Part shown: piece after piece, positions 1-64,000 of the stretch
Numbering within the stretch: the stretch's first letter is position 1
Layout of the letters: every line of letters begins with the position of its first letter
From: Alitta virens
Taxonomy: Eukaryota; Annelida; Polychaeta; Phyllodocida; Nereididae
Assembly (NCBI GenBank): GCA_932294295.1
Contig: OW028581.1
Location: 39,867,495 to 39,931,494 of the forward strand
Length of the DNA stretch: 64,000 bases
Direction: 5' to 3'
The notes under the pieces: generated by a model
What the model was told of the DNA's origin: nothing
Databases searched by the model: none
Seen by the model: the letters and a program-made list of their open reading frames with translations, nothing else
Position numbers and translations under genes: made by a program

Positions 1-15
1 GTTTTTCTCAGACTA

Positions 16-204
16 TCAATCTAATTTAAGGCAGGGCGAGATTTCCACTGCTTGATATGGACCACAACCAAACAGGTCAAAGTAAGCAACTGAAGTGGCA
101 CTCTTATGATCATAAAAAGGAAGTACTCTTGCAGTACTTTCACTACAGTCTGTCAGATGCCAAGGTTTTGCTATTGTAAGTACTTTGATTCCTAATTGCT
201 TCAC
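16..204 (-). CDS. Possible terminal coding exon of an unknown gene (doubtful)
   Basis: A 62-codon open stretch on the minus strand ending at a stop near base 16. Its composition is balanced, with several Cys, Trp and Pro residues and no low complexity, which is unlike most chance ORFs in this AT-rich DNA. AG dinucleotides that could act as acceptors lie just upstream on the minus strand (around 195-215). I recognise no domain, and the rest of the gene would have to lie upstream on the minus strand. It could equally be a chance ORF; RNA evidence would decide. Confidence 0.2.
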   Translation of the reverse strand: MKQLGIKVLTIAKPWHLTDCSESTARVLPFYDHKSATSVAYFDLFGCGPYQAVEISPCLKLD

Positions 205-1482
205 TTATCTAATTATTCACAGAACAGTTAAAATGAGATCGAGACCTTTTGGATTTTGTAGCATCAAATTATTGATCAATAATGATGAATACTCTGCTTT
301 AATTTTGCATTTTTACATATTGCCCCCAATAAACCATTAACCAATAATGCACACTACAGTGCTCTTGTTTTGTTACATTGTGTGAACAAGATTTTATTTA
401 CCTGTTGATATCAATTAATTTTTAAGTTATGACTATTACATACATAATTAGGTTTTGGGTCTAATTGTAAGCTATTCTAATTTCAACAAGACTTTTAAGA
501 TGGTTGTATTTCCACAGTACAGAGCCATGTTATAGTCTCAATCTAAGTAAGCAACAGAACACAAACATATAGTCACTCAGGAAGCTATTTAGTTTGTGGC
601 ACAAATTGACCTCTTAGAAAGCGTCTGCTTATACAAGAGTAGGCAGTATGCAAAAGATTTATGCATCATGCAGATCATTAAAAAATTAAGCCATCGATTC
701 AACAGACCACAAAACCATGTTAGCATGAAGGACATTATACTGTCTGACTGGGATACCTATTGATTCACTGAAGCATGCATAGCACATTATAGTATATTGA
801 AGATATTGAGGTAGGCTAAGCACCATGGAACATAATGCATTTATACATTGGAGTATTTCTTATGAGTTCTTATTATTTAAATATGCATTTGTGCTGACTA
901 GATGCTTGTTAAATCATTACAATGTGAATACAAGCTTCACTTTAGCTGGTTTGGCAGCATATCGGCAAATTCATATGTCACAAAATGGGTGTTAACAATA
1001 TAGAATGCCTAGAAACCTTATATAATAGGTGTTAATGCATCACTTCATATGCCTGTTAGACATCAATTTTTGACAATTCTGACTACACTTTCTTGCTGAC
1101 ACTTTTTCGTTTTTGGGGCAGGTTTATGTAGTCTCAGAACTACTATTAAATTGTGAAAATCACTAATATATGTGTTTTCAGATAAACTATGCAACAGATT
1201 TCTTCGTAGATAAAACTAAAACCATTTCCTAAAATGTTGCCTGAGAACGTTGAAAGTATCCAACTGATTTTACTGATAGACGCCAAATAACAACATACTA
1301 TATATATAAGATATTGTAAAATTTACAGTAATTTTCCATAATGTTTCTCAATAAACATATTGTTCAAATAACTGTCATACACTTATACTATAAAAATCAC
1401 TTGATATTTTTTCAGAAATCTGCTGCATGAATATTCTCAGGGCTCAATTAAGATTTTGACTTTGACCTAGATATTATGCAAG
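205..1482. other. Intergenic/5' flank, nothing recognised
   Basis: AT-rich DNA without a convincing ORF, RNA gene or transposon end. It directly precedes the first coding exon of the KY-RING gene and so probably contains its promoter and 5' UTR. The start codon itself lies in the sequence AAGATGGCG, the core of a YY1-type site. I see no clear TATA box at a plausible distance. Confidence 0.5.
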
Positions 1483-4400
1483 ATGGCGACACCATCATAC
1501 TTCACCCCTCAAAAGAAGTCAGATTCAGGTCGACCACCCCCAGCACCACCTAGGGTGTCCAAGCGTCAGATATATACCGATCCTAGTTTCTTCGAAGAAG
1601 TTGATGACCATGCTATTGCTGTAAGTTTTCGTAAATGTAAATCCAGAATGCTTCTAGATAATCCCACTAGGTGGCTACAGCAGAATGCTGCACTCCTATT
1701 GGTTGCAGAGGTAGGCGTCCTTGTTTATGACTGGCTGAAGCAAAGTGACTCCGAGCTGCAGTATTTCTTATGTATTTTAATGAATATTTCACATCTCATA
1801 GTTTAATGAATTGTGTTGATTTTATATGGAAAGTTATGTTTATTGAATCATTAGGGAAAGCAAAATGAGTAATGGCAACCGAACAGAGACGTATGGAGTG
1901 TCAAAGTTTGAGGTGTTTATGTGAAAAAAGTTTTATTTGGATAATCTACAGAGTAGTACCCAGTTTATCTGACCTGATTTGCTATATTGTCTGTTATGTT
2001 ATGAATGTCATTTAATCGTGAGAGTCCTGCAATTGTTTGCAAATATAAGATTATATGAATATCTTCTCCATTTTGTATTCTGTGTTTAGCTTTGTTCATT
2101 GAATTTACGATAGTGCTAAAAAGAATATTCATTTTAGTGAAGAAAAGCCCTACAGCATTCACTTGGTTGAATATTCTCTGTCAGGTTGCCAAGGTGGGCT
2201 ATAGGACCTTCAGGGACTTAATATGGAACCTTGTGTTCAAGAAAGACTACAATGAGTTACAAAAAGCCAGGTGAGAATTCGATATTGGCTAAAAATAGTC
2301 AACATGGCTGCTGGGAAGTGTAATGCTCTGATTGTTCTCCAAAAAAAAAAAAAAAAGGGAGTAAAACAGTCCTCCTTTAACACTAAGCTAGAGTTTTCTT
2401 TTGGCGTGTATATATTATGTTTATAATAATGTTTATAGAAGATGCGATCGTTTTAGAGTATTTTTTTGGCTTCCATTTTGTTGGTGGTATTGGTAGTTAT
2501 CTAGGCTAATATGAGGTTGACGTAAACAAAATAGTATGACGGCAAGTTACAAACTCTCATCCATTGATGAGAATAACCTCCAACTAACAACCATTTTATT
2601 CCTTTGCAGAGCAATCTTTCGATGGATGACCATGAAAAAAAGCCACGTGTATTCATTTGATGGGATGAAGGCAAACTCCCCTGATGCTGTGATGCAGGGT
2701 TTCAGGAATGGCGTCACAGTCCATTCTCGTGCTTTGGAATGCTTGGCATTGTGAGTGCTTTGAAAGTTATTTACCCTATGGTACTTAGCTGATGCTGATC
2801 GGAAGCTGTATTTTATTGATGTGATCAACAACACAGTCACGTTACATCCAATAAACAAAGCACAAAGAGGGATTGAGATATTAGAAAATAAATGCTGCTC
2901 AGATGCAACACCAATTAATATTGAATAAAATAATTTACAAAAGATAACACCTAATTTGTTACGGTGCCTAATTGTGATTTGTCAGATTACAATCAGTATT
3001 ATTTGTTATTGCAAACTCTCCTCGTAAAAATAATGAAGTGGCAATGTTTCATGCATAATGGAAAGAAAATAGGGAAAATATACGTGCATCATCTTCCCGA
3101 TGTATATCCCCCAAATCATCTAATTCTGATTGTCAGAAATTTTCTAGACAAGACAATAAAACAATTTCTAGTTTAAATGTTTTTTTCTGCAGACATGCTG
3201 GCCTGCACTGCATTGTCTTGAATGGCTGGGCCAAAGCAGCGGCCTACAAGGCTGGGTCATCCATCACAGGTGGATTGGCCAACCACAGCTGGAATGCAGT
3301 CCACATCAGTGGCAACTGGAGGTTCATGGAGGGCAATTGGGCAGCAAGGTATGGCTAGTTTTTATCTTTTGGTTAATAGAATTGAAAATAACTAATTTTG
3401 GCAATTAAACAAGAATACAGCATGATATTTTGTATTTTTTTTGGCATGATAAATTTAAAATTATTACATGTTCTATATATGTGTTAAATTTGCCAGGAGA
3501 CCCAAAGAACCTCAGTGGGTTTTGTTAGGGGCCACCTTAAATTGATGCAATATTAATATTATAATAATAGAAAAAAATAAATGAAAAATTTAATAATAAT
3601 AATAGTATAAGTTAAAAAAAAAATAGAAAGGAGAGAGTAATAATAATAATATAAATAATAATGATAATAATATATGACAAACGATTTAACAGTAGAGATC
3701 AAATTTCTATTATAAGAAAAATAATAAGACAAATACAAATATTTACATTGAATAAATAATAATGGCTGATGAATGATGATGGACTGTGGACTTGTATTGT
3801 CATGATTTAAGAAGGCTATTGGTTTGTTTCTTGGCTACATGCAGAGCAAGTTTTTGCATAGCATATTAATGGTTATTGCGACAGGAAATGGTTCTTTAAT
3901 TATTTGGAGAATTTTTTCGATGATAGTGGATATGCTCAAGCAGTGAAACGGGTAGTTGGTTCCAGGAGGTAGTTGTAATTTATTGATCGTTTGGATGGTT
4001 CATGATTTATGGTTTGGATATAAATATTGTTTTGCTGTCGCGTATGGTGGTCATGTCTGTTGCCTGTTGTTCGAACTTGATCACTAAAATATGTTGGGAG
4101 AATATTTTTTATTTTTTTATGGTAAAGTTTGCAGCAGGACGTTTGGTATATGTCATCAATTGTAAGTGATTTCATTTTCATTTTCAATAATGTACCAGAA
4201 TGACTGTTATACTTCGCTTAACAAGTTAAGCGTATTGATTTCTTTTGGAGAGTCTTGATTCGTTTTATTTCAGGAATTCTTAAATTTCCCCAGGCTGTGA
4301 TGGCTTATTGAATATGTGGTAAAATCAGGGATACATATATTGTTTTTAGAGTATAGTTAGGCAGCTTGTGTTTAAGCTTGCACAACACACCATTTAACTT

Positions 4401-7400
4401 CGCAATTTGGCTTGCTTTTTGTGATAAATGTGTTTTCCAGGTCATTTTGGAATCTTAGTTTACACCTAAGAATTTCACTGATCTTACTTCTGCTATTTTC
4501 TCATTATTCATTTCTATGTTTATGTTGGTTTGTGCTGCTAACTGCTTTGGACGTTTAAAGATAATGTAATTGTTTTTTTTCTTTATTTAATGATAATTTA
4601 TTTGTTTGAAACCAGGTATTTATGTCATTTAAATTTAGATTAATTTCAGGTATGAGAAGGTCCATATTTTCACCTGTGAATAAAAAATTTGTGTCGTCTA
4701 CAAAGAGTATCATATGATGGTTGCTATTTGCTTTATTTAGGTAATTTAAATATATTAGGAATAGCAGGGGTCCTAAAATAGACCCCTGCGGGACGCCACA
4801 AGTAACTGTTTCTCTATTTGAACATGTATTGTTGTAGTTTACGAACTGTATTCTATTGTGAAGATAACTAGAAAACCATTGTAATGTAATACCTCTAATG
4901 CCGTAATAATTAAGTTTCTGTAGTAGGATGTTATGATTTATTGTATTGAAAGCTTTTGCTAAGTCGAGAAAGATGCCTAAACAGTGTTTATTGTTTGTCA
5001 GTGCTTTTACTATTTTGTCTTGCATTTCTAATCTTGCTAACTCAATAGATCAGTTTTCACGGAAACCAAATTATAAGGGCGAGAGTATGTTGTGTTGAAC
5101 TATGAATTTATAGAGTCTTCCATGCACACGTTTTTCAAGGATTTTGGAGAAAGTCGGAAGAAGTGATATGGGCCTGTAGTTTTTGAACAAAGTAGGATAA
5201 TTTGATTTATAAATGGGAAGTACTTTAGATAATTACATTTCAGTTGGAAAAACTCCCTTTTCAAAAGACAGATGTGATGTGTGTTAGTGACTGTGCTATT
5301 GCATTCAGTGAGCAGGATTTTAGAAATGTTGGACTTATGTCATTGTATCCACTACTGGATTTTGCTTTTAGAAGCTTAATAATTGTAACTATTTCCTCAG
5401 GTGTTGTTGGTTGTAAGCAAAAGCTATTAACTATATTATTGTGAGGAAGGAAATCCGTGATTGATGCTTTGGTTAGTGGAATTTGTTCAGCTAGTGTTCA
5501 TCATTATATTTGAAGTAATTTTTGGAAGTCAGACTTATATCGTTTTTGATTGAGTAATTTGTTGATATTTTTCCAGGTTTCTTTTACATTCTTTTTACAT
5601 TCATCGAATTTCTTGTGCCAGTGAAGTTTCTTTGCATTTCTAATTACAGCTTCATAGATTTTTTTGTATGTGGTATATTGTGCATGGGCGTTTTTGTAGT
5701 TATGTTAATTTTTTTCTTTTCTAAATTTGGCATGCAATTTATCTTTGGTTTTTAGTGAAGTAAGGATCCCTATTCTTATCCAAGTGTTTCTTTTATGTAT
5801 TTGTCGAATCTCTTTTTTATTAATGGCATGTGTATGTTTCTAAGCATAACGATTTTTTTATTTAGGAATATTTCATAAGCCAAGGATGGGTCATTGCACG
5901 CATATACATTAGAAAAGTCAGTAGATTCAAGTGCCATGTTGAAGTTCTGCATAGATTGATTGTTTATTTTTCTATATTTTATGTAACGTGATTGTATATT
6001 AAGTTTTGTTTCTTTTTTTAGCACACAAATGTTTGGGAAGTGATCACTTACATCGTTGTTATTGTACCAGCGTGTATCATTAGTTTTTAGCAGGTCAATA
6101 TTAAAGTCTCCAACTATAAATATCCTTGTTTTCTCTGCTAAAAGTTTCAAGGAGGGATTTCATATGACATTCAAATACAGAAATGTTATTGTTACTCGGA
6201 GAGCGATATACAGTACCAATTATAGTATTCTTTTTGCTATTTGATTGTGATATCACTTCAATGAAAAGACAATCATATTCACCATTTGTTTCACTAGGAA
6301 ATGACAAGTCTGGTTTTGCTGCAAATGATAGATCTTCTTTCACATAAATCGCTATGCCTCCTCGTTCTATCCTAGTGTTCAAAATGTAGCAATTCTTCTA
6401 ATTGACCATTTGCCCAAGTTTCAGTAAAAGTTAGGATGTCACATGAGTAGTTGGTTGATTCTTTAATATTTTGCAAGAATAAGTCAAAGTTTGACTTGTT
6501 TTTGACCAGTCTTCGAGCATTTGCATTTAAATACAGATAAATTATTGCTATTTAGTGAACTCAACCATATCTCAAGGGAGGCAAGATCACAGTAGCATAA
6601 ATTTTCTATTAAAGGCATATCATAGTCATTTGTTGGATTGTCGTAAATTATGTCTTTTAGAGTCATAGTGCTATTTGTAGGTATAACTGTTGGAAGCATA
6701 ACTAGATTTGGAGACCAATAGCAAATGGACAGAAAATGAGTCTTTATATCTAAACATGGTTGGGGACAAGTCATTTGAGTGAAAGAAGAGTATGTATGAC
6801 ATCATTCAGGTGGTTTTTAACATATTTGCAGGTGAGACACCCACAATATGTCTAGGTCAGGGGATATTTGAATGAGTAGGGGTACGTCAGACATAAGGAG
6901 AATGAACAATGAGTACTTTGCATGATCAAGAGTGATAATTGCTATAAAAGTATTGATATAAGTGCAATGGTATTGGAATTCATATCAATATGATAGTGAG
7001 CTTGAGTTTACAGCTGCAGTAATACAGTTTCAGAGGACAACAGCTTGCAAACTATTGCTGTATTACAGTTCTCAGTGACAACAACATTTAGATGTCCATA
7101 GATAATTTAATGTTCATTTTGCAGTTTTTGTAAGGCATCAGAAGCACATTTCTGAATTTTATCAAAGCTTTTTGGGCCGGAGTGCTAGCGCACAATTCAC
7201 TTGGAAGTTCATTCATTCTTCGCATGCTATGCTTTCTTCGCATGCCATGCTTTCGTATGGTTTAACAATGTTAGTTGATTGGTCAGTTAACAACTTGATT
7301 GGTAAGTGTAAGTGCACATCTTAGTTGATGCACTGTTGGTGAAATTAAACTGGATAGATTCCAGAAGTTGCGTTGTATTCCAGAATTTGAGTTTAGGTGT

Positions 7401-10400
7401 GGAACATTACAGCCAAAATTTAATGAATTGGAAAAAAATCGTATAATCTTGGAAACTAAATGTCAGAGGATGCCATGTGAGTTCAGGACTCTTATTGGTT
7501 GAGTGACTGCCTTAACCAATTTGAGTCCTGGGTCACATGACATCTTAGCTTCTTCCAAGACTATAAGATTTGTTTCCAAGTCAATGAATTTGGCTGTAAA
7601 CTGTGAAACTAACAACTGTTGATAAGCTGTTTTCCATACTTGTTTCAGGTCTAATGCTGAATATGAAGACTTCTACTTCATCCCTGATCCAGACCAGTTC
7701 ATCTACAGCCATTTTCCTGAGGACTCTGCTTGGCAACTCTGCAGTCCTGTTAGGAGCAAGGCAGAGTAAGAACATTCTAAATCGACTTTAAACATCAATG
7801 TATTCTATTGCTACATGTAGCCCAAGACACTCTTCCTGACGACACTGCTGTTTGACTGTTGGGCATATTATGATGTTTATAGTGAGTCACCATTGGTTGC
7901 AATTGCCAGCGCTCATAACAAATGCCCGACAGTAGACAAGAGTGCCTGAAGGAACAGAAGAAGCTCGGACAAGGCCACAAGAAGGAAAACATTGCAAAAA
8001 AGAATAAATTTAAGACTTTGACATACTAATCAACGTTATGTAGATGAAAAATATACAAAGCAGACTGAAATAATTTTTGCATCCATAAGCAGTTTTTGTC
8101 CAAGAGAATTACAAGTCTAAACGGACACCTGTGTGGTTAGACAGGACCTAAACTGTTAAATCATATGAAAGCATTAAACCATATTTAAGCATTGTTAAAC
8201 CATACGAAAGCATGGCATGCGAAGAATGAATGAACTTCCGAGTGAATTGTGCGCAAATTGCCGGCATTTCAGGAAAATCAGCATGCAATTTGCACGAATT
8301 TGAAACCTCGAACACTCAAGGGGATGTCCCTTTTAAATTTTCATATTACCATGCAGGACCTTTTTTTGTTCCTCCAGATTTGACGAGTACCCCGTAGCTG
8401 AATCTGGCTTCTTCAACATAGGCATGAAGTTCCTCCAACAGAACCAAGGCATCATCTTCACTCACAATGGCATCCTGGTCTTAACACTTGGGTTGACTCA
8501 ACCCACAGCCTTAATATTCAAAGTGAAATATGGAGACCATGGCCAAGAAACTATGCAGGGAATGTCACTGAAGAGGTAGGAAAAATAAAATGGCTTACAG
8601 TACTAAAAGATTCAACCATTTGGTAATTTCAGTTACTGAATTTACGGCCCACCCATCGAATCTCGTATTTTAATTCAATTCAATTGATTAACATAAATAT
8701 GCAAGTGTACAGTTCACCAATTGTATACACTATACAGGTTTGTAGCACAGGAGACCACTGAGCAAAGAGTGAGTTTTTATGTTCGCGCCCCGCAGAATGG
8801 CACTTACTACCTGACCATCTATGCCCAGCATATTCCAAGGAGTCTGAAACTGAAACAGTTGTATGACGACATGTGCACATACAAGGTATAAAGTACTTTT
8901 TAATAATAATAATCTTCTGGAGATAAAACAAAGTGGCCACAAAAACTAAATCTGCTGACATAGTGCTGTGTCAATTATAAAGGAGCTCTCTGACCGTACA
9001 ATGTCAAACTTACAACAATTTCTAAAGAATAATTGTTTAATGCATTCAGATCATCTGTGACAACGCAGTGCCTGGTGTCAAGCCATTTCCGGAGTGTGCA
9101 AACAGCAGCTATGGTCCAGGTGTATGCCTTAAACAGTATGGTCTAACTTCTTCTCAGGATAAAGGCATATTGAAGGTTTCTAGTAGCAGCTTTTCAGTTG
9201 TTCTAAAAAAATCCCGTCCAGTAAAATTCCTTGTTCGCTTGCGAAATGAGGCGTTGTCTGATCAGGTGTTGGAGAAGGCAGTAACTGTCGAAGAACAGGA
9301 CAGCCAGGTTACGATTAAATGCAATCTGCCAGATCGTGGTGAATATGGACTTGCTATTTATGCAAATGAACCAGGAAAAGGAAGTGATACATACACTCAC
9401 ATTTGCCAATACCTTTTGCCATACAACAATCAAGACCTGAAATCCATATACGGTGAAGTCTACGACCATCACTACTCAATCGAACTTGTCCGTTACAACT
9501 ATTCTCCAGATGTCTATGTGGCTTTGGCAGGTGAACCTTATCAGGCAGGACCTTCAGGTAGGAGTCTGATTTGATGATACTGTTATGAAGGTACTGTTGT
9601 GCTATGGTAACTGTTATGATGGTACTGTTGTGCTATGGCAACTGTTGTGATAGTACTGTTGTGCTATGGTAACTGTTATGATGGTACTGTTGTGCTATGG
9701 TAACTGTTATGATGGTACTGTTGTGCTATGGTAACTGTTATGATGGTACTGTTGTGCTATGGTAACTGTTATGATGGTACTGTTGTGCTATGGTAACTGT
9801 TATGATGGTACTGTTGTGCTATGGCAACTGTTAGGAGGTATGCTATGACAACTATTATGGATGGTAGCATGATAATGAAAAAAAAAGAAGAAAAAACAAC
9901 AGCACAGTTCAAAACCTAAGGAACCATAATTATATCCAAGTTTATAAATATAGCACTGAGCTTTTGCTGCACCCAAATATTTCCAAGAAAATTTGAAATT
10001 ATATTGTGAACTCTTTGGAAGTCACAAAAGCAGTAAATATATTTCATGCATTAAATTATTTGATGACATTAATTTCACAGAACAACGTTTGCCTGTAGTC
10101 AACTCACAAGTGGAGGTACAAAGCGCCCCTCCACCCCGTGCCGTCACCAGCAGCGGCCAATCTGAATCAATTCGAAGTGTTATCCAATCGCTGGAAGAAG
10201 GATTACAGCTTAAACGGCTTAGCACACAGAGAGCACCTTCTGCTGCAAGAACACCTCCTGTTCCATCAAGTACAACTGCTGTATCAAGCCCTATCTCAGC
10301 TCCATGCAGGTTATGATAATAAGATAAGATAAGATACAATAATATTTTATTTGAAGTTGGTGGTGAATAAAAACCATACTCTGCTATGCAGAAAATCAAT

Positions 10401-11320
10401 GTTAACAGTAGCTAGTACAGCAAGACTCGCTGACGTGGGGCTGTCAAAAAATTAGTCATAACCAGGTATTGTTAAATGAAGGTCTAGTTTAAATGATAAA
10501 AACCTTGTAACAAAGTATATATATGTGTTATGAAATCTTCAATCTGTTATGTAAATGTTTGCTGCAGTAATCCTGAAGGAGAATCACGAGCTGAACCATC
10601 CTCATCATCTGTAACTTCACCAATGGGAAGATTTACTTGTCCCATTTGTTTTGAGGATGATAAACAGGTAATTATTTAGAAAATATCATAATCTTTCAAT
10701 TAAGATAAACTTTGGCCCACCACATAAGTTAATTCTGTCAGCTCAAAGTTAATTGCAATAGTAGAAATAAAGACTTGCCAGAAGTATAGAGATAATAAAT
10801 TAAAAGATAAGATTTTATTTACAGTCGGAGATGACATATAAAATAAATAACACAAGCTATGAAGCTTTTGACCGACAATAAAAGCAACAAAAACAAGATG
10901 AAAAGGTGGAATATTAGCAGATGAAATATGAGGTGAATTACCTGGTACTGATAATGATTTCGATTATAAGAAATTCATTGAATTACTTCCAAGTCCTTAT
11001 GATAGTCTGGTGGGTTTTGCTCAAAGCCTTTTTCAGCAGGCCATTACATTTTGACTCACTCGTTACTAGTCGTTAGTAGTGTATGACCATTCAAATTATT
11101 TCCAGATGTTCTATATAACCAGGGAATTATGTCATTATTGTTAATCCATTGTTTCCTTTACATCTTTCAGATTCAGAATGACAGGAGGAAGTTAATGTCC
11201 ACCACATGTGGCCACATTTTCTGCGAAACTTGCATCAATGGTGTTCTGGAAAGCCAACAAAGATGTCCCACATGCAGGAACTCCCTCAGCCGAACCGATA
11301 TTCACCCAATATATCTGTAG
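1483..11320 (+). CDS. KY/hillarin transglutaminase-like protein with C-terminal RNF4-like RING finger, 11 exons, 656 aa
   Basis: Exons, read from GT/AG sites: 1483-1620, 2185-2270, 2610-2750, 3193-3348, 7649-7765, 8378-8575, 8738-8885, 9050-9557, 10081-10309, 10568-10667, 11171-11320. Every junction keeps phase and the sum is 1,971 nt. Residues 1-46 are Pro-rich. Exons 2-4 form the transglutaminase-like core, with KARAIFRWM, NHSWNAVHISGNW and a degenerate MEGNWAA where the family usually has an Asp. Exons 5-8 are the beta-rich KY domains (DPDQFIYSHFP, WQL). Exon 9 is a Ser/Pro linker. Exons 10-11 encode a C3HC4 RING: CPIC, CGHIFCETC, CPTCR, HPIYL, very like RNF4. KY proteins act at muscle and cytoskeletal structures; RNF4 is a SUMO-targeted E3 ligase. 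The active-site Cys of the KY family (GVC) appears as Thr (GVT), so the core is probably a pseudoenzyme and the RING the active part. A cDNA spanning exons 8-11 would confirm the fusion. Confidence 0.85.
1655..1890 (+). repeat. Dispersed repeat copy in intron 1 (paired with 39,605-39,850)
   Basis: The stretch with AGGTGGCTA..., CTATTGG, GACTGGCTGAAGCAAAGTG, GCAGTATTT, ATTTTAATG, AAGTTAT and AAAGCAAAATGAGTAA reappears in the same order at 39,605-39,850, with scattered substitutions. Two diverged copies in one window imply a high-copy SINE- or MITE-like family. No internal RNA polymerase III boxes or clear termini were recognised. Confidence 0.6.
3936..4187 (-). pseudogene. LINE ORF2 C-terminal fragment
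   Basis: An 83-codon minus-strand remnant with the pattern KIKNILPTYFSDQ then HDHHTRQQN. This matches the conserved C-terminal region downstream of the RT in Jockey-superfamily LINEs; compare LLPDYFLTNLSDDYQHEHFTR in the better-preserved LINE at 58.8 kb of this window. It is out of frame with the RT fragment further upstream. Confidence 0.65.
4555..5025 (-). pseudogene. LINE reverse transcriptase fragment
   Basis: A 156-codon stretch with the RT signature blocks LGIFLDLAKAFNTINH, GVPQGSILGPLLFLIYLN and the catalytic box as FVDDTNF. This is the palm of a CR1/L2-like non-LTR RT. It lacks a start and continues neither upstream nor downstream in frame. The first position of the YADD box is Phe and the second Val, as in some functional LINE RTs, so the core is not itself diagnostic of decay; the frameshifts are. 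Confidence 0.85.
5776..6382 (-). pseudogene. LINE apurinic-like endonuclease fragment (two frames)
   Basis: Two overlapping minus-strand frames. 6,382-6,101 has RGGIAIYVKEDLSF and GTVYRSPSN; 6,150-5,776 has IFIVGDFNIDLLKTND and VSDHFPNICVL. These are successive blocks of an exonuclease-endonuclease-phosphatase fold (the GDFN and SDH motifs are catalytic or metal-binding). A frameshift near 6,120-6,150 separates the frames, so this copy cannot make an active endonuclease. Confidence 0.8.
6484..6774 (-). pseudogene. LINE ORF2 N-terminal fragment
   Basis: A 96-codon minus-strand ORF immediately 5' (in LINE orientation) of the endonuclease remnant, ending in a stretch like the LSVFKCNARRL motif that opens ORF2 in CR1/L2 elements. 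The endonuclease start then continues in another frame around 6,500-6,380. It is assigned mainly from position and spacing. Confidence 0.4.
7190..7275 (+). repeat. Left arm of an inverted repeat enclosing exon 5
   Basis: GCGCACAATTCACTTGGAAG followed by TTCATTCATTCTTCGCATGC, CATGCTTTCGTATGG and TTTAACAATG. The reverse complement of nearly the same string occurs at 8,191-8,256. The left arm additionally contains a short tandem duplication of the TTCGCATGC-ATGCTTT segment. The arms lie about 0.9 kb apart, on either side of exon 5 (7,649-7,765). Confidence 0.75.
7407..7605. mobile_element. Foldback MITE 44 bp upstream of exon 5
   Basis: An almost complete palindrome. Left arm: TACAGCCAAAATTTAATGAA, TTGGAAA, GGATGCCATGTGA, GGACTCTTATTGGTT. 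Right arm: AACCAATTTGAGTCC, TCACATGACATCTT, TCCAAGACTATAAGATT, TTTCCAAGTCAATGAATTTG. The loop is about 10 nt at 7,501-7,511. No coding capacity. In the pre-mRNA it would form a long hairpin directly before the exon 5 acceptor. Confidence 0.7.
8191..8256 (-). repeat. Right arm of the inverted repeat enclosing exon 5
   Basis: CATTGTTAAACCATACGAAA then GCATGGCATGCGAAGAATGA and ATGAACTTCCGAGTGAATTG, the reverse complement of the arm at 7,190-7,275 with few mismatches. It could be two MITE copies in opposite orientation or the two TIRs of one element that spans the exon. No target duplication was identified. Confidence 0.75.
9574..9850 (+). repeat. 31-bp minisatellite in intron 8
   Basis: About eight tandem copies of a 31-bp unit, beginning GGTAACTGTTATGATGGTAC and continuing TGTTGTGCTAT, with few substitutions and some indels near the ends. 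It begins 17 bp after the exon 8 donor at 9,558. It encodes nothing and is probably length-polymorphic. Confidence 0.9.
10310..10440 (-). repeat. LINE 3'-end remnant with (AAGAT)n in intron 9
   Basis: AATAAGATAAGATAAGATAC directly after the exon 9 donor is the reverse complement of the (ATCTT)n tail found at the 3' end of the LINE at 36,562-36,585. The following ~100 bp fit a short antisense LINE 3' end. A related AAAGATAAGATTTTATTTAC stretch occurs in intron 10 near 10,800. There is no coding sequence. Confidence 0.45.
10568..11320 (+). other. RNF4-type RING finger exons (10 and 11) of the KY-RING gene
   Basis: Exon 10 (10568-10667) supplies a Ser-rich stretch and the first Cys pair (CPICFEDD). 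Exon 11 (11171-11320) supplies CGHIFCETC, CPTCR and the C-terminal HPIYL, which in RNF4 closes the RING dimer interface. The exon 9/10 junction is phase 2 and the 10/11 junction phase 0, both matching. The RING is C-terminal, as in RNF4 itself, and the stop follows immediately. The alternative is a separate RNF4-like gene with its own promoter inside exon 9 or intron 9; in-frame linkage and the absence of a stop argue for fusion. Confidence 0.85.
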
Positions 11321-11961
11321 AAATCCTCAATTATAATATAATGTTTTGTCAAAGTATATACTGATTTCATTATTTACACTACTAGTCGACCCGTAAGCAA
11401 TTCCGTTTGTGAGCATTTTTGTTCTAGCTTGTGTTATTCTCTTAAATACCTTATCATTTGAGGGCAAGTGCAATTCCTTTTAAAATGCTTGTGGAGTCAA
11501 TTGTATTAAAGACATACAAAGTAATTTTACAACCATCGTCAAACAAAGCCATATACATATTTGTTGAGTTAATGAAATTATTATGTTCTAATTGCATTGA
11601 GTCATTCATACCATGTTACATGTATGTACTTTGCTACTGTTGTTACAAGAATACCATCCATACATGCATTGGGATTTTTACATCAGCATCAACTATGTTG
11701 TTGACCTCAGTTACCCCTTCCCTATTACTGTTACCAATGGGGACTGACTGTAATGTGGTTGATGTCTCGTCCGTCCTTGTACCATCAGCCATGCTACCTA
11801 CCCCCTGACGATGCCAATGCTGATCATGCAAGAACTGTCAGTGACCTGATATAAGAAAACAAGAGGATTGAAATGTTGCTCAAAGAAATATCTGACCTGA
11901 AAACAAACAGTACAGAACTACTTGAGACAGAGAACTGTCATCAGTGACAAAGAAAGGGAAA

Positions 11962-12324
11962 TGTTGCTCTTTCGATCCAGTGGTCGTTTCCAGATTCTAT
12001 CGAACTGTCACCCTAGCCCATTGCCAATAAAGGGTGTGATGTTTAATAGCGTGGAACATGCCTACCAATAGCGAAAAGCATTGTTCCATGACAGAAAAGA
12101 CATTGCTGCACGTATTATGCACTCTAGAGCACCACACCTGACCAAGCTAATTGCGAAGACCATCATCCAGTGTAAAGCATGGCATGAATGCAAAGCAGAC
12201 ATTATGTTTGAGATCCTAACTGTAAAAGCTAAGCAGTGTGTTGTGTTTCATAAAGCCCTTACTAGGTGCAAGTGGCTGATCCACTATACAGAAACAGACA
12301 CACAGCTTCTGGGGTTGTGGTGAA
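11962..12324 (+). pseudogene. NADAR domain fragment in LINE ORF1 (copy 1)
   Basis: One frame gives ILSNCHPSPLPIKG, then MFNSVEHAYQ, an in-frame TAG, then RKALFHDRKDIAARIM, IIQCKAWHECKADIMFEIL and KQCVVFHKALTRCK. This follows the NADAR (YbiA/DUF1768) pattern: LSNF/C block, Glu-His-x-Tyr-Gln followed by Lys-Ala, then a long helical half with KxWhxxK and Kf. Known NADARs bind ADP-ribose-related ligands and remove ADP-ribose from guanine in DNA. The stop after EHAYQ makes this copy a pseudogene. The C-terminal W-G-x-G block is lost or replaced. Confidence 0.75.
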
Positions 12325-12458
12325 GATTTTCAGGGTCAAACCAGCTCGGCAGCTCTCCGACAAAGAACTACCACAACCATTCGCAGATGTTCATCTACCT
12401 CGCCGCACATCTCACAGACCTTTGACTACAAAGAAAACACAGAACATCTCGCAAAGCA

Positions 12459-12950
12459 ATGCCAGTTGCACCTCCTGAACATCCAAAGGTTCTTGTGCTT
12501 GGAACTCCAATGCCAGAGGAGTTTCCCAAGGCCTTACCGACAGGGGTCTGGATGCTTGCAGTTTTACCCTGCCTGGTGGAACCATTTCCCATATCACCTC
12601 TAGAATTCGACACGTCAAGCCCACACAGGATCAGAACTGTGTGCTTCTCATGGCAGGGGACGTTGAGGCTGCTGACGGTCTCCCTGTTGAAACCATCTGC
12701 ACACGTTACAGGTACCTCTTGAAAGAAACTCGACGCACATTTCCCTGGTCGCAAATCATACTCTCTGGCCTCCTACAGACTGGACACAACTTCCACCAGA
12801 ACACTTTACGTAAGGTGAACAGCTACCTTGAGACCGTTGCCCAAGACAAGAGACTGTTTGAGTTTGTCTGCAATGTGCAAGCCAAACTCCATGACAGCAT
12901 TCACCTGTCTCATCCAGGAACAAACTGTTTAAATGTATCCTGTACTGTTA
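12459..12950 (+). pseudogene. SGNH/GDSL esterase-like domain fragment of LINE ORF1
   Basis: The first frame (from 12,459) gives PKVLVLGTPMPEEFPKAL, the position of the nucleophile block, where the usual GDS reads GTP. A second frame (12,641-12,940) gives VLLMAGDVEAADGL, FPWSQIILSGLL, LRKVNSYLETV and HDSIHLSHPGT. The last contains the Asp-x-x-His pair of block V. CR1-like LINE ORF1 proteins are known to carry such an esterase. A frameshift between the blocks and the missing nucleophile Ser show that this copy is inactive. Confidence 0.65.
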
Positions 12951-13039
12951 AGAAGATTTTTTCTATAAACTGGTTCCAGTCACAATTGTTAACTTTAAAT
13001 GTTCATGAACTGCAACTGTTACCATTATCAACATCTGTG

Positions 13040-13260
13040 AATAGTAATCTGAAAATGTTCGACACATATACTTTGCCGATAATAGAATGCAATAGTGAAA
13101 TATGGTCATGTGAATAATGAATTATAAAAGTTACAATTGTGGTACTTGAAGAATATGCTAGGGGTAAGAAAACAGACACCTTTGTGATTCATTTTATGTT
13201 GGAGTTGATAAACAGACAAACATAAATCCACCAGGGATTTGTAAACCGACAGATAAGTTG
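13040..13260 (+). pseudogene. LINE ORF2 extreme C-terminal fragment
   Basis: NLKMFDTYTLPIIECNSEIW followed, after stops and a frame change, by LWYLKNMLGVRKQTP. The same second motif appears as LGYLKNMLGVRRQTSS in the fragment at 38,073. It corresponds to the region after the RT in CR1/L2-like elements (LFD.LV.PIL.YGSEIWG and FCK.LLGV). Confidence 0.6.
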
Positions 13261-13300
13261 TACATATTTTATCATGTCTCAAGCCTGAGATATGACGAAA

Positions 13301-14975
13301 AATTAAAATGGCAGACATTTCGGATGCCATCTTGAATTCCTCACTTTGCCACCATGGGGATTTTCGGGGACTTTTACTATGTTATTCCCAACATTTTCCT
13401 GAACATTTCCTGAAAATTCAGCTTGTTACTAATAAGTTCTTATCAAGTATCCATTCTCATATCATTTCCCAGTGATGGTGTAACAGTTTGATATGAGTTT
13501 TGATACGTAAAGTGCATATTTTTCATTAGAATGTTAAGTGACTATTTGATTAAATGTATTCTGTTGTGTGTTGATTTTGTGCTTAGCTTAAAGTTATACA
13601 ATGCTGTGAACTTTACCAAATTTATCTCTTCATTGGAATATCTCTGTTACAGGACCAAATAAGCTACGAAAATAAAAGCTGATTATTCTCTTATCAGTTT
13701 GATGTGTTATTTCTACTTATGAATAAAAAGTATCAAACTGGCATTCTTTGTTTTCGTCGTCTTGAGTCTTCGTCCCAGTACAACCAGCTGCCAAATGCAG
13801 AAGTAATGAGGGGATGGTAAGGCTTGCAGTCCACACCCTGTTACACATTTTCCCAACGGCTCAGGTATTTTACTTGTCCCAGCGGAGACACATCTAGTAC
13901 CTATGGCTGGTGGGATTTCTCCTTTTTGGGAGCAACGTACATCTGATCCTATATCCATTGAATTATCACGCTTATTATTAGAAAACCTAGTACATTTTTA
14001 TGAAAATGCTTTAAAAAATAGCAGTTTAATTGTGAATATCAGGGGGGGGGGGATGATTAAATTAATTATACCCCCCCTTTTCCAAAAAGTGGGAGGGGGG
14101 AGATATATCCCCCCTCCCCCCACTATTGATGACCCTGCCTCAGACTGTTAAAAGACAAAGCGTGAAGACTGGTTGAAGAAGCCCAGGTTGACTAAATCAT
14201 CCAGGCTGAAGAAGAGTACAGGGTGACAAAAAACTTTCACCACTTGAGGATTTCGCACAGGCGGTGGCCTACTCACTGTCCCTAGAATACAGTAATTATT
14301 ACTTTATTATTATCTTTATTACTTTATTATCATTATTTGATAATGATTACTGAGCGCCGACCCTGAAAGACGTGTTTACATACAGCTCCGTGAAAAAGCT
14401 AAGTAGTATCTAATAGTTTCTTTCTTATAGACATTTATTAGTTGTGTTTCACACTGGGAAAGTAAGTTTTGCCTGACAACTAGTTTTGAGTGCACAATAC
14501 GTCTGAATTTTGCACTGTTCAAGTGCTGTTGTCAATGTTTTGAATCACCGCCATATAGATTTCCACTCAAAATCGCCCTTAAACACCCGACTTCAGCATC
14601 AAATATACCCCAGTTCCCTTCAACATTTTGCAAAATCAACTCACTCTCTAAATATAGAAGCTTTATAGAACGCAGTACTGCAGTTTTTTCTAATTTTGTA
14701 GATCCCTACCTCAGGATGACTCCTTTGACTGTCAAGTGTCAACATCTGGCTAAAGCTTGTGCTGTTGATTGAACATTTAATTTACTTGATTGATTTATTT
14801 AGAATAACCAATTAGACTTAAATTTCCTTGATTTGATTAATTCTGTGATTAATACTGATTTGACTAGATTTCAAAGAGAGCAAAGCTAAGCACCACTAAG
14901 CAAAGTATAAACAAGTATCAAATGTTAATTCCAAAATACTGACAAACTATTATATCTCTGTTACATTACAGAAAA
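13301..14975. other. Non-coding stretch between two LINE remnants
   Basis: AT-rich, without a supported gene. It contains a G/C-homopolymer double hairpin at 14,041-14,121 (listed separately), a GC-richer unrecognised block at 13,740-13,950 and AT-rich simple sequence near 14,290-14,345. The part after about 14,345 could be the 5' end of the PHD-NADAR LINE, but no element boundary is visible. Confidence 0.5.
14041..14121. repeat. G-run/C-run double hairpin
   Basis: A run of 10-12 G, a short AT spacer and a run of 7 C, followed by GGGAGGGGGG, GATATAT and CCCCCCTCCCCCC. Both halves are near-perfect inverted repeats, and the G-rich arms could instead fold as a G-quadruplex. It probably derives from a short palindromic mobile element. 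Confidence 0.6.
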
Positions 14976-15070
14976 ATGGAAAGAAAAGACATAAATACCC
15001 AAACCACACCCGCAATAAACTCGAACCCAGGAAGAACCTTGATCCTTCAAAAGTCTGTGTCATCAACTGC

Positions 15071-15694
15071 ATGTTTGATGGAAAAACTACAGCAGCAGCC
15101 AGAACAGCAGGTCATGTGTCATGTTCTATTTGTTTTCATTGGTACCATAAAGATTGTGTAAACTTGCCAACTGATATTATTTCCTCCTGGCCCTGTCCAT
15201 CATGTAGAACATTAGCTGCTGAAGTTGACACCATTGATACAAGCCTCTTGCTCCCTGACCTGCTTCACCTCTCCGCAAATGGTGTCACAAAGTTAATCGC
15301 CAACCTCAGTTTGATAAATAAAACCAAACCCAGAGTTCACAGCAAACAGCCCAGCAGACCAACTGACAAACCCTGGCCCACACCAACAAGCATCCCAGCT
15401 CCACCACCCCTTATGTCGCTGACCCCGACCATGACCCTCACAGCCGTTCCACAGATCCCGACTCACTCTACTCTCCTGTACTTTGGCGGTGGCAACTCTG
15501 CTCTGAGTAACTTTTTCCAGACTCCTCTTTCCATGGAACATGAACTTCAGAAGCTCAGAGCACGCTTACCAGTACTACAAATGTGCCACTCAAGGCAACA
15601 GCACAGCAGCTACCAATGTCCTTCCAACAAACGATCGATGGAACGACATAAAGCAAGCAGCAGTCTCTCACCCAGTCACAGAATCGCCCGTTAA
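15071..15694 (+). pseudogene. LINE ORF1 with PHD finger and start of a NADAR domain
   Basis: A 207-codon stretch. About residues 15-55 form a PHD/RING-like zinc finger: VSCSICFHWYHKDCVNLP then SSWPCPSCRTL (C-x2-C, H-x2-C, C-x2-C visible). A long Pro/Thr-rich linker follows. Near residue 137, LYFGGGNSALSNFF begins a NADAR domain, after which a one-base frameshift diverts the frame. PHD-containing ORF1 proteins are established for CR1-like LINEs and are thought to bind nucleic acid or chromatin. The true start is uncertain; an upstream frame opens at 14,976. Confidence 0.7.
15475..15640 (+). pseudogene. NADAR domain fragment in LINE ORF1 (copy 2)
   Basis: Frame 1 gives YFGGGNSALSNFFQTPLSM. A +1 shift at about 15,535-15,542 then gives MNFRSSEHAYQYYKCATQGN. 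Together these are the two N-terminal signature blocks of NADAR: the Gly-x-x-x-x-Leu-Ser-Asn-Phe-Phe strand and the Ser-x-Glu-His-Ala-Tyr-Gln helix followed by Lys. The helical second half is missing (deletion into a Thr/Pro/Arg-rich stretch). Identification rests on both motifs appearing in order with the correct spacing. Confidence 0.75.
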
Positions 15695-15887
15695 TAAAAG
15701 ACACTACACATCCATACTGGTGCAGAGGCCACCAAGACAAGCGACTGAATATGTTAGGTAAGCTCCTCATGATGCTCCGCACGGAACTCGCAACATCATC
15801 AACAGCCGTGCACAACTTCACCCCTCGACCCGCTGTGACCCCTCCCAGAAACTGTCTCGAACACACAGAACCTAGATCAAGACATCA

Positions 15888-16010
15888 TTAGCTATGGTGT
15901 TATAACTGCGACAAAGTGTCCCACAACAAGCACACCTGTAGACACCAGGCCCTTTGCTGCTACTCCTGCAACAGCCTTTGCCACAATAAAAAGTTTTGTC
16001 TTCAAGCCCA
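15888..16010 (+). pseudogene. Tandem CCHC-like zinc knuckles of LINE ORF1
   Basis: Conceptual translation shows CYNCDKVSHNKHTC (C-x2-C-x4-H-x4-C) followed by CYSCNSLCHNKKFC with the same spacing. This is a double zinc knuckle typical of LINE and retroviral nucleic-acid-binding proteins. It lies after the NADAR remnant, so the ORF1 order was PHD, NADAR, knuckles. It is in a different frame from the NADAR piece and has stops around it. Confidence 0.65.
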
Positions 16011-16211
16011 TTAAGTAACAGGCCATGTACTTGTGGCCGGGCATAACAGGATTGTAAATAACTCTGATGAATGTTTTAATGTTGAATTTTATGACGATAT
16101 GAATAATCATGAGGGTTTATTGTTAATGAATCTTATGTTGATGTTAATATTCATGTATCTAATGATGCTAGTCATGAATCATGTTCAGATGCAACAGTTT
16201 TACATAGCATT

Positions 16212-16662
16212 GTGAGAGACACATATAATGAATATGTTGTTCCCACTACTAGTAACAATGTATCGAGTCATGTCTCAGATGCAACGGATAGCTCTTTTAA
16301 AAATTTCAGTGAAATTGATTTCCTAAATGATCTGGCCACAGCACCTTTCCACATTTCTCAAGTATTCGACGATGTTGACGATCAATTATGGTCACAGAAC
16401 TTTACTTTCAGAAATTATAAACAAAAATGCTTCAAGGAAACAAAGAGTAATTAAAAGTAATCAATTACCATACATGAATGACAATCTTAGAAAAGCTATA
16501 AAGGTAAAGGCAGCCCTTAGAAGGAAATTTAACCAAGTTAAAAGTCAAGAAAATTGGCATAAATACAGAAAGCAAAGAAACAAAGTAAACAAACTAAAGA
16601 AAACTGGAGGAAGGCCCTTGACAATAACTGCCATGTTGGCTGCATACTTATTGACTTTGTAA
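16212..16662 (+). pseudogene. LINE ORF2 endonuclease-RT linker fragments
   Basis: Two overlapping frames. 16,212-16,454 gives FSEIDFLNDLATAPF and SQVFDDVDDQLWSQNF; 16,327-16,662 gives LPYMNDNLRKAIKVKAAL and WHKYRKQRNKVNKLKK. Both match the region between endonuclease and RT in CR1-like ORF2 (F..DL..APW...fdd.dd..W, PWmt.elr.aI..R..l, W..yr..RN.v..l). A frameshift near 16,440 separates them. Confidence 0.75.
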
Positions 16663-16944
16663 AAATTTTGATAGCCTGCCTCATGGCCTACTAATTGCAA
16701 AGTTACATGCATATGGTTTATCACATGAAGCCTGTTCATTCATATTGGACTACTTAAAAAATAGAAATCAAATAGTAAAACTAGGTAATATTAAAAGTGA
16801 AAACTGGTGTTCCCGCAGATTTTCTCTTAGGTCCTCTCTTATTTAACATTTTCATAAATGATTTCTTTTTTAATTAAGTAGTTCTTGCAGCGTTTACAAT
16901 TATGCTGATGATGACACCTTATGCTATGCACACAGAGACCCAAT

Positions 16945-17776
16945 TGTGGTAGAGTGCGGTTTCTTCTTAGTCATTTGGGGAAAACTGAGCTTCACTTGCT
17001 TGGCGAGAGGCTTATTGTCCAGAACCGAACAGACCCCCTCTCAGGATGTAATACCTAAGAGACGGCTGAACAATACCATGCTCATTAGATCTCAGGTAAA
17101 CAAGGAATGAAGTAGACAAAGTCCAAAGATAAGATTCCAAAATGTATTTGTCAAAAATCCATGTCAAAAATTGGTATTGATACTGCTTGAGTTCTTCAAG
17201 ACATATTAGTCCCTACAGATTATCTTATCTCATGAGTGTGAGTTCATATGGCAGTTTAGATAGTCATTAAATCCGACTTGATATCAGTGAATCCATCACG
17301 ACAATTCAGTCAGTGATCAGAAGTCCTGGCTGATTCCTACAGTGAATTTTGAGTCTAGGATCAGAGATAGCTTTCTCTGACTTCTCTCTGTGTATCTCAG
17401 TCTACTGTGTGTCTCCAGCTGGCTGCTGTGTGTAAGGTGTTAATCTCTCTCTAGAGCTGGCTGCAGCCCCTTTTTACCCTAGTACCCTTGTGGGCCCTGA
17501 GGAAACGATCCTAGTGATAACTTTTAGAACTTATCAAAACTTCTACCAAATACTGGATTTCTCCACCTAGGGAGCAGTGTAGGAATCACTCCTAAATTTA
17601 GAAGCCAAACATCTCTGGATTTTGTTAGAGACTTAACAAAATCAACAGAACATACTGAACTCACTCACAAGTTTAAATGAATTTAGAATAAACAATATTT
17701 CAGAAGAATCTTGAAAACAACTGTTTAAAACAATTGATCATAAAATAACCTGGCACATAAACGTCACTACATGACA
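16945..17776 (-). repeat. LTR (3' LTR in element orientation)
   Basis: Starts TGTGGTAGAGTGCGG and ends CACTACATGACA on the plus strand, 832 bp. Same length and apparently the same sequence as 34,870-35,701. The purine-richer stretch ending ACAGGGCGGCA (minus-strand reading, 17,777-17,787) directly upstream is where the polypurine tract should lie, although it is a weak one. Confidence 0.97.
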
Positions 17777-18845
17777 TGCCGCCCTGTCAGAAAACAGTTC
17801 GTTTTACAAGATTTTTGATTCTTCAATTTCTTTTTATCGAAAAATTTCCGAATGTAGAACCTTAAATTTTGTCATAAGAAGCGCGCCACTCAAGCAATAC
17901 CAAAGATACAGATACAAAGTACAATAAAATCGATAATACAGGTAAATCATACAAATACAAAGAATCATAAAACATGCATAATACACTTGAGTTAATCACT
18001 CTGTTCATATATATATCTATATGAACCTGGGTACAATCCCATAGCAATGCATGGTTAAATATAAGAGGTACATGTATAGATGTAATACTTAGATATGAAT
18101 CAATGCAAGACGCAGACATTCCTTGAAGATAACAAGGTTGATGAGGGATGAAGTGCAAGTCTTGTCAGACCCGTAAAGAACAAGTGAAGTCATATCTTAG
18201 CAAATAAGCCATGCTAACATAAAAAATATGTGCCATAAAGCAATTAAATGTCACAGGACCAAAGTCAAGTTTGAAAGTCATTTCGATGAACTCGAATGAA
18301 CGTGTCACTTCAGTTTGAAAGTGTTCTTTCACAAAGTCTGAGTGAAAATCGAAGTCATTTTTCACATTGTTCACAGACATAATGTTTGTAATAAATCCAT
18401 TCGTAATCCGGAAATTCATCAAGATAATTCTTGGTCACTGAAACAATCTTACAAAAACAAATGTACATACATAAACAACATATCAATTACGAATTAATGA
18501 TTACATCAATACAAAATGAATTGATTTTCTTGTATAATATTTCAAAAACATTTAATTCATATATAATAATTATCAATACCTTTAGCAACGATTTACGTCT
18601 CTAAGTTATCAATGGAGTCAGTATACTAACATGCACTCCTAACTGATACATTTTAGCAAAAGCGTAGCTCGACTATCCCAATCAGCAATTATGCATGTAA
18701 CACATGCAAAAGACAATATAGCAAGATATGCCAATTACGTATACTTATATATCTATATATGATTATTCATGAAATACATCTAAATAAACCTAATTAGTCA
18801 CAAGAATCATGTTATTTGCCAAGTCAGAATGCACAATCCAGTTCT
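17777..18845. other. 3' non-coding region of the LTR element
   Basis: Between the envelope stop and the 3' LTR. Two small minus-strand ORFs occur (18,165-18,422, 85 codons; 17,862-18,158, 98 codons, hydrophobic C-terminus). Neither resembles a known family, and both are AT-rich like their surroundings, so I do not call them genes. Confidence 0.4.
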
Positions 18846-21800
18846 TTATACTTCAATAGGCTCACTTTCAGGAGCATTAGGTTTCCTAATAGGAGGACCA
18901 AGATAATTAACTTTGAATCCAGATGCCTGGCATTCAATTTCTTTCTGACGTAATTCCTCAATAAGGGCTGAATAAGGAGACATAATTTTCTCATCGGAAA
19001 TAACTTCATGAGTATCATTCGCCAAACGATAGAGATATAGGCCATCCGTAGCAATTATCTCACACATACATTCTTTCTTTACTATTTCCTGAAACTTCTT
19101 TCTCTTATAAAAAGCAATGGGAACCAATGATGGTAATTCTAACGATAAATGCCTTACTCTTAAAGCACAACTTCCGGCGTTCCAATTAGGTCGTAGAACA
19201 CTATACAAACGATGATTATCAACAATCAGATCAGAAACTTTCAAATTACCAGTAAAATGTAACTGAGCAATGGGAGCTTGAACAGTCATCACATACATTA
19301 GAACTCGGTCACATCCACTATGGATTTCAAGAAATATCTCAACTCTAGGGTGTTTTCTTAATTCTGGATGGGCCATAAGAACACGAGCCTCTCGAAAACA
19401 ATACGAAATCAATTGTTTACCACTATACAAAAGCATCACAACGATTATTGCAACGGCCATGTGAGATAAAGTTAAATAAAAATAAGACATTTTGCTTAAC
19501 TCAACAATGTTCCCACTTTGAAGTGTAGCCGCTTGAGCAACGTGAGGAGCTGACACAAACATCATAGATCGAACCATACCATTGGTAAACTGACCAAAAC
19601 AGCAAAAATAACAAGACATCAAGAGGGAAACAAGACCTAAAATTCCTCCTATAAAAGCTAAAGCTTTAGGCCATTGATTTCGAGTGAACCAAGCTTCAAA
19701 AGCAATATCAGCGGCAATCCTGTCCCATTCATCTTCAAATTTCTTTCCTTTATCATCAATTAATTGAGCCAAACGACGTAGTTGAATAGACCCAGTAGTG
19801 GTGTTCTTTAAACGAACTTCCCTAAGTTTCTGTAAAACCTTTAATTTGGGTAATTCGATAGGTTTATCAGTAGCTAAGACTTCATTAGGGTCAATAGGAG
19901 TCATCGTAATATTAGGAAAGGTTGTAGAAATCAGCGAATTAGCAACATAAGTCAACTGCAACGTAGGTTGTGGATTCAAAGCACAATTAGTTATTCGACG
20001 AGCTATGTGTCCATTCGTTGAAGTTATGCTACATTGGCACAGAGCAGAACGCTCAATGAGTGCGTATGGTGAACCGGTCAAATCTTTAGGAATTCTATCT
20101 TCCTGACATTGATATCTCCAAGGTTGATTAAGTCCACTGACAAGCAATTGTGAATCCAAATCAAGAATAGATGGCTCGGGCTTGAAAGGTTCAAAGAAAT
20201 AGGTGATATCACACTTATCAGCAATTATACTAGCTGAAGCATTCAAATATAAGGCTGTTAAACACGTTAATTCGATCTTATCCAATTCCAGAAAAGATTC
20301 ATAGCAATAATATGTATCACCGATCAATGCACATTTTTCCAACATTTCAGTATTCATTTCAATAAAATGCTCATTTTTCGCTACGCTCAAATATGGATGA
20401 GGAAGAGTAACTTTAGTATAATCATGATTAGAATCAGGAGAAACAAAAGTGGGATTAGTATTGACAGGAACATGAACCGACTGTACATGAAACAAACTAT
20501 ATTTAGGACTATTACGTGGAGTGATAGGCCAAATTAACTGAAGTAACAAACCTCTTTCCATAGGAACAAACACCACTTGAGATGAACTATAATATTCAGC
20601 AAGAGAAGTAAAAATCAGTTTATAGTCACGATGCCAACTAGACAAAGACTTTTCACATGAAGCTATGGCTTTCAGCATGCTAGATGGAGGAACCAATTTA
20701 GGAGAAATTCGTCCATGCTGTAGCTCATGAATGGACTGTAACAATTGATCTAACTCACCTATTAATTTATCATACTGACCTGCATGAGAATTCCACAATT
20801 GCAAATATCTAGAAGTAAGGACACTCAACACTCGAACTGCTTGAATTTTCTGTTGTAACATATTAAAACTTTTCTGTATATCTCCAAAGATAACTGACAT
20901 TTCTCGATTTGTATCATTCAGTAATTGAAATAAGGTGCGAATATTCGAAGTCGTGTTATCAAACTGATTGGCCAATAAATTAAAAGCCTTAGTAAGATCA
21001 TTACGAAGATCCAAATGACTTTCTTTCATAATATTTTGTCTTCCAGACAATATCTGTAACGCATACTTAAAAGCTCTAGATCGTTTCCTAGTCAAGGTAG
21101 CATGAACAGCAACACCAGCAGGAGGAATAAAGATACCAAGCCAAAAAGCTTTCTTATGATGAGAATCCCAAGACGAATCATTAAGCAAAGATGTAATATC
21201 ATTAGTCGTAGTCTGGGGAGACGGAGTTGTCGATCTTGTATATTCTCTTTTCTGTCTACTCTCTTCTCGAGGAGGTAAAAACAACTTACGAAAAGCGTTA
21301 GTAACTTCCGAAATTTGTGACTGAACTTTAGCTCTCAACTTTAACGAATGAGCCTTAGCATAAGCAATCAAAGGCTGAAAATCTGAACAAATAGCCTTAA
21401 TCAAACTGTCCTGAGAAGTACAAATTTGACCTAATGCGTCATCCATAAAATTCGCGTCAGGCAAATTAATTTCAGGCCAACTAACATGCATATGAATGAA
21501 ATAATTCTCAACTCCAGGATATAAATATTGAAATCTATCAAAACCAACTCCTAATTCTGGTCTGACAAAATTCTCTTTAGCATCATTGATGGAGGAAGCA
21601 GCCAAAGACAGTAACTGCTTGCGCTGCTCAGATAAATCAAGCTTAACATCTGAAACATCGAATAATTCAGGTTCTTTTATTACATCAGGTAATTGGTCCG
21701 AAGTTAGAGATCTACTGAGACGAGAAACTTGTTCAGGACCACACAATGTGACATTCAAATCAGAAAACCTTAAAGTATGATTATCACATCTTCCAGACAA

Positions 21801-23402
21801 CGTAGCATTTTCAGGCAATATAGTATCGAGTATTACCCAATTACAGTCACAAATAGCTGGGTTAGTAAATGCAGCCACAAGTTTAAGAGTAGGACTTACA
21901 CTCCTCTCATTAGTAATTTTAGTAGTATCCACCGTTTCAATCTGATTCCAAATCACATTAAGTGTAACTAATTTAGGAAATGACAGAGTTTCCATAGGAA
22001 AAACGACTAGTTGATTTCCCGCTAAATTCAATTCTTCAAGATTGTGCATCGTATTAGGAGATACTATGAATGAAGATAATTCATTTTGCACAAGATCGAG
22101 TACACGCAAATTAGGAAATTTTCTGAAAGCATTAGCAGAAATAACTTTAATATGACAAGATCTAAGCGTTAATTTTTTAACCATCATGGTAGTACCAAAA
22201 GAATCTGGCAATAATAAAGGATAATTACCTTTCGTTACATAAAATTCTTTCATAGTCTTAGGAACAAATTTAATACTAGACAATGAACCAGACGGAGCTT
22301 CCAAGACTAACTTTTCTAAAGATGTTAATTTAAACATAGGTATGTATTGAGCCAAGCGGAAATATCTTAACCACAATTCACGCAAATCCTCAAAAGCCAG
22401 CCGATCTGTATGAGCAAAAATCGCCATGCTGAACTCTGCATATTTCGAAGTCATTGCTAATTTCGTTAAATATGGATAGGGACATCCGGCATTAGGAATA
22501 ACTCGAGAATTAGGGACATGTAAGGACAATTCACGCATAGTAGAGACATTAGAGTTCAAAGCGTCCCAGGAGAAATATGGAATATCAGGATCCACATAAT
22601 TAAGTTTGACTAAATCCAGACCTGTCAACAAATTACGACTAACAGAACCTTTAATAGTAACCGATAAATTAGTCAAATAAGGTAAATTAATGGACGTAAG
22701 AACAGGAGTATTAATGTCAGCTAATAATCCCGTCAATTCATTCAATGAAGATTTCGTATGGATACGTCGAAAATCATACATTGCCGTGTCTCTAAGTTGT
22801 AACGATTTCAAATGCGGATACATTTCTAATAAAGATCTAAAAGAAATAATGTTTTTCCAATTTCGAATGATTAATCTTTCCAAATTAGGCAAAGAACTGT
22901 ATGGACGAAAAGCAGAAGCATGCCCATACATCCCTTCAACAAATATCGTCTTAATAACTGATGGTCCATCTACAAAGCAATTCAGTGCTGGTAAAGCATT
23001 TCTAGGATGAAGTTCCCAAGAATTATTAAAAGTATTAGGCAAAGGCCTAGCAATACTTCTCATGGTGCCTTCACTGCAGGAAGCCCATGTGTCATTCTGA
23101 CCAGGAATTACATATCTTGGAGGACTATGAGTAACTCCAATTACTACATGAAAAAGACAAAATCCAACTAATGTCATGAGCGACATTATACCAGTCGTAA
23201 AGCAAATATCAATACAACGTTCTAGTCTATTAGTTACTGAATCTTCCGATTCTTCACTATCTTCAGCGTTCATATAGGTGACACTGGAACATAGTTTCTC
23301 AGAATAATATTCTAAAGCTCCTCCCAAACTTTGCTTAAGAGTAATATACACATATATATGGATATGTATGCACAAACACAAGACAGATATATTAAATGAC
23401 AC
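18846..23402 (-). CDS. env: Envelope-like glycoprotein with LRR/LRRCT ectodomain and F-like fusion subunit, up to 1,518 aa
   Basis: Uninterrupted ORF; the second ATG (MNAEDSEESEDSV, about residue 44) is a more likely start, just before a hydrophobic signal/anchor (about 65-90, MSLMTLVGFCLFHVVIGV). About residues 140-505 form leucine-rich repeats, clearest in VKKLTLRSCHIKVISANAF, LRVLDLVQNELSSF and LEELNLAGNQLVVF, capped by an LRRCT-like Cys cluster (NPAICDCNWVI ... GRCDNHTL ... LCGPEQ, about 510-550). A furin-type site RQKR is at about 717. A hydrophobic Gly/Pro segment (FWLGIFIPPAGVAVHATL) and long heptad repeats follow, then a Cys-rich region and a TM segment (FIGGILGLVSLLMSCYFCC, about 1,247). 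A second hydrophobic segment lies near 1,310 with a ~190-residue tail. The cleaved part is laid out like class I F proteins of baculoviruses and errantiviruses. Many N-x-S/T sites. It would mediate binding and membrane fusion. Confidence 0.85.
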   Translation of the reverse strand: MSFNISVLCLCIHIHIYVYITLKQSLGGALEYYSEKLCSSVTYMNAEDSEESEDSVTNRLERCIDICFTTGIMSLMTLVGFCLFHVVIGVTHSPPRYVIPGQNDTWASCSEGTMRSIARPLPNTFNNSWELHPRNALPALNCFVDGPSVIKTIFVEGMYGHASAFRPYSSLPNLERLIIRNWKNIISFRSLLEMYPHLKSLQLRDTAMYDFRRIHTKSSLNELTGLLADINTPVLTSINLPYLTNLSVTIKGSVSRNLLTGLDLVKLNYVDPDIPYFSWDALNSNVSTMRELSLHVPNSRVIPNAGCPYPYLTKLAMTSKYAEFSMAIFAHTDRLAFEDLRELWLRYFRLAQYIPMFKLTSLEKLVLEAPSGSLSSIKFVPKTMKEFYVTKGNYPLLLPDSFGTTMMVKKLTLRSCHIKVISANAFRKFPNLRVLDLVQNELSSFIVSPNTMHNLEELNLAGNQLVVFPMETLSFPKLVTLNVIWNQIETVDTTKITNERSVSPTLKLVAAFTNPAICDCNWVILDTILPENATLSGRCDNHTLRFSDLNVTLCGPEQVSRLSRSLTSDQLPDVIKEPELFDVSDVKLDLSEQRKQLLSLAASSINDAKENFVRPELGVGFDRFQYLYPGVENYFIHMHVSWPEINLPDANFMDDALGQICTSQDSLIKAICSDFQPLIAYAKAHSLKLRAKVQSQISEVTNAFRKLFLPPREESRQKREYTRSTTPSPQTTTNDITSLLNDSSWDSHHKKAFWLGIFIPPAGVAVHATLTRKRSRAFKYALQILSGRQNIMKESHLDLRNDLTKAFNLLANQFDNTTSNIRTLFQLLNDTNREMSVIFGDIQKSFNMLQQKIQAVRVLSVLTSRYLQLWNSHAGQYDKLIGELDQLLQSIHELQHGRISPKLVPPSSMLKAIASCEKSLSSWHRDYKLIFTSLAEYYSSSQVVFVPMERGLLLQLIWPITPRNSPKYSLFHVQSVHVPVNTNPTFVSPDSNHDYTKVTLPHPYLSVAKNEHFIEMNTEMLEKCALIGDTYYCYESFLELDKIELTCLTALYLNASASIIADKCDITYFFEPFKPEPSILDLDSQLLVSGLNQPWRYQCQEDRIPKDLTGSPYALIERSALCQCSITSTNGHIARRITNCALNPQPTLQLTYVANSLISTTFPNITMTPIDPNEVLATDKPIELPKLKVLQKLREVRLKNTTTGSIQLRRLAQLIDDKGKKFEDEWDRIAADIAFEAWFTRNQWPKALAFIGGILGLVSLLMSCYFCCFGQFTNGMVRSMMFVSAPHVAQAATLQSGNIVELSKMSYFYLTLSHMAVAIIVVMLLYSGKQLISYCFREARVLMAHPELRKHPRVEIFLEIHSGCDRVLMYVMTVQAPIAQLHFTGNLKVSDLIVDNHRLYSVLRPNWNAGSCALRVRHLSLELPSLVPIAFYKRKKFQEIVKKECMCEIIATDGLYLYRLANDTHEVISDEKIMSPYSALIEELRQKEIECQASGFKVNYLGPPIRKPNAPESEPIEV

Positions 23403-25003
23403 TCATAACACATATTCCCAACGCAGATCTTTGGCAAGAATTATACTAATCAATTAAATCTATAGCAAGGCAATAAATGAATCATCGACGTTTACAACAA
23501 CATACAATCAATACAATAATCAGGATCGCAGCAATCAAAGAACCAAGAATAATCCAGTAATCAGGCAAAAACCATTTATAAACCGGGTTCATTCCTTATG
23601 ATGGACAAAAGGAAGAACATAGCTCCTTTTTGAAGATTGAGAAAGCTCTGGAGGATACAGATGTCTGGAGGAGTTCCGAACAATTTGGCTGATTCTTATG
23701 CTCAGGAAATCGATTGTTTCATATGATGAATAAACAATAGGATGTGAACTCGATCTTAAAATCAAGATGGATTTCTGACACTCCCCAAAATGGCAGGCAA
23801 ATTCCACTGAAATTACAATGGACATAGTAAGAACTAATTAAAACAGAAAGCAAACGATGATGTCAAGATAGATCAATTCAAGTTCCTGGCACTGGTACAA
23901 TATTCATTTTTGAACTACTAATGACTTCATAAAGATACACCTTCCCCTTCATTTTTCCCATTCTTTTAATCTACTTTCCTTAAATCTTATTTACCGTAAT
24001 TCAAGTCCTCTCTGTACTTGACCTTACGCCTAAAGTAATTCAAGTCCTCTCTGTACTTGACCTTACTTTTCATCTATTCTATAGTAATTCAAGTCCTCTC
24101 TGTACTTGACCTTACTAGTCGGATTCAAATCCTCCCTAGCGGATATTTGAACTCCTTACCTTTAATTCAATGTGAATTCAAGTCCTCTCTGTACTTGACC
24201 TTCATCATTCTTCATTAGTGCAGATTCTCGTTTCTCAAATTCCTTTAATCACAAAATATATGAACGAGTCTGTCTTTCCATAATTAACACTAAATTACTT
24301 AAAGTAATTGCAACTTTTACATGATATGTTGTAACTATCGACAACATACAATTCTCAATACTCTACATTTAAAGTCATCCTCATTCAAATTCGCAAATTA
24401 CACCCTATTATAAGTAACCTCCATCATATTAACTTAAATCGCTTTAGTGATTCCAGGCTAGCTTCGGAAATCAGTAAACGTGGAGCATCGTACAATTACT
24501 GCTAGTACTTTAGATAGAACAGTGCACAACAAAACTAATATACCTACCAAACTAATTCAAGTGAAATCAGTATTCAGAAGAAATATCCACCAGAAATGAG
24601 CGTCCTCACACTCTAACTGGATAATCAATCCGAACAATCAACAATCGGTAATCTTCCATGAAAGGCAACTCGAGCACTATGGCAAGAGATGAAATAGACA
24701 TAGCCCACAATTCGACGTAGTTAAGACAGCGCTCAAGCAATAAAAAAAATTAAGCAAGCAAAGAGCATGCGCAGATAAGCGCCAAGACCGAGCTAGATCT
24801 AGCAATACCTAAACATGACTTGAAACCCCACAGGAATGTTTAAATAACTCCAAAGGTACTTTGAATAAAGGAAATCATGAAATCATTTTAATAAACTGAA
24901 GTATAACATACAGACGTCTTTTCACGTTAATATTGTCAAATTTAAACAGATTAAAGTTCAAAATTCAAAATGAATGTCCTGAATTATTCATTCGACGAAA
25001 ATC
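23403..25003. other. Non-coding region upstream of the envelope ORF, with hairpin repeats
   Basis: Apart from the four hairpin repeats at 23,998-24,202 and a 78-codon minus-strand ORF at 23,589-23,825 (MSIVISVEFACHFGECQKSI, doubtful), there is no supported gene. Any spliced env mRNA must have its acceptor here or just inside the env ORF. Confidence 0.4.
23998..24202. repeat. Four copies of a ~29-bp hairpin repeat upstream of env
   Basis: AATTCAAGTCCTCTCTGTAC followed by TTGACCTTAC, at 23,998-24,027, 24,037-24,066, 24,086-24,115 and 24,175-24,202. Copies are identical apart from the last bases, while the spacers are unrelated (9, 19 and 59 bp). Each unit holds the inverted repeat CAAGT...ACTTG (5-bp stem, 8-nt loop). 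A degenerate relative, ATTCAAATCCTCCCTAGCGG then ATATTTGAA, sits at 24,122-24,151 and keeps a stem with different bases, which suggests that structure matters. Confidence 0.85.
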
Positions 25004-25501
25004 TCAGGAACTGAGCTCTCCTTCAATTTTCATCTCAGCGATGGCCCGGAGAACTTTAGTGCTAGGCAGAATCACCTTGCGACGAATGGGCCTCGTCAAT
25101 GAAGACTCAATGTCTCTTGGACACGCTTGAGTGGCCTTCGACATAGGCACACTCCTCTCACAAAGAGACTCTCCATAAACCCTGACGATAAACTGGTCGA
25201 CCTTGGTAAACCGCTCGTTCAATTTCATTTTCGGAATCCAATTAGTATGTAGAACTACTCGCGTAGCATCCACGAGAGATCCTTCGTCATTCAAATCCTG
25301 AAAAGTTCCAAGACCATCAAACCGAACGACAAAACAAGGTCTTTGAGGGGGCTGATCCACTTCCGACTGAAGAGAGAGGTCAGTCCGACCTTTAGCGAGC
25401 CCGAATGGTTTTTGCGATTTCAACAGCATTGACATTAATCTCTGCCCTCGGCCTAAACTCAAAGATGGAGTGGCGCGGACGTCAGAGGGAGCAGCACTCA
25501 T
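25004..25501 (-). CDS. Accessory ORF between pol and env, 165 aa, unknown
   Basis: The start chosen is the ATG at 25,501 (MSAAPSDVRATPSLSLGRGQ); the frame is open 16 codons further upstream. The protein is basic, has no TM segment, and contains CFVVRFDGLGTFQD, TRVVLHTNWIPKMKLN and a C-terminal RRKVILPSTKVLRAIAEM. Its GC content is clearly higher than the flanking non-coding DNA, and codon use looks like real coding sequence. It lies where complex retroviruses keep regulatory genes, downstream of integrase and upstream of env, on the same strand. I recognise no family. Confidence 0.5.
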   Translation of the reverse strand: MSAAPSDVRATPSLSLGRGQRLMSMLLKSQKPFGLAKGRTDLSLQSEVDQPPQRPCFVVRFDGLGTFQDLNDEGSLVDATRVVLHTNWIPKMKLNERFTKVDQFIVRVYGESLCERSVPMSKATQACPRDIESSLTRPIRRKVILPSTKVLRAIAEMKIEGELSS

Positions 25502-25549
25502 TATTCTGATAATAATTAACTTCCGAATTTCCAAAAATAACGTATACAA

Positions 25550-27122
25550 TTGTACTGGTCAAGAAGACAGTGTGAAGTGTCACCAGGGTGGCGGATGGCT
25601 ATAAATCAAGTGGACACTGTCTTGGACACGCCTCCTCATTGATAGTCAAAGGGGGCGGAGACCATCTGGTCAAGTTCAGACAGACAGCTGATATCTACTC
25701 TTTCATACTTACAGTCAAATCCACTGAACTCTCATTAGTTATCTTTTAAATATTTTCTTCTAATTATTAATTATGAATATTATGCAATAACACTAATTGC
25801 CTCAGACTATCTACAAACACAAGCGGTATACATATGTTTTTGCATTTCATAGGTCTCTGTATCGTTAGTTATCTATCCGGGTCAATTTATTTCTGGTTTT
25901 AGCTAATAAATAATAAAGGTGCAAACGTACCCAAACTAACATGTATGTATTAATTGCAAAATAACCTTTGCGACATAATGTCGAAAGACTTCATTACAGG
26001 AACTTCAGACACATCAGATAACACTTAAGAATTGTCTACCTTACGCAATAACGGACTTAAAATAATTACATGCCAAATCAACAAATGTCCCTAAATGCAA
26101 AACAGATGTGTCAGTTAAGCAATCAGCAATCAAGACCAAGCCTCAAATTCCGCATCAGAAAATGACACGCACAGAATTTTAATCTAAACAGACTTAGGAA
26201 GAGATAGGCACGCAGACCTCAGAAGACATAAACACTTCACAAGTAGAAGATCAGATTCAAACCCAAGAGATTTTTATGGTAAACAGTTTAATCGATTTTA
26301 AGTGGTTATTTACACAAGAGAATCTAAGGGAACTTCTGTAGGATAAACTATTTATCATCTGCAGGAAACAGACATCTTATGGGTTTACTTAATAGTCATG
26401 GGAATGTATATCAATCCTGAAGGAATCAATGGACAATTCAGGCAAATATAAACACATTCCACCTTCAAGTGCACAGAGCTGCAAATTGCAACTTTATTCC
26501 TTACCATTTTAATATAAAAACGAAACCCTTATTCACCCAGAGAAAAACACATGGCCTTCAACCTAAACACTTCCAAATATGCCCTTCAAACCAGGAAAGT
26601 GAAACCCTTCCAATTTCACAGTGAGCAAAGCCCAAAATACGAAACGCAGACCTTTCAGGCGATTCACAAAAATAATTTTACATTTAATATAATTGTTACA
26701 TCTGACCAGTTTCTATAAAAGTCTTCAATTATCATTTTTAGGCTATAATAATAGTAATATATATATATAAAATGCATAGACAAAGCAAGCAAGCATAAAG
26801 ATATTTCAAGTAATAACAAAACCAACCACACACAAAATGTCATGTGCAATAAACAACGCAAATCATGCTTAATTCCCTCCTAGTGTGCACTGAACTCATA
26901 ATAACGAATGGATATCACTATACCAAATCTTTGAAACACACAGATAAAACACAGAAAACGGACAGACACTCCATTATTTTAAAATATTACAATAGAGGCA
27001 CCTACCAAGGTTTCATTTACAAATGTTCAGAGACACCAGTACCTCAAGGAACACAATCATCATCTATCCTGCCAATTATGCCATATGATTATTTTTTGCC
27101 ATTTTAACTCCCTTTTTTTTTT
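25550..27122. other. Non-coding stretch between integrase and accessory ORF
   Basis: No supported ORF. 27,107-27,123 is a T-run on the plus strand, so the minus strand has an A-rich tract just after the integrase stop. About 25,560-25,720 is GC-richer than its surroundings. It contains GGGGGCGGAG, repeated GACACTGTC/GACAGTGTC-type motifs in opposite orientation and a GTAAGTATG donor-like sequence on the minus strand (about 25,713-25,721). Together these suggest an internal promoter or splice control region for the downstream genes, unproved. Confidence 0.4.
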
Positions 27123-29864
27123 TTAACTTAAAATTCTGCCTGTTAATTTAAATCTAGTATCATCTGGAGCAACCGCATCCAGCATGAACGGACTAGACAT
27201 CATAAGATGCCACATACTCAAAGCCTTCAATGGACCTTCAAACTCAACATAAACTTCAAGATGACCTTCACGCCATCGACCTTTCATAATATGACCTTCA
27301 GACTCATCATCTGATTCATAAATAGAAATAAATCCTCTCTCAGCATCCCTATAATTACTATATATATCAGTAGGCACATAATTCAAAACATTCTCATCAA
27401 ATTCTTTATACTCAGTAGTCTTCTCACATAGCATACATGGAGTATTCTCCACATATGACAGTTGCAATTCTATTTGACCTTCACTTTCCCTAACTTGTGC
27501 CTTCTCAAATTGGGCAACGCTCAATTTCTTCATTTTAACCTCAGTTCGAACTTCCTCAATATTATTAAGAATAACTCCATTGATTCCTTTGATACAACAC
27601 TTCTTAAGCCTATTAACATGAAAGTACTTAGGCAATTTATATCCATCTATGGTCGACAACACATAAGAATTGCAATCAGCCTGATGACTTATATATAAAG
27701 GACCAATATATTTCATTTGTATCTTTCGACTAGCATGCAGTCCACTATGAATAGGACTGTTCAATAAAACTAATTGTCCATCATTATATTTTTCAATCTT
27801 CTTAGCACCAAATAATTGCGCTTGACTCTGCTTTATTTTAATTTCATTGTGCATGCGAATTGCATTTCGTCTAACGAAATCCATACGTTCTTTCAATAAA
27901 GACACATATTGGCCATAGTCTCTGGCTAGCAAAGATAATGCCTCTACCTTCAAATTTCCAAGAGGTTTTTCTTCTCTCAGAAAACAAAGGAAATTCGGAG
28001 AATATTGCATTTGAGAACCAGGCAAGTCATTGAATACTTTAGCTGCCATTTTAATTAACAAGGGCCAATGCGAATACCTGTATTCCATAAAACTAATTAA
28101 TAGGTTAGTGACAGACTGAATGGCTCTTTCAGCAATTAAAGAACCATGTCCTCCTGGCTTAACAAAATGAGGTTTAACACCAAGAACCTCAAACACTTTA
28201 TTCATTAATTCACTTGCAAATGCTGGTTCCAGATCGCACACAATCTTATCAGGAATAAAATACTTCAAGCACAACTCTTCAATAAAACAATTAGCCAAGG
28301 TAGTCGCTTGACGATTTTTCACAGGAGATACGACCACAAATCTAGTAAGCTCACACTGCATAACCATACAATATTCATATTGTGCATGTTGACCAGGAAA
28401 AGCCTTAAGGTCAAAATGAACCACTGAAAAGGGCCTAGCATCCACAATAATTCTAGGAACAAATTCTCTATTTTGCTCATTTTCCTTAGGCCCAATAGCC
28501 CTCTGGCACACTAAGCAACTTCTAACATAATCCAATACATATTTATACAAATTTCTTACATAGAAATGACGTCGGACTGAATCATACAATTTATTAATGC
28601 GAACATGAACACCCAAACCACAATGATAAAATTCCAATAAATCAAACACATGTTTCTCAGCCAATGCAAGTTGCACTATAACATCATCAAGTCTTCTATT
28701 ATAGGACACTCGAAAAAGCATATCATCAATCAAAGCAAAATTGTCAGCTAAAGATAGAGTAGTCTTCTTTTGATTTTTAGTCCCACTTAACTTGCCATTC
28801 TGCAAATAGATTACTAAAGGACCCAGAAAAGAATCTTCCTGTTGAGCAAGCTTAATCTCAGCTGGGGTATTAGGAACTTTAACATTCACAAGCACTTCCT
28901 CAACATATTTTCGTATGACTTTATCCAGCTCACCTTGGTGAGGCATTCTGGACAAAATCTTAGTTTCGTTGGCCTCAGAAACCAGCAAGTCTCTGGGACT
29001 CAATTTAGGTAATTGTACAAGAGGACCAGACTCCTTAACCATTATGCCAACCTTCGGTTCACCTAATCCATCAGATAAACAAACATGATTGCTAGTAGGA
29101 ACTAGTTTGGAACCCAGGACCTTATCTGAGGATGCATCCTGGTCATTTGGAATATTAAAACGCACCCTTTTTGCTATTTTATTATCATTGCTTTTTGCAT
29201 TACTTTCCTGTCTGAGCAAAGACTTTGCCGTTTGAATTTCATCATATGTAAGCACATCCGAGGATTTAGAGTCAACTGAGCCACCATCTGCAGCTGTCTC
29301 TTTACTTATTGTTTTAGCCATTGATCTAGTCACGACTGGAAATAAGAAATGACCCTGAGAGTCACTGAAAGAAAGATTACAGTCATTTCCAAAAGCACTG
29401 TCCTCGCACTCTTGCGCATCATCCCCTTCGATAATTGGAGCAATATTCATTTCAGTGATAACAGAGCACAATTCTTTACATAAAATATCATTTTCAGAAA
29501 TGTCTTTCTCATCGACTCCCAAAGGAATAACCAAAGGATCTGGGACCTGCCACAATTTATTAGGATGTCGACTCAATAAATCAACTAATAAAATTTCATC
29601 AGTGTCTGGCTTACGGTAGACTATTGTAAAAACAAACTGTTGCAACCTCCAATACATTTTAGCTATTCTCTGAGTAGCAAATTCCGCAGAGGAATTATAA
29701 ATCTGCTGCAAAGGCAAGTGATCAGTCACGACGTAAAAATGTTGCTGTCCCAATAAATGCTTAAATTGCAAACAAGCAACATATAAAGCCTGCAGTTCCA
29801 ATTCAGTGATACTTAATGATGTAGCTGAAATTCGACTAAAAACTCGACTAGAATATCCTAACAA
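27123..29864 (-). CDS. pol: Pol, second segment: RNase H remainder and integrase with C-terminal extension, 913 codons
   Basis: In the same frame as the RT segment, 12 codons after its TAA. RNase H continues (ITELELQALYVACLQF, FYVVTDHLPLQQIY, DEILLVDLLSRHP). A ~230-residue acidic linker follows. Integrase: an HHCC zinc domain (FYHCGLGVHVR ... CLVCQRA, about 410-460), the DDE core with HFDLKAF, IVCDLEPAF and AERAIQSVTN, and a GPY/F module (YIGPLYI, about 720). A ~160-residue extension beyond the usual integrase end finishes with GRWREGHLEVYVEFEG and MWHLM, which resembles a divergent chromodomain-like fold (tentative). Integrase inserts the cDNA; a chromo-like tail would steer target choice. 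Confidence 0.9.
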   Translation of the reverse strand: MLGYSSRVFSRISATSLSITELELQALYVACLQFKHLLGQQHFYVVTDHLPLQQIYNSSAEFATQRIAKMYWRLQQFVFTIVYRKPDTDEILLVDLLSRHPNKLWQVPDPLVIPLGVDEKDISENDILCKELCSVITEMNIAPIIEGDDAQECEDSAFGNDCNLSFSDSQGHFLFPVVTRSMAKTISKETAADGGSVDSKSSDVLTYDEIQTAKSLLRQESNAKSNDNKIAKRVRFNIPNDQDASSDKVLGSKLVPTSNHVCLSDGLGEPKVGIMVKESGPLVQLPKLSPRDLLVSEANETKILSRMPHQGELDKVIRKYVEEVLVNVKVPNTPAEIKLAQQEDSFLGPLVIYLQNGKLSGTKNQKKTTLSLADNFALIDDMLFRVSYNRRLDDVIVQLALAEKHVFDLLEFYHCGLGVHVRINKLYDSVRRHFYVRNLYKYVLDYVRSCLVCQRAIGPKENEQNREFVPRIIVDARPFSVVHFDLKAFPGQHAQYEYCMVMQCELTRFVVVSPVKNRQATTLANCFIEELCLKYFIPDKIVCDLEPAFASELMNKVFEVLGVKPHFVKPGGHGSLIAERAIQSVTNLLISFMEYRYSHWPLLIKMAAKVFNDLPGSQMQYSPNFLCFLREEKPLGNLKVEALSLLARDYGQYVSLLKERMDFVRRNAIRMHNEIKIKQSQAQLFGAKKIEKYNDGQLVLLNSPIHSGLHASRKIQMKYIGPLYISHQADCNSYVLSTIDGYKLPKYFHVNRLKKCCIKGINGVILNNIEEVRTEVKMKKLSVAQFEKAQVRESEGQIELQLSYVENTPCMLCEKTTEYKEFDENVLNYVPTDIYSNYRDAERGFISIYESDDESEGHIMKGRWREGHLEVYVEFEGPLKALSMWHLMMSSPFMLDAVAPDDTRFKLTGRILS

Positions 29865-29900
29865 AACTCTTTCCGTTTCTCCTTTCTCATTCTTTTGTAA

Positions 29901-31604
29901 TTAAAAAAGAGCTCCTCCACAAGCTACTCTACTGGCATCACTAGCTAGAATGAAAGTACCTTCCTCTGCAGGAAATCCTATTATAGGCGGCGTTGACAGC
30001 AATGCTCGAATTGCATCCCAAGCTTGTTCTTGCTCCTCTGACCACACAAATTCAACATTTTTACGCAACAAAGCTGTTAAAGGCTGAACGATCAATTGAT
30101 AATTTTTCAAAAACATTGCAATAAATTGACAGGACCCTAAAAACGATTTTATTTGCTTCTTGGTCTCAGGCCTCTGCAGGGATAGCAAAGCTTCAACACG
30201 GCTTTTCTTTACTGCTAATACCGGAGCTCGAGGACCCGAAACGTCAATTTCGAACCCCAAAAACGCAATTGTATCCTTCAAAGCAAACTGACACTTTTCA
30301 AGAGACAGGACTAAACCATGCAGTTGGAAGAGCGAGAAAACAGCATCAAGGAGTCGAAGATGATCGCCCGGTCTTTCAGAAAATAACAATACGTCGTCGA
30401 AGTAAAAAATGACATTTGACCTGAACTCGTCCGGGAGCTCGTCAAGGACGTAACTTAAAGACTGCTGAAAATAACTGCAAGAGCTGAGCATTCCCATGGG
30501 AAGGGAAGCATACCTTAGAGACGAGCAATTAGGATAACTAACAACACCTAATAATCTCCGAGATTCTTCGGTAACTCTAATCGAATGATAGGCAGACTTT
30601 ATATCAACACAAGTCACATACAGATACCTCCCTCTACCAAACGCTTGACAAAACGACTTAATCGTCGTACCAGGTCGATTTACTAATTTTAAAGCATTAT
30701 TTAATTTTCTTAAATCACAAACTATACGCGGACGTGAAGTCGGAGTTCGCCGGACTAAGAATAACGAACTACTACAAGTAGCTAAACCTTTCTCAAAGAT
30801 ACCTAAAGAAAGCAATTTATCTAGTTCTTCCTTAACAAACTGAATATCAGCACTATTAACAATATAAGGTTTACTAACAAAAGATAGATCTCCGATAACA
30901 TCAGTCGTCAAGTCTACTTCATATCTCTTAACTAAGCCAATTTCATCATATAGGCTAAATGCACGAGCATTTCGGCTCAGAATATCAATAAGTTCACTCT
31001 GCAACTCTTTATCAAATTTCGTGTTGGTTAAATTAACAAGACTCAAAATGACTTCTTTATCAGTCAAAGTCAGTCGACTATCTTCTGCCGTAAGCCATGG
31101 ATACATAGCAAGGCGTTTAATTCTTCTTTCCTCTGGTTCTAATTCATTAAGATTAATAGCCAGTTCCTGTTCCCTAAAAACATCAATCCCTTTATCCACA
31201 ATGACTAAGTTAGTCTCTACACTACTTTGTGACTGTCTCTGAATAATTGACAACGCCTTTTCCGGTTCATCAACTTCAAGATTACACATAGGATATTCAG
31301 AGTAATCCATCACAATTTCACCGACAACATACGCGTCAGGAAATTCGACCGAATGTTCAGACTCATTCACGATTTTAATAGTAGATTTTCCCGCTTCAAA
31401 TTCCAAGATAGCTCTGGGGCAAGCATATTCCGCAAAGAAACTACCGAACTTAACTTCAAACGAACCATAGAAGCAAGTCGTATATTCATTGATTTTAACT
31501 GGGACGCTAGTCGTCTTTTCGGGAGGGCAGATTACTGCATGTTCCACAACTACGAGTACATCCTTAAGTGTCAATTGCAAAGTACATTTCGCAGCATCAA
31601 ACAC
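29901..31604 (-). CDS. pol: Pol, first segment: reverse transcriptase and start of RNase H, 567 codons
   Basis: In the same frame as protease. About residues 1-200 connect the protease to the RT. RT blocks follow: LDKLLSLGIFEKG, TSRPRIVCDLRKLNNAL, YVTCVDIKSAYHSIRV, LPMGMLSSCSYFQQSL, the catalytic VIFYFDDVLLFSE near residue 400, and FLGFEI. The connection domain and the first RNase H strand with its catalytic Asp (ILASDASRVACGGALF) come last, and then a TAA. This stop lies inside the RNase H domain rather than at a domain edge, which looks like a lesion rather than an evolved gene boundary. The first listed residue is not necessarily a real start; the frame is open back to the protease stop. 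Confidence 0.9.
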   Translation of the reverse strand: MFDAAKCTLQLTLKDVLVVVEHAVICPPEKTTSVPVKINEYTTCFYGSFEVKFGSFFAEYACPRAILEFEAGKSTIKIVNESEHSVEFPDAYVVGEIVMDYSEYPMCNLEVDEPEKALSIIQRQSQSSVETNLVIVDKGIDVFREQELAINLNELEPEERRIKRLAMYPWLTAEDSRLTLTDKEVILSLVNLTNTKFDKELQSELIDILSRNARAFSLYDEIGLVKRYEVDLTTDVIGDLSFVSKPYIVNSADIQFVKEELDKLLSLGIFEKGLATCSSSLFLVRRTPTSRPRIVCDLRKLNNALKLVNRPGTTIKSFCQAFGRGRYLYVTCVDIKSAYHSIRVTEESRRLLGVVSYPNCSSLRYASLPMGMLSSCSYFQQSLSYVLDELPDEFRSNVIFYFDDVLLFSERPGDHLRLLDAVFSLFQLHGLVLSLEKCQFALKDTIAFLGFEIDVSGPRAPVLAVKKSRVEALLSLQRPETKKQIKSFLGSCQFIAMFLKNYQLIVQPLTALLRKNVEFVWSEEQEQAWDAIRALLSTPPIIGFPAEEGTFILASDASRVACGGALF

Positions 31605-31613
31605 AGCTTTATA

Positions 31614-32138
31614 TTAAGCCTGTACATCCATGCCAAGAACAAGATCTATAGGTCCCGGGGTAGGCAATATATACGCCCTCAAAGGAACCTTAGCCTGTCC
31701 AAATGTCACAACAAATTCAAGAAACGAATTCACAAAAACAGATTTACCATTTCCGACTACCATTTCAATAACCTTATCAATCTTCACAACAGGCAAAGAC
31801 TGCAAAAATGGACTCTTCTTTACTAAAAATACTGAGACAAGCGTTTTAGAACTACCACTATCAAACAAAGACATAAATCGAGTGCCATCAGGCAACCTAG
31901 AAGCAATTAAATTCTGTTCACCTAATTTAACTGTAAACGCCATAACTGAATCCAATGCACCCTGACAATCCTTAGCAACATTAACACCACTAACACAAGC
32001 CACAACTACATTACTACTCTCAGAATCAGACAATACATTGTCAGAAGACAGAGATCCAGCCTTTTGTTCATTCCTCTTTTGCATCCGAGAAACATAGGGA
32101 GCTTTTACGGCTGATGCAACACCCTCAGCGGATGCCAT
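31614..32138 (-). CDS. pro: Retropepsin-like aspartic protease, 174 aa
   Basis: Cleaves Gag and Pol. The active-site triad is present as LFDSGSSKTLVS (Asp-Ser-Gly) at about residues 91-102, and the second conserved segment IDLVLGMDVQA closes the fold near the C-terminus. The N-terminal ~65 residues are a Ser-rich linker from Gag. The ORF begins two codons after the gag TGA in the same frame and ends at a TAA; 10 codons of spacing separate it from nothing else, and the RT frame follows in phase. Function as a separate protein or as part of Gag-Pro-Pol depends on stop suppression. Confidence 0.88.
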   Translation of the reverse strand: MASAEGVASAVKAPYVSRMQKRNEQKAGSLSSDNVLSDSESSNVVVACVSGVNVAKDCQGALDSVMAFTVKLGEQNLIASRLPDGTRFMSLFDSGSSKTLVSVFLVKKSPFLQSLPVVKIDKVIEMVVGNGKSVFVNSFLEFVVTFGQAKVPLRAYILPTPGPIDLVLGMDVQA

Positions 32139-32141
32139 TTG

Positions 32142-34115
32142 TCAGGCTCGATTATTTGAGATCCCAGCAGCATTCTGCCGAGACGAACCTCCCTGTATAT
32201 TGGAATCACGACCTCTGAAGGACGGCTGGTTTCGACCTCTATAATTAGGACCATAAGAGCTTCTTCCTCTCACATTTTGCGGAAAATACGGGGCATACTC
32301 GCCATAATAACCTCTCCCTCTTGAAGTATTATATCCGCCAGCAGGATATTGATATTGAGAATTAGGGTCATAGCCCGTCTGATAATCATATGACCTACCT
32401 GTAGGATAATTACTGGGAGCATAATTGCACTCATTTACCGGATAGTCATGAGTGACGCTTGGCACATTTGGAACAAATCCATCACTCTGGTATAATGGAC
32501 AGTTCCGCATGAAATGACCAACATTACCGCAATAAAAGCAATTGCCACTAAATCCGCTTACATAATTACCCCTAGCACCTCTGCCATAATATCCAGGTTG
32601 ACGACCTCTGCCTCGAAATGAATTTCCAGAAGGATTAACCTCAGCAACACCTCGGGCATCCCTAGAAGGACTGGCATTAGCAATTCTCCGAGTATCACGT
32701 TTATCATCATGATTTGAAACTACTTCCTTCTCGACTGCTTGAACAGGCCTCTTTTGCATTTCGCGTTCAATACGACTAACCGAATCAACCAAAGCTGACA
32801 TACTAAGAGTGAAATTACGATTAGATGTGCCTCCAGTATCCGACGTCTGCGTCTCAGGTGCAAATTGTTGACATTCCAAGAGACCTTCCACAATGGGAAT
32901 TAATTCATCCAAACTAACACCACGAACAATTTGTATACTTGCTTTAATTGAACTAGGCAATCCTTGGACGAAATAATCACGCACGACTTCGGGCGCTAAT
33001 CCCAGTCTACACACAAGATCTTGTATGTCTGCTAAGTACTTGGAGACCGACACACCTGGTACTAACTTCTTCTGCGACAAAGATGCAAAAACAGCTTCTC
33101 TCGAATGTAGCAACCCAAATCTTTGCAAAAAGGATTTTTCCAACTCTTCGACTGACATGGCTTTTAAATTCGCCACCCACGATCTGGCAACTCCTTCTGT
33201 ACACAGACATAATCTTTCCCATACTTCCTTTTCTGTCAACTGATGCAAAGCGATATAATCTTTAAACTTAATAAACCACGAAGAGGGATCTTGTAGCTTG
33301 TCCTCTCCTGAAAAAGTCTTTGGCATCATCTCTGAAAACTTTAAAGACTGAGCCCTACGATCTCGTTCCCTATAGCCTTCCATCGTGCTAAATCTAGGTT
33401 CGTCTGGCACCGAAAAATGAACTCGACTACCAACACCACGACTAAGAAAGGGACTTCCTCGACTTATTGAGTGAATACTACGACCAATTGAAGAACTTAC
33501 TCCGTAACGCTCGGACCTGTTATCTGAACGACTTGTCGTGCTAGTAAATTGTGAATCACCTAAACCAGTAGAAGCTCCTGAAACTCTCAATTCTTGATCT
33601 ATATTTGGATCTCCTAAATCAGGAGACGTTCGCCCTGTGAGATCTATATCGGAATCACTTTCTCGGTCCTTATCAGCAGGCCTCGAATTATCTTTATCTT
33701 TCTCAGTACTTTCAGTATTATCAGTTTCTTTAGAACTCATAGTGGCACCAACTCCAGGAGCAGAATACAAACGATCAGACCAAACTCCCGAAAATAATGT
33801 ATCAGCTTCATAAATACCCTTTTTTATATCCTCTCTATAAGAATGGGTCAACAAATTATGTAAATTTTCTTCACATCGTATTACCTCAGTTAAACAATCC
33901 TTAGACTGAAGAAAACCTAATTCAACGAGAAGAGACTTATTATCTTGCCATTTCTTATTTTCAGAATCTTGTAATAAAACCCATGACTCAAATAATGAAG
34001 ATTCAGACCTACTAATTAATCTTTTGGTACGATCTGGCAATATACCATAAACCTCTGCTTCCTTAATCTCACTTTGTAATTTATCCAACCAATTTTGATA
34101 CCTTAGTAAAGACAT
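32142..34115 (-). CDS. gag: Gag polyprotein, 657 aa, CCHC knuckle and RG/Tyr-rich tail
   Basis: Structural protein of the LTR element that assembles particles and packages RNA. Residues 1-130 are helical and charged; about 130-230 is a Ser/Asp-rich linker. A gag capsid-like domain begins near residue 265 (KTFSGEDKLQDPSSWFIKF, then GVARSWVANL and FVQGLPSSIKASI) and resembles Ty3/PEG10-type capsids. A CCHC knuckle, CFYCGNVGHFMRNC, is at about 522-535, followed by a long Arg/Gly/Tyr/Asn-rich low-complexity tail to the end. The stop is TGA, with the protease in the same frame directly behind (TGA, CAA, ATG), so stop readthrough could make Gag-Pro. The start is chosen as the first ATG of the long frame. 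Confidence 0.92.
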   Translation of the reverse strand: MSLLRYQNWLDKLQSEIKEAEVYGILPDRTKRLISRSESSLFESWVLLQDSENKKWQDNKSLLVELGFLQSKDCLTEVIRCEENLHNLLTHSYREDIKKGIYEADTLFSGVWSDRLYSAPGVGATMSSKETDNTESTEKDKDNSRPADKDRESDSDIDLTGRTSPDLGDPNIDQELRVSGASTGLGDSQFTSTTSRSDNRSERYGVSSSIGRSIHSISRGSPFLSRGVGSRVHFSVPDEPRFSTMEGYRERDRRAQSLKFSEMMPKTFSGEDKLQDPSSWFIKFKDYIALHQLTEKEVWERLCLCTEGVARSWVANLKAMSVEELEKSFLQRFGLLHSREAVFASLSQKKLVPGVSVSKYLADIQDLVCRLGLAPEVVRDYFVQGLPSSIKASIQIVRGVSLDELIPIVEGLLECQQFAPETQTSDTGGTSNRNFTLSMSALVDSVSRIEREMQKRPVQAVEKEVVSNHDDKRDTRRIANASPSRDARGVAEVNPSGNSFRGRGRQPGYYGRGARGNYVSGFSGNCFYCGNVGHFMRNCPLYQSDGFVPNVPSVTHDYPVNECNYAPSNYPTGRSYDYQTGYDPNSQYQYPAGGYNTSRGRGYYGEYAPYFPQNVRGRSSYGPNYRGRNQPSFRGRDSNIQGGSSRQNAAGISNNRA

Positions 34116-34231
34116 TTATAAGGTTATTAGACTCCATTGGTAACAGTAAATCGCTACTTACGTATTTTAGAAGGTCTTTTCATGGATGATGTTTCACAAC
34201 TTAATGGTGTCTGACATGTTAAAGGTGATGA

Positions 34232-34468
34232 TCAATCTAATGCACAAAGCATGCAAACATTGTTCGTCCAAACGCAGGCACAGGAAGAGTCTTGAAAAAT
34301 GATTGTCTTTTTCTGTTTCTGAAATGCTTCTGGCATTTTAGGTTCAAACGTTTGTGGCCAGTAAAGCAATTGTTCTGACGGACCAGATTGGTCATTGGTC
34401 AATATGTTGGTCACGAATTGACGAACGAGATGTGACGAATCCTCCGGAAAGATATTGTCTCCAGCCAT
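34232..34468 (-). CDS. Leader ORF upstream of gag, 78 aa, unknown
   Basis: A 78-codon ORF between the 5' LTR and gag, starting MAGDNIFPEDSSHLVRQF and ending CACVWTNNVCMLCALD. It is in another frame than gag and ends 116 bp before the gag ATG. It could be a small leader protein, a uORF that attenuates gag translation, or chance. There is no recognised domain. Confidence 0.35.
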   Translation of the reverse strand: MAGDNIFPEDSSHLVRQFVTNILTNDQSGPSEQLLYWPQTFEPKMPEAFQKQKKTIIFQDSSCACVWTNNVCMLCALD

Positions 34469-34851
34469 TGCATAGGTTATTAGTTCGAAAGTAATGATTT
34501 TATCAACCGTATATTGTTCATTACTTTCGGATTAAAAGTTATCAACAAAAGACGAAGCGGTGATAAAACTTGAAGAAAATAATTGGTCCACTGGTCACTG
34601 AATGGATTTTCAATACTGCATGACGATCTTGTTTTTTCCTATGGTAATTTCGGGCCTGTTATGAGAGTTGTCACCCAAGGTCGGTTACCATTTCGAAATT
34701 CTAATTTTTTTTTTTTTTGCGAAGTTCTTGTCATCACTTCAATAAATGCTGCAGTATCGCTTCAAAGCACGAGAAAGTCATCATCAAAAGGCTCAATTAA
34801 CAGTGGAGTCCAAAAATACTTCCAAATTCCCTGAGATGGAACATGGCTCGT

Positions 34852-34869
34852 TACCCGGATTCTCCACCA
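34852..34869 (-). promoter_or_regulatory. Primer binding site
   Basis: Directly adjacent to the 5' LTR. The minus-strand reading is TGGTGGAGAATCCGGGTA, so the plus strand ends in ...CCACCA like the 3' end of a tRNA (discriminator A plus CCA). The primer tRNA is not identified. Position with no gap and the TGG start are the evidence. Confidence 0.7.
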
Positions 34870-35701
34870 TGTGGTAGAGTGCGGTTTCTTCTTAGTCATT
34901 TGGGGAAAACTGAGCTTCACTTGCTTGGCGAGAGGCTTATTGTCCAGAACCGAACAGACCCCCTCTCAGGATGTAATACCTAAGAGACGGCTGAACAATA
35001 CCATGCTCATTAGATCTCAGGTAAACAAGGAATGAAGTAGACAAAGTCCAAAGATAAGATTCCAAAATGTATTTGTCAAAAATCCATGTCAAAAATTGGT
35101 ATTGATACTGCTTGAGTTCTTCAAGACATATTAGTCCCTACAGATTATCTTATCTCATGAGTGTGAGTTCATATGGCAGTTTAGATAGTCATTAAATCCG
35201 ACTTGATATCAGTGAATCCATCACGACAATTCAGTCAGTGATCAGAAGTCCTGGCTGATTCCTACAGTGAATTTTGAGTCTAGGATCAGAGATAGCTTTC
35301 TCTGACTTCTCTCTGTGTATCTCAGTCTACTGTGTGTCTCCAGCTGGCTGCTGTGTGTAAGGTGTTAATCTCTCTCTAGAGCTGGCTGCAGCCCCTTTTT
35401 ACCCTAGTACCCTTGTGGGCCCTGAGGAAACGATCCTAGTGATAACTTTTAGAACTTATCAAAACTTCTACCAAATACTGGATTTCTCCACCTAGGGAGC
35501 AGTGTAGGAATCACTCCTAAATTTAGAAGCCAAACATCTCTGGATTTTGTTAGAGACTTAACAAAATCAACAGAACATACTGAACTCACTCACAAGTTTA
35601 AATGAATTTAGAATAAACAATATTTCAGAAGAATCTTGAAAACAACTGTTTAAAACAATTGATCATAAAATAACCTGGCACATAAACGTCACTACATGAC
35701 A
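34870..35701 (-). repeat. LTR (5' LTR in element orientation), presumed promoter
   Basis: 832 bp, matching 16,945-17,776 throughout by eye. As the 5' LTR of a minus-strand element it should drive gag-pol transcription. I did not find an unambiguous TATA box or poly(A) signal, and do not claim one. Confidence 0.97.
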
Positions 35702-36587
35702 CAATAGTCAAAAAGGACAAACTAGAAGTGGCTTTCACTCCAGCAATTTCTTGGTTCAAAAATATTTTTATGAAAGCAAATGCATCTAAATTCCAAGCGA
35801 TATGTCTGAGTAGAGAAAATGTTTCCCTAGATTTGGCGATTGACAATCATAAAATACAGTCTGAATTTGTTGTTAAGCTGTTAGGTATCAACATTGACAG
35901 CAATCTAAATTTTGACTGCCATGTATCAATTATCAGCAGAAAGGCAGCAAAACAAATTAATGCACTCCAAAGATTATGCAAACACATTGATTACACAAGT
36001 AAACTCAGAATATATGAATCATTTATCTCGTTTAATTTTGTCTATTGTACAGTTGTATATAATACTTTCACAATAGGACAAAACAAGAAACTTGAGAAAC
36101 TAAATGAAAGAGCAATAAAATTAGTTTGCAATGATTATGATAGCCGATACAACCACCTGCTAGAAAGAACATGCAAAAAAAAAGCTTTATAATTTGTTTA
36201 CAAAGTACTCCATGACATGGCAAAACCCATCACAAGTTCATTCTTCACTAGGCAGATTATGCCATATGAGATGAGAGATAATCTTAAGCTACTCAAGCCT
36301 GTTTACAACACTATGCAATATGGTTTCAGATCTATTATATATCAAGGTGCTTTGATTTGGAATTCCTTACCTGTTGAACTAAATAGATGAATTAGCTAAG
36401 CTCAAAGAATTATTAAGACGTTCTAATTCTTTAGAGGTGTAATTGTGGATCATCATTGTGTAGTTAAGTCATAATCTCATTCTAATCATACAAATCTTCT
36501 TTCATTGTTATTGTTATTTTTACCAGTCAACACCTCTGACTATAAATACATTTTTATCTCATCTTATCTTATCTTATCTTAGGCAGA
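35702..36587 (+). mobile_element. CR1-like LINE, 3' part, resuming after the LTR element, with (ATCTT)n tail
   Basis: The RT continues here from 16,944: KKDKLEVAFTPAISWFKNIF, CHVSIISRKAAKQINALQRL, RIYESFISFNFVYCTVVYN and, after a frame change at about 36,180, MQYGFRSIIYQGALIWNSLP. These are the thumb and C-terminal conserved blocks. The 3' end is the microsatellite ATCTTATCTTATCTTATCTT at about 36,562-36,583, the usual CR1/L2-type terminus. The target duplication CAAT at 35,702-35,705 begins this segment. Confidence 0.85.
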
Positions 36588-36719
36588 GGACACAACATAA
36601 GCTGAGTTGGCACACCTGAAATCACGTGTCGTGTGGGTAACTGTTGCTTGATTAAATAATACAGAATACCAAATCTTATTGTGAAGGAGTAGTGAAGTCT
36701 ATTAGGGTTTGGATCATTA

Positions 36720-37000
36720 CATGCTGGTACAAAGCATGAAACTTGGCACAAAGGTACTTTTTGACATGCTCTTTCATCTCAGAAGGGGTGCCACACTGAA
36801 TTATTATCGAGATGCCCGCCATCTTTATTTTAAAATGGACTTCTATGACATCACAGTGTTCCAAGGAAAAATCTCATAACACACCGTAAAATCCTACTAG
36901 ATACTTGCAATTTGGCACATGGGTACTTTTGAACATGCTCTTTTCACTAATAATATACAGCAAGAATGGCCGCCATCTTTATTTTTAAAATGTCCACTGA
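36720..37000 (+). repeat. Two diverged copies of a dispersed repeat with a CCGCCATCTT core
   Basis: Copy 1 (about 36,728-36,850) has CTTGGCACAAAGGTACTTTT, GACATGCTCTTTCA and GCCCGCCATCTTTATTTTAA. Copy 2 (about 36,905-37,000) has TTTGGCACATGGGTACTTTT, AACATGCTCTTTTCA and GGCCGCCATCTTTATTTTTA. The core read on the minus strand is AAGATGGCGG, a YY1-type site, conserved in both copies while the flanks diverge. Confidence 0.65.
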
Positions 37001-37242
37001 CAGCAATAAAAATAAAATGCTCATATTTGTAGCCCAAATAATGGAATTAGGAGACAATAGGGACACTTCAAAAAAATTACTATTTCAGTTACGTGAAAAA
37101 ACCTCATTTTTTTGATTTATCACATCCTAGACTTACTCGGAAAATCCCCAAAAAAATTTGAGCACGTAAACCTTCGCCCTAAGTATCTTCTGGCGCAAAA
37201 ACGAAAACATTACGCTTGACTGTTTTTGAGTAATATACATGG

Positions 37243-37446
37243 AAAGTTCAGGTATCTGTCAGGTAGCTGTCAGGTAGCTGGGCTCAGGAAGCTAACTTTA
37301 CATCTTCAGGTAGCTGCCAGGTAGCTGGGTTCGGAAGCTAACTTTACATCTTCGGGTAGCTGCCAGGTAGCTGGGTTCGGGAAGCTAACTTTACATCTTT
37401 GGGTAGCTGCTGGGTAGCTGTCAGGTAGCTAGGTTCGGGTAGCCAA
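37243..37446 (+). repeat. GGTAGCTG minisatellite
   Basis: Three to four units of about 55-60 bp built from GGTAGCTG(C/T)CAGGTAGCTG, GGTTCGGGAAGCTAACTTTA and CATCTT. Within each unit the octamer GGTAGCTG is itself repeated. It encodes nothing supported. Confidence 0.85.
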
Positions 37447-38072
37447 CTTCACTGATCTATGGAGATTAGCAATTTATGATGGCTGTCAAATTATGGCATA
37501 ATACTTGTAGACTGTAGACATAGGCTAGTCTATTGTTGCCGCCACTCCAGGTGGGTCAAAGAAAAAAAAGTACCATATTCAAATATTAATAGGGTGGCTG
37601 CATCCTCTTCAACAAGCCCCCCATAAAAGTAAAAAAGTAATAAAAAAAGGGAGTCAGAAAATAAATCAATTAAAAAAACAAATGTTTGAAAGTAAGTCTA
37701 TATTTATCAAAATTGTCATATCTAACATGGTGATGTGAGAAATAATTTTTAAAGCTAAGTAAACAAAGTTACAAAATGGGTGGGCCACTGTGGGTGCCGT
37801 GGGCGCCTTTGATTCAGGAGCAGAACTCGAACACTAATGCACTTACCCTATCATGGCCTAGTTGTGCCTTTTGATAATACATTGCCATATCTCAGCTTTT
37901 TCTACAAAATGATAATAACATTTTCTTGTCACCCTAACCTGCTTTCTTTGTTTTCGGAGCAAAACCCTTGGTTGACTAATTTACGATGAAAGGTCTCGAT
38001 CCCGACGAATCAGACCCCCCCCCCCCCTCCACCCCACACTAAGAATTTCTGGATCCACCGCTGGTCATCATT

Positions 38073-38470
38073 ATGTATATAGACCTATTAATAACCTGTC
38101 ACAAACCTGTTAATAACCTAGAAAAGGTACAATTAGGATATCTGAAAAATATGCTGGGAGTTAGGAGACAGACCTCATCACAAGCAGTGTATAATGAGAC
38201 AGGCAGATGCCCATTACAAGTGCGGCAACAGTTCAGAATAATCAAGTACTGGATTAAACTGGAAAAACTGCCAGCTAATAATATACTTAAAAAAGGTTTA
38301 TGCTGAAATAAATGATTCCACGTTACAGCCAAAAAATTTAAGATGAAAAACATTGTCTCATAGTATGTTCGCATAATAAAGTTAGTCGTGAGGAACTCCT
38401 TAAAGTAGCTAATGATTACATAGATAATTTTGAGCAACTAAACAGTGAAGATAGATTTAAGACCATCATG
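38073..38470 (+). pseudogene. LINE ORF2 C-terminal tail fragment
   Basis: NLEKVQLGYLKNMLGVRRQT, AVYNETGRCPLQVRQQFRII and KYWIKLEKLPANN match the extreme C-terminus of CR1/L2-type ORF2 proteins (E.vQl.f.K.lLgV...T...avy.E.GR.PL...r..riikYW.kl). It is 77 codons long and then frameshifted; a weaker continuation runs to about 38,470, where telomere-type repeats begin. Confidence 0.75.
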
Positions 38471-38482
38471 AAATCAAAAGAG

Positions 38483-38508
38483 CCTAACCCTAACCCTAAC
38501 CCTAACCC
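38483..38508 (-). repeat. Short interstitial telomeric repeat (CCCTAA)4
   Basis: Four tandem copies of CCTAAC plus CC on the plus strand, equal to TTAGGG units on the minus strand, directly after the LINE ORF2 tail remnant. Metazoan telomeres are TTAGGG. Either the repeats are this LINE family's 3' microsatellite or they mark a repaired break. Confidence 0.85.
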
Positions 38509-38879
38509 GGGTTATAATATTTCCATCGTCAGTATCATTATAAGGCTTCACCCATCCTATGGGTGAAGACATATTTGTCAGTCGATCCCCCCCTTTCTGA
38601 GCTCAGGTGCGAAACTGTTTGAGAATTCACCTAGGGATAAGCCACGGTGTTAGCAACCCCAGCCTCTTTAAAAATTTTAACGTAAGACATCCTGAAAAGT
38701 AGACAGAAATATTGCTGTCATTTGCAAGCATGCCGATAGGCCATGCTTGACGACGCTTGTCGTGAGGCAGTTTGTCGGACTACCTGAAATGGCCAAGAAA
38801 TGACAATAATTATATATGCCGTTGTTTATTCAGTGACCGAAGTACTGCATCTTAAAATCATACTGCAATTACCCCTTCC

Positions 38880-39180
38880 CAGATAACATGCCAACGTCGG
38901 GCCAATGTTAGGCAGACAACACTGGCCAATGCCATTATGCACATTGGCGAGGGGTTAGCCCAATATCAGACTCCAACATTCGTACCATGCTGTGCCCAAC
39001 ACTGCCACTGTATGCACATGTTATACCAACATGCCAATGTTGGGCAGCATGTGATACCAACACTGCCGTTTGGCAAAGATGTCGGACCAACACCTCACCA
39101 ATGTGCAAAATGACATTGGCCCAATGTTGTCTTCCAACTTTTGCCCAATGTCTGCATGTTGATTTTACTTAGAAACCAAT
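38880..39180. mobile_element. MITE-like repeat built of CCAATGTTGG-type palindromes
   Basis: Within 300 bp the motif family CCAATGTTGG/GCCAATGTTAGG/CCAACATG/TTGGGC recurs more than ten times on both strands. The possible outer ends, GATAACATGCCAACGTCGGG (38,882) and the reverse complement of ...GCATGTTGATTTTACTT (39,177), share AACATGC. No coding capacity. Classified only as a palindrome-rich non-autonomous repeat. Confidence 0.45.
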
Positions 39181-39214
39181 CATGATCCAAAATGTAAAGA
39201 ACCACAACTTCCAC

Positions 39215-39234
39215 ACACACACACACACACACTA
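39215..39234. repeat. (AC)n microsatellite
   Basis: About ten CA dinucleotides in CACACACACACACACACA directly after TTCCA. Simple sequence only. Confidence 0.9.
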
Positions 39235-39604
39235 GACCATGGTGTGGAAGTATGAAAGGAAAATATGGCACCTAAAAAATTCCTTATTACACTGAAAACA
39301 TTGACAACTTTTGATTGAATGGATCAATTTCAGCAAAAGTATATAGTTTCAGGGTAGAGCAATAAAGTTGTGCAATATGAGTGATATTGGGCCAAAGGTC
39401 AGGGTCCCAGGTGACATGGAAGTTTCAAATTTTGAAAATTCATATCTTGGTTAAATTTCATGGCTAAATTTTTTAACAAACTTATTGCATGGCTTAATGT
39501 TCTTTAAAACAATTATGTCAAGTTTCCCTGCAAGGTAAATGAGGTCAAATGTCAAGGCCACATGTAAAATAGTGGTAATAGTAGATTTTCACTGAAGGTT
39601 CTCT

Positions 39605-39850
39605 GTATTTCCACCAGGTGGCTAAAACAAAATACTGCAATTCTATTGGCTGAAAATGTTCCCGCCCTTGACTGTGATTGGCTGAAGCAAAGTGCATCCA
39701 AGCAGCAGTATTTTTAGTGCATTTTAATGTATATTTGACACTTCATCATTTAGTTTATTTTTGTTATTTTTCTGAGAAAGTTATATTTATGGAATCAGTT
39801 AGTTATTACCTACTGTGTCTGAAAAGCAAAATGAGTAATAAGAGGAGAGG
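39605..39850 (+). repeat. Second copy of the dispersed repeat seen at 1,655-1,890
   Basis: CCACCAGGTGGCTAAAACAA, CTATTGGCTG, GATTGGCTGAAGCAAAGTGC, GCAGTATTTTTAGTGCATTT and AAAGCAAAATGAGTAATAAG, in the same order and spacing as in intron 1 of the KY-RING gene. Confidence 0.6.
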
Positions 39851-40689
39851 AAGGACTTATGTCCTGCTGAATTCAGGGCTGTTCAGTGAAAATACTCTAT
39901 TGATGTTTTATATTTTATGCAACAATTTGTTGCATAGATGCATGTTGAAAGCAGTGATTTTATACTTCTATGTCTAATCCAGTTCAGTAAGACACTTGGT
40001 GATGATTTGACCAATGGTAACTGAGATATGGGGAATTAAACATTTTACATAAGATTTCAATATTTTATAAGTCTGAATTGGCTCATCACAATTGAAACAT
40101 ATTTGAGTTTGACAAGGTGAGTTTGTATATTTTCAAAAATAACCTTGGCTCAAAGGTCAAAGACAATTCTATATTTAAAAACATCTGCAGCGCAGCAGTA
40201 AAAATTGGGGAATGCCCATGTAGTAAACAAGCATCATCAACATTGTTCAAAAAACTCTGGAACTAATGTAGTTGAACTCCTAGTAGATTTTGCACTGTCG
40301 CATCTATTGATTAAAATATGATAATTCTAAACAAATTCAAAATCACTAGGAAGCACACAGGACAAAGTCAGATGTATTTCTAACAGCTGTGTGCAATGCA
40401 TTTTGAGTTACTTTGATCATTATGCGGTGTTAGTGTTATGCTCCAGAACAAAGTGTGCCGCTGGCCCATCAGCCCCGCCTGCCCAGCTGACGGACACCTT
40501 TTGACCAAAGTAACTACAATACCTTTCGGCAAAAGTATTTTGCGTGACTCACAATTGTATGTGTTCCAGCCAAATTTTTTAAGTACACAATGAGCTAAGG
40601 AAGTTTTAGTGATCAAGGCTGCAGGCTTTGGTTAAGGGGGGTTGCGTAAACAGCATCATGCTTAGGAAAATTATATAATAGTATAGATG

Positions 40690-41148
40690 ATGGTGAGCAA
40701 TTCTGCATAATTCCCTTAAATCCCACAAGTCCGGCAGTTCCCAATAACTCCTTCGAACTAAGTCCTGTAGCGTTCTGCATTTCCCTTACATCCTAAACAA
40801 GTCCCACAAAATCCTACGTAATTTCCGCAAGTCTCATATTTCCCTTTGGTGTCCCACGACGCCAAATAAGCCCCTGCTAAGTCCCATAAGTCCCTTATAT
40901 CCAGAAAAATTCTGTAAAGTCCTACATAATTGCTGTAAATCCCATCAGTCCCTATGATAGCATGCAATTCCCAATAAGCCACATAATGTTCTGCAATTCC
41001 TATACCTCCTTAATAACTCCACTAACTCCACTATCTCCATATGGGTCCCATGAGGTCCTTCAAGTCCTATCTAATTCCAGCACTCCTCCAAGTCCTGCAA
41101 TTCCCAAATGGGAGTCCCATTTGGAAATTATGGGGTTAAATGGGGCCT
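40690..41148 (-). mobile_element. Second, inverted copy of the AGGCCCC TIR element (one end only)
   Basis: Ends on the plus strand in AAATTATGGGGTTAAATGGGGCCT (last 24 bases to 41,148), the same terminus as 54,309-54,334. Read in reverse complement, the next several hundred bases match 44,149-44,700 in order: CCATTTGGGAATTGCAGGAC, GAATTAGATAGGA, CATGGGACCCATATGGAGAT, AGGAATTGCA. No opposite end was found near 40,690, so this copy is truncated. Confidence 0.8.
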
Positions 41149-41399
41149 ACCTGCTGAATTTTTTTTTGAGCCAATCAGAGAAAGTGAGGTGCGGAGAATA
41201 GGGAATGATAATAATAATATTTACAAAAACAATATTCTATGCCAATTTGATTGGCACAGCCTAATTACAGAAAGTACAAAGAAGCATTTCATCACCTGAG
41301 GGTCATGCACCAGAAAATTAAAATGCTGTACAATCAGTGCATGTCTGTAGTACAGAAAATTTTGAAATTGATGTCATGAATTTAAATGATTACATTTTC

Positions 41400-42900
41400 A
41401 TACTACACAACAGTGATCCAAACGACAAGCTTCATCGTAATTTAATAATTTGAATGTTTTAAAGTTATTTTTCAAATTCTTAACTGTTTCATCTTCTTCC
41501 AGTGCAATTGGCATTTTGTTCCATACTTTATAGCTGATCGTATTTTTTTGGCAATTTAGTTTTAATGAGCGGCACTTTAACTGTACCCTTTTTCCTTAAG
41601 TTGTAATTATTATGACAATCTTTTTCAATTGACAATTTTTCTTTGAGATAAAATGATGTCTCATTATATTCATTTTTTTAAATATATCTTTCAACATTAA
41701 GTTAATAAACATCATAAAATGTCAGTAGTACTCAGTACATTTGGCAATTTGAATAGTGGCTCTGTATGAGCATTGTAATTTGAATTGCTGATCAGCCTAA
41801 GAGCTCTTTTATTTAGAATATTCAGTCTTTTCAGTATAATATCTTTAGTGTTTGTAGACATGCCTTTATCTTATGAATTATAGCTATTGTTTTTAAAATT
41901 TGGTTTTACTTGTAAGTGATGTGGTTATATTCCAGTGTAAGTTTTCATTAAAATGATTCCAAGACATTTAGTCTTTTGAAATCTATTTATTATTTGTTTG
42001 TTGATGGTTATCTTGGAACTGTTATTAATACTTGTTTGTTTGTTGCAAAATATATGCAACTGGTCATTTCTATATCGAGTGAAAGTCTGTTTTGTACACA
42101 AACCACTGGCACACTGTTTTTAATTCACTGTTTACCTTTTCAGTTAACTTTTGGACATTTTGTTCTAGATTAAGTAAAGTGATATCATCAGCAAAGAAGA
42201 TGGTATTTGATTTACAAACAGTAACAATTTCATTTAAGTAAATCAACAAGAGTAATGGGCCTAGAATTATTCCTTGAGGCACTCAACAACTGATATTGCG
42301 AGGAGATGATTTTTTTTTTTCAAAAATGTAGTTTGTTCTCCATACATAAGATTACTTAATAACCATTGATAACTCAGGCCTCTAATCCATAATGACACAT
42401 TTTATGAAGCAAAGTTTCATAATTAATGTATCAAATGCTGTTGATAGGTCAAGGGATATTCCCATGGAGTATTTTCTGTTGGTCTAGTATTCAATGATCC
42501 TATTTTCAGTTCCAATATCGCCATTTCTGTGGAGAGATTGCTGTGGATAACCATATTAAAACTTTTTTTTAGAATATAATCAGATTTGGAATATTTTTAG
42601 ATACGGTTAAAGACTAATCTCCAGTATTTTGAAAAGGTTGGCAACCAAGTGATTGAACGATAGTTTTTAAAATTTGTTTTATTCTCGCTTTTGTAGATTT
42701 TTGTGACTTTGGCAATTTTCCTTTCCTCAGGAAAGATGCCTGAAGCAAATGATAAGTGGAAAATTATTGATAATGGTTTTGTGATGAATTTATGGTATTT
42801 TTTTTACAAATTTAGGTGAAATATCATCATAACTTAAGATTGTCTTTGGTTTTAATTTAGATATAACAGACTCAACTTCATCAGGTTGTAAAAGTCCATG
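41400..42900 (-). mobile_element. Decayed LINE, minus strand
   Basis: Minus-strand conceptual translation shows LDLSTAFD near 42,440-42,465, PQGIILGPLLLLIYLNEIV and FFADDITLL at 42,282-42,170, and later blocks of a CR1-like RT C-terminal region down to about 41,420. Frames change repeatedly and no endonuclease is left. It is a dead fragment with unclear ends. Confidence 0.7.
42070..42282 (-). pseudogene. LINE reverse transcriptase fragment with FADD box
   Basis: Seventy codons: MPQGIILGPLLLLIYLNEIV, then NTIFFADDITLLNLEQNVQK and ELKTVCQWF. These are RT motifs of CR1/L2-like LINEs (PQGSxLGPLLFxIYIND; YADD). No start or continuation is preserved. Confidence 0.8.
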
Positions 42901-43199
42901 TCATTAAAGAATCCAATATAATGACATTTCCAAGTCCAAGCTGCTTAATTCCAAGTAAACAGCGTAAAGTCAGAGTGACTTGAAAATGCAGACTTTCAAC
43001 TGAGTCCTTCTCAGCATAAGGTAAGACAAGTTCTTCCAGTTCCAATAAGTGTAGAGTTCCAAAGTTCCATAGTGCAGTAAGCATAAGTAGTGACACAAAA
43101 AGTAGTTTTGCAGGTGCTTCAGGTGGTGACACACATGTGCATGGGCTCTGAAGATTATGTTAATTTTGAGTATTCTACAGCTGGAATATTTCATTGAAT

Positions 43200-44148
43200 C
43201 TTGGCCACGTATCGGCTAACATTGTCAGGATATAATTGGACCATTTGAATGAATGCTTAACTTTGAAGAAGATACAGAAAAATGGTTTTTCTGCGATTTT
43301 TACTGTGGAAATCATTCAAGCAAAGAATTCACTCATCCTGAACCATATATAATCCGGCAATGGAATGCTAATATCACACAACATGGTTTTGAACAGCATG
43401 TAGGTGAGAAAACACAACAAACACAACAAATTTTGCTATTATACATAACTATGTCAGTCTGAGACTATTCTATACACAGTGTTGAAGTGTTTATATTTAC
43501 CACTCTCAGCATGACGAAAGGTAAAAAGAATGCAAAAGGTGACACTGCAGTTACACAAACAGTAGCAGCTGCAGCATCTAAGGAAGATGCTAATACATCA
43601 TTACAAGAAACTCTAAAGTCCATGATGGGTGAGTTAAAAGATGACATTCTGTTTACAATGAAAAATGAAATTAAGCAGTCTATGAGTTCCATGTCTGATC
43701 AGCTTCATCATATAACTAAAAGTTTAACTGATGCCCACAAAAAAATTGATGAACTTTCTGAAGAAAAACAAGACCTTGGGCGCAAAGTTAATACATTGAC
43801 TGCTGAATTAGCTGAAAGTAAAATGCGGGCGGCTACACTGACAGCTAAATTTGATGAACTCCTTGAGAGACAAATTGCCAATGAATCTTACAGTCGGAGA
43901 GAGAATTTACTAGTCTATGGCATTCAGCAACATAATGAAGAAAGCTGTGTTGAGAAAATTAAAAACTTCATGCAAACCCAACTAGGTATTCCCGGCACAG
44001 ATGTAAATGGCATGAAACTACAGAGGTGTCATAGGCTGAATGCAAAAATTAATCCACAGCCTATCATCATTCGATTCTTACTCTTCCCAGATAGAATGAC
44101 TGTTTGGTCAGCTCGTTTCAAATTGAAGAATTCTTCATTTTCATTGAG
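43200..44148 (+). mobile_element. CR1/L2-like LINE with ORF1p-NADAR, 5' part (up to the TIR insertion)
   Basis: Contains the 5' region and most of an L1-like ORF1p. It is interrupted at 44,149 by the AGGCCCC TIR element, with ATTGAG (44,143-44,148) duplicated at 54,335-54,340. The ORF1 frame resumes exactly after removal of the insertion and one duplication copy. The 5' boundary near 43,200 is a guess, set by the end of the neighbouring antisense LINE. Confidence 0.8.
43511..44148 (+). pseudogene. LINE ORF1p, N-terminal and RRM part, interrupted
   Basis: Start chosen at MTKGKKNAKGDTAV (ATG 43,511; the frame is open 8 codons upstream). About residues 40-130 are a long coiled coil (SMSDQLHHITKSLTDAHKKI, LSEEKQDLGRKVNTLTAELA) that should trimerise. 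About 125-210 are RRM-like with YSRRENLLVYGI, MKLQRCHRLN and PIIIRFLLFPDRMTVW. This is the L1-type ORF1p (transposase_22) layout, an RNA-binding chaperone. The C-terminal domain and a NADAR domain follow beyond the 10.2-kb insertion at 54,335. Confidence 0.85.
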
Positions 44149-44369
44149 AGGCCCCATTTAACCCCATAATTCCCATGCGGGACTCCCATTTGGGAATTGC
44201 AGGACTTAGAGGACTTACAGGAAATGCTGGAATTAGATAGGAATTGAAGGATCTCATGGGACCCATATGGAGATAGGGGAGTTATTAAGGATGTAAAGGA
44301 ATTGCAGGACTTATTGGGCATCACAGGGACTTATTGATCTAACAGAGATTATTTAGGACTTGGTGGAAT

Positions 44370-44760
44370 TATTGAGGACATACGGGAATTATGGGGACTC
44401 AGAAGGGCTTCTAGGGAATTGCAGAATTATTCAGGACTTACGGGAATTATGGGGACCCAGAAGGGCTTATCAGGAATTGCGGAATTATTCAGGACTTACG
44501 GGAATTATGGGGACCCAGAAGGGCTTCTAGGGAATAGCAGAATTATTCAGGACTTACGGGAATTATGGGGACTCAGAAGGGCTTATCAGGAATTGCGGAA
44601 TTATTCAGGACTTATGGGAATTATGGGACTTACAGTGGCTTATTGGGAATTGTGGTACACCACGGGGACTTATGGGATTTAAGGTGATTATGTAGAATTT
44701 TTCGGAACTTGTAAGGATATAAGGGAAATATAAACCACTATGGGACCTCGAAGGAGCTAG
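44370..44760 (+). repeat. Left subterminal tandem repeats of the TIR element
   Basis: About five units of roughly 57 bp: ACTTACGGGAATTATGGGGA, CCCAGAAGGGCTT, AGGAATTGCGGAATTATTCA. The core GGACTTA-GGGAATTATGGG also makes up the right-hand array. The open frames running through it are periodic artefacts. Confidence 0.85.
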
Positions 44761-45541
44761 AGCTTGGAATAGTCGGACTCGTGGCTTTTATGGGAATTAG
44801 CTAATTCTATTCCAGATACATCTTCAACACAATAACGTGAATTTGCCAATAATATAGCTCACACGTTTAATACAAAAAATCAATTGTTGGCTCAGATTTA
44901 GCAAGCCTGGCATGAACACCCAATTACTAGTTAGTACACAGGGGTCACTAACCTCGTGATATAGACTTTCTCATAAAGTGTAATGCATGTAGGGTATTGA
45001 TCCCGAGACGTTAAGTTGCCAGGCTTCATACAAGCCAATGGCATTGGCTAAAGGCCCCTTCACACATAGCCGGATTAGACACCGGAGCGTCCCGGAATGA
45101 AATTTCTTCAATCCAGGGTGGTCCAGGCGAAAAAGTTGGAAATGTCAACTAACGAAAAATTTGGCTGTGTGGACACGATGGCAAGACGTTGGCGACAAGG
45201 AGCAACACGGCTATTACACGGATGTATACGGTCGCTACACGGATATGTACGGTTGAAACATGGCGGTACACAGAGGTGTCCGGTGCACCAAAGAACGAGC
45301 CATGGTTGTTGCCGGAAGTAACACGGATGTCCCGGATGAGTGCGGAGTGAACCGGATGTTACATGGGGCCTTCACGGATATACACGATCTGTACACGATC
45401 GTATTGCTGAGTTAACCTGTCTTCTCCCGGAACGCGCTAAAATTGGTATTTAAGGTGGATGCGTTCCACTGGCCATCATTCCACTTCGGACTACCATACT
45501 GCAAAGGTGTTGCTGCTACTACACAAGAATAGATAATTATT

Positions 45542-46894
45542 ATGTCTTTATCACACTACGACAAGGTGGAATTGGATGTGAAGTACCTGGACATGCAAGT
45601 CCAGCTACTTACTGCTGCAAATGATATACTTCTGCAAGAAGAACAGAAACAGCAGAACGCTGCAGAGAGGGCCGCATCAACAACTGATGAAGATGACTTC
45701 TTACAAAATGCTGGTGCTGCCCGAAGAAGAAGGTGAATGTGGGTGCGACCTTGGCTTCTAAGAAGACCTCTTTATGGGCAGTATGAAAAGCTGATGGCTG
45801 AATTGACTGCAGAAGATGTGGGTGGCTTCTAGAATTTCATGAGGATGGAGCCTGACTTATTTCATGAAGTTCTGGCAAGAGTGGGACCTAGGATTACAAA
45901 GCAGGATACTTTTCGGAGGAGGGCCCTTGAACCTGGACTGAAACTGGCTATTACCTTGTGCTACCTGGGTACGGGCAACAGCTACATGTCTCTGCAGTAT
46001 GGATTCAGGGTAGCCTTCAATACCATTTCTATCCTTGTCATCGAAGTCTGCCAGGCCATCATAGAAGAGTACTCAGCAGAAGTAATGCGTTGTCCTGTAA
46101 CCCCAGAAGCCTGGAAAGAAGTTGCCAATGGATTCTACAACAGATGGAACTTCCCCCACGGCATCGGCGCCATTGATGGCAAGCACGTTGCCATCAGATG
46201 TCCCAGGAAGTCTGGATCCCTGTTCTACAACTACAAGGGATTTTTCTCTATTGTCCTACTGGCTGTAGTTGATGCTGAATACAAGTTCCTCTATGTTGAC
46301 ATTGGTGCCAGTGGATCAGGCTCAGATGCTGGAGTGTTTAGTCAGACAGAATTGAAGGAAGCGCTAGAAAGTGGGAACATTGGATTACCTGAACCAGACA
46401 AACTGCCAAATGATGACCAGCCAGTGCCTTACTTCATAGTTGGGGATGATGCCTTTGGACTGCAGACTTGGATGATGAAGCCTCTGCCTCACAGGAACAT
46501 GACGATGGAAGACCGAATCTTCAACTACAGACTTTCTAGAGCTAGACGGGTGGTAGAGAATGCCTTTGGACTTTTGGCTGCCAGGTTCAGGTGTCTCCTC
46601 ACAACAATGCCTCAAAGTCCTGACAGAGTGTGCACCATAACTCTTGCTTGCTGTGTGCTGCACAACCTACTGAGGCTGAAGTATCCAACTGCTCAAGTGA
46701 ATGCTGTGGACCAGGAAAATGCAGACATCCATGCGATCATCCCAGGTGCATGGAGGGAGAATGTCAATCTACCAGACATGGGAGATGTGTACAGAGGCAA
46801 CACCAACAGAGCAGGCAAGGAAATGCGGCAATACTTGGTCAACTACGTCAACTCAGAAGCTGGGAGTGTACCATGGCAACAAGACAAGATTTGA
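45542..46894 (+). pseudogene. PIF/Harbinger transposase (DDE_Tnp_4) with two in-frame stops
   Basis: One frame runs from 45,542 to 46,894. It is interrupted by TGA at 45,734-45,736 and TAG at 45,830-45,832, with WVRPWLLRRPLYGQYEKLMA between them. The catalytic domain is intact: FPHGIGAIDGKHVAI (first Asp), YFIVGDDAFGL (second Asp), SRARRVVENAFGLLAARF (Glu), and a helix-turn-helix-like N-terminus (TKQDTFRRRALEPGLKLAIT, LGTGNSYMSLQYGF). It would cut and paste Harbinger DNA together with the Myb-like partner. The stops make this copy inactive, although the 351-codon catalytic part is still open from 45,839. Confidence 0.9.
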
Positions 46895-47008
46895 AAACAA
46901 CACGAATGATGTAAGTTTGAACATTTAATTATTACGAAACCTCAGACATCTGCAGCACACAAGTGCAAAAAAGTACACAGCATTTAATGACACAGCATTT
47001 AGTTATTG

Positions 47009-48770
47009 TCATGCAAATGTATACAATACCCCCACACTAGTGTTCAGCAAGTAGCTGGTGAGAGAAGCATCCTGAGGCGTGCTGCAATCAAGGGGTGACA
47101 TGGAAGGACGACCGTGCGAAGGACATGCAGTCAACCATGCCTGACTGATGATCGTCGAAGATATCTCAGGAGTGGGGGTCGGTGCAGGCACAGACGAAGG
47201 GGCAGACGACATGTGCGCTTGGGGCGAAGGGCCGGATGCAGTAGCGAACATCTGGGCAGCAGGGCTGGAAGAATGCGCGAACATCTGGGCAGCAGGGCTG
47301 AAAGAATGACGAGGGAACATCTGCCGAACAGGGGCGGTCGAAGTGCCTGTAGTAGGGACGAACTGCTGCTGCTGAGGGACATGAGGGACATGAGGCACAT
47401 AGGGATGATACTGCTGTTGCTGTTGCAGTTGCTGTTGCTGCTGCAACTGGCGCTTTCGACGATACTCCTGCTTGAATTGCATGAGGTGCTGCAATGCTTG
47501 GGCCTGGTAATTCGACCAAGTGTCCGTGTCCATTTGCATGACCTCGTGGTATATCATGTCTGTGAAAACCCTGTTCGACAAGCTGGCTGAGTCAGTCGGC
47601 TGACTCATCTTGGTCTGGATATCCCGCTGGAGATCGGTGGCCTTTTCGATCAGCGGGAAATAGGAAAGAACAGAACATTAGAGTAAGTCACATGACAACT
47701 GCAGCAGCATGTGCATTATTGACAATGTAATGAAAAAGACACATCACCATACGGTGAACACTGGAAGTGCCAAGAAACAAAGCTACCACTTGCTACTATG
47801 GAAAAGCTACAACTTTTAACTGCAAGATTACAATTACAAATTTACACTACAAGATTACGATTACATTCTCCTGATTATCACGACAACTGCAGCAGTATAC
47901 TTACTTGAGTGACAGCTTGTGTAGCATCCACCTCCACTACCTGCAAGGCTGAATGCATCACAGTCATGATGATGACGAGGCTCGTGATGGCGTCTTGACG
48001 TCTTCTTGGTTGGAGGAGGGGCCCCCTTCCTGCTGCTGCCCTTGTAAGGCCCACCCTTGGATCTGCTAGTATTCGAATCTCTGCCACCATCATCCGAAGT
48101 ATCCACAATGACCTCCGCATCAGAAGTGTCATCATCCTCAGTGGTACCTCTGGTTGATGCGCTTTTTGCCGATAAACTGGGAAAGCTGCCCACTTTCTCT
48201 TCCATTTCCCAGCGTCAACCCTCTTGATGTGCCTCTCCAGATACCCTAAATTTTCCATTATCCAGTTGTCCCAGTCTGTGAGGATTCTGGCGGCCCCACC
48301 AGAAGGCTTCTTGCTTGGATCAGTAAGCTTCCCCACTGATGTCCGCATGGAGTCGTCCACGTCTTCAGCTGCTGGGATGTGCACGACAGCTCTTTCGCCT
48401 TCTGGTCGATTATTCGCGATTTAATGTCTATCCGCTTGTATTGTGCAAGCCGCCGGTTGTAGAGCATCTCCTGGGCACGGTACCAGTCAGCCACATCTTG
48501 TTCCTGGTCTTCTGTCAGGTTCAAGGGTTCTTTTTTGTGCCTTTTCGCTTTTGCTGTAGGTGGTGGTGGAGCTGCAGCAGCTGCAGTTGTAGCAGGTACC
48601 TCAGCAGCAGCAGGTACAACTGGCCCAGGTAAATCAGGCATGCCTTGTGGACTTTGCGGTCTTGAAACTGTAGAGGTATTACTTCCTGCATCTTCTCCAA
48701 CAGCAGGTCCAGCTTCCTCTTGCACGACAGTCTTCTTGGTAGCCCTCCCTTTTCCTCTCCTAGGTGGCAT
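47009..48770 (-). pseudogene. Harbinger MADF/Myb-like DNA-binding protein, two exons, frameshifted
   Basis: Minus strand. Exon 1 starts at 48,770 (MPPRRGKGRATKKTV) with an Ala/Pro linker and the MADF-like helices LNLTEDQEQDVADWYRAQEM, NRRLAQYKRIDIKSR and, after a shift near 48,360, MRTSVGKLTDPSKKPSG and WIMENLGYLERHIKRV. A Ser/Asp-rich part follows in a third frame. A GTAAGTAT donor lies at 47,905 and an AG acceptor at 47,642. Exon 2 (47,641-47,009) encodes ATDLQRDIQTKMSQPTD, a poly-Gln stretch and a Pro/Ser-rich tail. This protein brings the transposase to the TIRs. At least two frameshifts suggest decay. Confidence 0.75.
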
Positions 48771-48899
48771 GGTGGTTATTCAAAGCAACGGCAGTAGTAC
48801 CAAGGCTTTGGTAGAGTTCAGCAATCCAGAAGAAGTGAGCGATAATGCAATTAATTCGATGATCAACGATGAACAGCATGCGCCAGAATGATGCTTCCC

Positions 48900-48925
48900 C
48901 CAAGATGGCGGTGCTATATATACGA
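48900..48925 (-). promoter_or_regulatory. Candidate promoter of the Harbinger Myb-like gene
   Basis: On the minus strand, TATATATAGC (about 48,922-48,913) is followed by CACCGCCATCTTGG (48,912-48,899), a TATA box and a YY1-type site, about 130-150 bp upstream of the ATG at 48,770. The spacing fits a core promoter; function is inferred. Confidence 0.45.
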
Positions 48926-49230
48926 AGACATCCGTACTCACTCTGTGTCAGTCTATTTGACACCGTGTTGACACCTTGTTCACTCCGGCCTCTCCGTATT
49001 GACTTAGTGTGACACCGTGTACCTAACAGGGTTACCGGGGTCAAGCAATTGACCCGTAACCCTCTCTCCTTGTTGACTCCGTGTTGCCACGTGTTCACCC
49101 GTGTGGAACCGCGTTGCTCCTTGTACTCTCCGGCGTGGAATTTTTACACGCGGTTGACGCCGGACTTAAGCGGAGAGATCAAACAAAGTATTCTGGAGTC
49201 AATATGGGGATTCCCGGAGATCGGCGGAGT

Positions 49231-51459
49231 CTACTGGGAGTCTACACGGAGCAACACGGATGAAATTATGATATCAGTAGCCTTGCGTGAAGGCCTTGTG
49301 CCTTGCTTGAGATGGGCACATGTACTTCGTAAGTCGCGGCATTCAGACTGTAGGGACAGCCATGTTGAACGGGTGGTGAATGGTGCTTTCGCGACCCCTG
49401 ATAAGACATCCTCTGGGGAAATGCGGAGGACTGTCGCATTTGAGGTCATCTTGATGAAGGAACAGATTTGGCACTGGGGGCCCTGACAGGACAGGGCATT
49501 GCGACTGGCAAAATCAGAGGGGAGATTTGATGTGCCAGCAAGATGGCGGACGGCAACATGGTATCGGGCAACCGTGGACAAGAATGTGGTTATGCGAGGA
49601 CTGGCAGAGAACTCTCCTCGGAGTAGGCGGTCATATGCTTGGGCACAAGGTTTGCTCTCTGTCAGTATTTGAACAGGGTGGTCGGACTGCACGATGTATG
49701 GGCTAAATTGTTTAGTGGCCGACGAAATGGCTAATGCCTCTACTTCACACGGCAGCCATTTTTCTTGGTTGGGCCGTAGTTTAGCACTGAAGAATCCAGA
49801 CAGACAGACTTTTGAGTTGCGCACGACGTACATGGTGGCGCCTATGCCTGGGTCACGGACGGCACCATCTGTGATTATCCAGAGTTGATCAGATGCACGG
49901 GGGAGGGTGATGGTCTGATAGGACTGGAGAGACACTTGGGCATTCTTGAAATGGGCAATGTTTTCGTCAGACCATGTGATGCGATCGGAGGATTGGGCAC
50001 CGGCAACCAAGGAATCGAGCGGAGAAAGCACACGAGCACCACCAGGAATTACCTTTGATAGTGCCTTAAAGGCACCTATGAAGGATCGTAGGCCTTTGAC
50101 AGTTTTCGGGGGATCGCATGTAGATAACGTGGTGACCCGGTGTGGGCTTGCGCTAAGTGTGCCTTGTTGCCATATCCAGCCCAGCATAGATGTGGACTTT
50201 GGGCAAACCACAGTTTTGGCAGGTGAGAGTTTAAGGCCTGCTTTCTGGATGCAAGTGAGCAATTTTGTCCAATTTATGAGTAATTGTTCGGGTGTATCAA
50301 CGCCACAATAGAGATCGTCAGCTAATTTAGCAACGATGCCTTCTTGGAGGAGATCACCGAGGACTCGGCACATGAGCTCCTCAAGTGCCGTTTCAGAACC
50401 TGGCATGCCCATGGCACATCTTGCGTATGTGCGTATGCCTCGGTATGGAGTGGCAACACCACAAAACTTGAGGGATGCCTTGGACAAGGGAATCTGATAG
50501 AAGGCGCTTGTGAGGTCAGTAGCTACTATATACGACCACTGTGAAATCTGACAAAGTGTGGACTCTACGTCGGGCATCAGGGATGGTTGGGGTTTGCTAT
50601 ACTGGCCCACTTCGCCAAATGCAGTGACTAGGCGCGTTCCACCATTAGGTTTGTTAATGAGGAAGGAGGGGTTGACGTATTCCACGGTAATGTCAGCAGA
50701 TTCTGGTTTGATGAGTATCGCAGCTTGTTCAAGCTCGTCGAACTTAGTCTGTAGTTCGTTCAGTCTGGACGTGTTGTATTGGGGAAGTCGGCCTTTTCTT
50801 TGTGGGGGCAGGACTGGGCCCATGTTTACAACAGCTTGGTAAGGGCCGTAGGAATCGAACACATCTGAGAATTGGTCAAGCATAGATCCGAAACTTTGCC
50901 TCGTAGAGGGGTGGAGGATGTTGGCGGGATCAATGGAGACTAGGGATACCCTGGATGCGTTGGCGGTACGAGCGGTTGATGGGGGATGGTCCCGGGGTTG
51001 GGTTGGGGAAGGGGGGCTATACACAGGGAGAATTTGGCAGAAGTGGTCATGACGATGCAGGATCCTGGGGTAATTGCCATTGTTGGGTATGCGGATGTTG
51101 CGGGAGACACTTGACACAATGGAGGGGCGAGGCCAAGTGTGGGACGGATGGGCGTCACGATTACTGGGGCTGTCAATACGGGGTTCGAGGGCGAACATTT
51201 CATCTCCATTACAGTAGTCTGGCGGTACAGGGATCTCGACATAGTCGCCTTGCCATATTGTGCGAGTGTCTGGGGCTCGTATTACACATGCACGGCGAGC
51301 AGTGGGACTTGTGTTGGTGGTGGAGCCATACGGATATGTGGAGCTTCCGATGCGAACTTCTCTTGTCGATGGGCGGGCATACACATCATTGCACTCCATG
51401 AATGGGGTGCCTGCCAGTAGTGGGACATCTAGATGTTGGACCACCAGAGCATGAAACAT
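49231..51459 (-). CDS. Pol fragment: protease end, RT and RNase H of the second gypsy element, 742 codons
   Basis: Begins with the end of the protease (HLDVPLLAGTPFMECNDV). RT blocks: YVNPSFLINKPNGGTRLV, YIVATDLTSAFYQIPLS, YARCAMGMPGSETALEEL and the catalytic box IVAKLADDLYCGVD (Ala-Asp-Asp). RNase H follows with WIITDGAVRDPGIGATMY, CEVEALAISSATKQF, ILTESKPCAQAYDRL and HLAGTSNLPSDFASRN. The ORF then runs out in foreign (Harbinger) sequence. Without integrase this copy cannot move on its own. Otherwise it is remarkably intact for a truncated element, so the truncation is recent. Confidence 0.88.
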   Translation of the reverse strand: MFHALVVQHLDVPLLAGTPFMECNDVYARPSTREVRIGSSTYPYGSTTNTSPTARRACVIRAPDTRTIWQGDYVEIPVPPDYCNGDEMFALEPRIDSPSNRDAHPSHTWPRPSIVSSVSRNIRIPNNGNYPRILHRHDHFCQILPVYSPPSPTQPRDHPPSTARTANASRVSLVSIDPANILHPSTRQSFGSMLDQFSDVFDSYGPYQAVVNMGPVLPPQRKGRLPQYNTSRLNELQTKFDELEQAAILIKPESADITVEYVNPSFLINKPNGGTRLVTAFGEVGQYSKPQPSLMPDVESTLCQISQWSYIVATDLTSAFYQIPLSKASLKFCGVATPYRGIRTYARCAMGMPGSETALEELMCRVLGDLLQEGIVAKLADDLYCGVDTPEQLLINWTKLLTCIQKAGLKLSPAKTVVCPKSTSMLGWIWQQGTLSASPHRVTTLSTCDPPKTVKGLRSFIGAFKALSKVIPGGARVLSPLDSLVAGAQSSDRITWSDENIAHFKNAQVSLQSYQTITLPRASDQLWIITDGAVRDPGIGATMYVVRNSKVCLSGFFSAKLRPNQEKWLPCEVEALAISSATKQFSPYIVQSDHPVQILTESKPCAQAYDRLLRGEFSASPRITTFLSTVARYHVAVRHLAGTSNLPSDFASRNALSCQGPQCQICSFIKMTSNATVLRISPEDVLSGVAKAPFTTRSTWLSLQSECRDLRSTCAHLKQGTRPSRKATDIIISSVLLRVDSQ

Positions 51460-53000
51460 AAGGTTGTGATGGTCACGGTGACCGTAAACTTTTTTTCGCC
51501 AACAACGTTCAACTTGGACACTCTGTCTGCCTGACCGGCAGATTGGCTACTGGAAGTGAGTTTGACACCTAACCAATCAGCGGCTGCTTTGCTGATAAGG
51601 TTGGCCGTGGCACCATTGTCGATGACGATACGTGGTGTTTTGTGTTCAAAGTAGGTGTCAAGATATGGGGACTGGCGCACAAGGACACGACGAATGGATG
51701 TGTCTTTGGGGGTGGGGAATGTGAATGTTGTTGTTATTTCATCGTCTTGTTCGAAGTCTTCACTGTTCGTATCATCTAGCACCTCAGCGATGAGGCGTGC
51801 TCGAGTCATGAATCGTCGATCTTGATCGGGTAGGTATGTGCACTCGCTCAGGAAATGATTGTCTGGTCGGTTGGTGCTTTTGCATAAGGGGCATGACTTC
51901 GGCTTACGCTGGGGCATAGGATGGCTGGGTCTGCGAAATGGGGTCTGTTTACCTTTTGTTGTTTCAGATCTCATTGCTCTGACTTCCCCTGTGGTCTGAA
52001 TTTCTTCGATTAGGGACTGTAGTGCCTGTGAAATTTCTGGTTTGATCGGCGCCAATGTCCTGAAACGTAGCTCTGTCCCATACTTTTGTTTCACAACCTT
52101 TGGGAGATCTCGATGGATTAGGCACAGCCACATAAACACTATGGTATTTTCCACAGTGGGGGAGAGTTCTTCGTCTGTGGTAGGTCTCTCACCACAATGT
52201 GTAATGCCACCATCTTTTAATAACAAATTGTCTTCGAAGAATGCAGCTAACCTTTGGTATAGATCTTCGTAACGTTCTCCATCTTCTAGTTTAATGTCAA
52301 CTAAGTCTAGGAAGTGAGCCCCTGATGATTGGAAACCATAGTGTGTTCGTATAGCCTGCCAAATGATGTCCAGTGATGTCGCTTTCTTAGTGATGGTGTT
52401 GCGTGCGATGACTGGGCAGTAATTTGCTATCTGTCCCAGAAAAAGATCCAGAAACTTACATTTTTGCTCAGCGGTTAGTCTTTTTGCTTCTGGTACTGCT
52501 TCACCATCTGATTGGAGGCCTCTGACGGCGTCCTCTGTTGTCTTTTTCCATGTAAATCCAGGGGCCATGAATGGTACAAAGTGGGAGTCGAGAGCTAGGC
52601 AATAGAGTAAGTTTTGTTTCCATGCCTCGAAGCTGGTAACAGTCTCTTGCTTTGTAAGAGCCCATTGTTTGGGAGCCCGGTTGCTTGTTGCCATTGCAAG
52701 CACGTGGTTGTTTTGGCTGGTCCCAAGCTGTACGATGCCGGCGGGCGACGCTACTTCTTGCGCCTCGCTTTGTTTATGGAAAGTTCTCCTTGTTGTAGAC
52801 GTGGATATCGTTTCTCCGCTGCCACCACGCCAATAAGATGAACAACAAAGCGATCGGATGTCAGAACTTTAATCCAAAACAACACACTGCCATGGACAGG
52901 AACCGGAAACAACTCTATGTAAAACATGTCACTATACAACTAACCATAGGCTTTGTAACGCCGTGGCGTAGTAGTGGGTGGAGTGACTTATTCTGAATGA
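49269..53000 (-). mobile_element. Ty3/gypsy-like LTR element fragment lacking the integrase
   Basis: Gag plus protease frame (52,703-51,429) and RT/RNase H frame (51,459-49,231) on the minus strand. Homology ends abruptly near 49,269 just after RNase H, at the start of the linker to the integrase (HLKQGTRPSRKATDI), where Harbinger-type sequence begins. The 5' end lies right of 52,703; CGTTTCTCCGCTGCCACCA at 52,809-52,827 could be a primer binding site (CCA end), but no LTR pair is present. Confidence 0.85.
51429..52703 (-). CDS. Gag and N-terminal protease of the second gypsy element, 424 codons
   Basis: The gag part starts MLAMATSNRAPKQWALTK, with capsid-like helices (FEAWKQNLLYCLALDSHF, DIIWQAIRTHYGFQ, YEDLYQRLAAFFEDNLL). 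A zinc-knuckle variant, CPLCKSTNRPDNHFLSEC, is near residue 265. The protease follows with RIVIDNGATANLIS, so the active-site triad reads Asp-Asn-Gly rather than Asp-Ser/Thr-Gly, as in some invertebrate gypsy groups. The frame ends inside the protease and the next frame overlaps by 30 nt, so a frameshift (mutational or programmed) is needed for Gag-Pol. Confidence 0.82.
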   Translation of the reverse strand: MLAMATSNRAPKQWALTKQETVTSFEAWKQNLLYCLALDSHFVPFMAPGFTWKKTTEDAVRGLQSDGEAVPEAKRLTAEQKCKFLDLFLGQIANYCPVIARNTITKKATSLDIIWQAIRTHYGFQSSGAHFLDLVDIKLEDGERYEDLYQRLAAFFEDNLLLKDGGITHCGERPTTDEELSPTVENTIVFMWLCLIHRDLPKVVKQKYGTELRFRTLAPIKPEISQALQSLIEEIQTTGEVRAMRSETTKGKQTPFRRPSHPMPQRKPKSCPLCKSTNRPDNHFLSECTYLPDQDRRFMTRARLIAEVLDDTNSEDFEQDDEITTTFTFPTPKDTSIRRVLVRQSPYLDTYFEHKTPRIVIDNGATANLISKAAADWLGVKLTSSSQSAGQADRVSKLNVVGEKKFTVTVTITTLCFMLWWSNI

Positions 53001-53921
53001 AGTGCCAGTGGCATCAGGAGCCCCAATAAGTACCAAGTTTTTGGCGTTCACCTATGACATCGCTACTCACAGATGAATGCCTAACATACCATGAAGTAGG
53101 AAACTCTATGCAGAACCATCAAGTGTTACAGGAAAACTGGATCAAAACCCCCAATGGTCCAGCACATAAAAAATGTTATTTAATGCCACCAAATTATAAT
53201 CAGAAACCTAACAATATTTTTTTCATTCAGCCAAATTAACTTTAAGTATCCTATCTATCTATTCTTTGTGGCAAGGTTGACAACCCAGCTTGGTGGACGC
53301 ACACTCCAGTAATACAAAGGTTTCTACCTCATTGATAACATTATGGTGCGCTTTTTCAAGATATCTTGCAAGAGTTTGGTTATAAGTACTGCCAGCTTGA
53401 GCTATTATGATTGCTATTGGTTAAAGGCATAGTTTATGAAGTTATTGCAGTCAAAAGCAGTCACAAAAATTAAAAGTGATCATTAGCTGGAAGACTCATA
53501 AAAGTGATCATGAGCTGGCAGAATTCATAAAGCCTTTGAGTCTGTATTTCCCCAGCTGGATGTCCTTTCCAGTCTCTGAAAGATCTCTATGTCAATACTA
53601 CTCGAAATTAAGAGATAAAAGTTATTTCATATCTAACCTATGTTTAATTTAATTAACTTGTTACACCATATTTTCCTTCTTCAAATACTTAAATAACTGC
53701 TGCAATATATATTTTAGTGAATCTGCCTAATTACTATATATATGTAAATGGAAATTGACAGGACTATTAAACTTGTGAGGAGTTACAACGATGCTCTGAT
53801 TGTATTAGGAATTATGCAATGATTATGGTACTTGGATGGAGTTAATGAATGGTCTAGATTTATTAGGTATTATGGGCATCATCAGTATTAACAGGTACCT
53901 ATAGGAACCAGTCCTAACCAT
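53001..53921. other. Unique AT-rich stretch inside the TIR element
   Basis: No supported ORF, RNA or repeat apart from a partial direct repeat of TAAAAGTGATCATNAGCTGG near 53,475-53,520. It probably belongs to the body of the AGGCCCC element or the unresolved end of the gypsy fragment. Confidence 0.4.
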
Positions 53922-54240
53922 GAGGACTTATTGGGAAATATGAGAACCACGAGGACTTATTGGGAATTATGGGAACCACGAGGACTTATTGGGAATAATG
54001 GGAACCACGAGGACTTATTGGGAAATATGGGAACCAAGAGGACTTATTGGGAATATTGGGAACCAAGAGGACTTATTGGAAATTATGGGAACCACAAGGA
54101 CTTATTGGGAATCATGGGGACCACAAGGACTTATTGGGAATTATCGGAACCACTAGGACTTATTGGGAATTATGGGAACCACGAGGACTTATTGGTAATT
54201 ATGGGAACCACGAGGACTTATTGAGAATTATTAGGAAATA
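53922..54240 (+). repeat. Right subterminal 29-bp tandem repeats of the TIR element
   Basis: About eleven directly adjacent 29-bp units, GAGGACTTATTGGGAATTAT followed by GGGAACCAC, with single-base variants. There are no spacers. Because 29 bp is not a multiple of three, three units equal 29 codons, which produces long repetitive open frames that are not genes. Confidence 0.92.
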
Positions 54241-54334
54241 TGGGAATTATCAGGGACTTCCAGGAATTGGTAGAAATTGTTGGGAGTTATGGGAATAATT
54301 GGAGTTGCGGGAATTATGGGGTTAAATGGGGCCT

Positions 54335-54938
54335 ATTGAGTGAAGACTTTCCTTCTGAGATAAACTCCAGAAGAAGAATTCTCTACCCAATAATGAAATC
54401 GGCAAAGAACGACAATAAACGTTGTAGGCTTATTGGGGATAAACTAGAAATTGAAGGCAAAGTTCTCTCTGTGAAGACCTTACACACGCTTCCGGAAAGG
54501 TATAATCCAGCAAATATTGCAACTATTACGAAAAATAACGTGACTGCCTTTTTCTCCAAAGCCTCACCTCTGTCAAACTTCTCTCAATGTGACCTGAACA
54601 TTGGAGGACGTATTTACTCCAGTGTTGAACAACATTTCCAAGAGCAAAGAGCCATTTTTGGTGGCAGTCCTGAAGCTGCAACTGAAATCCGTGCTGCACT
54701 GGACCCAGCAAGATGTAAGAAGCTTGGTGAACAAGTCAATGTAGACGAACGTAGATGGCTTGTTGAAGCAATGAGAGTGATGAGAACGGCATGCTTGGCA
54801 AAATTCACCCAAAATCCCACTGCAAAACAGTTCCTTCTGAAAACTGGGGATAATGAATTAGCCGAAGCAGGCCCCAATAAAACATGGGGTGTTGGGCTAA
54901 GGCTTGACAATCCCCAAGTTCACAATAAAACTGAATGA
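54335..54938 (+). CDS. C-terminal part of LINE ORF1p fused to an intact NADAR domain
   Basis: First ~60 codons: the ORF1p C-terminal domain (LSEDFPSEINSRRRILYPIM, then RLIGDKLEIEGKVL), which continues the RRM at 44,148 in frame. Then NADAR: VTAFFSKASPLSNFSQCDL, IYSSVEQHFQEQRAIFGG, DPARCKKLGEQVNVDERRWL, MRTACLAKFTQNPTAKQFLL and AEAGPNKTWGVGLRLDN. The block order, the Glu of the SVEQ helix, the Kf/n pattern and the terminal W-G-x-G are those of the YbiA/DUF1768 family, which hydrolyses N-glycosidic ADP-ribose links. No stop or frameshift occurs here. The domain is about the full family length (~140-150 aa). In an uninterrupted copy it would be the C-terminus of the RNA-binding ORF1p. Confidence 0.88.
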
Positions 54939-55949
54939 AAAGGTGAAAATCGCCTTGGTGAAATTTTAAAAGGAATCAGAAATGAACTAAGACAATAATC
55001 ATTATTGATGATAGTCCTGTGTCCTAATGATTATATTGACTGATTCTGTTTTTCTGAACCATGAAATTGAACATTGAAATAGGCAATACATATGCTTTGC
55101 TTCAAGATGTATGTGTATGTGTCATAATGCCCTAAATGGAAATGAACATGTGTCTGTACTTGATATTGATATAAAATGGTTATTCATTTATCTTTGAAAA
55201 TGGAATTTTTTACCACACTTCTATTTGAAATTCATGTTTACTTTATGCTTTTGACATAGATATGTAACACTTGATTATGAAATGAGGATAGCATTAATGT
55301 TGGATATCGCTGCTTGAAATGGAACTTAAGTGAAGTTTGTTTAAGTTTGTAAGTTTAAAAGTTTAAATTGATAATTTCTGTCAATATCCATGTTTGTAAA
55401 CATTCTTTAATTTTGGACAGTTGTCTTGCAAATACTTTGTACTGTGATTGACCATGTAAGACATTACATTAATACTGAGGTTTATTTAGGGCAATACACT
55501 AGTTCCAGAGGATACCTTTAAATTTGTATTGGCAAAATAGTTGATATATGTTTGTATAATTGGTAGATATACAGATTTCTTAAAAATCTTAAGATTCTTT
55601 TTTTGTGCTGATAATGATATGACCATATTAGAGCTAAATTATATATTTTAAATCATATATCATTTTAGGTAACCCTTTAGACTGACAACGAAATACTAAT
55701 TTATGGTGGTACTCTTGCTGCATGTTTGTTCATGCCATGTTAACTTTCGTTGTAAATGATTAACATTAATCTTTGTTATTTCAGTTCACAATGTTTCCTA
55801 TCTGCTTGTGCCAGTTACGATTGTAAACAGCAGAATTCTTTCTTCAAATTGAAGCCTACATATGGATCCACATGCTCAGTGATAAAACATCAGTGCGGTA
55901 ATTTTGCTCCGCGATACAATATTTATTTCTACCTTTTTTTTATAAATAG
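54939..55949. other. LINE inter-ORF region
   Basis: About 1 kb between ORF1 and ORF2, much longer than the tens of bases usual in LINEs, AT-rich and without a supported ORF. A 73-codon frame at 55,756-55,977 overlaps the ORF2 start but resembles nothing. A pyrimidine-rich TTTGTTATTTCAG at 55,772-55,784 looks like a splice acceptor. Confidence 0.5.
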
Positions 55950-58490
55950 ATGTCTGTGGAATCTGAATTATTTTTAAATAACAATCAGTCACTTATAGAT
56001 TTGCTTGAGAGTAATAACATGGATTTAGAAAATACAAATAATGAACCTAGTATTTATCAGTTATCACCTTACTATGATCAGTCTGGTTTTCAGCAATTGT
56101 TATGTGATAAACCCAACATTTTTAAAATAATGAGCCTAAATTGTCAGTCATTGAATGCAAAATTTGAAGTGATCAAAACCTATATGGAAATTTACAATAG
56201 TGCTGATTCTAAAATATCTGTTTTATGCCTGCAGGAAACGTGGCTCTCAGCTGATGCCGACCTTTCCCTCTTGCAACTTCCTGGATACACTTTAATTTCA
56301 TCTGGTAAGTCATGCAGTGCACATGGAGGTGTAGCTATCTATTTACATGAAGATTTTGATTATGATATATTACCTATTCATGGAGATAATCATATTTGGG
56401 ATGGACAATTTATAGAAATATATTTGGATAATCATGGGGCTAATAATAAAAAAGTTGTACTAGGAAATATATACAGGCCTCCTCGATCCTTGGTTGAAAA
56501 TATAGATCACTTTAAAAATGAGATTTATAGGATACTGAATGATTTAAATAATATTAATGATGTTATACTGGCTGGAGACTTTAATCTTGATCTTTTAAAG
56601 TATCAAGAGAACATACATATCGATGCCTTCTTGGAAATGATGATTGCCAGTGGCTGTATACCTAAGATAACACTCCCAACAAGGCTTGGTAATTTTAGCA
56701 GTACATTGATAGATAATATGTTTGTCAAAATATCGAATAATTTCTCCAGTACAACTTCTGGAATATTACTAAATCAAATTTCTGATCATTTACCATACTT
56801 CGTAATGTTAGATTATTTATCTCAAAACAAAAAAGTTCATCAGCCTCTTAGAGTTCTCACAACCTCTTCTCAAGCTTATGAAAGCTTTAAGAATGATCTT
56901 CAGACAGCTGAAATTAAAACTAGATTAGACAATTCCATCTCTGATAATGTAAATAAAAGTTATGAAAATTCCAATAGCATTTTAAATAATCTAACTTGTA
57001 AACATTTCCCTATCAAATATAGAAAGTTTAATAAATATAAACACAAGAGGTCTAGGTGGATCACAACTGGTATTCTAAAGTCAATAGCATACCGTGATAA
57101 ACTATATACTAAACTGAAAACCATTCAAATTGACAGTATAGAATATGATAGACAAAAAACTATATTAAAAGTTTACAATAGAATATTAAGAAATAGCATA
57201 AGGATAGCAAAAAAGAAATATTTTGAAAAGCTATTTGACAAATATAAGATTGATATGAAAAAAACGTGGGCAACTATAAACCATATCATAAATAAGACCA
57301 AAATCAAAAGTGACCGAACCTGTAAATTCTTAGTAAATGGAACATATTTGTCTGATAATCAAACAATCGTGAATGAATTTAACAAGTACTATGTTGAAAT
57401 TGGTTCAAGGTTAGCTAACAATATTCAAATGCCTGTGAATCGGTCATATACTGATTATTTATATCAGCCTATTACACAGGTTTTACAATTTAAAGCAATA
57501 AATAGGGAATCTGTGTGGAAACATATAGATAGTCTTAAGCCCAAGACCAGTTATGGATGTGATAGTATTTCAAATAAGCTACTAAAATTTGTTAAATATG
57601 AACTGGCAGATGCTCTAGTAATTATAATTAATCAAAGCATAGCATCTGGTATTTTTCCTGATTTATTGAAAATCGCCAAAGTTACACCTATATACAAAAA
57701 GGGAGATAAACAGTTATTTGAAAATTACAGACCCGTGTCAGTTTTACCCAGTGTATCAAAGGTCTTTGAGAGGGTATTATATGCTCAAATCTATGACTAT
57801 TTTTCAAAAAATAAAATGCTGTTTTGCAGTCAATATGGATTTTGTAAACTTCATTCAACTGAGTATGCAATTTTAGAAGTAATGGACCGAGTTATTAAGG
57901 AAATGGACCAAAATAGATTTCCAATTAATATATATCTTGATCTTTCTAAGGCCTTTGATACACTGGATCACAAAATTTTGCTACATAAATTAGAATACTA
58001 TGGCCTGAAAGATAATACTTTACATTTACTTAAAAGTTATCTAGATACAAGGTGCCAGTATATTGAATACAATAACTGTCAATCCAAATTCCTGACTATA
58101 AACTGTGGAGTTCCACAAGGGTCAATCCTTGGCCCATTATTATTTATCATCTATATGAATGACTTGCACTTAGCCACTAATATCTGTCATCCAATCATCT
58201 ATGCGGATGATTCTACTCTTACAACCACTCTACAGTCCACTGGTGACCTTATTTCTGAGGAGGCTATAAACAAAGAGTTACATAATGTACATGATTGGTT
58301 AAAACTTAATAAATTGTCTTTAAATGCATCCAAAACTAAAGGAATGATCTTTCATACTAGCCAAAGAAATATAAGTTATCCAAAATTATATATGCAAAAT
58401 ACACAGATTGAATTTGTGAAGCATTTTAACCTTCTCGGTGTTGTTCTGGATGAAAATATCAGCTGGCGAGAGCATCTAAATTTAATATAA
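55950..58490 (+). CDS. LINE ORF2: APE endonuclease and reverse transcriptase, 846 codons to an in-frame TAA
   Basis: Starts MSVESELFLNNNQSLI. Endonuclease: IMSLNCQSLNAKFEVI (about 50-65), VLCLQETWLS (catalytic Glu, about 95), GGVAIYLHEDF, GNIYRPPRS, VILAGDFNLDLL (about 210), ISDHLPYFVML (catalytic Asp-His, about 277). RT: LKIAKVTPIYKKGDK, ENYRPVSVLPSVSKVFERVL, INIYLDLSKAFDTLDHKIL, CGVPQGSILGPLLFIIYMND (about 720), PIIYADDSTLTT (about 750). It nicks target DNA and primes cDNA synthesis from the LINE RNA. All catalytic residues are present. A TAA at 58,488-58,490 cuts off the C-terminal ~190 residues, which continue in the same frame. Confidence 0.92.
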   Translation: MSVESELFLNNNQSLIDLLESNNMDLENTNNEPSIYQLSPYYDQSGFQQLLCDKPNIFKIMSLNCQSLNAKFEVIKTYMEIYNSADSKISVLCLQETWLSADADLSLLQLPGYTLISSGKSCSAHGGVAIYLHEDFDYDILPIHGDNHIWDGQFIEIYLDNHGANNKKVVLGNIYRPPRSLVENIDHFKNEIYRILNDLNNINDVILAGDFNLDLLKYQENIHIDAFLEMMIASGCIPKITLPTRLGNFSSTLIDNMFVKISNNFSSTTSGILLNQISDHLPYFVMLDYLSQNKKVHQPLRVLTTSSQAYESFKNDLQTAEIKTRLDNSISDNVNKSYENSNSILNNLTCKHFPIKYRKFNKYKHKRSRWITTGILKSIAYRDKLYTKLKTIQIDSIEYDRQKTILKVYNRILRNSIRIAKKKYFEKLFDKYKIDMKKTWATINHIINKTKIKSDRTCKFLVNGTYLSDNQTIVNEFNKYYVEIGSRLANNIQMPVNRSYTDYLYQPITQVLQFKAINRESVWKHIDSLKPKTSYGCDSISNKLLKFVKYELADALVIIINQSIASGIFPDLLKIAKVTPIYKKGDKQLFENYRPVSVLPSVSKVFERVLYAQIYDYFSKNKMLFCSQYGFCKLHSTEYAILEVMDRVIKEMDQNRFPINIYLDLSKAFDTLDHKILLHKLEYYGLKDNTLHLLKSYLDTRCQYIEYNNCQSKFLTINCGVPQGSILGPLLFIIYMNDLHLATNICHPIIYADDSTLTTTLQSTGDLISEEAINKELHNVHDWLKLNKLSLNASKTKGMIFHTSQRNISYPKLYMQNTQIEFVKHFNLLGVVLDENISWREHLNLI

Positions 58491-59066
58491 AAAAAACTGT
58501 CCAAAACCATAGGAATTATAAATAAATTAAAGAATTTTTTACCAACATTTGCTCTAAAGAATATATATAATGCTTTAATATTACCACACATGAATTACGG
58601 TATTACAGTTTGGGGAAAGCAATCTAGTAAGTTGATTACATTACAAAAAAAGGCTATCAGGGTTATTATGAAAACAGGATACAGAGCACATACTGATATA
58701 TTGTTCAAGGATTTATTCTTTTTAAAGATAAAAGACCTCTGTGCACTGCTTGACTATATCTTCTGCTACAAATTTATAAATCATTTACTGCCTGATTACT
58801 TTTTAACTAATTTATCAGATGATTACCAACATGAGCATTTTACCAGAGCAAGAGGGAATCGTCGTCTACCTGCTGTGAGTCATGAGTTTGCCAGGCAGGC
58901 TATTAGTTATAAATTTCCATATTCCTTCAATAGCATGCCTGATGATATCAAAAGCAAAATTTTCACACATTCTCTCAATTCCTTTAAAACCTTTATTAAA
59001 ATTAAATTCGTAAATAGTTATTCATCAATATGCACTAGATCAGACTGCTATGTATGTAATACTTGA
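58491..59066 (+). pseudogene. LINE ORF2 C-terminal region after the in-frame stop
   Basis: In the same frame as ORF2, directly after its TAA: IIKLKN-type thumb region, LPHMNYGITVWGKQSSKLIT, LQKKAIRVIMKTGYRAHTDI, LCALLDYIFCYKFINHLLPD, HFTRARGNRRLPAVSHEFAR and a terminal Cys pair (CTRSDCYVC). It ends at TGA 59,064-59,066. The single lesion between it and the RT suggests a young copy. Confidence 0.85.
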
Positions 59067-59465
59067 TTTATTTATTTATTATATATATCTTCTTTTTAAA
59101 ATTATTATTGTTATAATTATTTTTATTATTATTATTATTTTTTTTTTATTTATCTTTTTATCATTTAATTCCTCAAATTAGTGACTTTTTCTTATTGAAT
59201 TTAAGTTCTATTAAATCTCATTAAATAACATTTATCACTGAGAGTGTGGATTCATGCGGCACCATGAGCACAATCTGTTTATAAATAATTTAAATAATTA
59301 TAATGTAATGGGGGGGCCCCTCAGCAGCGATGACCAGATCATCTTGGAGGAGTCCCCCAGCTCTACACTGTTTTAATGTGGAAATGATGTAAAAAAAAAA
59401 GAAAATAGAGCAAATAAATGTGATCTGAATCTGAATCTGAAATCTAATAATTGTGCCTGACCAGT

Positions 59466-59588
59466 GTATACATCCTTTGCTTAAGGCAAGTGTAACGAGG
59501 AGTACACAATCAATGCACCTGACATATAACTCTAACTGACATGCATGTACATCCTTTGCCTAAGGCAAGTGTAACGAGGAGTGTACAG
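59466..59588 (+). repeat. Duplicated ~42-bp palindromic motif
   Basis: ACATCCTTTGC(T/C)TAAGGCAAGTGTAACGAGGAGT, flanked by GTATAC/GTACAC in the first copy (59,466-59,507) and TGTACA/TGTACA in the second (59,545-59,588). Only a few bases differ. Each copy has inverted ends (TGTACATCC...GGAGTGTACA) and an inner inverted repeat, TTGCC-TAA-GGCAA. Function unknown. Confidence 0.65.
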
Positions 59589-60470
59589 CATGGTCAATTA
59601 ATAATATAATAAGTGGCTGCAAGGGGCTGCACTTTACATCGTGTTGCCGGTGTTAGATAAAAGGTGTGCGGAAGGTTAACCTGTGGTAAGGAATTTTAAA
59701 AATTAATTTTTACACTGAGACAATGCCTTTTCTAACCCAGGACCAACGTGTAGATGGCAGCACTTGCAATCCTCAGAAATTCACCTTTACAGGGTCAAAG
59801 TGTCGCTTTTCCTTCCATTTTGGCCATCTGAAAATGTTGTGACACCATCATTAAAATGAAATTTTCTGTTAATTTTCACTTCATGTGTCAAACAGCAAAA
59901 CGTTCAGTTTATGTGTCTAGAAATTTACTTTGATATAGTTTGTCATGTCATTATGTCATATTATGTTAACATATGTTCTTACGCCTGTAAAAGTTTCTCG
60001 CAGACCAGCTCACATGCAGTTTATTTTTTGTTCCATGCTTCAGTGAAGCACAAAATAGAAGTCATGCTAGATATGTTCTTCCTATAGCATCAAAACATAA
60101 TTTTGTAAGTTCACTGTAAGACTGAAATAAGAAGTCATCAAGGCCAACTGAAGCAGTCAGGTAAGTACCTCCTTCATAGGGCTAACTATTTGGTCATTGT
60201 ATCTGTTTATCTCAGTTAATATGAGCAAAATTGCAGGGAAAAATGTATTCATATACATTGTATAATATTTTATATTCTCTAAAAAGGAAGTATTGGCATT
60301 AACGAGAGTGGGTATTACCCTTAAAAGGCAAAACCACTGAAATATTGAAATATGTATTCCACCTACACAATGATTATAAGCTAGGCTGGTTTTGGAATAC
60401 TTAGTGGTTTGATATGGTATTTTGACTGTATAACAAGCATTTCAATGATTAGTTGGACCTCTGTTTCTGA

Positions 60471-60894
60471 AGGGGTGTGCACACTGTCCCAGATATGACC
60501 TACGTATGACGACGGACGTGCAAAAATGGGCTATGCGTCCTCACTCGTGCCTCTGTTAATCACGGATAAATTGTTTCCACAAGCGTACATGAGGTAGGTC
60601 GTAAAGCGCTCGTAAATCGCTCGTACATCGCTCGTACATTTCTCGTACATCGCTCCAACATCGCTCGTAGATCTCCATTAAGTACATATGGCCAAGGATG
60701 GCCATGGACGTACGTATAATGTATGTACAACATATGTAAAATGCATGGTCATGGATGATTTAGCTCTATCAGGAGCAAGAGTATCCTTGAATCGCTAGTA
60801 AAATGAACTACGGATGGCCAAGGATGAGCAAGAGTAAATATATTTTTTCATCCATGGTCATACGTAGGTCTTATATGTGACAGTGAACGCCCCT
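60471..60894. mobile_element. Harbinger-like MITE, 424 bp
   Basis: Imperfect ~39-bp terminal inverted repeats: AGGGGTGTGCACACTGTCCC, then AGATATGACCTACGTATGAC on the left and its near reverse complement ending ...CAGTGAACGCCCCT on the right. Flanking bases are TGA and TTA, compatible with a diverged 3-bp TWA target duplication as used by Harbinger. Inside, about 60,600-60,670, are six copies of an ATCGCTCGTAC-type unit. There is no ORF. Confidence 0.75.
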
Positions 60895-60958
60895 TTAGCA
60901 AGCAGCATAAGTCCCTATTTTGTTATTTATGTTATTTACTGCATATCTGTATTTTAAG

Positions 60959-61090
60959 AGGAAAAGTATGCTGCAGCCATGGGTGAGATTTGCATGGACG
61001 AGGAGTACCTAGAAGCAGTGTCACCAATCTTACAGGAATTTGTTGTGCCTTCAAACATTGCTCTCCACCTCACGTCGCACTTAGGCCAAG
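60959..61090 (+). CDS. Probable host exon: receptor-tyrosine-kinase-like juxtamembrane/kinase start
   Basis: Between TATTTTAAG and the donor GTAGTTTTTC an open 132-bp stretch reads MGEICMDEEYLEAVSPILQE, then FVVPSNIALHLTSHLGQG. The pattern, with an acidic Leu-x-x-x-Val start, VVxPSxxxxH and Leu-Gly-x-Gly at the donor, matches the juxtamembrane segment leading into the Gly-rich loop of MET/RON-type receptor kinases (VIGRGHFG). The donor is phase 1, splitting a Gly codon. The next exon would carry FG.V and is not in the window. It could instead be an initial exon starting at ATG 60,979. It is too short for routine ORF calling. Confidence 0.5.
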
Positions 61091-64000
61091 GTAGTTTTTC
61101 TGTTCTTTCAATAAACTGATGTATCCACCACAATAGAAATTATTTTACTGCCATATTACTTTCTATCAAATGAAACTCAAATAATCTCTAACATTCGCGC
61201 ACGTGCTACCACGACGTTGCGTCATGAGGAAGTAAACAAAATGGAATTATATCGATTCACTATGGACCTAAATTAACTTGCAGCTGTATTAAATAGCATG
61301 GAGTTAGTTTCTCATGGGTTTCAAAGGGGTATTTGTTAAAACTGGAATTCATGGAAATCATTAAAATTCCAAGACTCTCTCACACCGCAGAAACCACAAA
61401 TTTCCAAAATATAACTTTACCAGGGTGTTCATTATTATCTGAAATTATGAATATGAAATCATCTTAAAATGACCCAAATTAAAAAAGTTCACCTATTCCA
61501 TGCACCTAACGATATGTTTCAGGACGATTTTTGGATGCACCTGAGCATTTACGGTACTTTGTTCTAGGTTTCCTTTAGCTATAAAGCCTGTGATGATTAA
61601 CTTTCTATTTAATTTCATCCTCTTGTATTTCCATCTTTCAAGTTTAACATCATACAAAATAGGTGAAAGAGGGCTGTCAATGTACAGCTTGAATCATGAA
61701 GTCATGTTTATTGAATACAGAACCTGATTGCACTAAAAAAAAAAGGCAAGAAATCTGTAAATCTGAAGAAAGCAACATCTACATGGGCAATTGTGCCACA
61801 TTTTCCATGTGTTTTCCTTTCCTTGAATTACCGTACGTTTACAGGCAGAAAACGAGCCATGCGTAAACCATGCATTTCTGGTTCGCATGAAATCCATGCA
61901 GAAAACGCATTGATTTCATGTGTTACATATGGAAACCATTAGTTTTTCTATACATGAATGTCATATATAGTTTTTATAGTTTATGATGAGGCCTACACAT
62001 ATTGCATACTCTCTTGCGTTCAAAAAATAACGCAAATGCATATGATACTTTTAAAGATTATATTTACATAAATAAAATCAACACATATGCCTGGCACACA
62101 ATAAACATAATTTACAATGAAAAAAAAATTGAATAATTGCTTTTTCTTGGATACTACAGTAATTGACTATAAATACTAAATACAGTGATATAATTTGTGT
62201 AAATTAAAAAAAGGACTATATAACCCAATGACTATCATTGACATTAGAAACTCAAATATTTGAATCCGACAAATTTCGGAGTAAAACAAGAATACATACC
62301 AATTTCTCACAACAGTTTCCTTTCATGGGCTGTAATGCGAATGATGTATACGCAATGTTGGCCTGATCAGTTTATGAGTTGCTCCTGCAGATGAATTGAC
62401 ACTTATTAATGTAAAATTAATATTTCTGCTGCATGGAAATATGTTTCAATACCAAATCAATTCATTTCCATCTAATATCAAAATCAATTACATATTGTTA
62501 TATGGCAATCTTTAGTGACCAAGACTTCATATTCCATATAACTGAATGTCAATGCCACAATGAAGGTCAAAAACTTTTCCAAAAAAATTAAAATGTATGT
62601 AATGAAATCAACTGAACACTGTCTATGCCTCAATGATACTTGGTGTGACACTTAGTCAGCTTAAATGACTAGCTGTCAGACGCAGACAAATTGATGAAAT
62701 AAGTCTTGGAGTCCATGTTACATATTTATCTCATGGGGGGGGGGGGGGGTTAAGGGAGTCTTGTACTTGTCTCAGCATAGACATCGAACGACATCCAGCA
62801 TCTCATAAAAGAAATTCTTTTTTAAATGGAACAGCCCTAATCAATTTATGCCAAACTCCTTGAAAAATACATTCCGTGAATTTGGTAGCTGGAGATGTAA
62901 TCCACCAGTGTTTCATGACATCATATCACTGGTTAACAGTGAGTGGCAGCTTGTGACATCACCATAACTAAAAACAAACAAAAATTGCTCAGTGCACAAT
63001 TTCAATTAGATCAAATGACCATTTAGCTTCGTTTAGTAACTTTTGGATGAATAAAATAAATATATAAATTTCATCTTTTTATTTTTAAAAACATCAATTC
63101 CCAACCTAAAAGAGCTATAGGACTTTGTAGCAAATCTACGAAATGTTAACAAACAAAATACATAAATGAGCTCTTGAAACAAATAAACTGAACTTATTTT
63201 TGCAAATATTGAATTTGCAAACTATTATGTGATTTATTCATTAAAAAACATAACCAAATGGCTATAATTTTTAATTGAAAATCTTCATTACATTCAAAAA
63301 CACACTGTTATTGTAAGAAACAGTTCATAAAATTTCTGTGATGGTCACCGATTTCTCTCGAGCTTCCTGTTGTGTGTAGGCCTTAGAAGTAAGTTGATCT
63401 GTTCCGATCGCTTCATGACGAAAACTGGCAGTCACCACAAATAACTGCCGAAGGGGTAACACTTATAAATTAAAGCGCAAATGAATTTGATGAATACACT
63501 CAAATAAGAATCATTATTATTATCTTATTTATTCATAAGTTCAATTTTGAAATAAAATAAAATGCAAATTTTAAATTGGAAATTCACTATCAACTTGGTC
63601 AGTTCAATATACATGTTTCATAAATAAAATATATGTAGTATTTTGACAAAACGATGTACTTGTCAGAACGTTTCTGAATAAATGGTATTATCCACTAGGG
63701 TGTTGTAGGTTGCATTTGGCCATGCACCATGCTGTATGAATACTTTTGTCCATGTACAATAACACATACGTTCCTTTAGTACATAATGATGAAAGCTGAT
63801 TCAACATAATATTGTGCTGATGTTACTACACAGTTAGGATATATTTGCCCATTGGATTTTGAAATGGCTATCGTATTTGGATTAGAAAGAATTATAGAAC
63901 ATTTAAAGTTTTTTTTCAATATGTTGATTTTACATAAAACGTGAAACAGTGATAAACATACTACCAAAATTAGTTCTATGTTTAAATTATTATCCAAAAG
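61091..64000. other. Probable long intron, nothing coding recognised
   Basis: AT-rich, with no ORF of interest on either strand. A G-run of 14 or more lies at about 62,737-62,752, and A/T simple sequence is scattered through it. The minus-strand 73-codon frame at 63,776-63,997 has no recognisable domain and is AT-driven. Transposon ends were not seen. Confidence 0.5.

Follow-up and report, generated by a model that had tools for sequence, protein, structure and literature searches.

NADAR domains as a module of LINE ORF1 proteins, with a possible role in the removal of guanine ADP-ribosylation

The functions of ORF1 proteins are still poorly understood. In the window, i.e. the whole stretch of 64,000 nucleotides that was analysed, three NADAR domains lie within three LINE ORF1 remnants (A, B and C), which raises the question of whether NADAR is an established part of such proteins, and what it might do there.

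NADAR domains in three ORF1 remnants

The first-pass annotation had claimed NADAR at three sites, and the domain was found at all of them, by Pfam in C and A, and by colinear profile segments together with tblastn of a relative, P0039, in B. The check that it proposed against Pfam NADAR (PF08719) was positive for copy C (piece 54,225-54,935; E=1.9e-24) and for copy A (E=2.6e-10 as a single piece with X at one stop, and E=2.1e-13 as a composite with the frames joined), and negative for the window copy of B, where the composite reached only E=0.012, under the Pfam cutoff, and two short pieces scanned singly with Pfam gave no score. Our own NADAR profile matched a read-through chunk of A with E=3.4e-16. 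At B, profile segments 23-56 (E=0.012) and 97-152 (E=0.021) were found as separate, colinear fragments at 15,479-15,789, with a third segment, 3-22, at only E 2.5-3.1 in read-through chunks; P0039, itself a Pfam NADAR protein (E=6.8e-25), aligned piecewise over 15,026-16,008 with tblastn E-values of 2.8e-29 to 4.3e-38. Chance matches were ruled out with the reversed window as a control, in which neither the NADAR profile (E up to 5) nor protein queries (E up to 0.01) found a match.

The ORF1 of LINE C is split into an N-terminal half with coiled coil and RRM at 43,511-44,148 (forward strand; tblastn of P0001 residues 1-182, E=2e-48) and a C-terminal half with CTD and NADAR (54,540-54,995) at 54,335-54,998 (forward strand). 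Between them, at 44,149-54,334, lies a DNA transposon of 10,186 bp (~10.2 kb; listed without strand) with perfect 26-bp inverted ends and a 6-bp duplication, ATTGAG. As these features coincide exactly with the break, the interruption is an insertion, and an intron-split gene was ruled out. The joined ORF1 frame matches P0001 at 53% over 399 columns, gap-free at the junction. The interval 54,335-54,938, previously described as fully open, is therefore the second half of a transposon-interrupted ORF1, and it is not fully open, because the in-frame stop at 54,936-54,938 precedes a conserved tail that continues in frame to 54,995. An endonuclease-RT ORF with an in-frame stop at 58,488-58,490 (55,950-59,066, forward strand; Pfam RVT_1 6e-29, Exo_endo_phos 2.6e-8) follows 0.95 kb downstream of ORF1 on the same strand and is probably the ORF2 of LINE C. 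We regard this union as probable rather than proved because the GC content differs between the ORF1 halves (0.37, 0.43) and ORF2 (0.31). Around LINE C, a search for target duplications was negative.

Compared with solved chains, the profile of the L1-type set matched NADAR 8bau (3e-33), YbiA (4e-24) and LINE-1 ORF1p (1e-11). In a Foldseek search with the AlphaFold model of P0001, an L1-type relative (pLDDT 93.8, pTM 0.70), all 12 matches at E<=0.001 were NADAR/YbiA or LINE-1 ORF1p, the best being 8bau (3.4e-9) and human LINE-1 ORF1p 2yko (7.5e-8). By profile and predicted fold, the L1-type NADAR ORF1s are classed as Type II ORF1 (coiled coil, RRM, CTD). A Pfam transposase_22 match was listed neither for the window pieces nor for six relatives (P0001, P0003, P0009, P0014, P0017, P0018).

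The remnant of LINE A (11,762-12,967, forward strand) has the order coiled coil-NADAR-esterase. Its coiled-coil segment was placed at 11,762-11,908 by tblastn of relatives, e.g. P0041 (156-204), in frame 2; the NADAR at 11,940-12,386, found by the Pfam composite, tblastn and our own profile, is chiefly in frame 3, with 12,295-12,357 in frame 1, and contains internal stops and frameshifts; and the remnant of an SGNH-type esterase at 12,365-12,967 was located by tblastn to P0041-P0049. With Pfam alone this esterase is under the cutoff, and among seven type A rows scanned with Pfam it was below cutoff in four and absent in three. GNSN and a (D/E)xxH-like motif occur in 9/9 type A relatives. The two B relatives matched Pfam Lipase_GDSL_2 with 1e-11 and 6e-12. 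On sequence, type A and B proteins are assigned an SGNH esterase akin to that of LINE ORF1 proteins (type IV ORF1). The AlphaFold model of type A was middling (pLDDT 72.6, pTM 0.42).

In the LINE B remnant (15,026-16,008, forward strand), a PHD-finger-like region at 15,026-15,235 (Pfam PHD E=1.4e-4, just under cutoff; 70% identity to P0039) is followed by the tail of a mostly deleted esterase at 15,227-15,340, end approximate (the alignment begins at P0039 residue 289, in the C-terminus of the esterase), by the N-block and C-block of a NADAR whose middle is deleted, at 15,479-15,792 (frames 2, 3, 1; tblastn to P0039/P0040), and by two CCHC zinc knuckles at 15,898-16,008 (the alignment with P0039 extends to its residue 583). 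Of the PHD-NADAR-CCHC architecture read earlier, the NADAR stands, albeit internally deleted; the adjacency of PHD and NADAR does not, being a deletion product, as the esterase lies between the two in P0039 and P0040. Pfam PHD scored P0039 at 5.5e-5, below cutoff, and was not listed for P0040, although the latter aligns with P0039 in that region. P0039 further matched retroviral nucleocapsid chains (E=1.8e-4); Pfam zf-CCHC was not listed for it at E 0.01.

Downstream, a decayed RT piece of LINE B ORF2 at 16,655-16,944 (forward strand) was detected by tblastn of the window's ORF2 (16,655-16,847, E=2.5e-4), with no endonuclease found ahead of it. It is interrupted by an LTR retroelement on the reverse strand (16,945-35,701; self-blast and ends), which has 832-bp identical LTRs and a target duplication, CAAT. 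The frame continues across the junction into the C-terminal RT part at 35,702-36,387 (forward strand), which resembles a different LINE within the window (E=1.6e-8). The joined RT piece gave no Pfam match.

Conservation, ADP-ribose-site residues and number of captures

Open-frame database relatives comprised 14 with an L1-type N-terminus, nine of type A and two of type B, and those retaining an open-frame NADAR are 34-61% identical to copy C and 41-46% to A. Domain identities were computed from 13 of the 20 L1-type rows, 9 of the 10 A rows and one B pair. Mean identity in the L1-type was 0.41 for NADAR, 0.34 for RRM, 0.44 for CTD and 0.21 for the coiled coil; in type A it was 0.65 for NADAR, 0.64 for the esterase and 0.21 for the linker. 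Judged by these identities, the conservation of NADAR is about equal to that of the core domains. With three architectures and conservation in relatives, the proposal of a recurrent ORF1 module is borne out, and NADAR is very probably an established module in the ORF1 proteins of several LINEs. Searches of viral contigs with P0001, A5, A6, P0018, P0017 and P0044 found no relative; the query A4 found three bacterial loci (genome contigs) and two viral loci, apparently stand-alone NADARs in every case. An Rfam search gave no match.

Residues equivalent to E43, K50 and E125 of 8bau were scored in 32 LINE rows. The E43 equivalent is Glu in 32/32, and the K50 equivalent is Lys in 25/32, Arg in 5/32 (copy C and four other L1-type rows) and Leu in 2/32 (both L1-type). 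By group, the L1-type has E43 in 20/20, Lys or Arg at K50 in 18/20 and E125 in 20/20; type A has E43 and K50 in 10/10 each, with His at the E125 position in 9/10 and Ile in the decayed window composite; type B has each of the three in 2/2. The LINE NADARs would thus be placed in the NADAR superfamily by its E43/K50 criterion, and the last-strand Glu of the YbiA subfamily (E125) is kept in the L1-type and B, not in type A. His in place of the YbiA Glu has been described in the gp30.3 NADARs of phages (PMC11125620). For the E. coli C7 NADAR, the K50-equivalent Lys is described as essential, the Arg mutant being active in vitro with cell rescue lost (PMC11543638).

A tree was calculated from 52 rows, leaving out the fragments P0020, P0030 and P0031, as well as L003 and the internally deleted B copy of the window; four of the five stand-alone NADAR loci found with A4, without L003, served as outgroups. 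In it, the NADARs of A and B group as a single clade (98/90) that excludes the L1-type ones. A topology uniting all LINE rows was rejected with no more than moderate significance (p values of 0.043 and 0.021; for the second topology test eight further rows were dropped, leaving 44). Since the A and B domains are sister to each other, the sequences point to two captures as likely; three captures were rejected, and the three contexts, earlier called independent, more likely represent two.

Possible role and alternatives

NADARs reverse guanosine ADP-ribosylation in DNA and RNA (PMC11543638, PMC11833690), and a guanine-N2 ADP-ribosylating activity is reported from six edible clams (PMC11209040). 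The ORF1 protein would be expected to coat the RNA of its own element through coiled coil and RRM/CTD, or through PHD/CCHC; the tethered NADAR could cut the ADP-ribose-guanine bond in LINE RNA or nascent cDNA, and marks set by a host guanine ADP-ribosyltransferase, possibly a CARP-1-like enzyme if the host were a bivalve, would then not block translation or reverse transcription. Taken whole, the statement that NADAR is a standing ORF1 module and a hydrolase of guanine-ADP-ribose that removes host marks from LINE RNA or cDNA falls somewhat short of an even chance; guanine-ADP-ribose as substrate and relief of host marks as purpose are tentative, at best evenly balanced. The wider proposition, that LINEs acquired an ADP-ribose eraser for their RNA-coating protein on two or more occasions, that it then moved among PHD, esterase and zinc-knuckle settings, and that it serves as a counter-defence against guanine ADP-ribosylation of retrotransposon RNA or cDNA, is doubtful. 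The earlier proposal of reversing host PARP-mediated ADP-ribosylation has become less likely: PARP-made marks are unlikely substrates because, in published assays, the E. coli C7 NADAR did not act on RNA with phosphate-end ADP-ribosylation (PMC11833690) and the activity of bacterial NADARs towards RNA carrying PARP10-made uracil marks was negligible or absent (PMC13036486), whereas guanosine ADP-ribose in RNA was a substrate of the NADARs assayed (PMC11833690). All three window copies are broken; this, Arg or Leu at the K50 position and the type A His count against the preferred explanation, guanine-ADP-ribose hydrolysis.

That NADAR serves housekeeping, with the element's RNA or the ADP-ribose by-products left by repair or RNA processing as its target instead of a defence mark, is rather unlikely. 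We know of no RNA-processing-type ADP-ribose substrate on LINE RNA. The inactivity of the C7 NADAR on phosphate-end marks likewise argues against housekeeping, yet the only authors found to discuss NADARs of transposable elements, in a paper on Ectocarpus, propose processing of RNA intermediates, not defence, for them (PMC12477816), which also speaks against the preferred explanation. Nematode SNA-3, on which SL1 trans-splicing depends, contains three NADAR domains and is impaired when conserved residues in two of them are mutated (PMC9303266). The conserved ADP-ribose pocket would also suit a reader that guides the ORF1 complex to insertion sites at DNA breaks or in ADP-ribosylated chromatin, and the His of type A and the Leu seen twice in the L1-type might reduce catalysis yet leave binding intact; the last-strand Glu in 20/20 L1-type and 2/2 type B rows, however, is more than binding alone seems to require, and we consider binding without catalysis unlikely.

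It is very unlikely that the type A protein is a host gene or the protein of another element: seven RT/EN queries from the window found no RT beside A, but, NADAR apart, the solved structure closest to it is the ORF1 esterase of the zebrafish LINE ZfL2-1 (4c1b, E=3.3e-5, profile of A relatives), and its NADAR groups as sister to the NADAR of B, a remnant with an RT piece downstream. The decay of all three window copies would fit a NADAR acquired by chance and without role, but relatives sharing 34-61% identity with C and 41-46% with A keep it open, it is conserved nearly as well as the core domains, and two captures are likely, which leaves passive capture very improbable.

An enzyme domain of known chemistry whose conservation is close to that of the RNA-binding core, and which LINEs probably captured on two or more occasions, offers a direct biochemical test of part of ORF1 function. 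Nucleic-acid ADP-ribosylation may be an axis of conflict between animals and retrotransposons; if the counter-defence reading is true, host defence by guanine ADP-ribosylation would, to our knowledge, itself be new.

Comparison with known systems

NADAR was reported in 2025 in the Tx1 LINE ORF1 of Crassostrea gigas and in an Ectocarpus Gypsy Pol (PMC12477816). The former likewise has a YbiA-family NADAR in a LINE ORF1, and the L1-type architecture described here is probably of the same kind; the Tx1 account is brief, and the sections consulted mention neither a NADAR next to an esterase, PHD or CCHC nor a second capture, and give no residue counts or model. For esterase-linked NADAR ORF1 forms, no description was found in the literature searched. 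Human LINE-1 ORF1p (2yko, Type II) shares coiled coil, RRM and CTD, the C-terminal NADAR being extra here. The CR1/L2 ORF1s with esterase and PHD (PMC4120745) and ZfL2-1 (4c1b, PMC3905857) have in common with types A and B an SGNH-type esterase and a coiled coil, PHD and CCHC being optional; relative to these proteins as described, NADAR is placed before the esterase in A and after it in B. DarT1-associated NADAR antitoxins and YbiA (8bau, 2b3w) share the fold and most ADP-ribose-site residues, but the DarT1-associated NADAR is paired with a toxin, whereas here the domain is fused to a retrotransposon protein. The NADARs of animal RNA virus polyproteins (PMC9503650) likewise join a selfish RNA genome or intermediate to a putative ADP-ribose eraser, located, according to that source, in the replication polyprotein, and here in the retrotransposon ORF1.

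NADAR in the window and an L1-type ORF1 split by a transposon

The presence of NADAR at three window sites, claimed in the first-pass annotation, was borne out by Pfam scores for LINE A and LINE C and by alignment of the database relative P0039 for LINE B. The scores were 1.9e-24 (E) for LINE C, at 54,225-54,935, and 2.1e-13 for a composite sequence of LINE A, the 12-kb copy. For LINE B, the 15.5-kb copy, the composite stayed under the Pfam cutoff (0.012), but it was matched by two colinear profile pieces (0.012 and 0.021) and, piecewise by tblastn, by P0039 across PHD, NADAR and CCHC (E 2.8e-29 to 4.3e-38). The reversed window, used as a control, gave zero matches for NADAR profile or protein queries.

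P0001, a database protein of 400 residues, matches the window twice, with residues 1-182 at 43,625-44,146 and residues 182-399 at 54,336-54,989. The element between the two ORF1 halves (44,149-54,334) is bounded by inverted ends that match perfectly over 26 bp, and a 6-bp duplication reads ATTGAG. The joined flanks form a single frame with one stop short of its end, and this frame matches P0001 at 53% across 399 columns with the sole alignment gap distant from the junction. The LINE C ORF1, coiled coil-RRM-CTD-NADAR, is therefore interrupted by a DNA transposon. Its NADAR part had been described as fully open; a stop at 54,936-54,938 lies upstream of a conserved in-frame tail. The 122-residue database protein P0020 covers 37% of the query at 100% identity and continues into the tail; as judged from this protein, a near-identical copy lacking the 54,936 stop exists. 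Downstream of ORF1 follows an EN-RT ORF with one stop (55,950-59,066, +).

The 10.2-kb transposon (44,149-54,334) contains a DDE_Tnp_4 transposase ORF at 45,833-46,894 and, on the minus strand, an RT/RNase H ORF at 49,234-51,546; minisatellites with 29- and 58-bp units, ~71% alike, lie just within both ends (53,916-54,231 and 44,366-44,652). Elsewhere, decayed LINE remnants occupy the minus strand at 3,969-6,364 and 42,103-42,785, with segments that share 30-43% identity with the ORF2 at 55,950 or among themselves, and a host-like ORF at 9,041-9,571 (+) encodes a KY-type Ig-like domain (E=2.8e-11).

Relatives and number of captures

Searches for relatives gave 7 matches among 386 candidates, at least 36 among 8000 scored and 11 among 6479. 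From sequences and alignment A2, an L1-type N-terminus with NADAR was found in 14 proteins (P0001, P0003, P0008-P0019), with the NADAR C-terminus shortened or altered in P0018 and P0019; P0002 and P0004-P0007, which are shorter, were assigned to this group on similarity. NADAR is conserved about as well as RRM, CTD or esterase, and better than coiled coil or linkers. NADAR has been reported in Tx1 ORF1 of Crassostrea gigas and in Gypsy of Ectocarpus (PMC12477816), the sole relevant paper on retrotransposon NADARs among the matches listed, with most subscription papers outside scope; the word is absent from the main text of a 2014 survey of Jockey-superfamily ORF1 (PMC4120745).

In a NADAR tree of 52 rows, including type A (10), type B (2), L1-type and outgroup rows, A and B group together (support 98/90), and a 100/99 branch has A and B with 9 outgroup rows on one side and the L1-type rows on the other. 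Constraining all LINE rows together was 25 log units worse (p=0.043 with 52 rows, 0.021 with 44), a moderate rejection of a single clade of all LINE NADARs; one clade of L1-type rows was not rejected (p=0.55). The loop following WGxG is 11-12 residues long in 18 of the 20 L1-type rows, the two exceptions being the truncated P0018 with 8 and the altered P0019 with 16, whereas it is a single residue in all 12 A and B rows; among outgroup NADARs it is long in some and short in others. Tree, constraint tests and loop make two captures by LINEs likely, in place of the three independent contexts first proposed, and given two captures, A and B differ in module order.

Fold, ADP-ribose-site residues and possible role

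The L1-type profile matched NADAR 8bau, YbiA and LINE-1 ORF1p in the PDB, and the AlphaFold model of P0001 (pLDDT 93.8, pTM 0.70) gave 12 Foldseek matches at E<=0.001, every one NADAR/YbiA or LINE-1 ORF1p. With site residues numbered on 8bau, the E43 equivalent is E in 32/32 LINE rows, the K50 equivalent K in 25, R in 5 and Leu in 2 (Arg in the LINE C copy), and the E125 equivalent E in 22, His in 9 and Ile in the decayed window A composite. For E. coli C7 NADAR (PMC11543638), Ala at the E43 equivalent is reported to have a minor effect in vitro and Gln to be inactivating, with cells rescued by neither Ala nor a close substitute; the K50 equivalent is essential, its Arg mutant being active in vitro without cell rescue.

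NADARs strip ADP-ribose off guanine in DNA and RNA (PMC11543638, PMC11833690). The C7 enzyme is inactive on RNA ADP-ribosylated at phosphate ends (PMC11833690), and bacterial NADARs have no or negligible activity against uracil marks made by PARP10 (PMC13036486); guanine-N2 ADP-ribosylating activity was detected in six edible clams (PMC11209040). A guanine eraser tethered to RNA-coating ORF1p would, as we infer its purpose, shield or restore the RNA or cDNA of the element. A role of NADAR in housekeeping or RNA processing is a less likely reading, and its use as an ADP-ribose reader is slightly less likely still.

Module order in LINE B and LINE A

Window LINE B holds a PHD-like region, an esterase tail, both NADAR ends and two CCHC knuckles. 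In P0039 and P0040 a PHD-like region is followed by a coiled coil or linker and then by esterase, NADAR and two CCHC, with NADAR and esterase above Pfam cutoffs, PHD not reaching its cutoff, and CCHC assigned on PDB nucleocapsid matches. Decayed RT 3' of this ORF1 is interrupted by an LTR retroelement at 16,945-35,701 (-) with identical 832-bp LTRs and a CAAT duplication, and resumes beyond it. The retroelement holds gag-pol domains and an extra ORF at 18,849-23,402 (1,518 residues). This ORF encodes leucine-rich repeats (E 5e-10) and also has a coronavirus-spike-S2 match (0.0065, below cutoff); its product is possibly an LRR-fused envelope-like protein.

LINE A ORF1 (coiled coil, NADAR, esterase) lies at 11,762-12,967 and contains stops and frameshifts; no RT was found next to it with seven RT/EN queries from the window. 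Its nine type A relatives (340-586 residues) carry NADAR and then an esterase-like part, the shortest, P0045, beginning at NADAR. By Pfam the esterase is below cutoff in four of the seven rows scanned and absent in three. The best non-NADAR match of the relatives' profile to solved chains was 4c1b (3.3e-5), the ORF1 esterase of the zebrafish LINE ZfL2-1 (PMC3905857).
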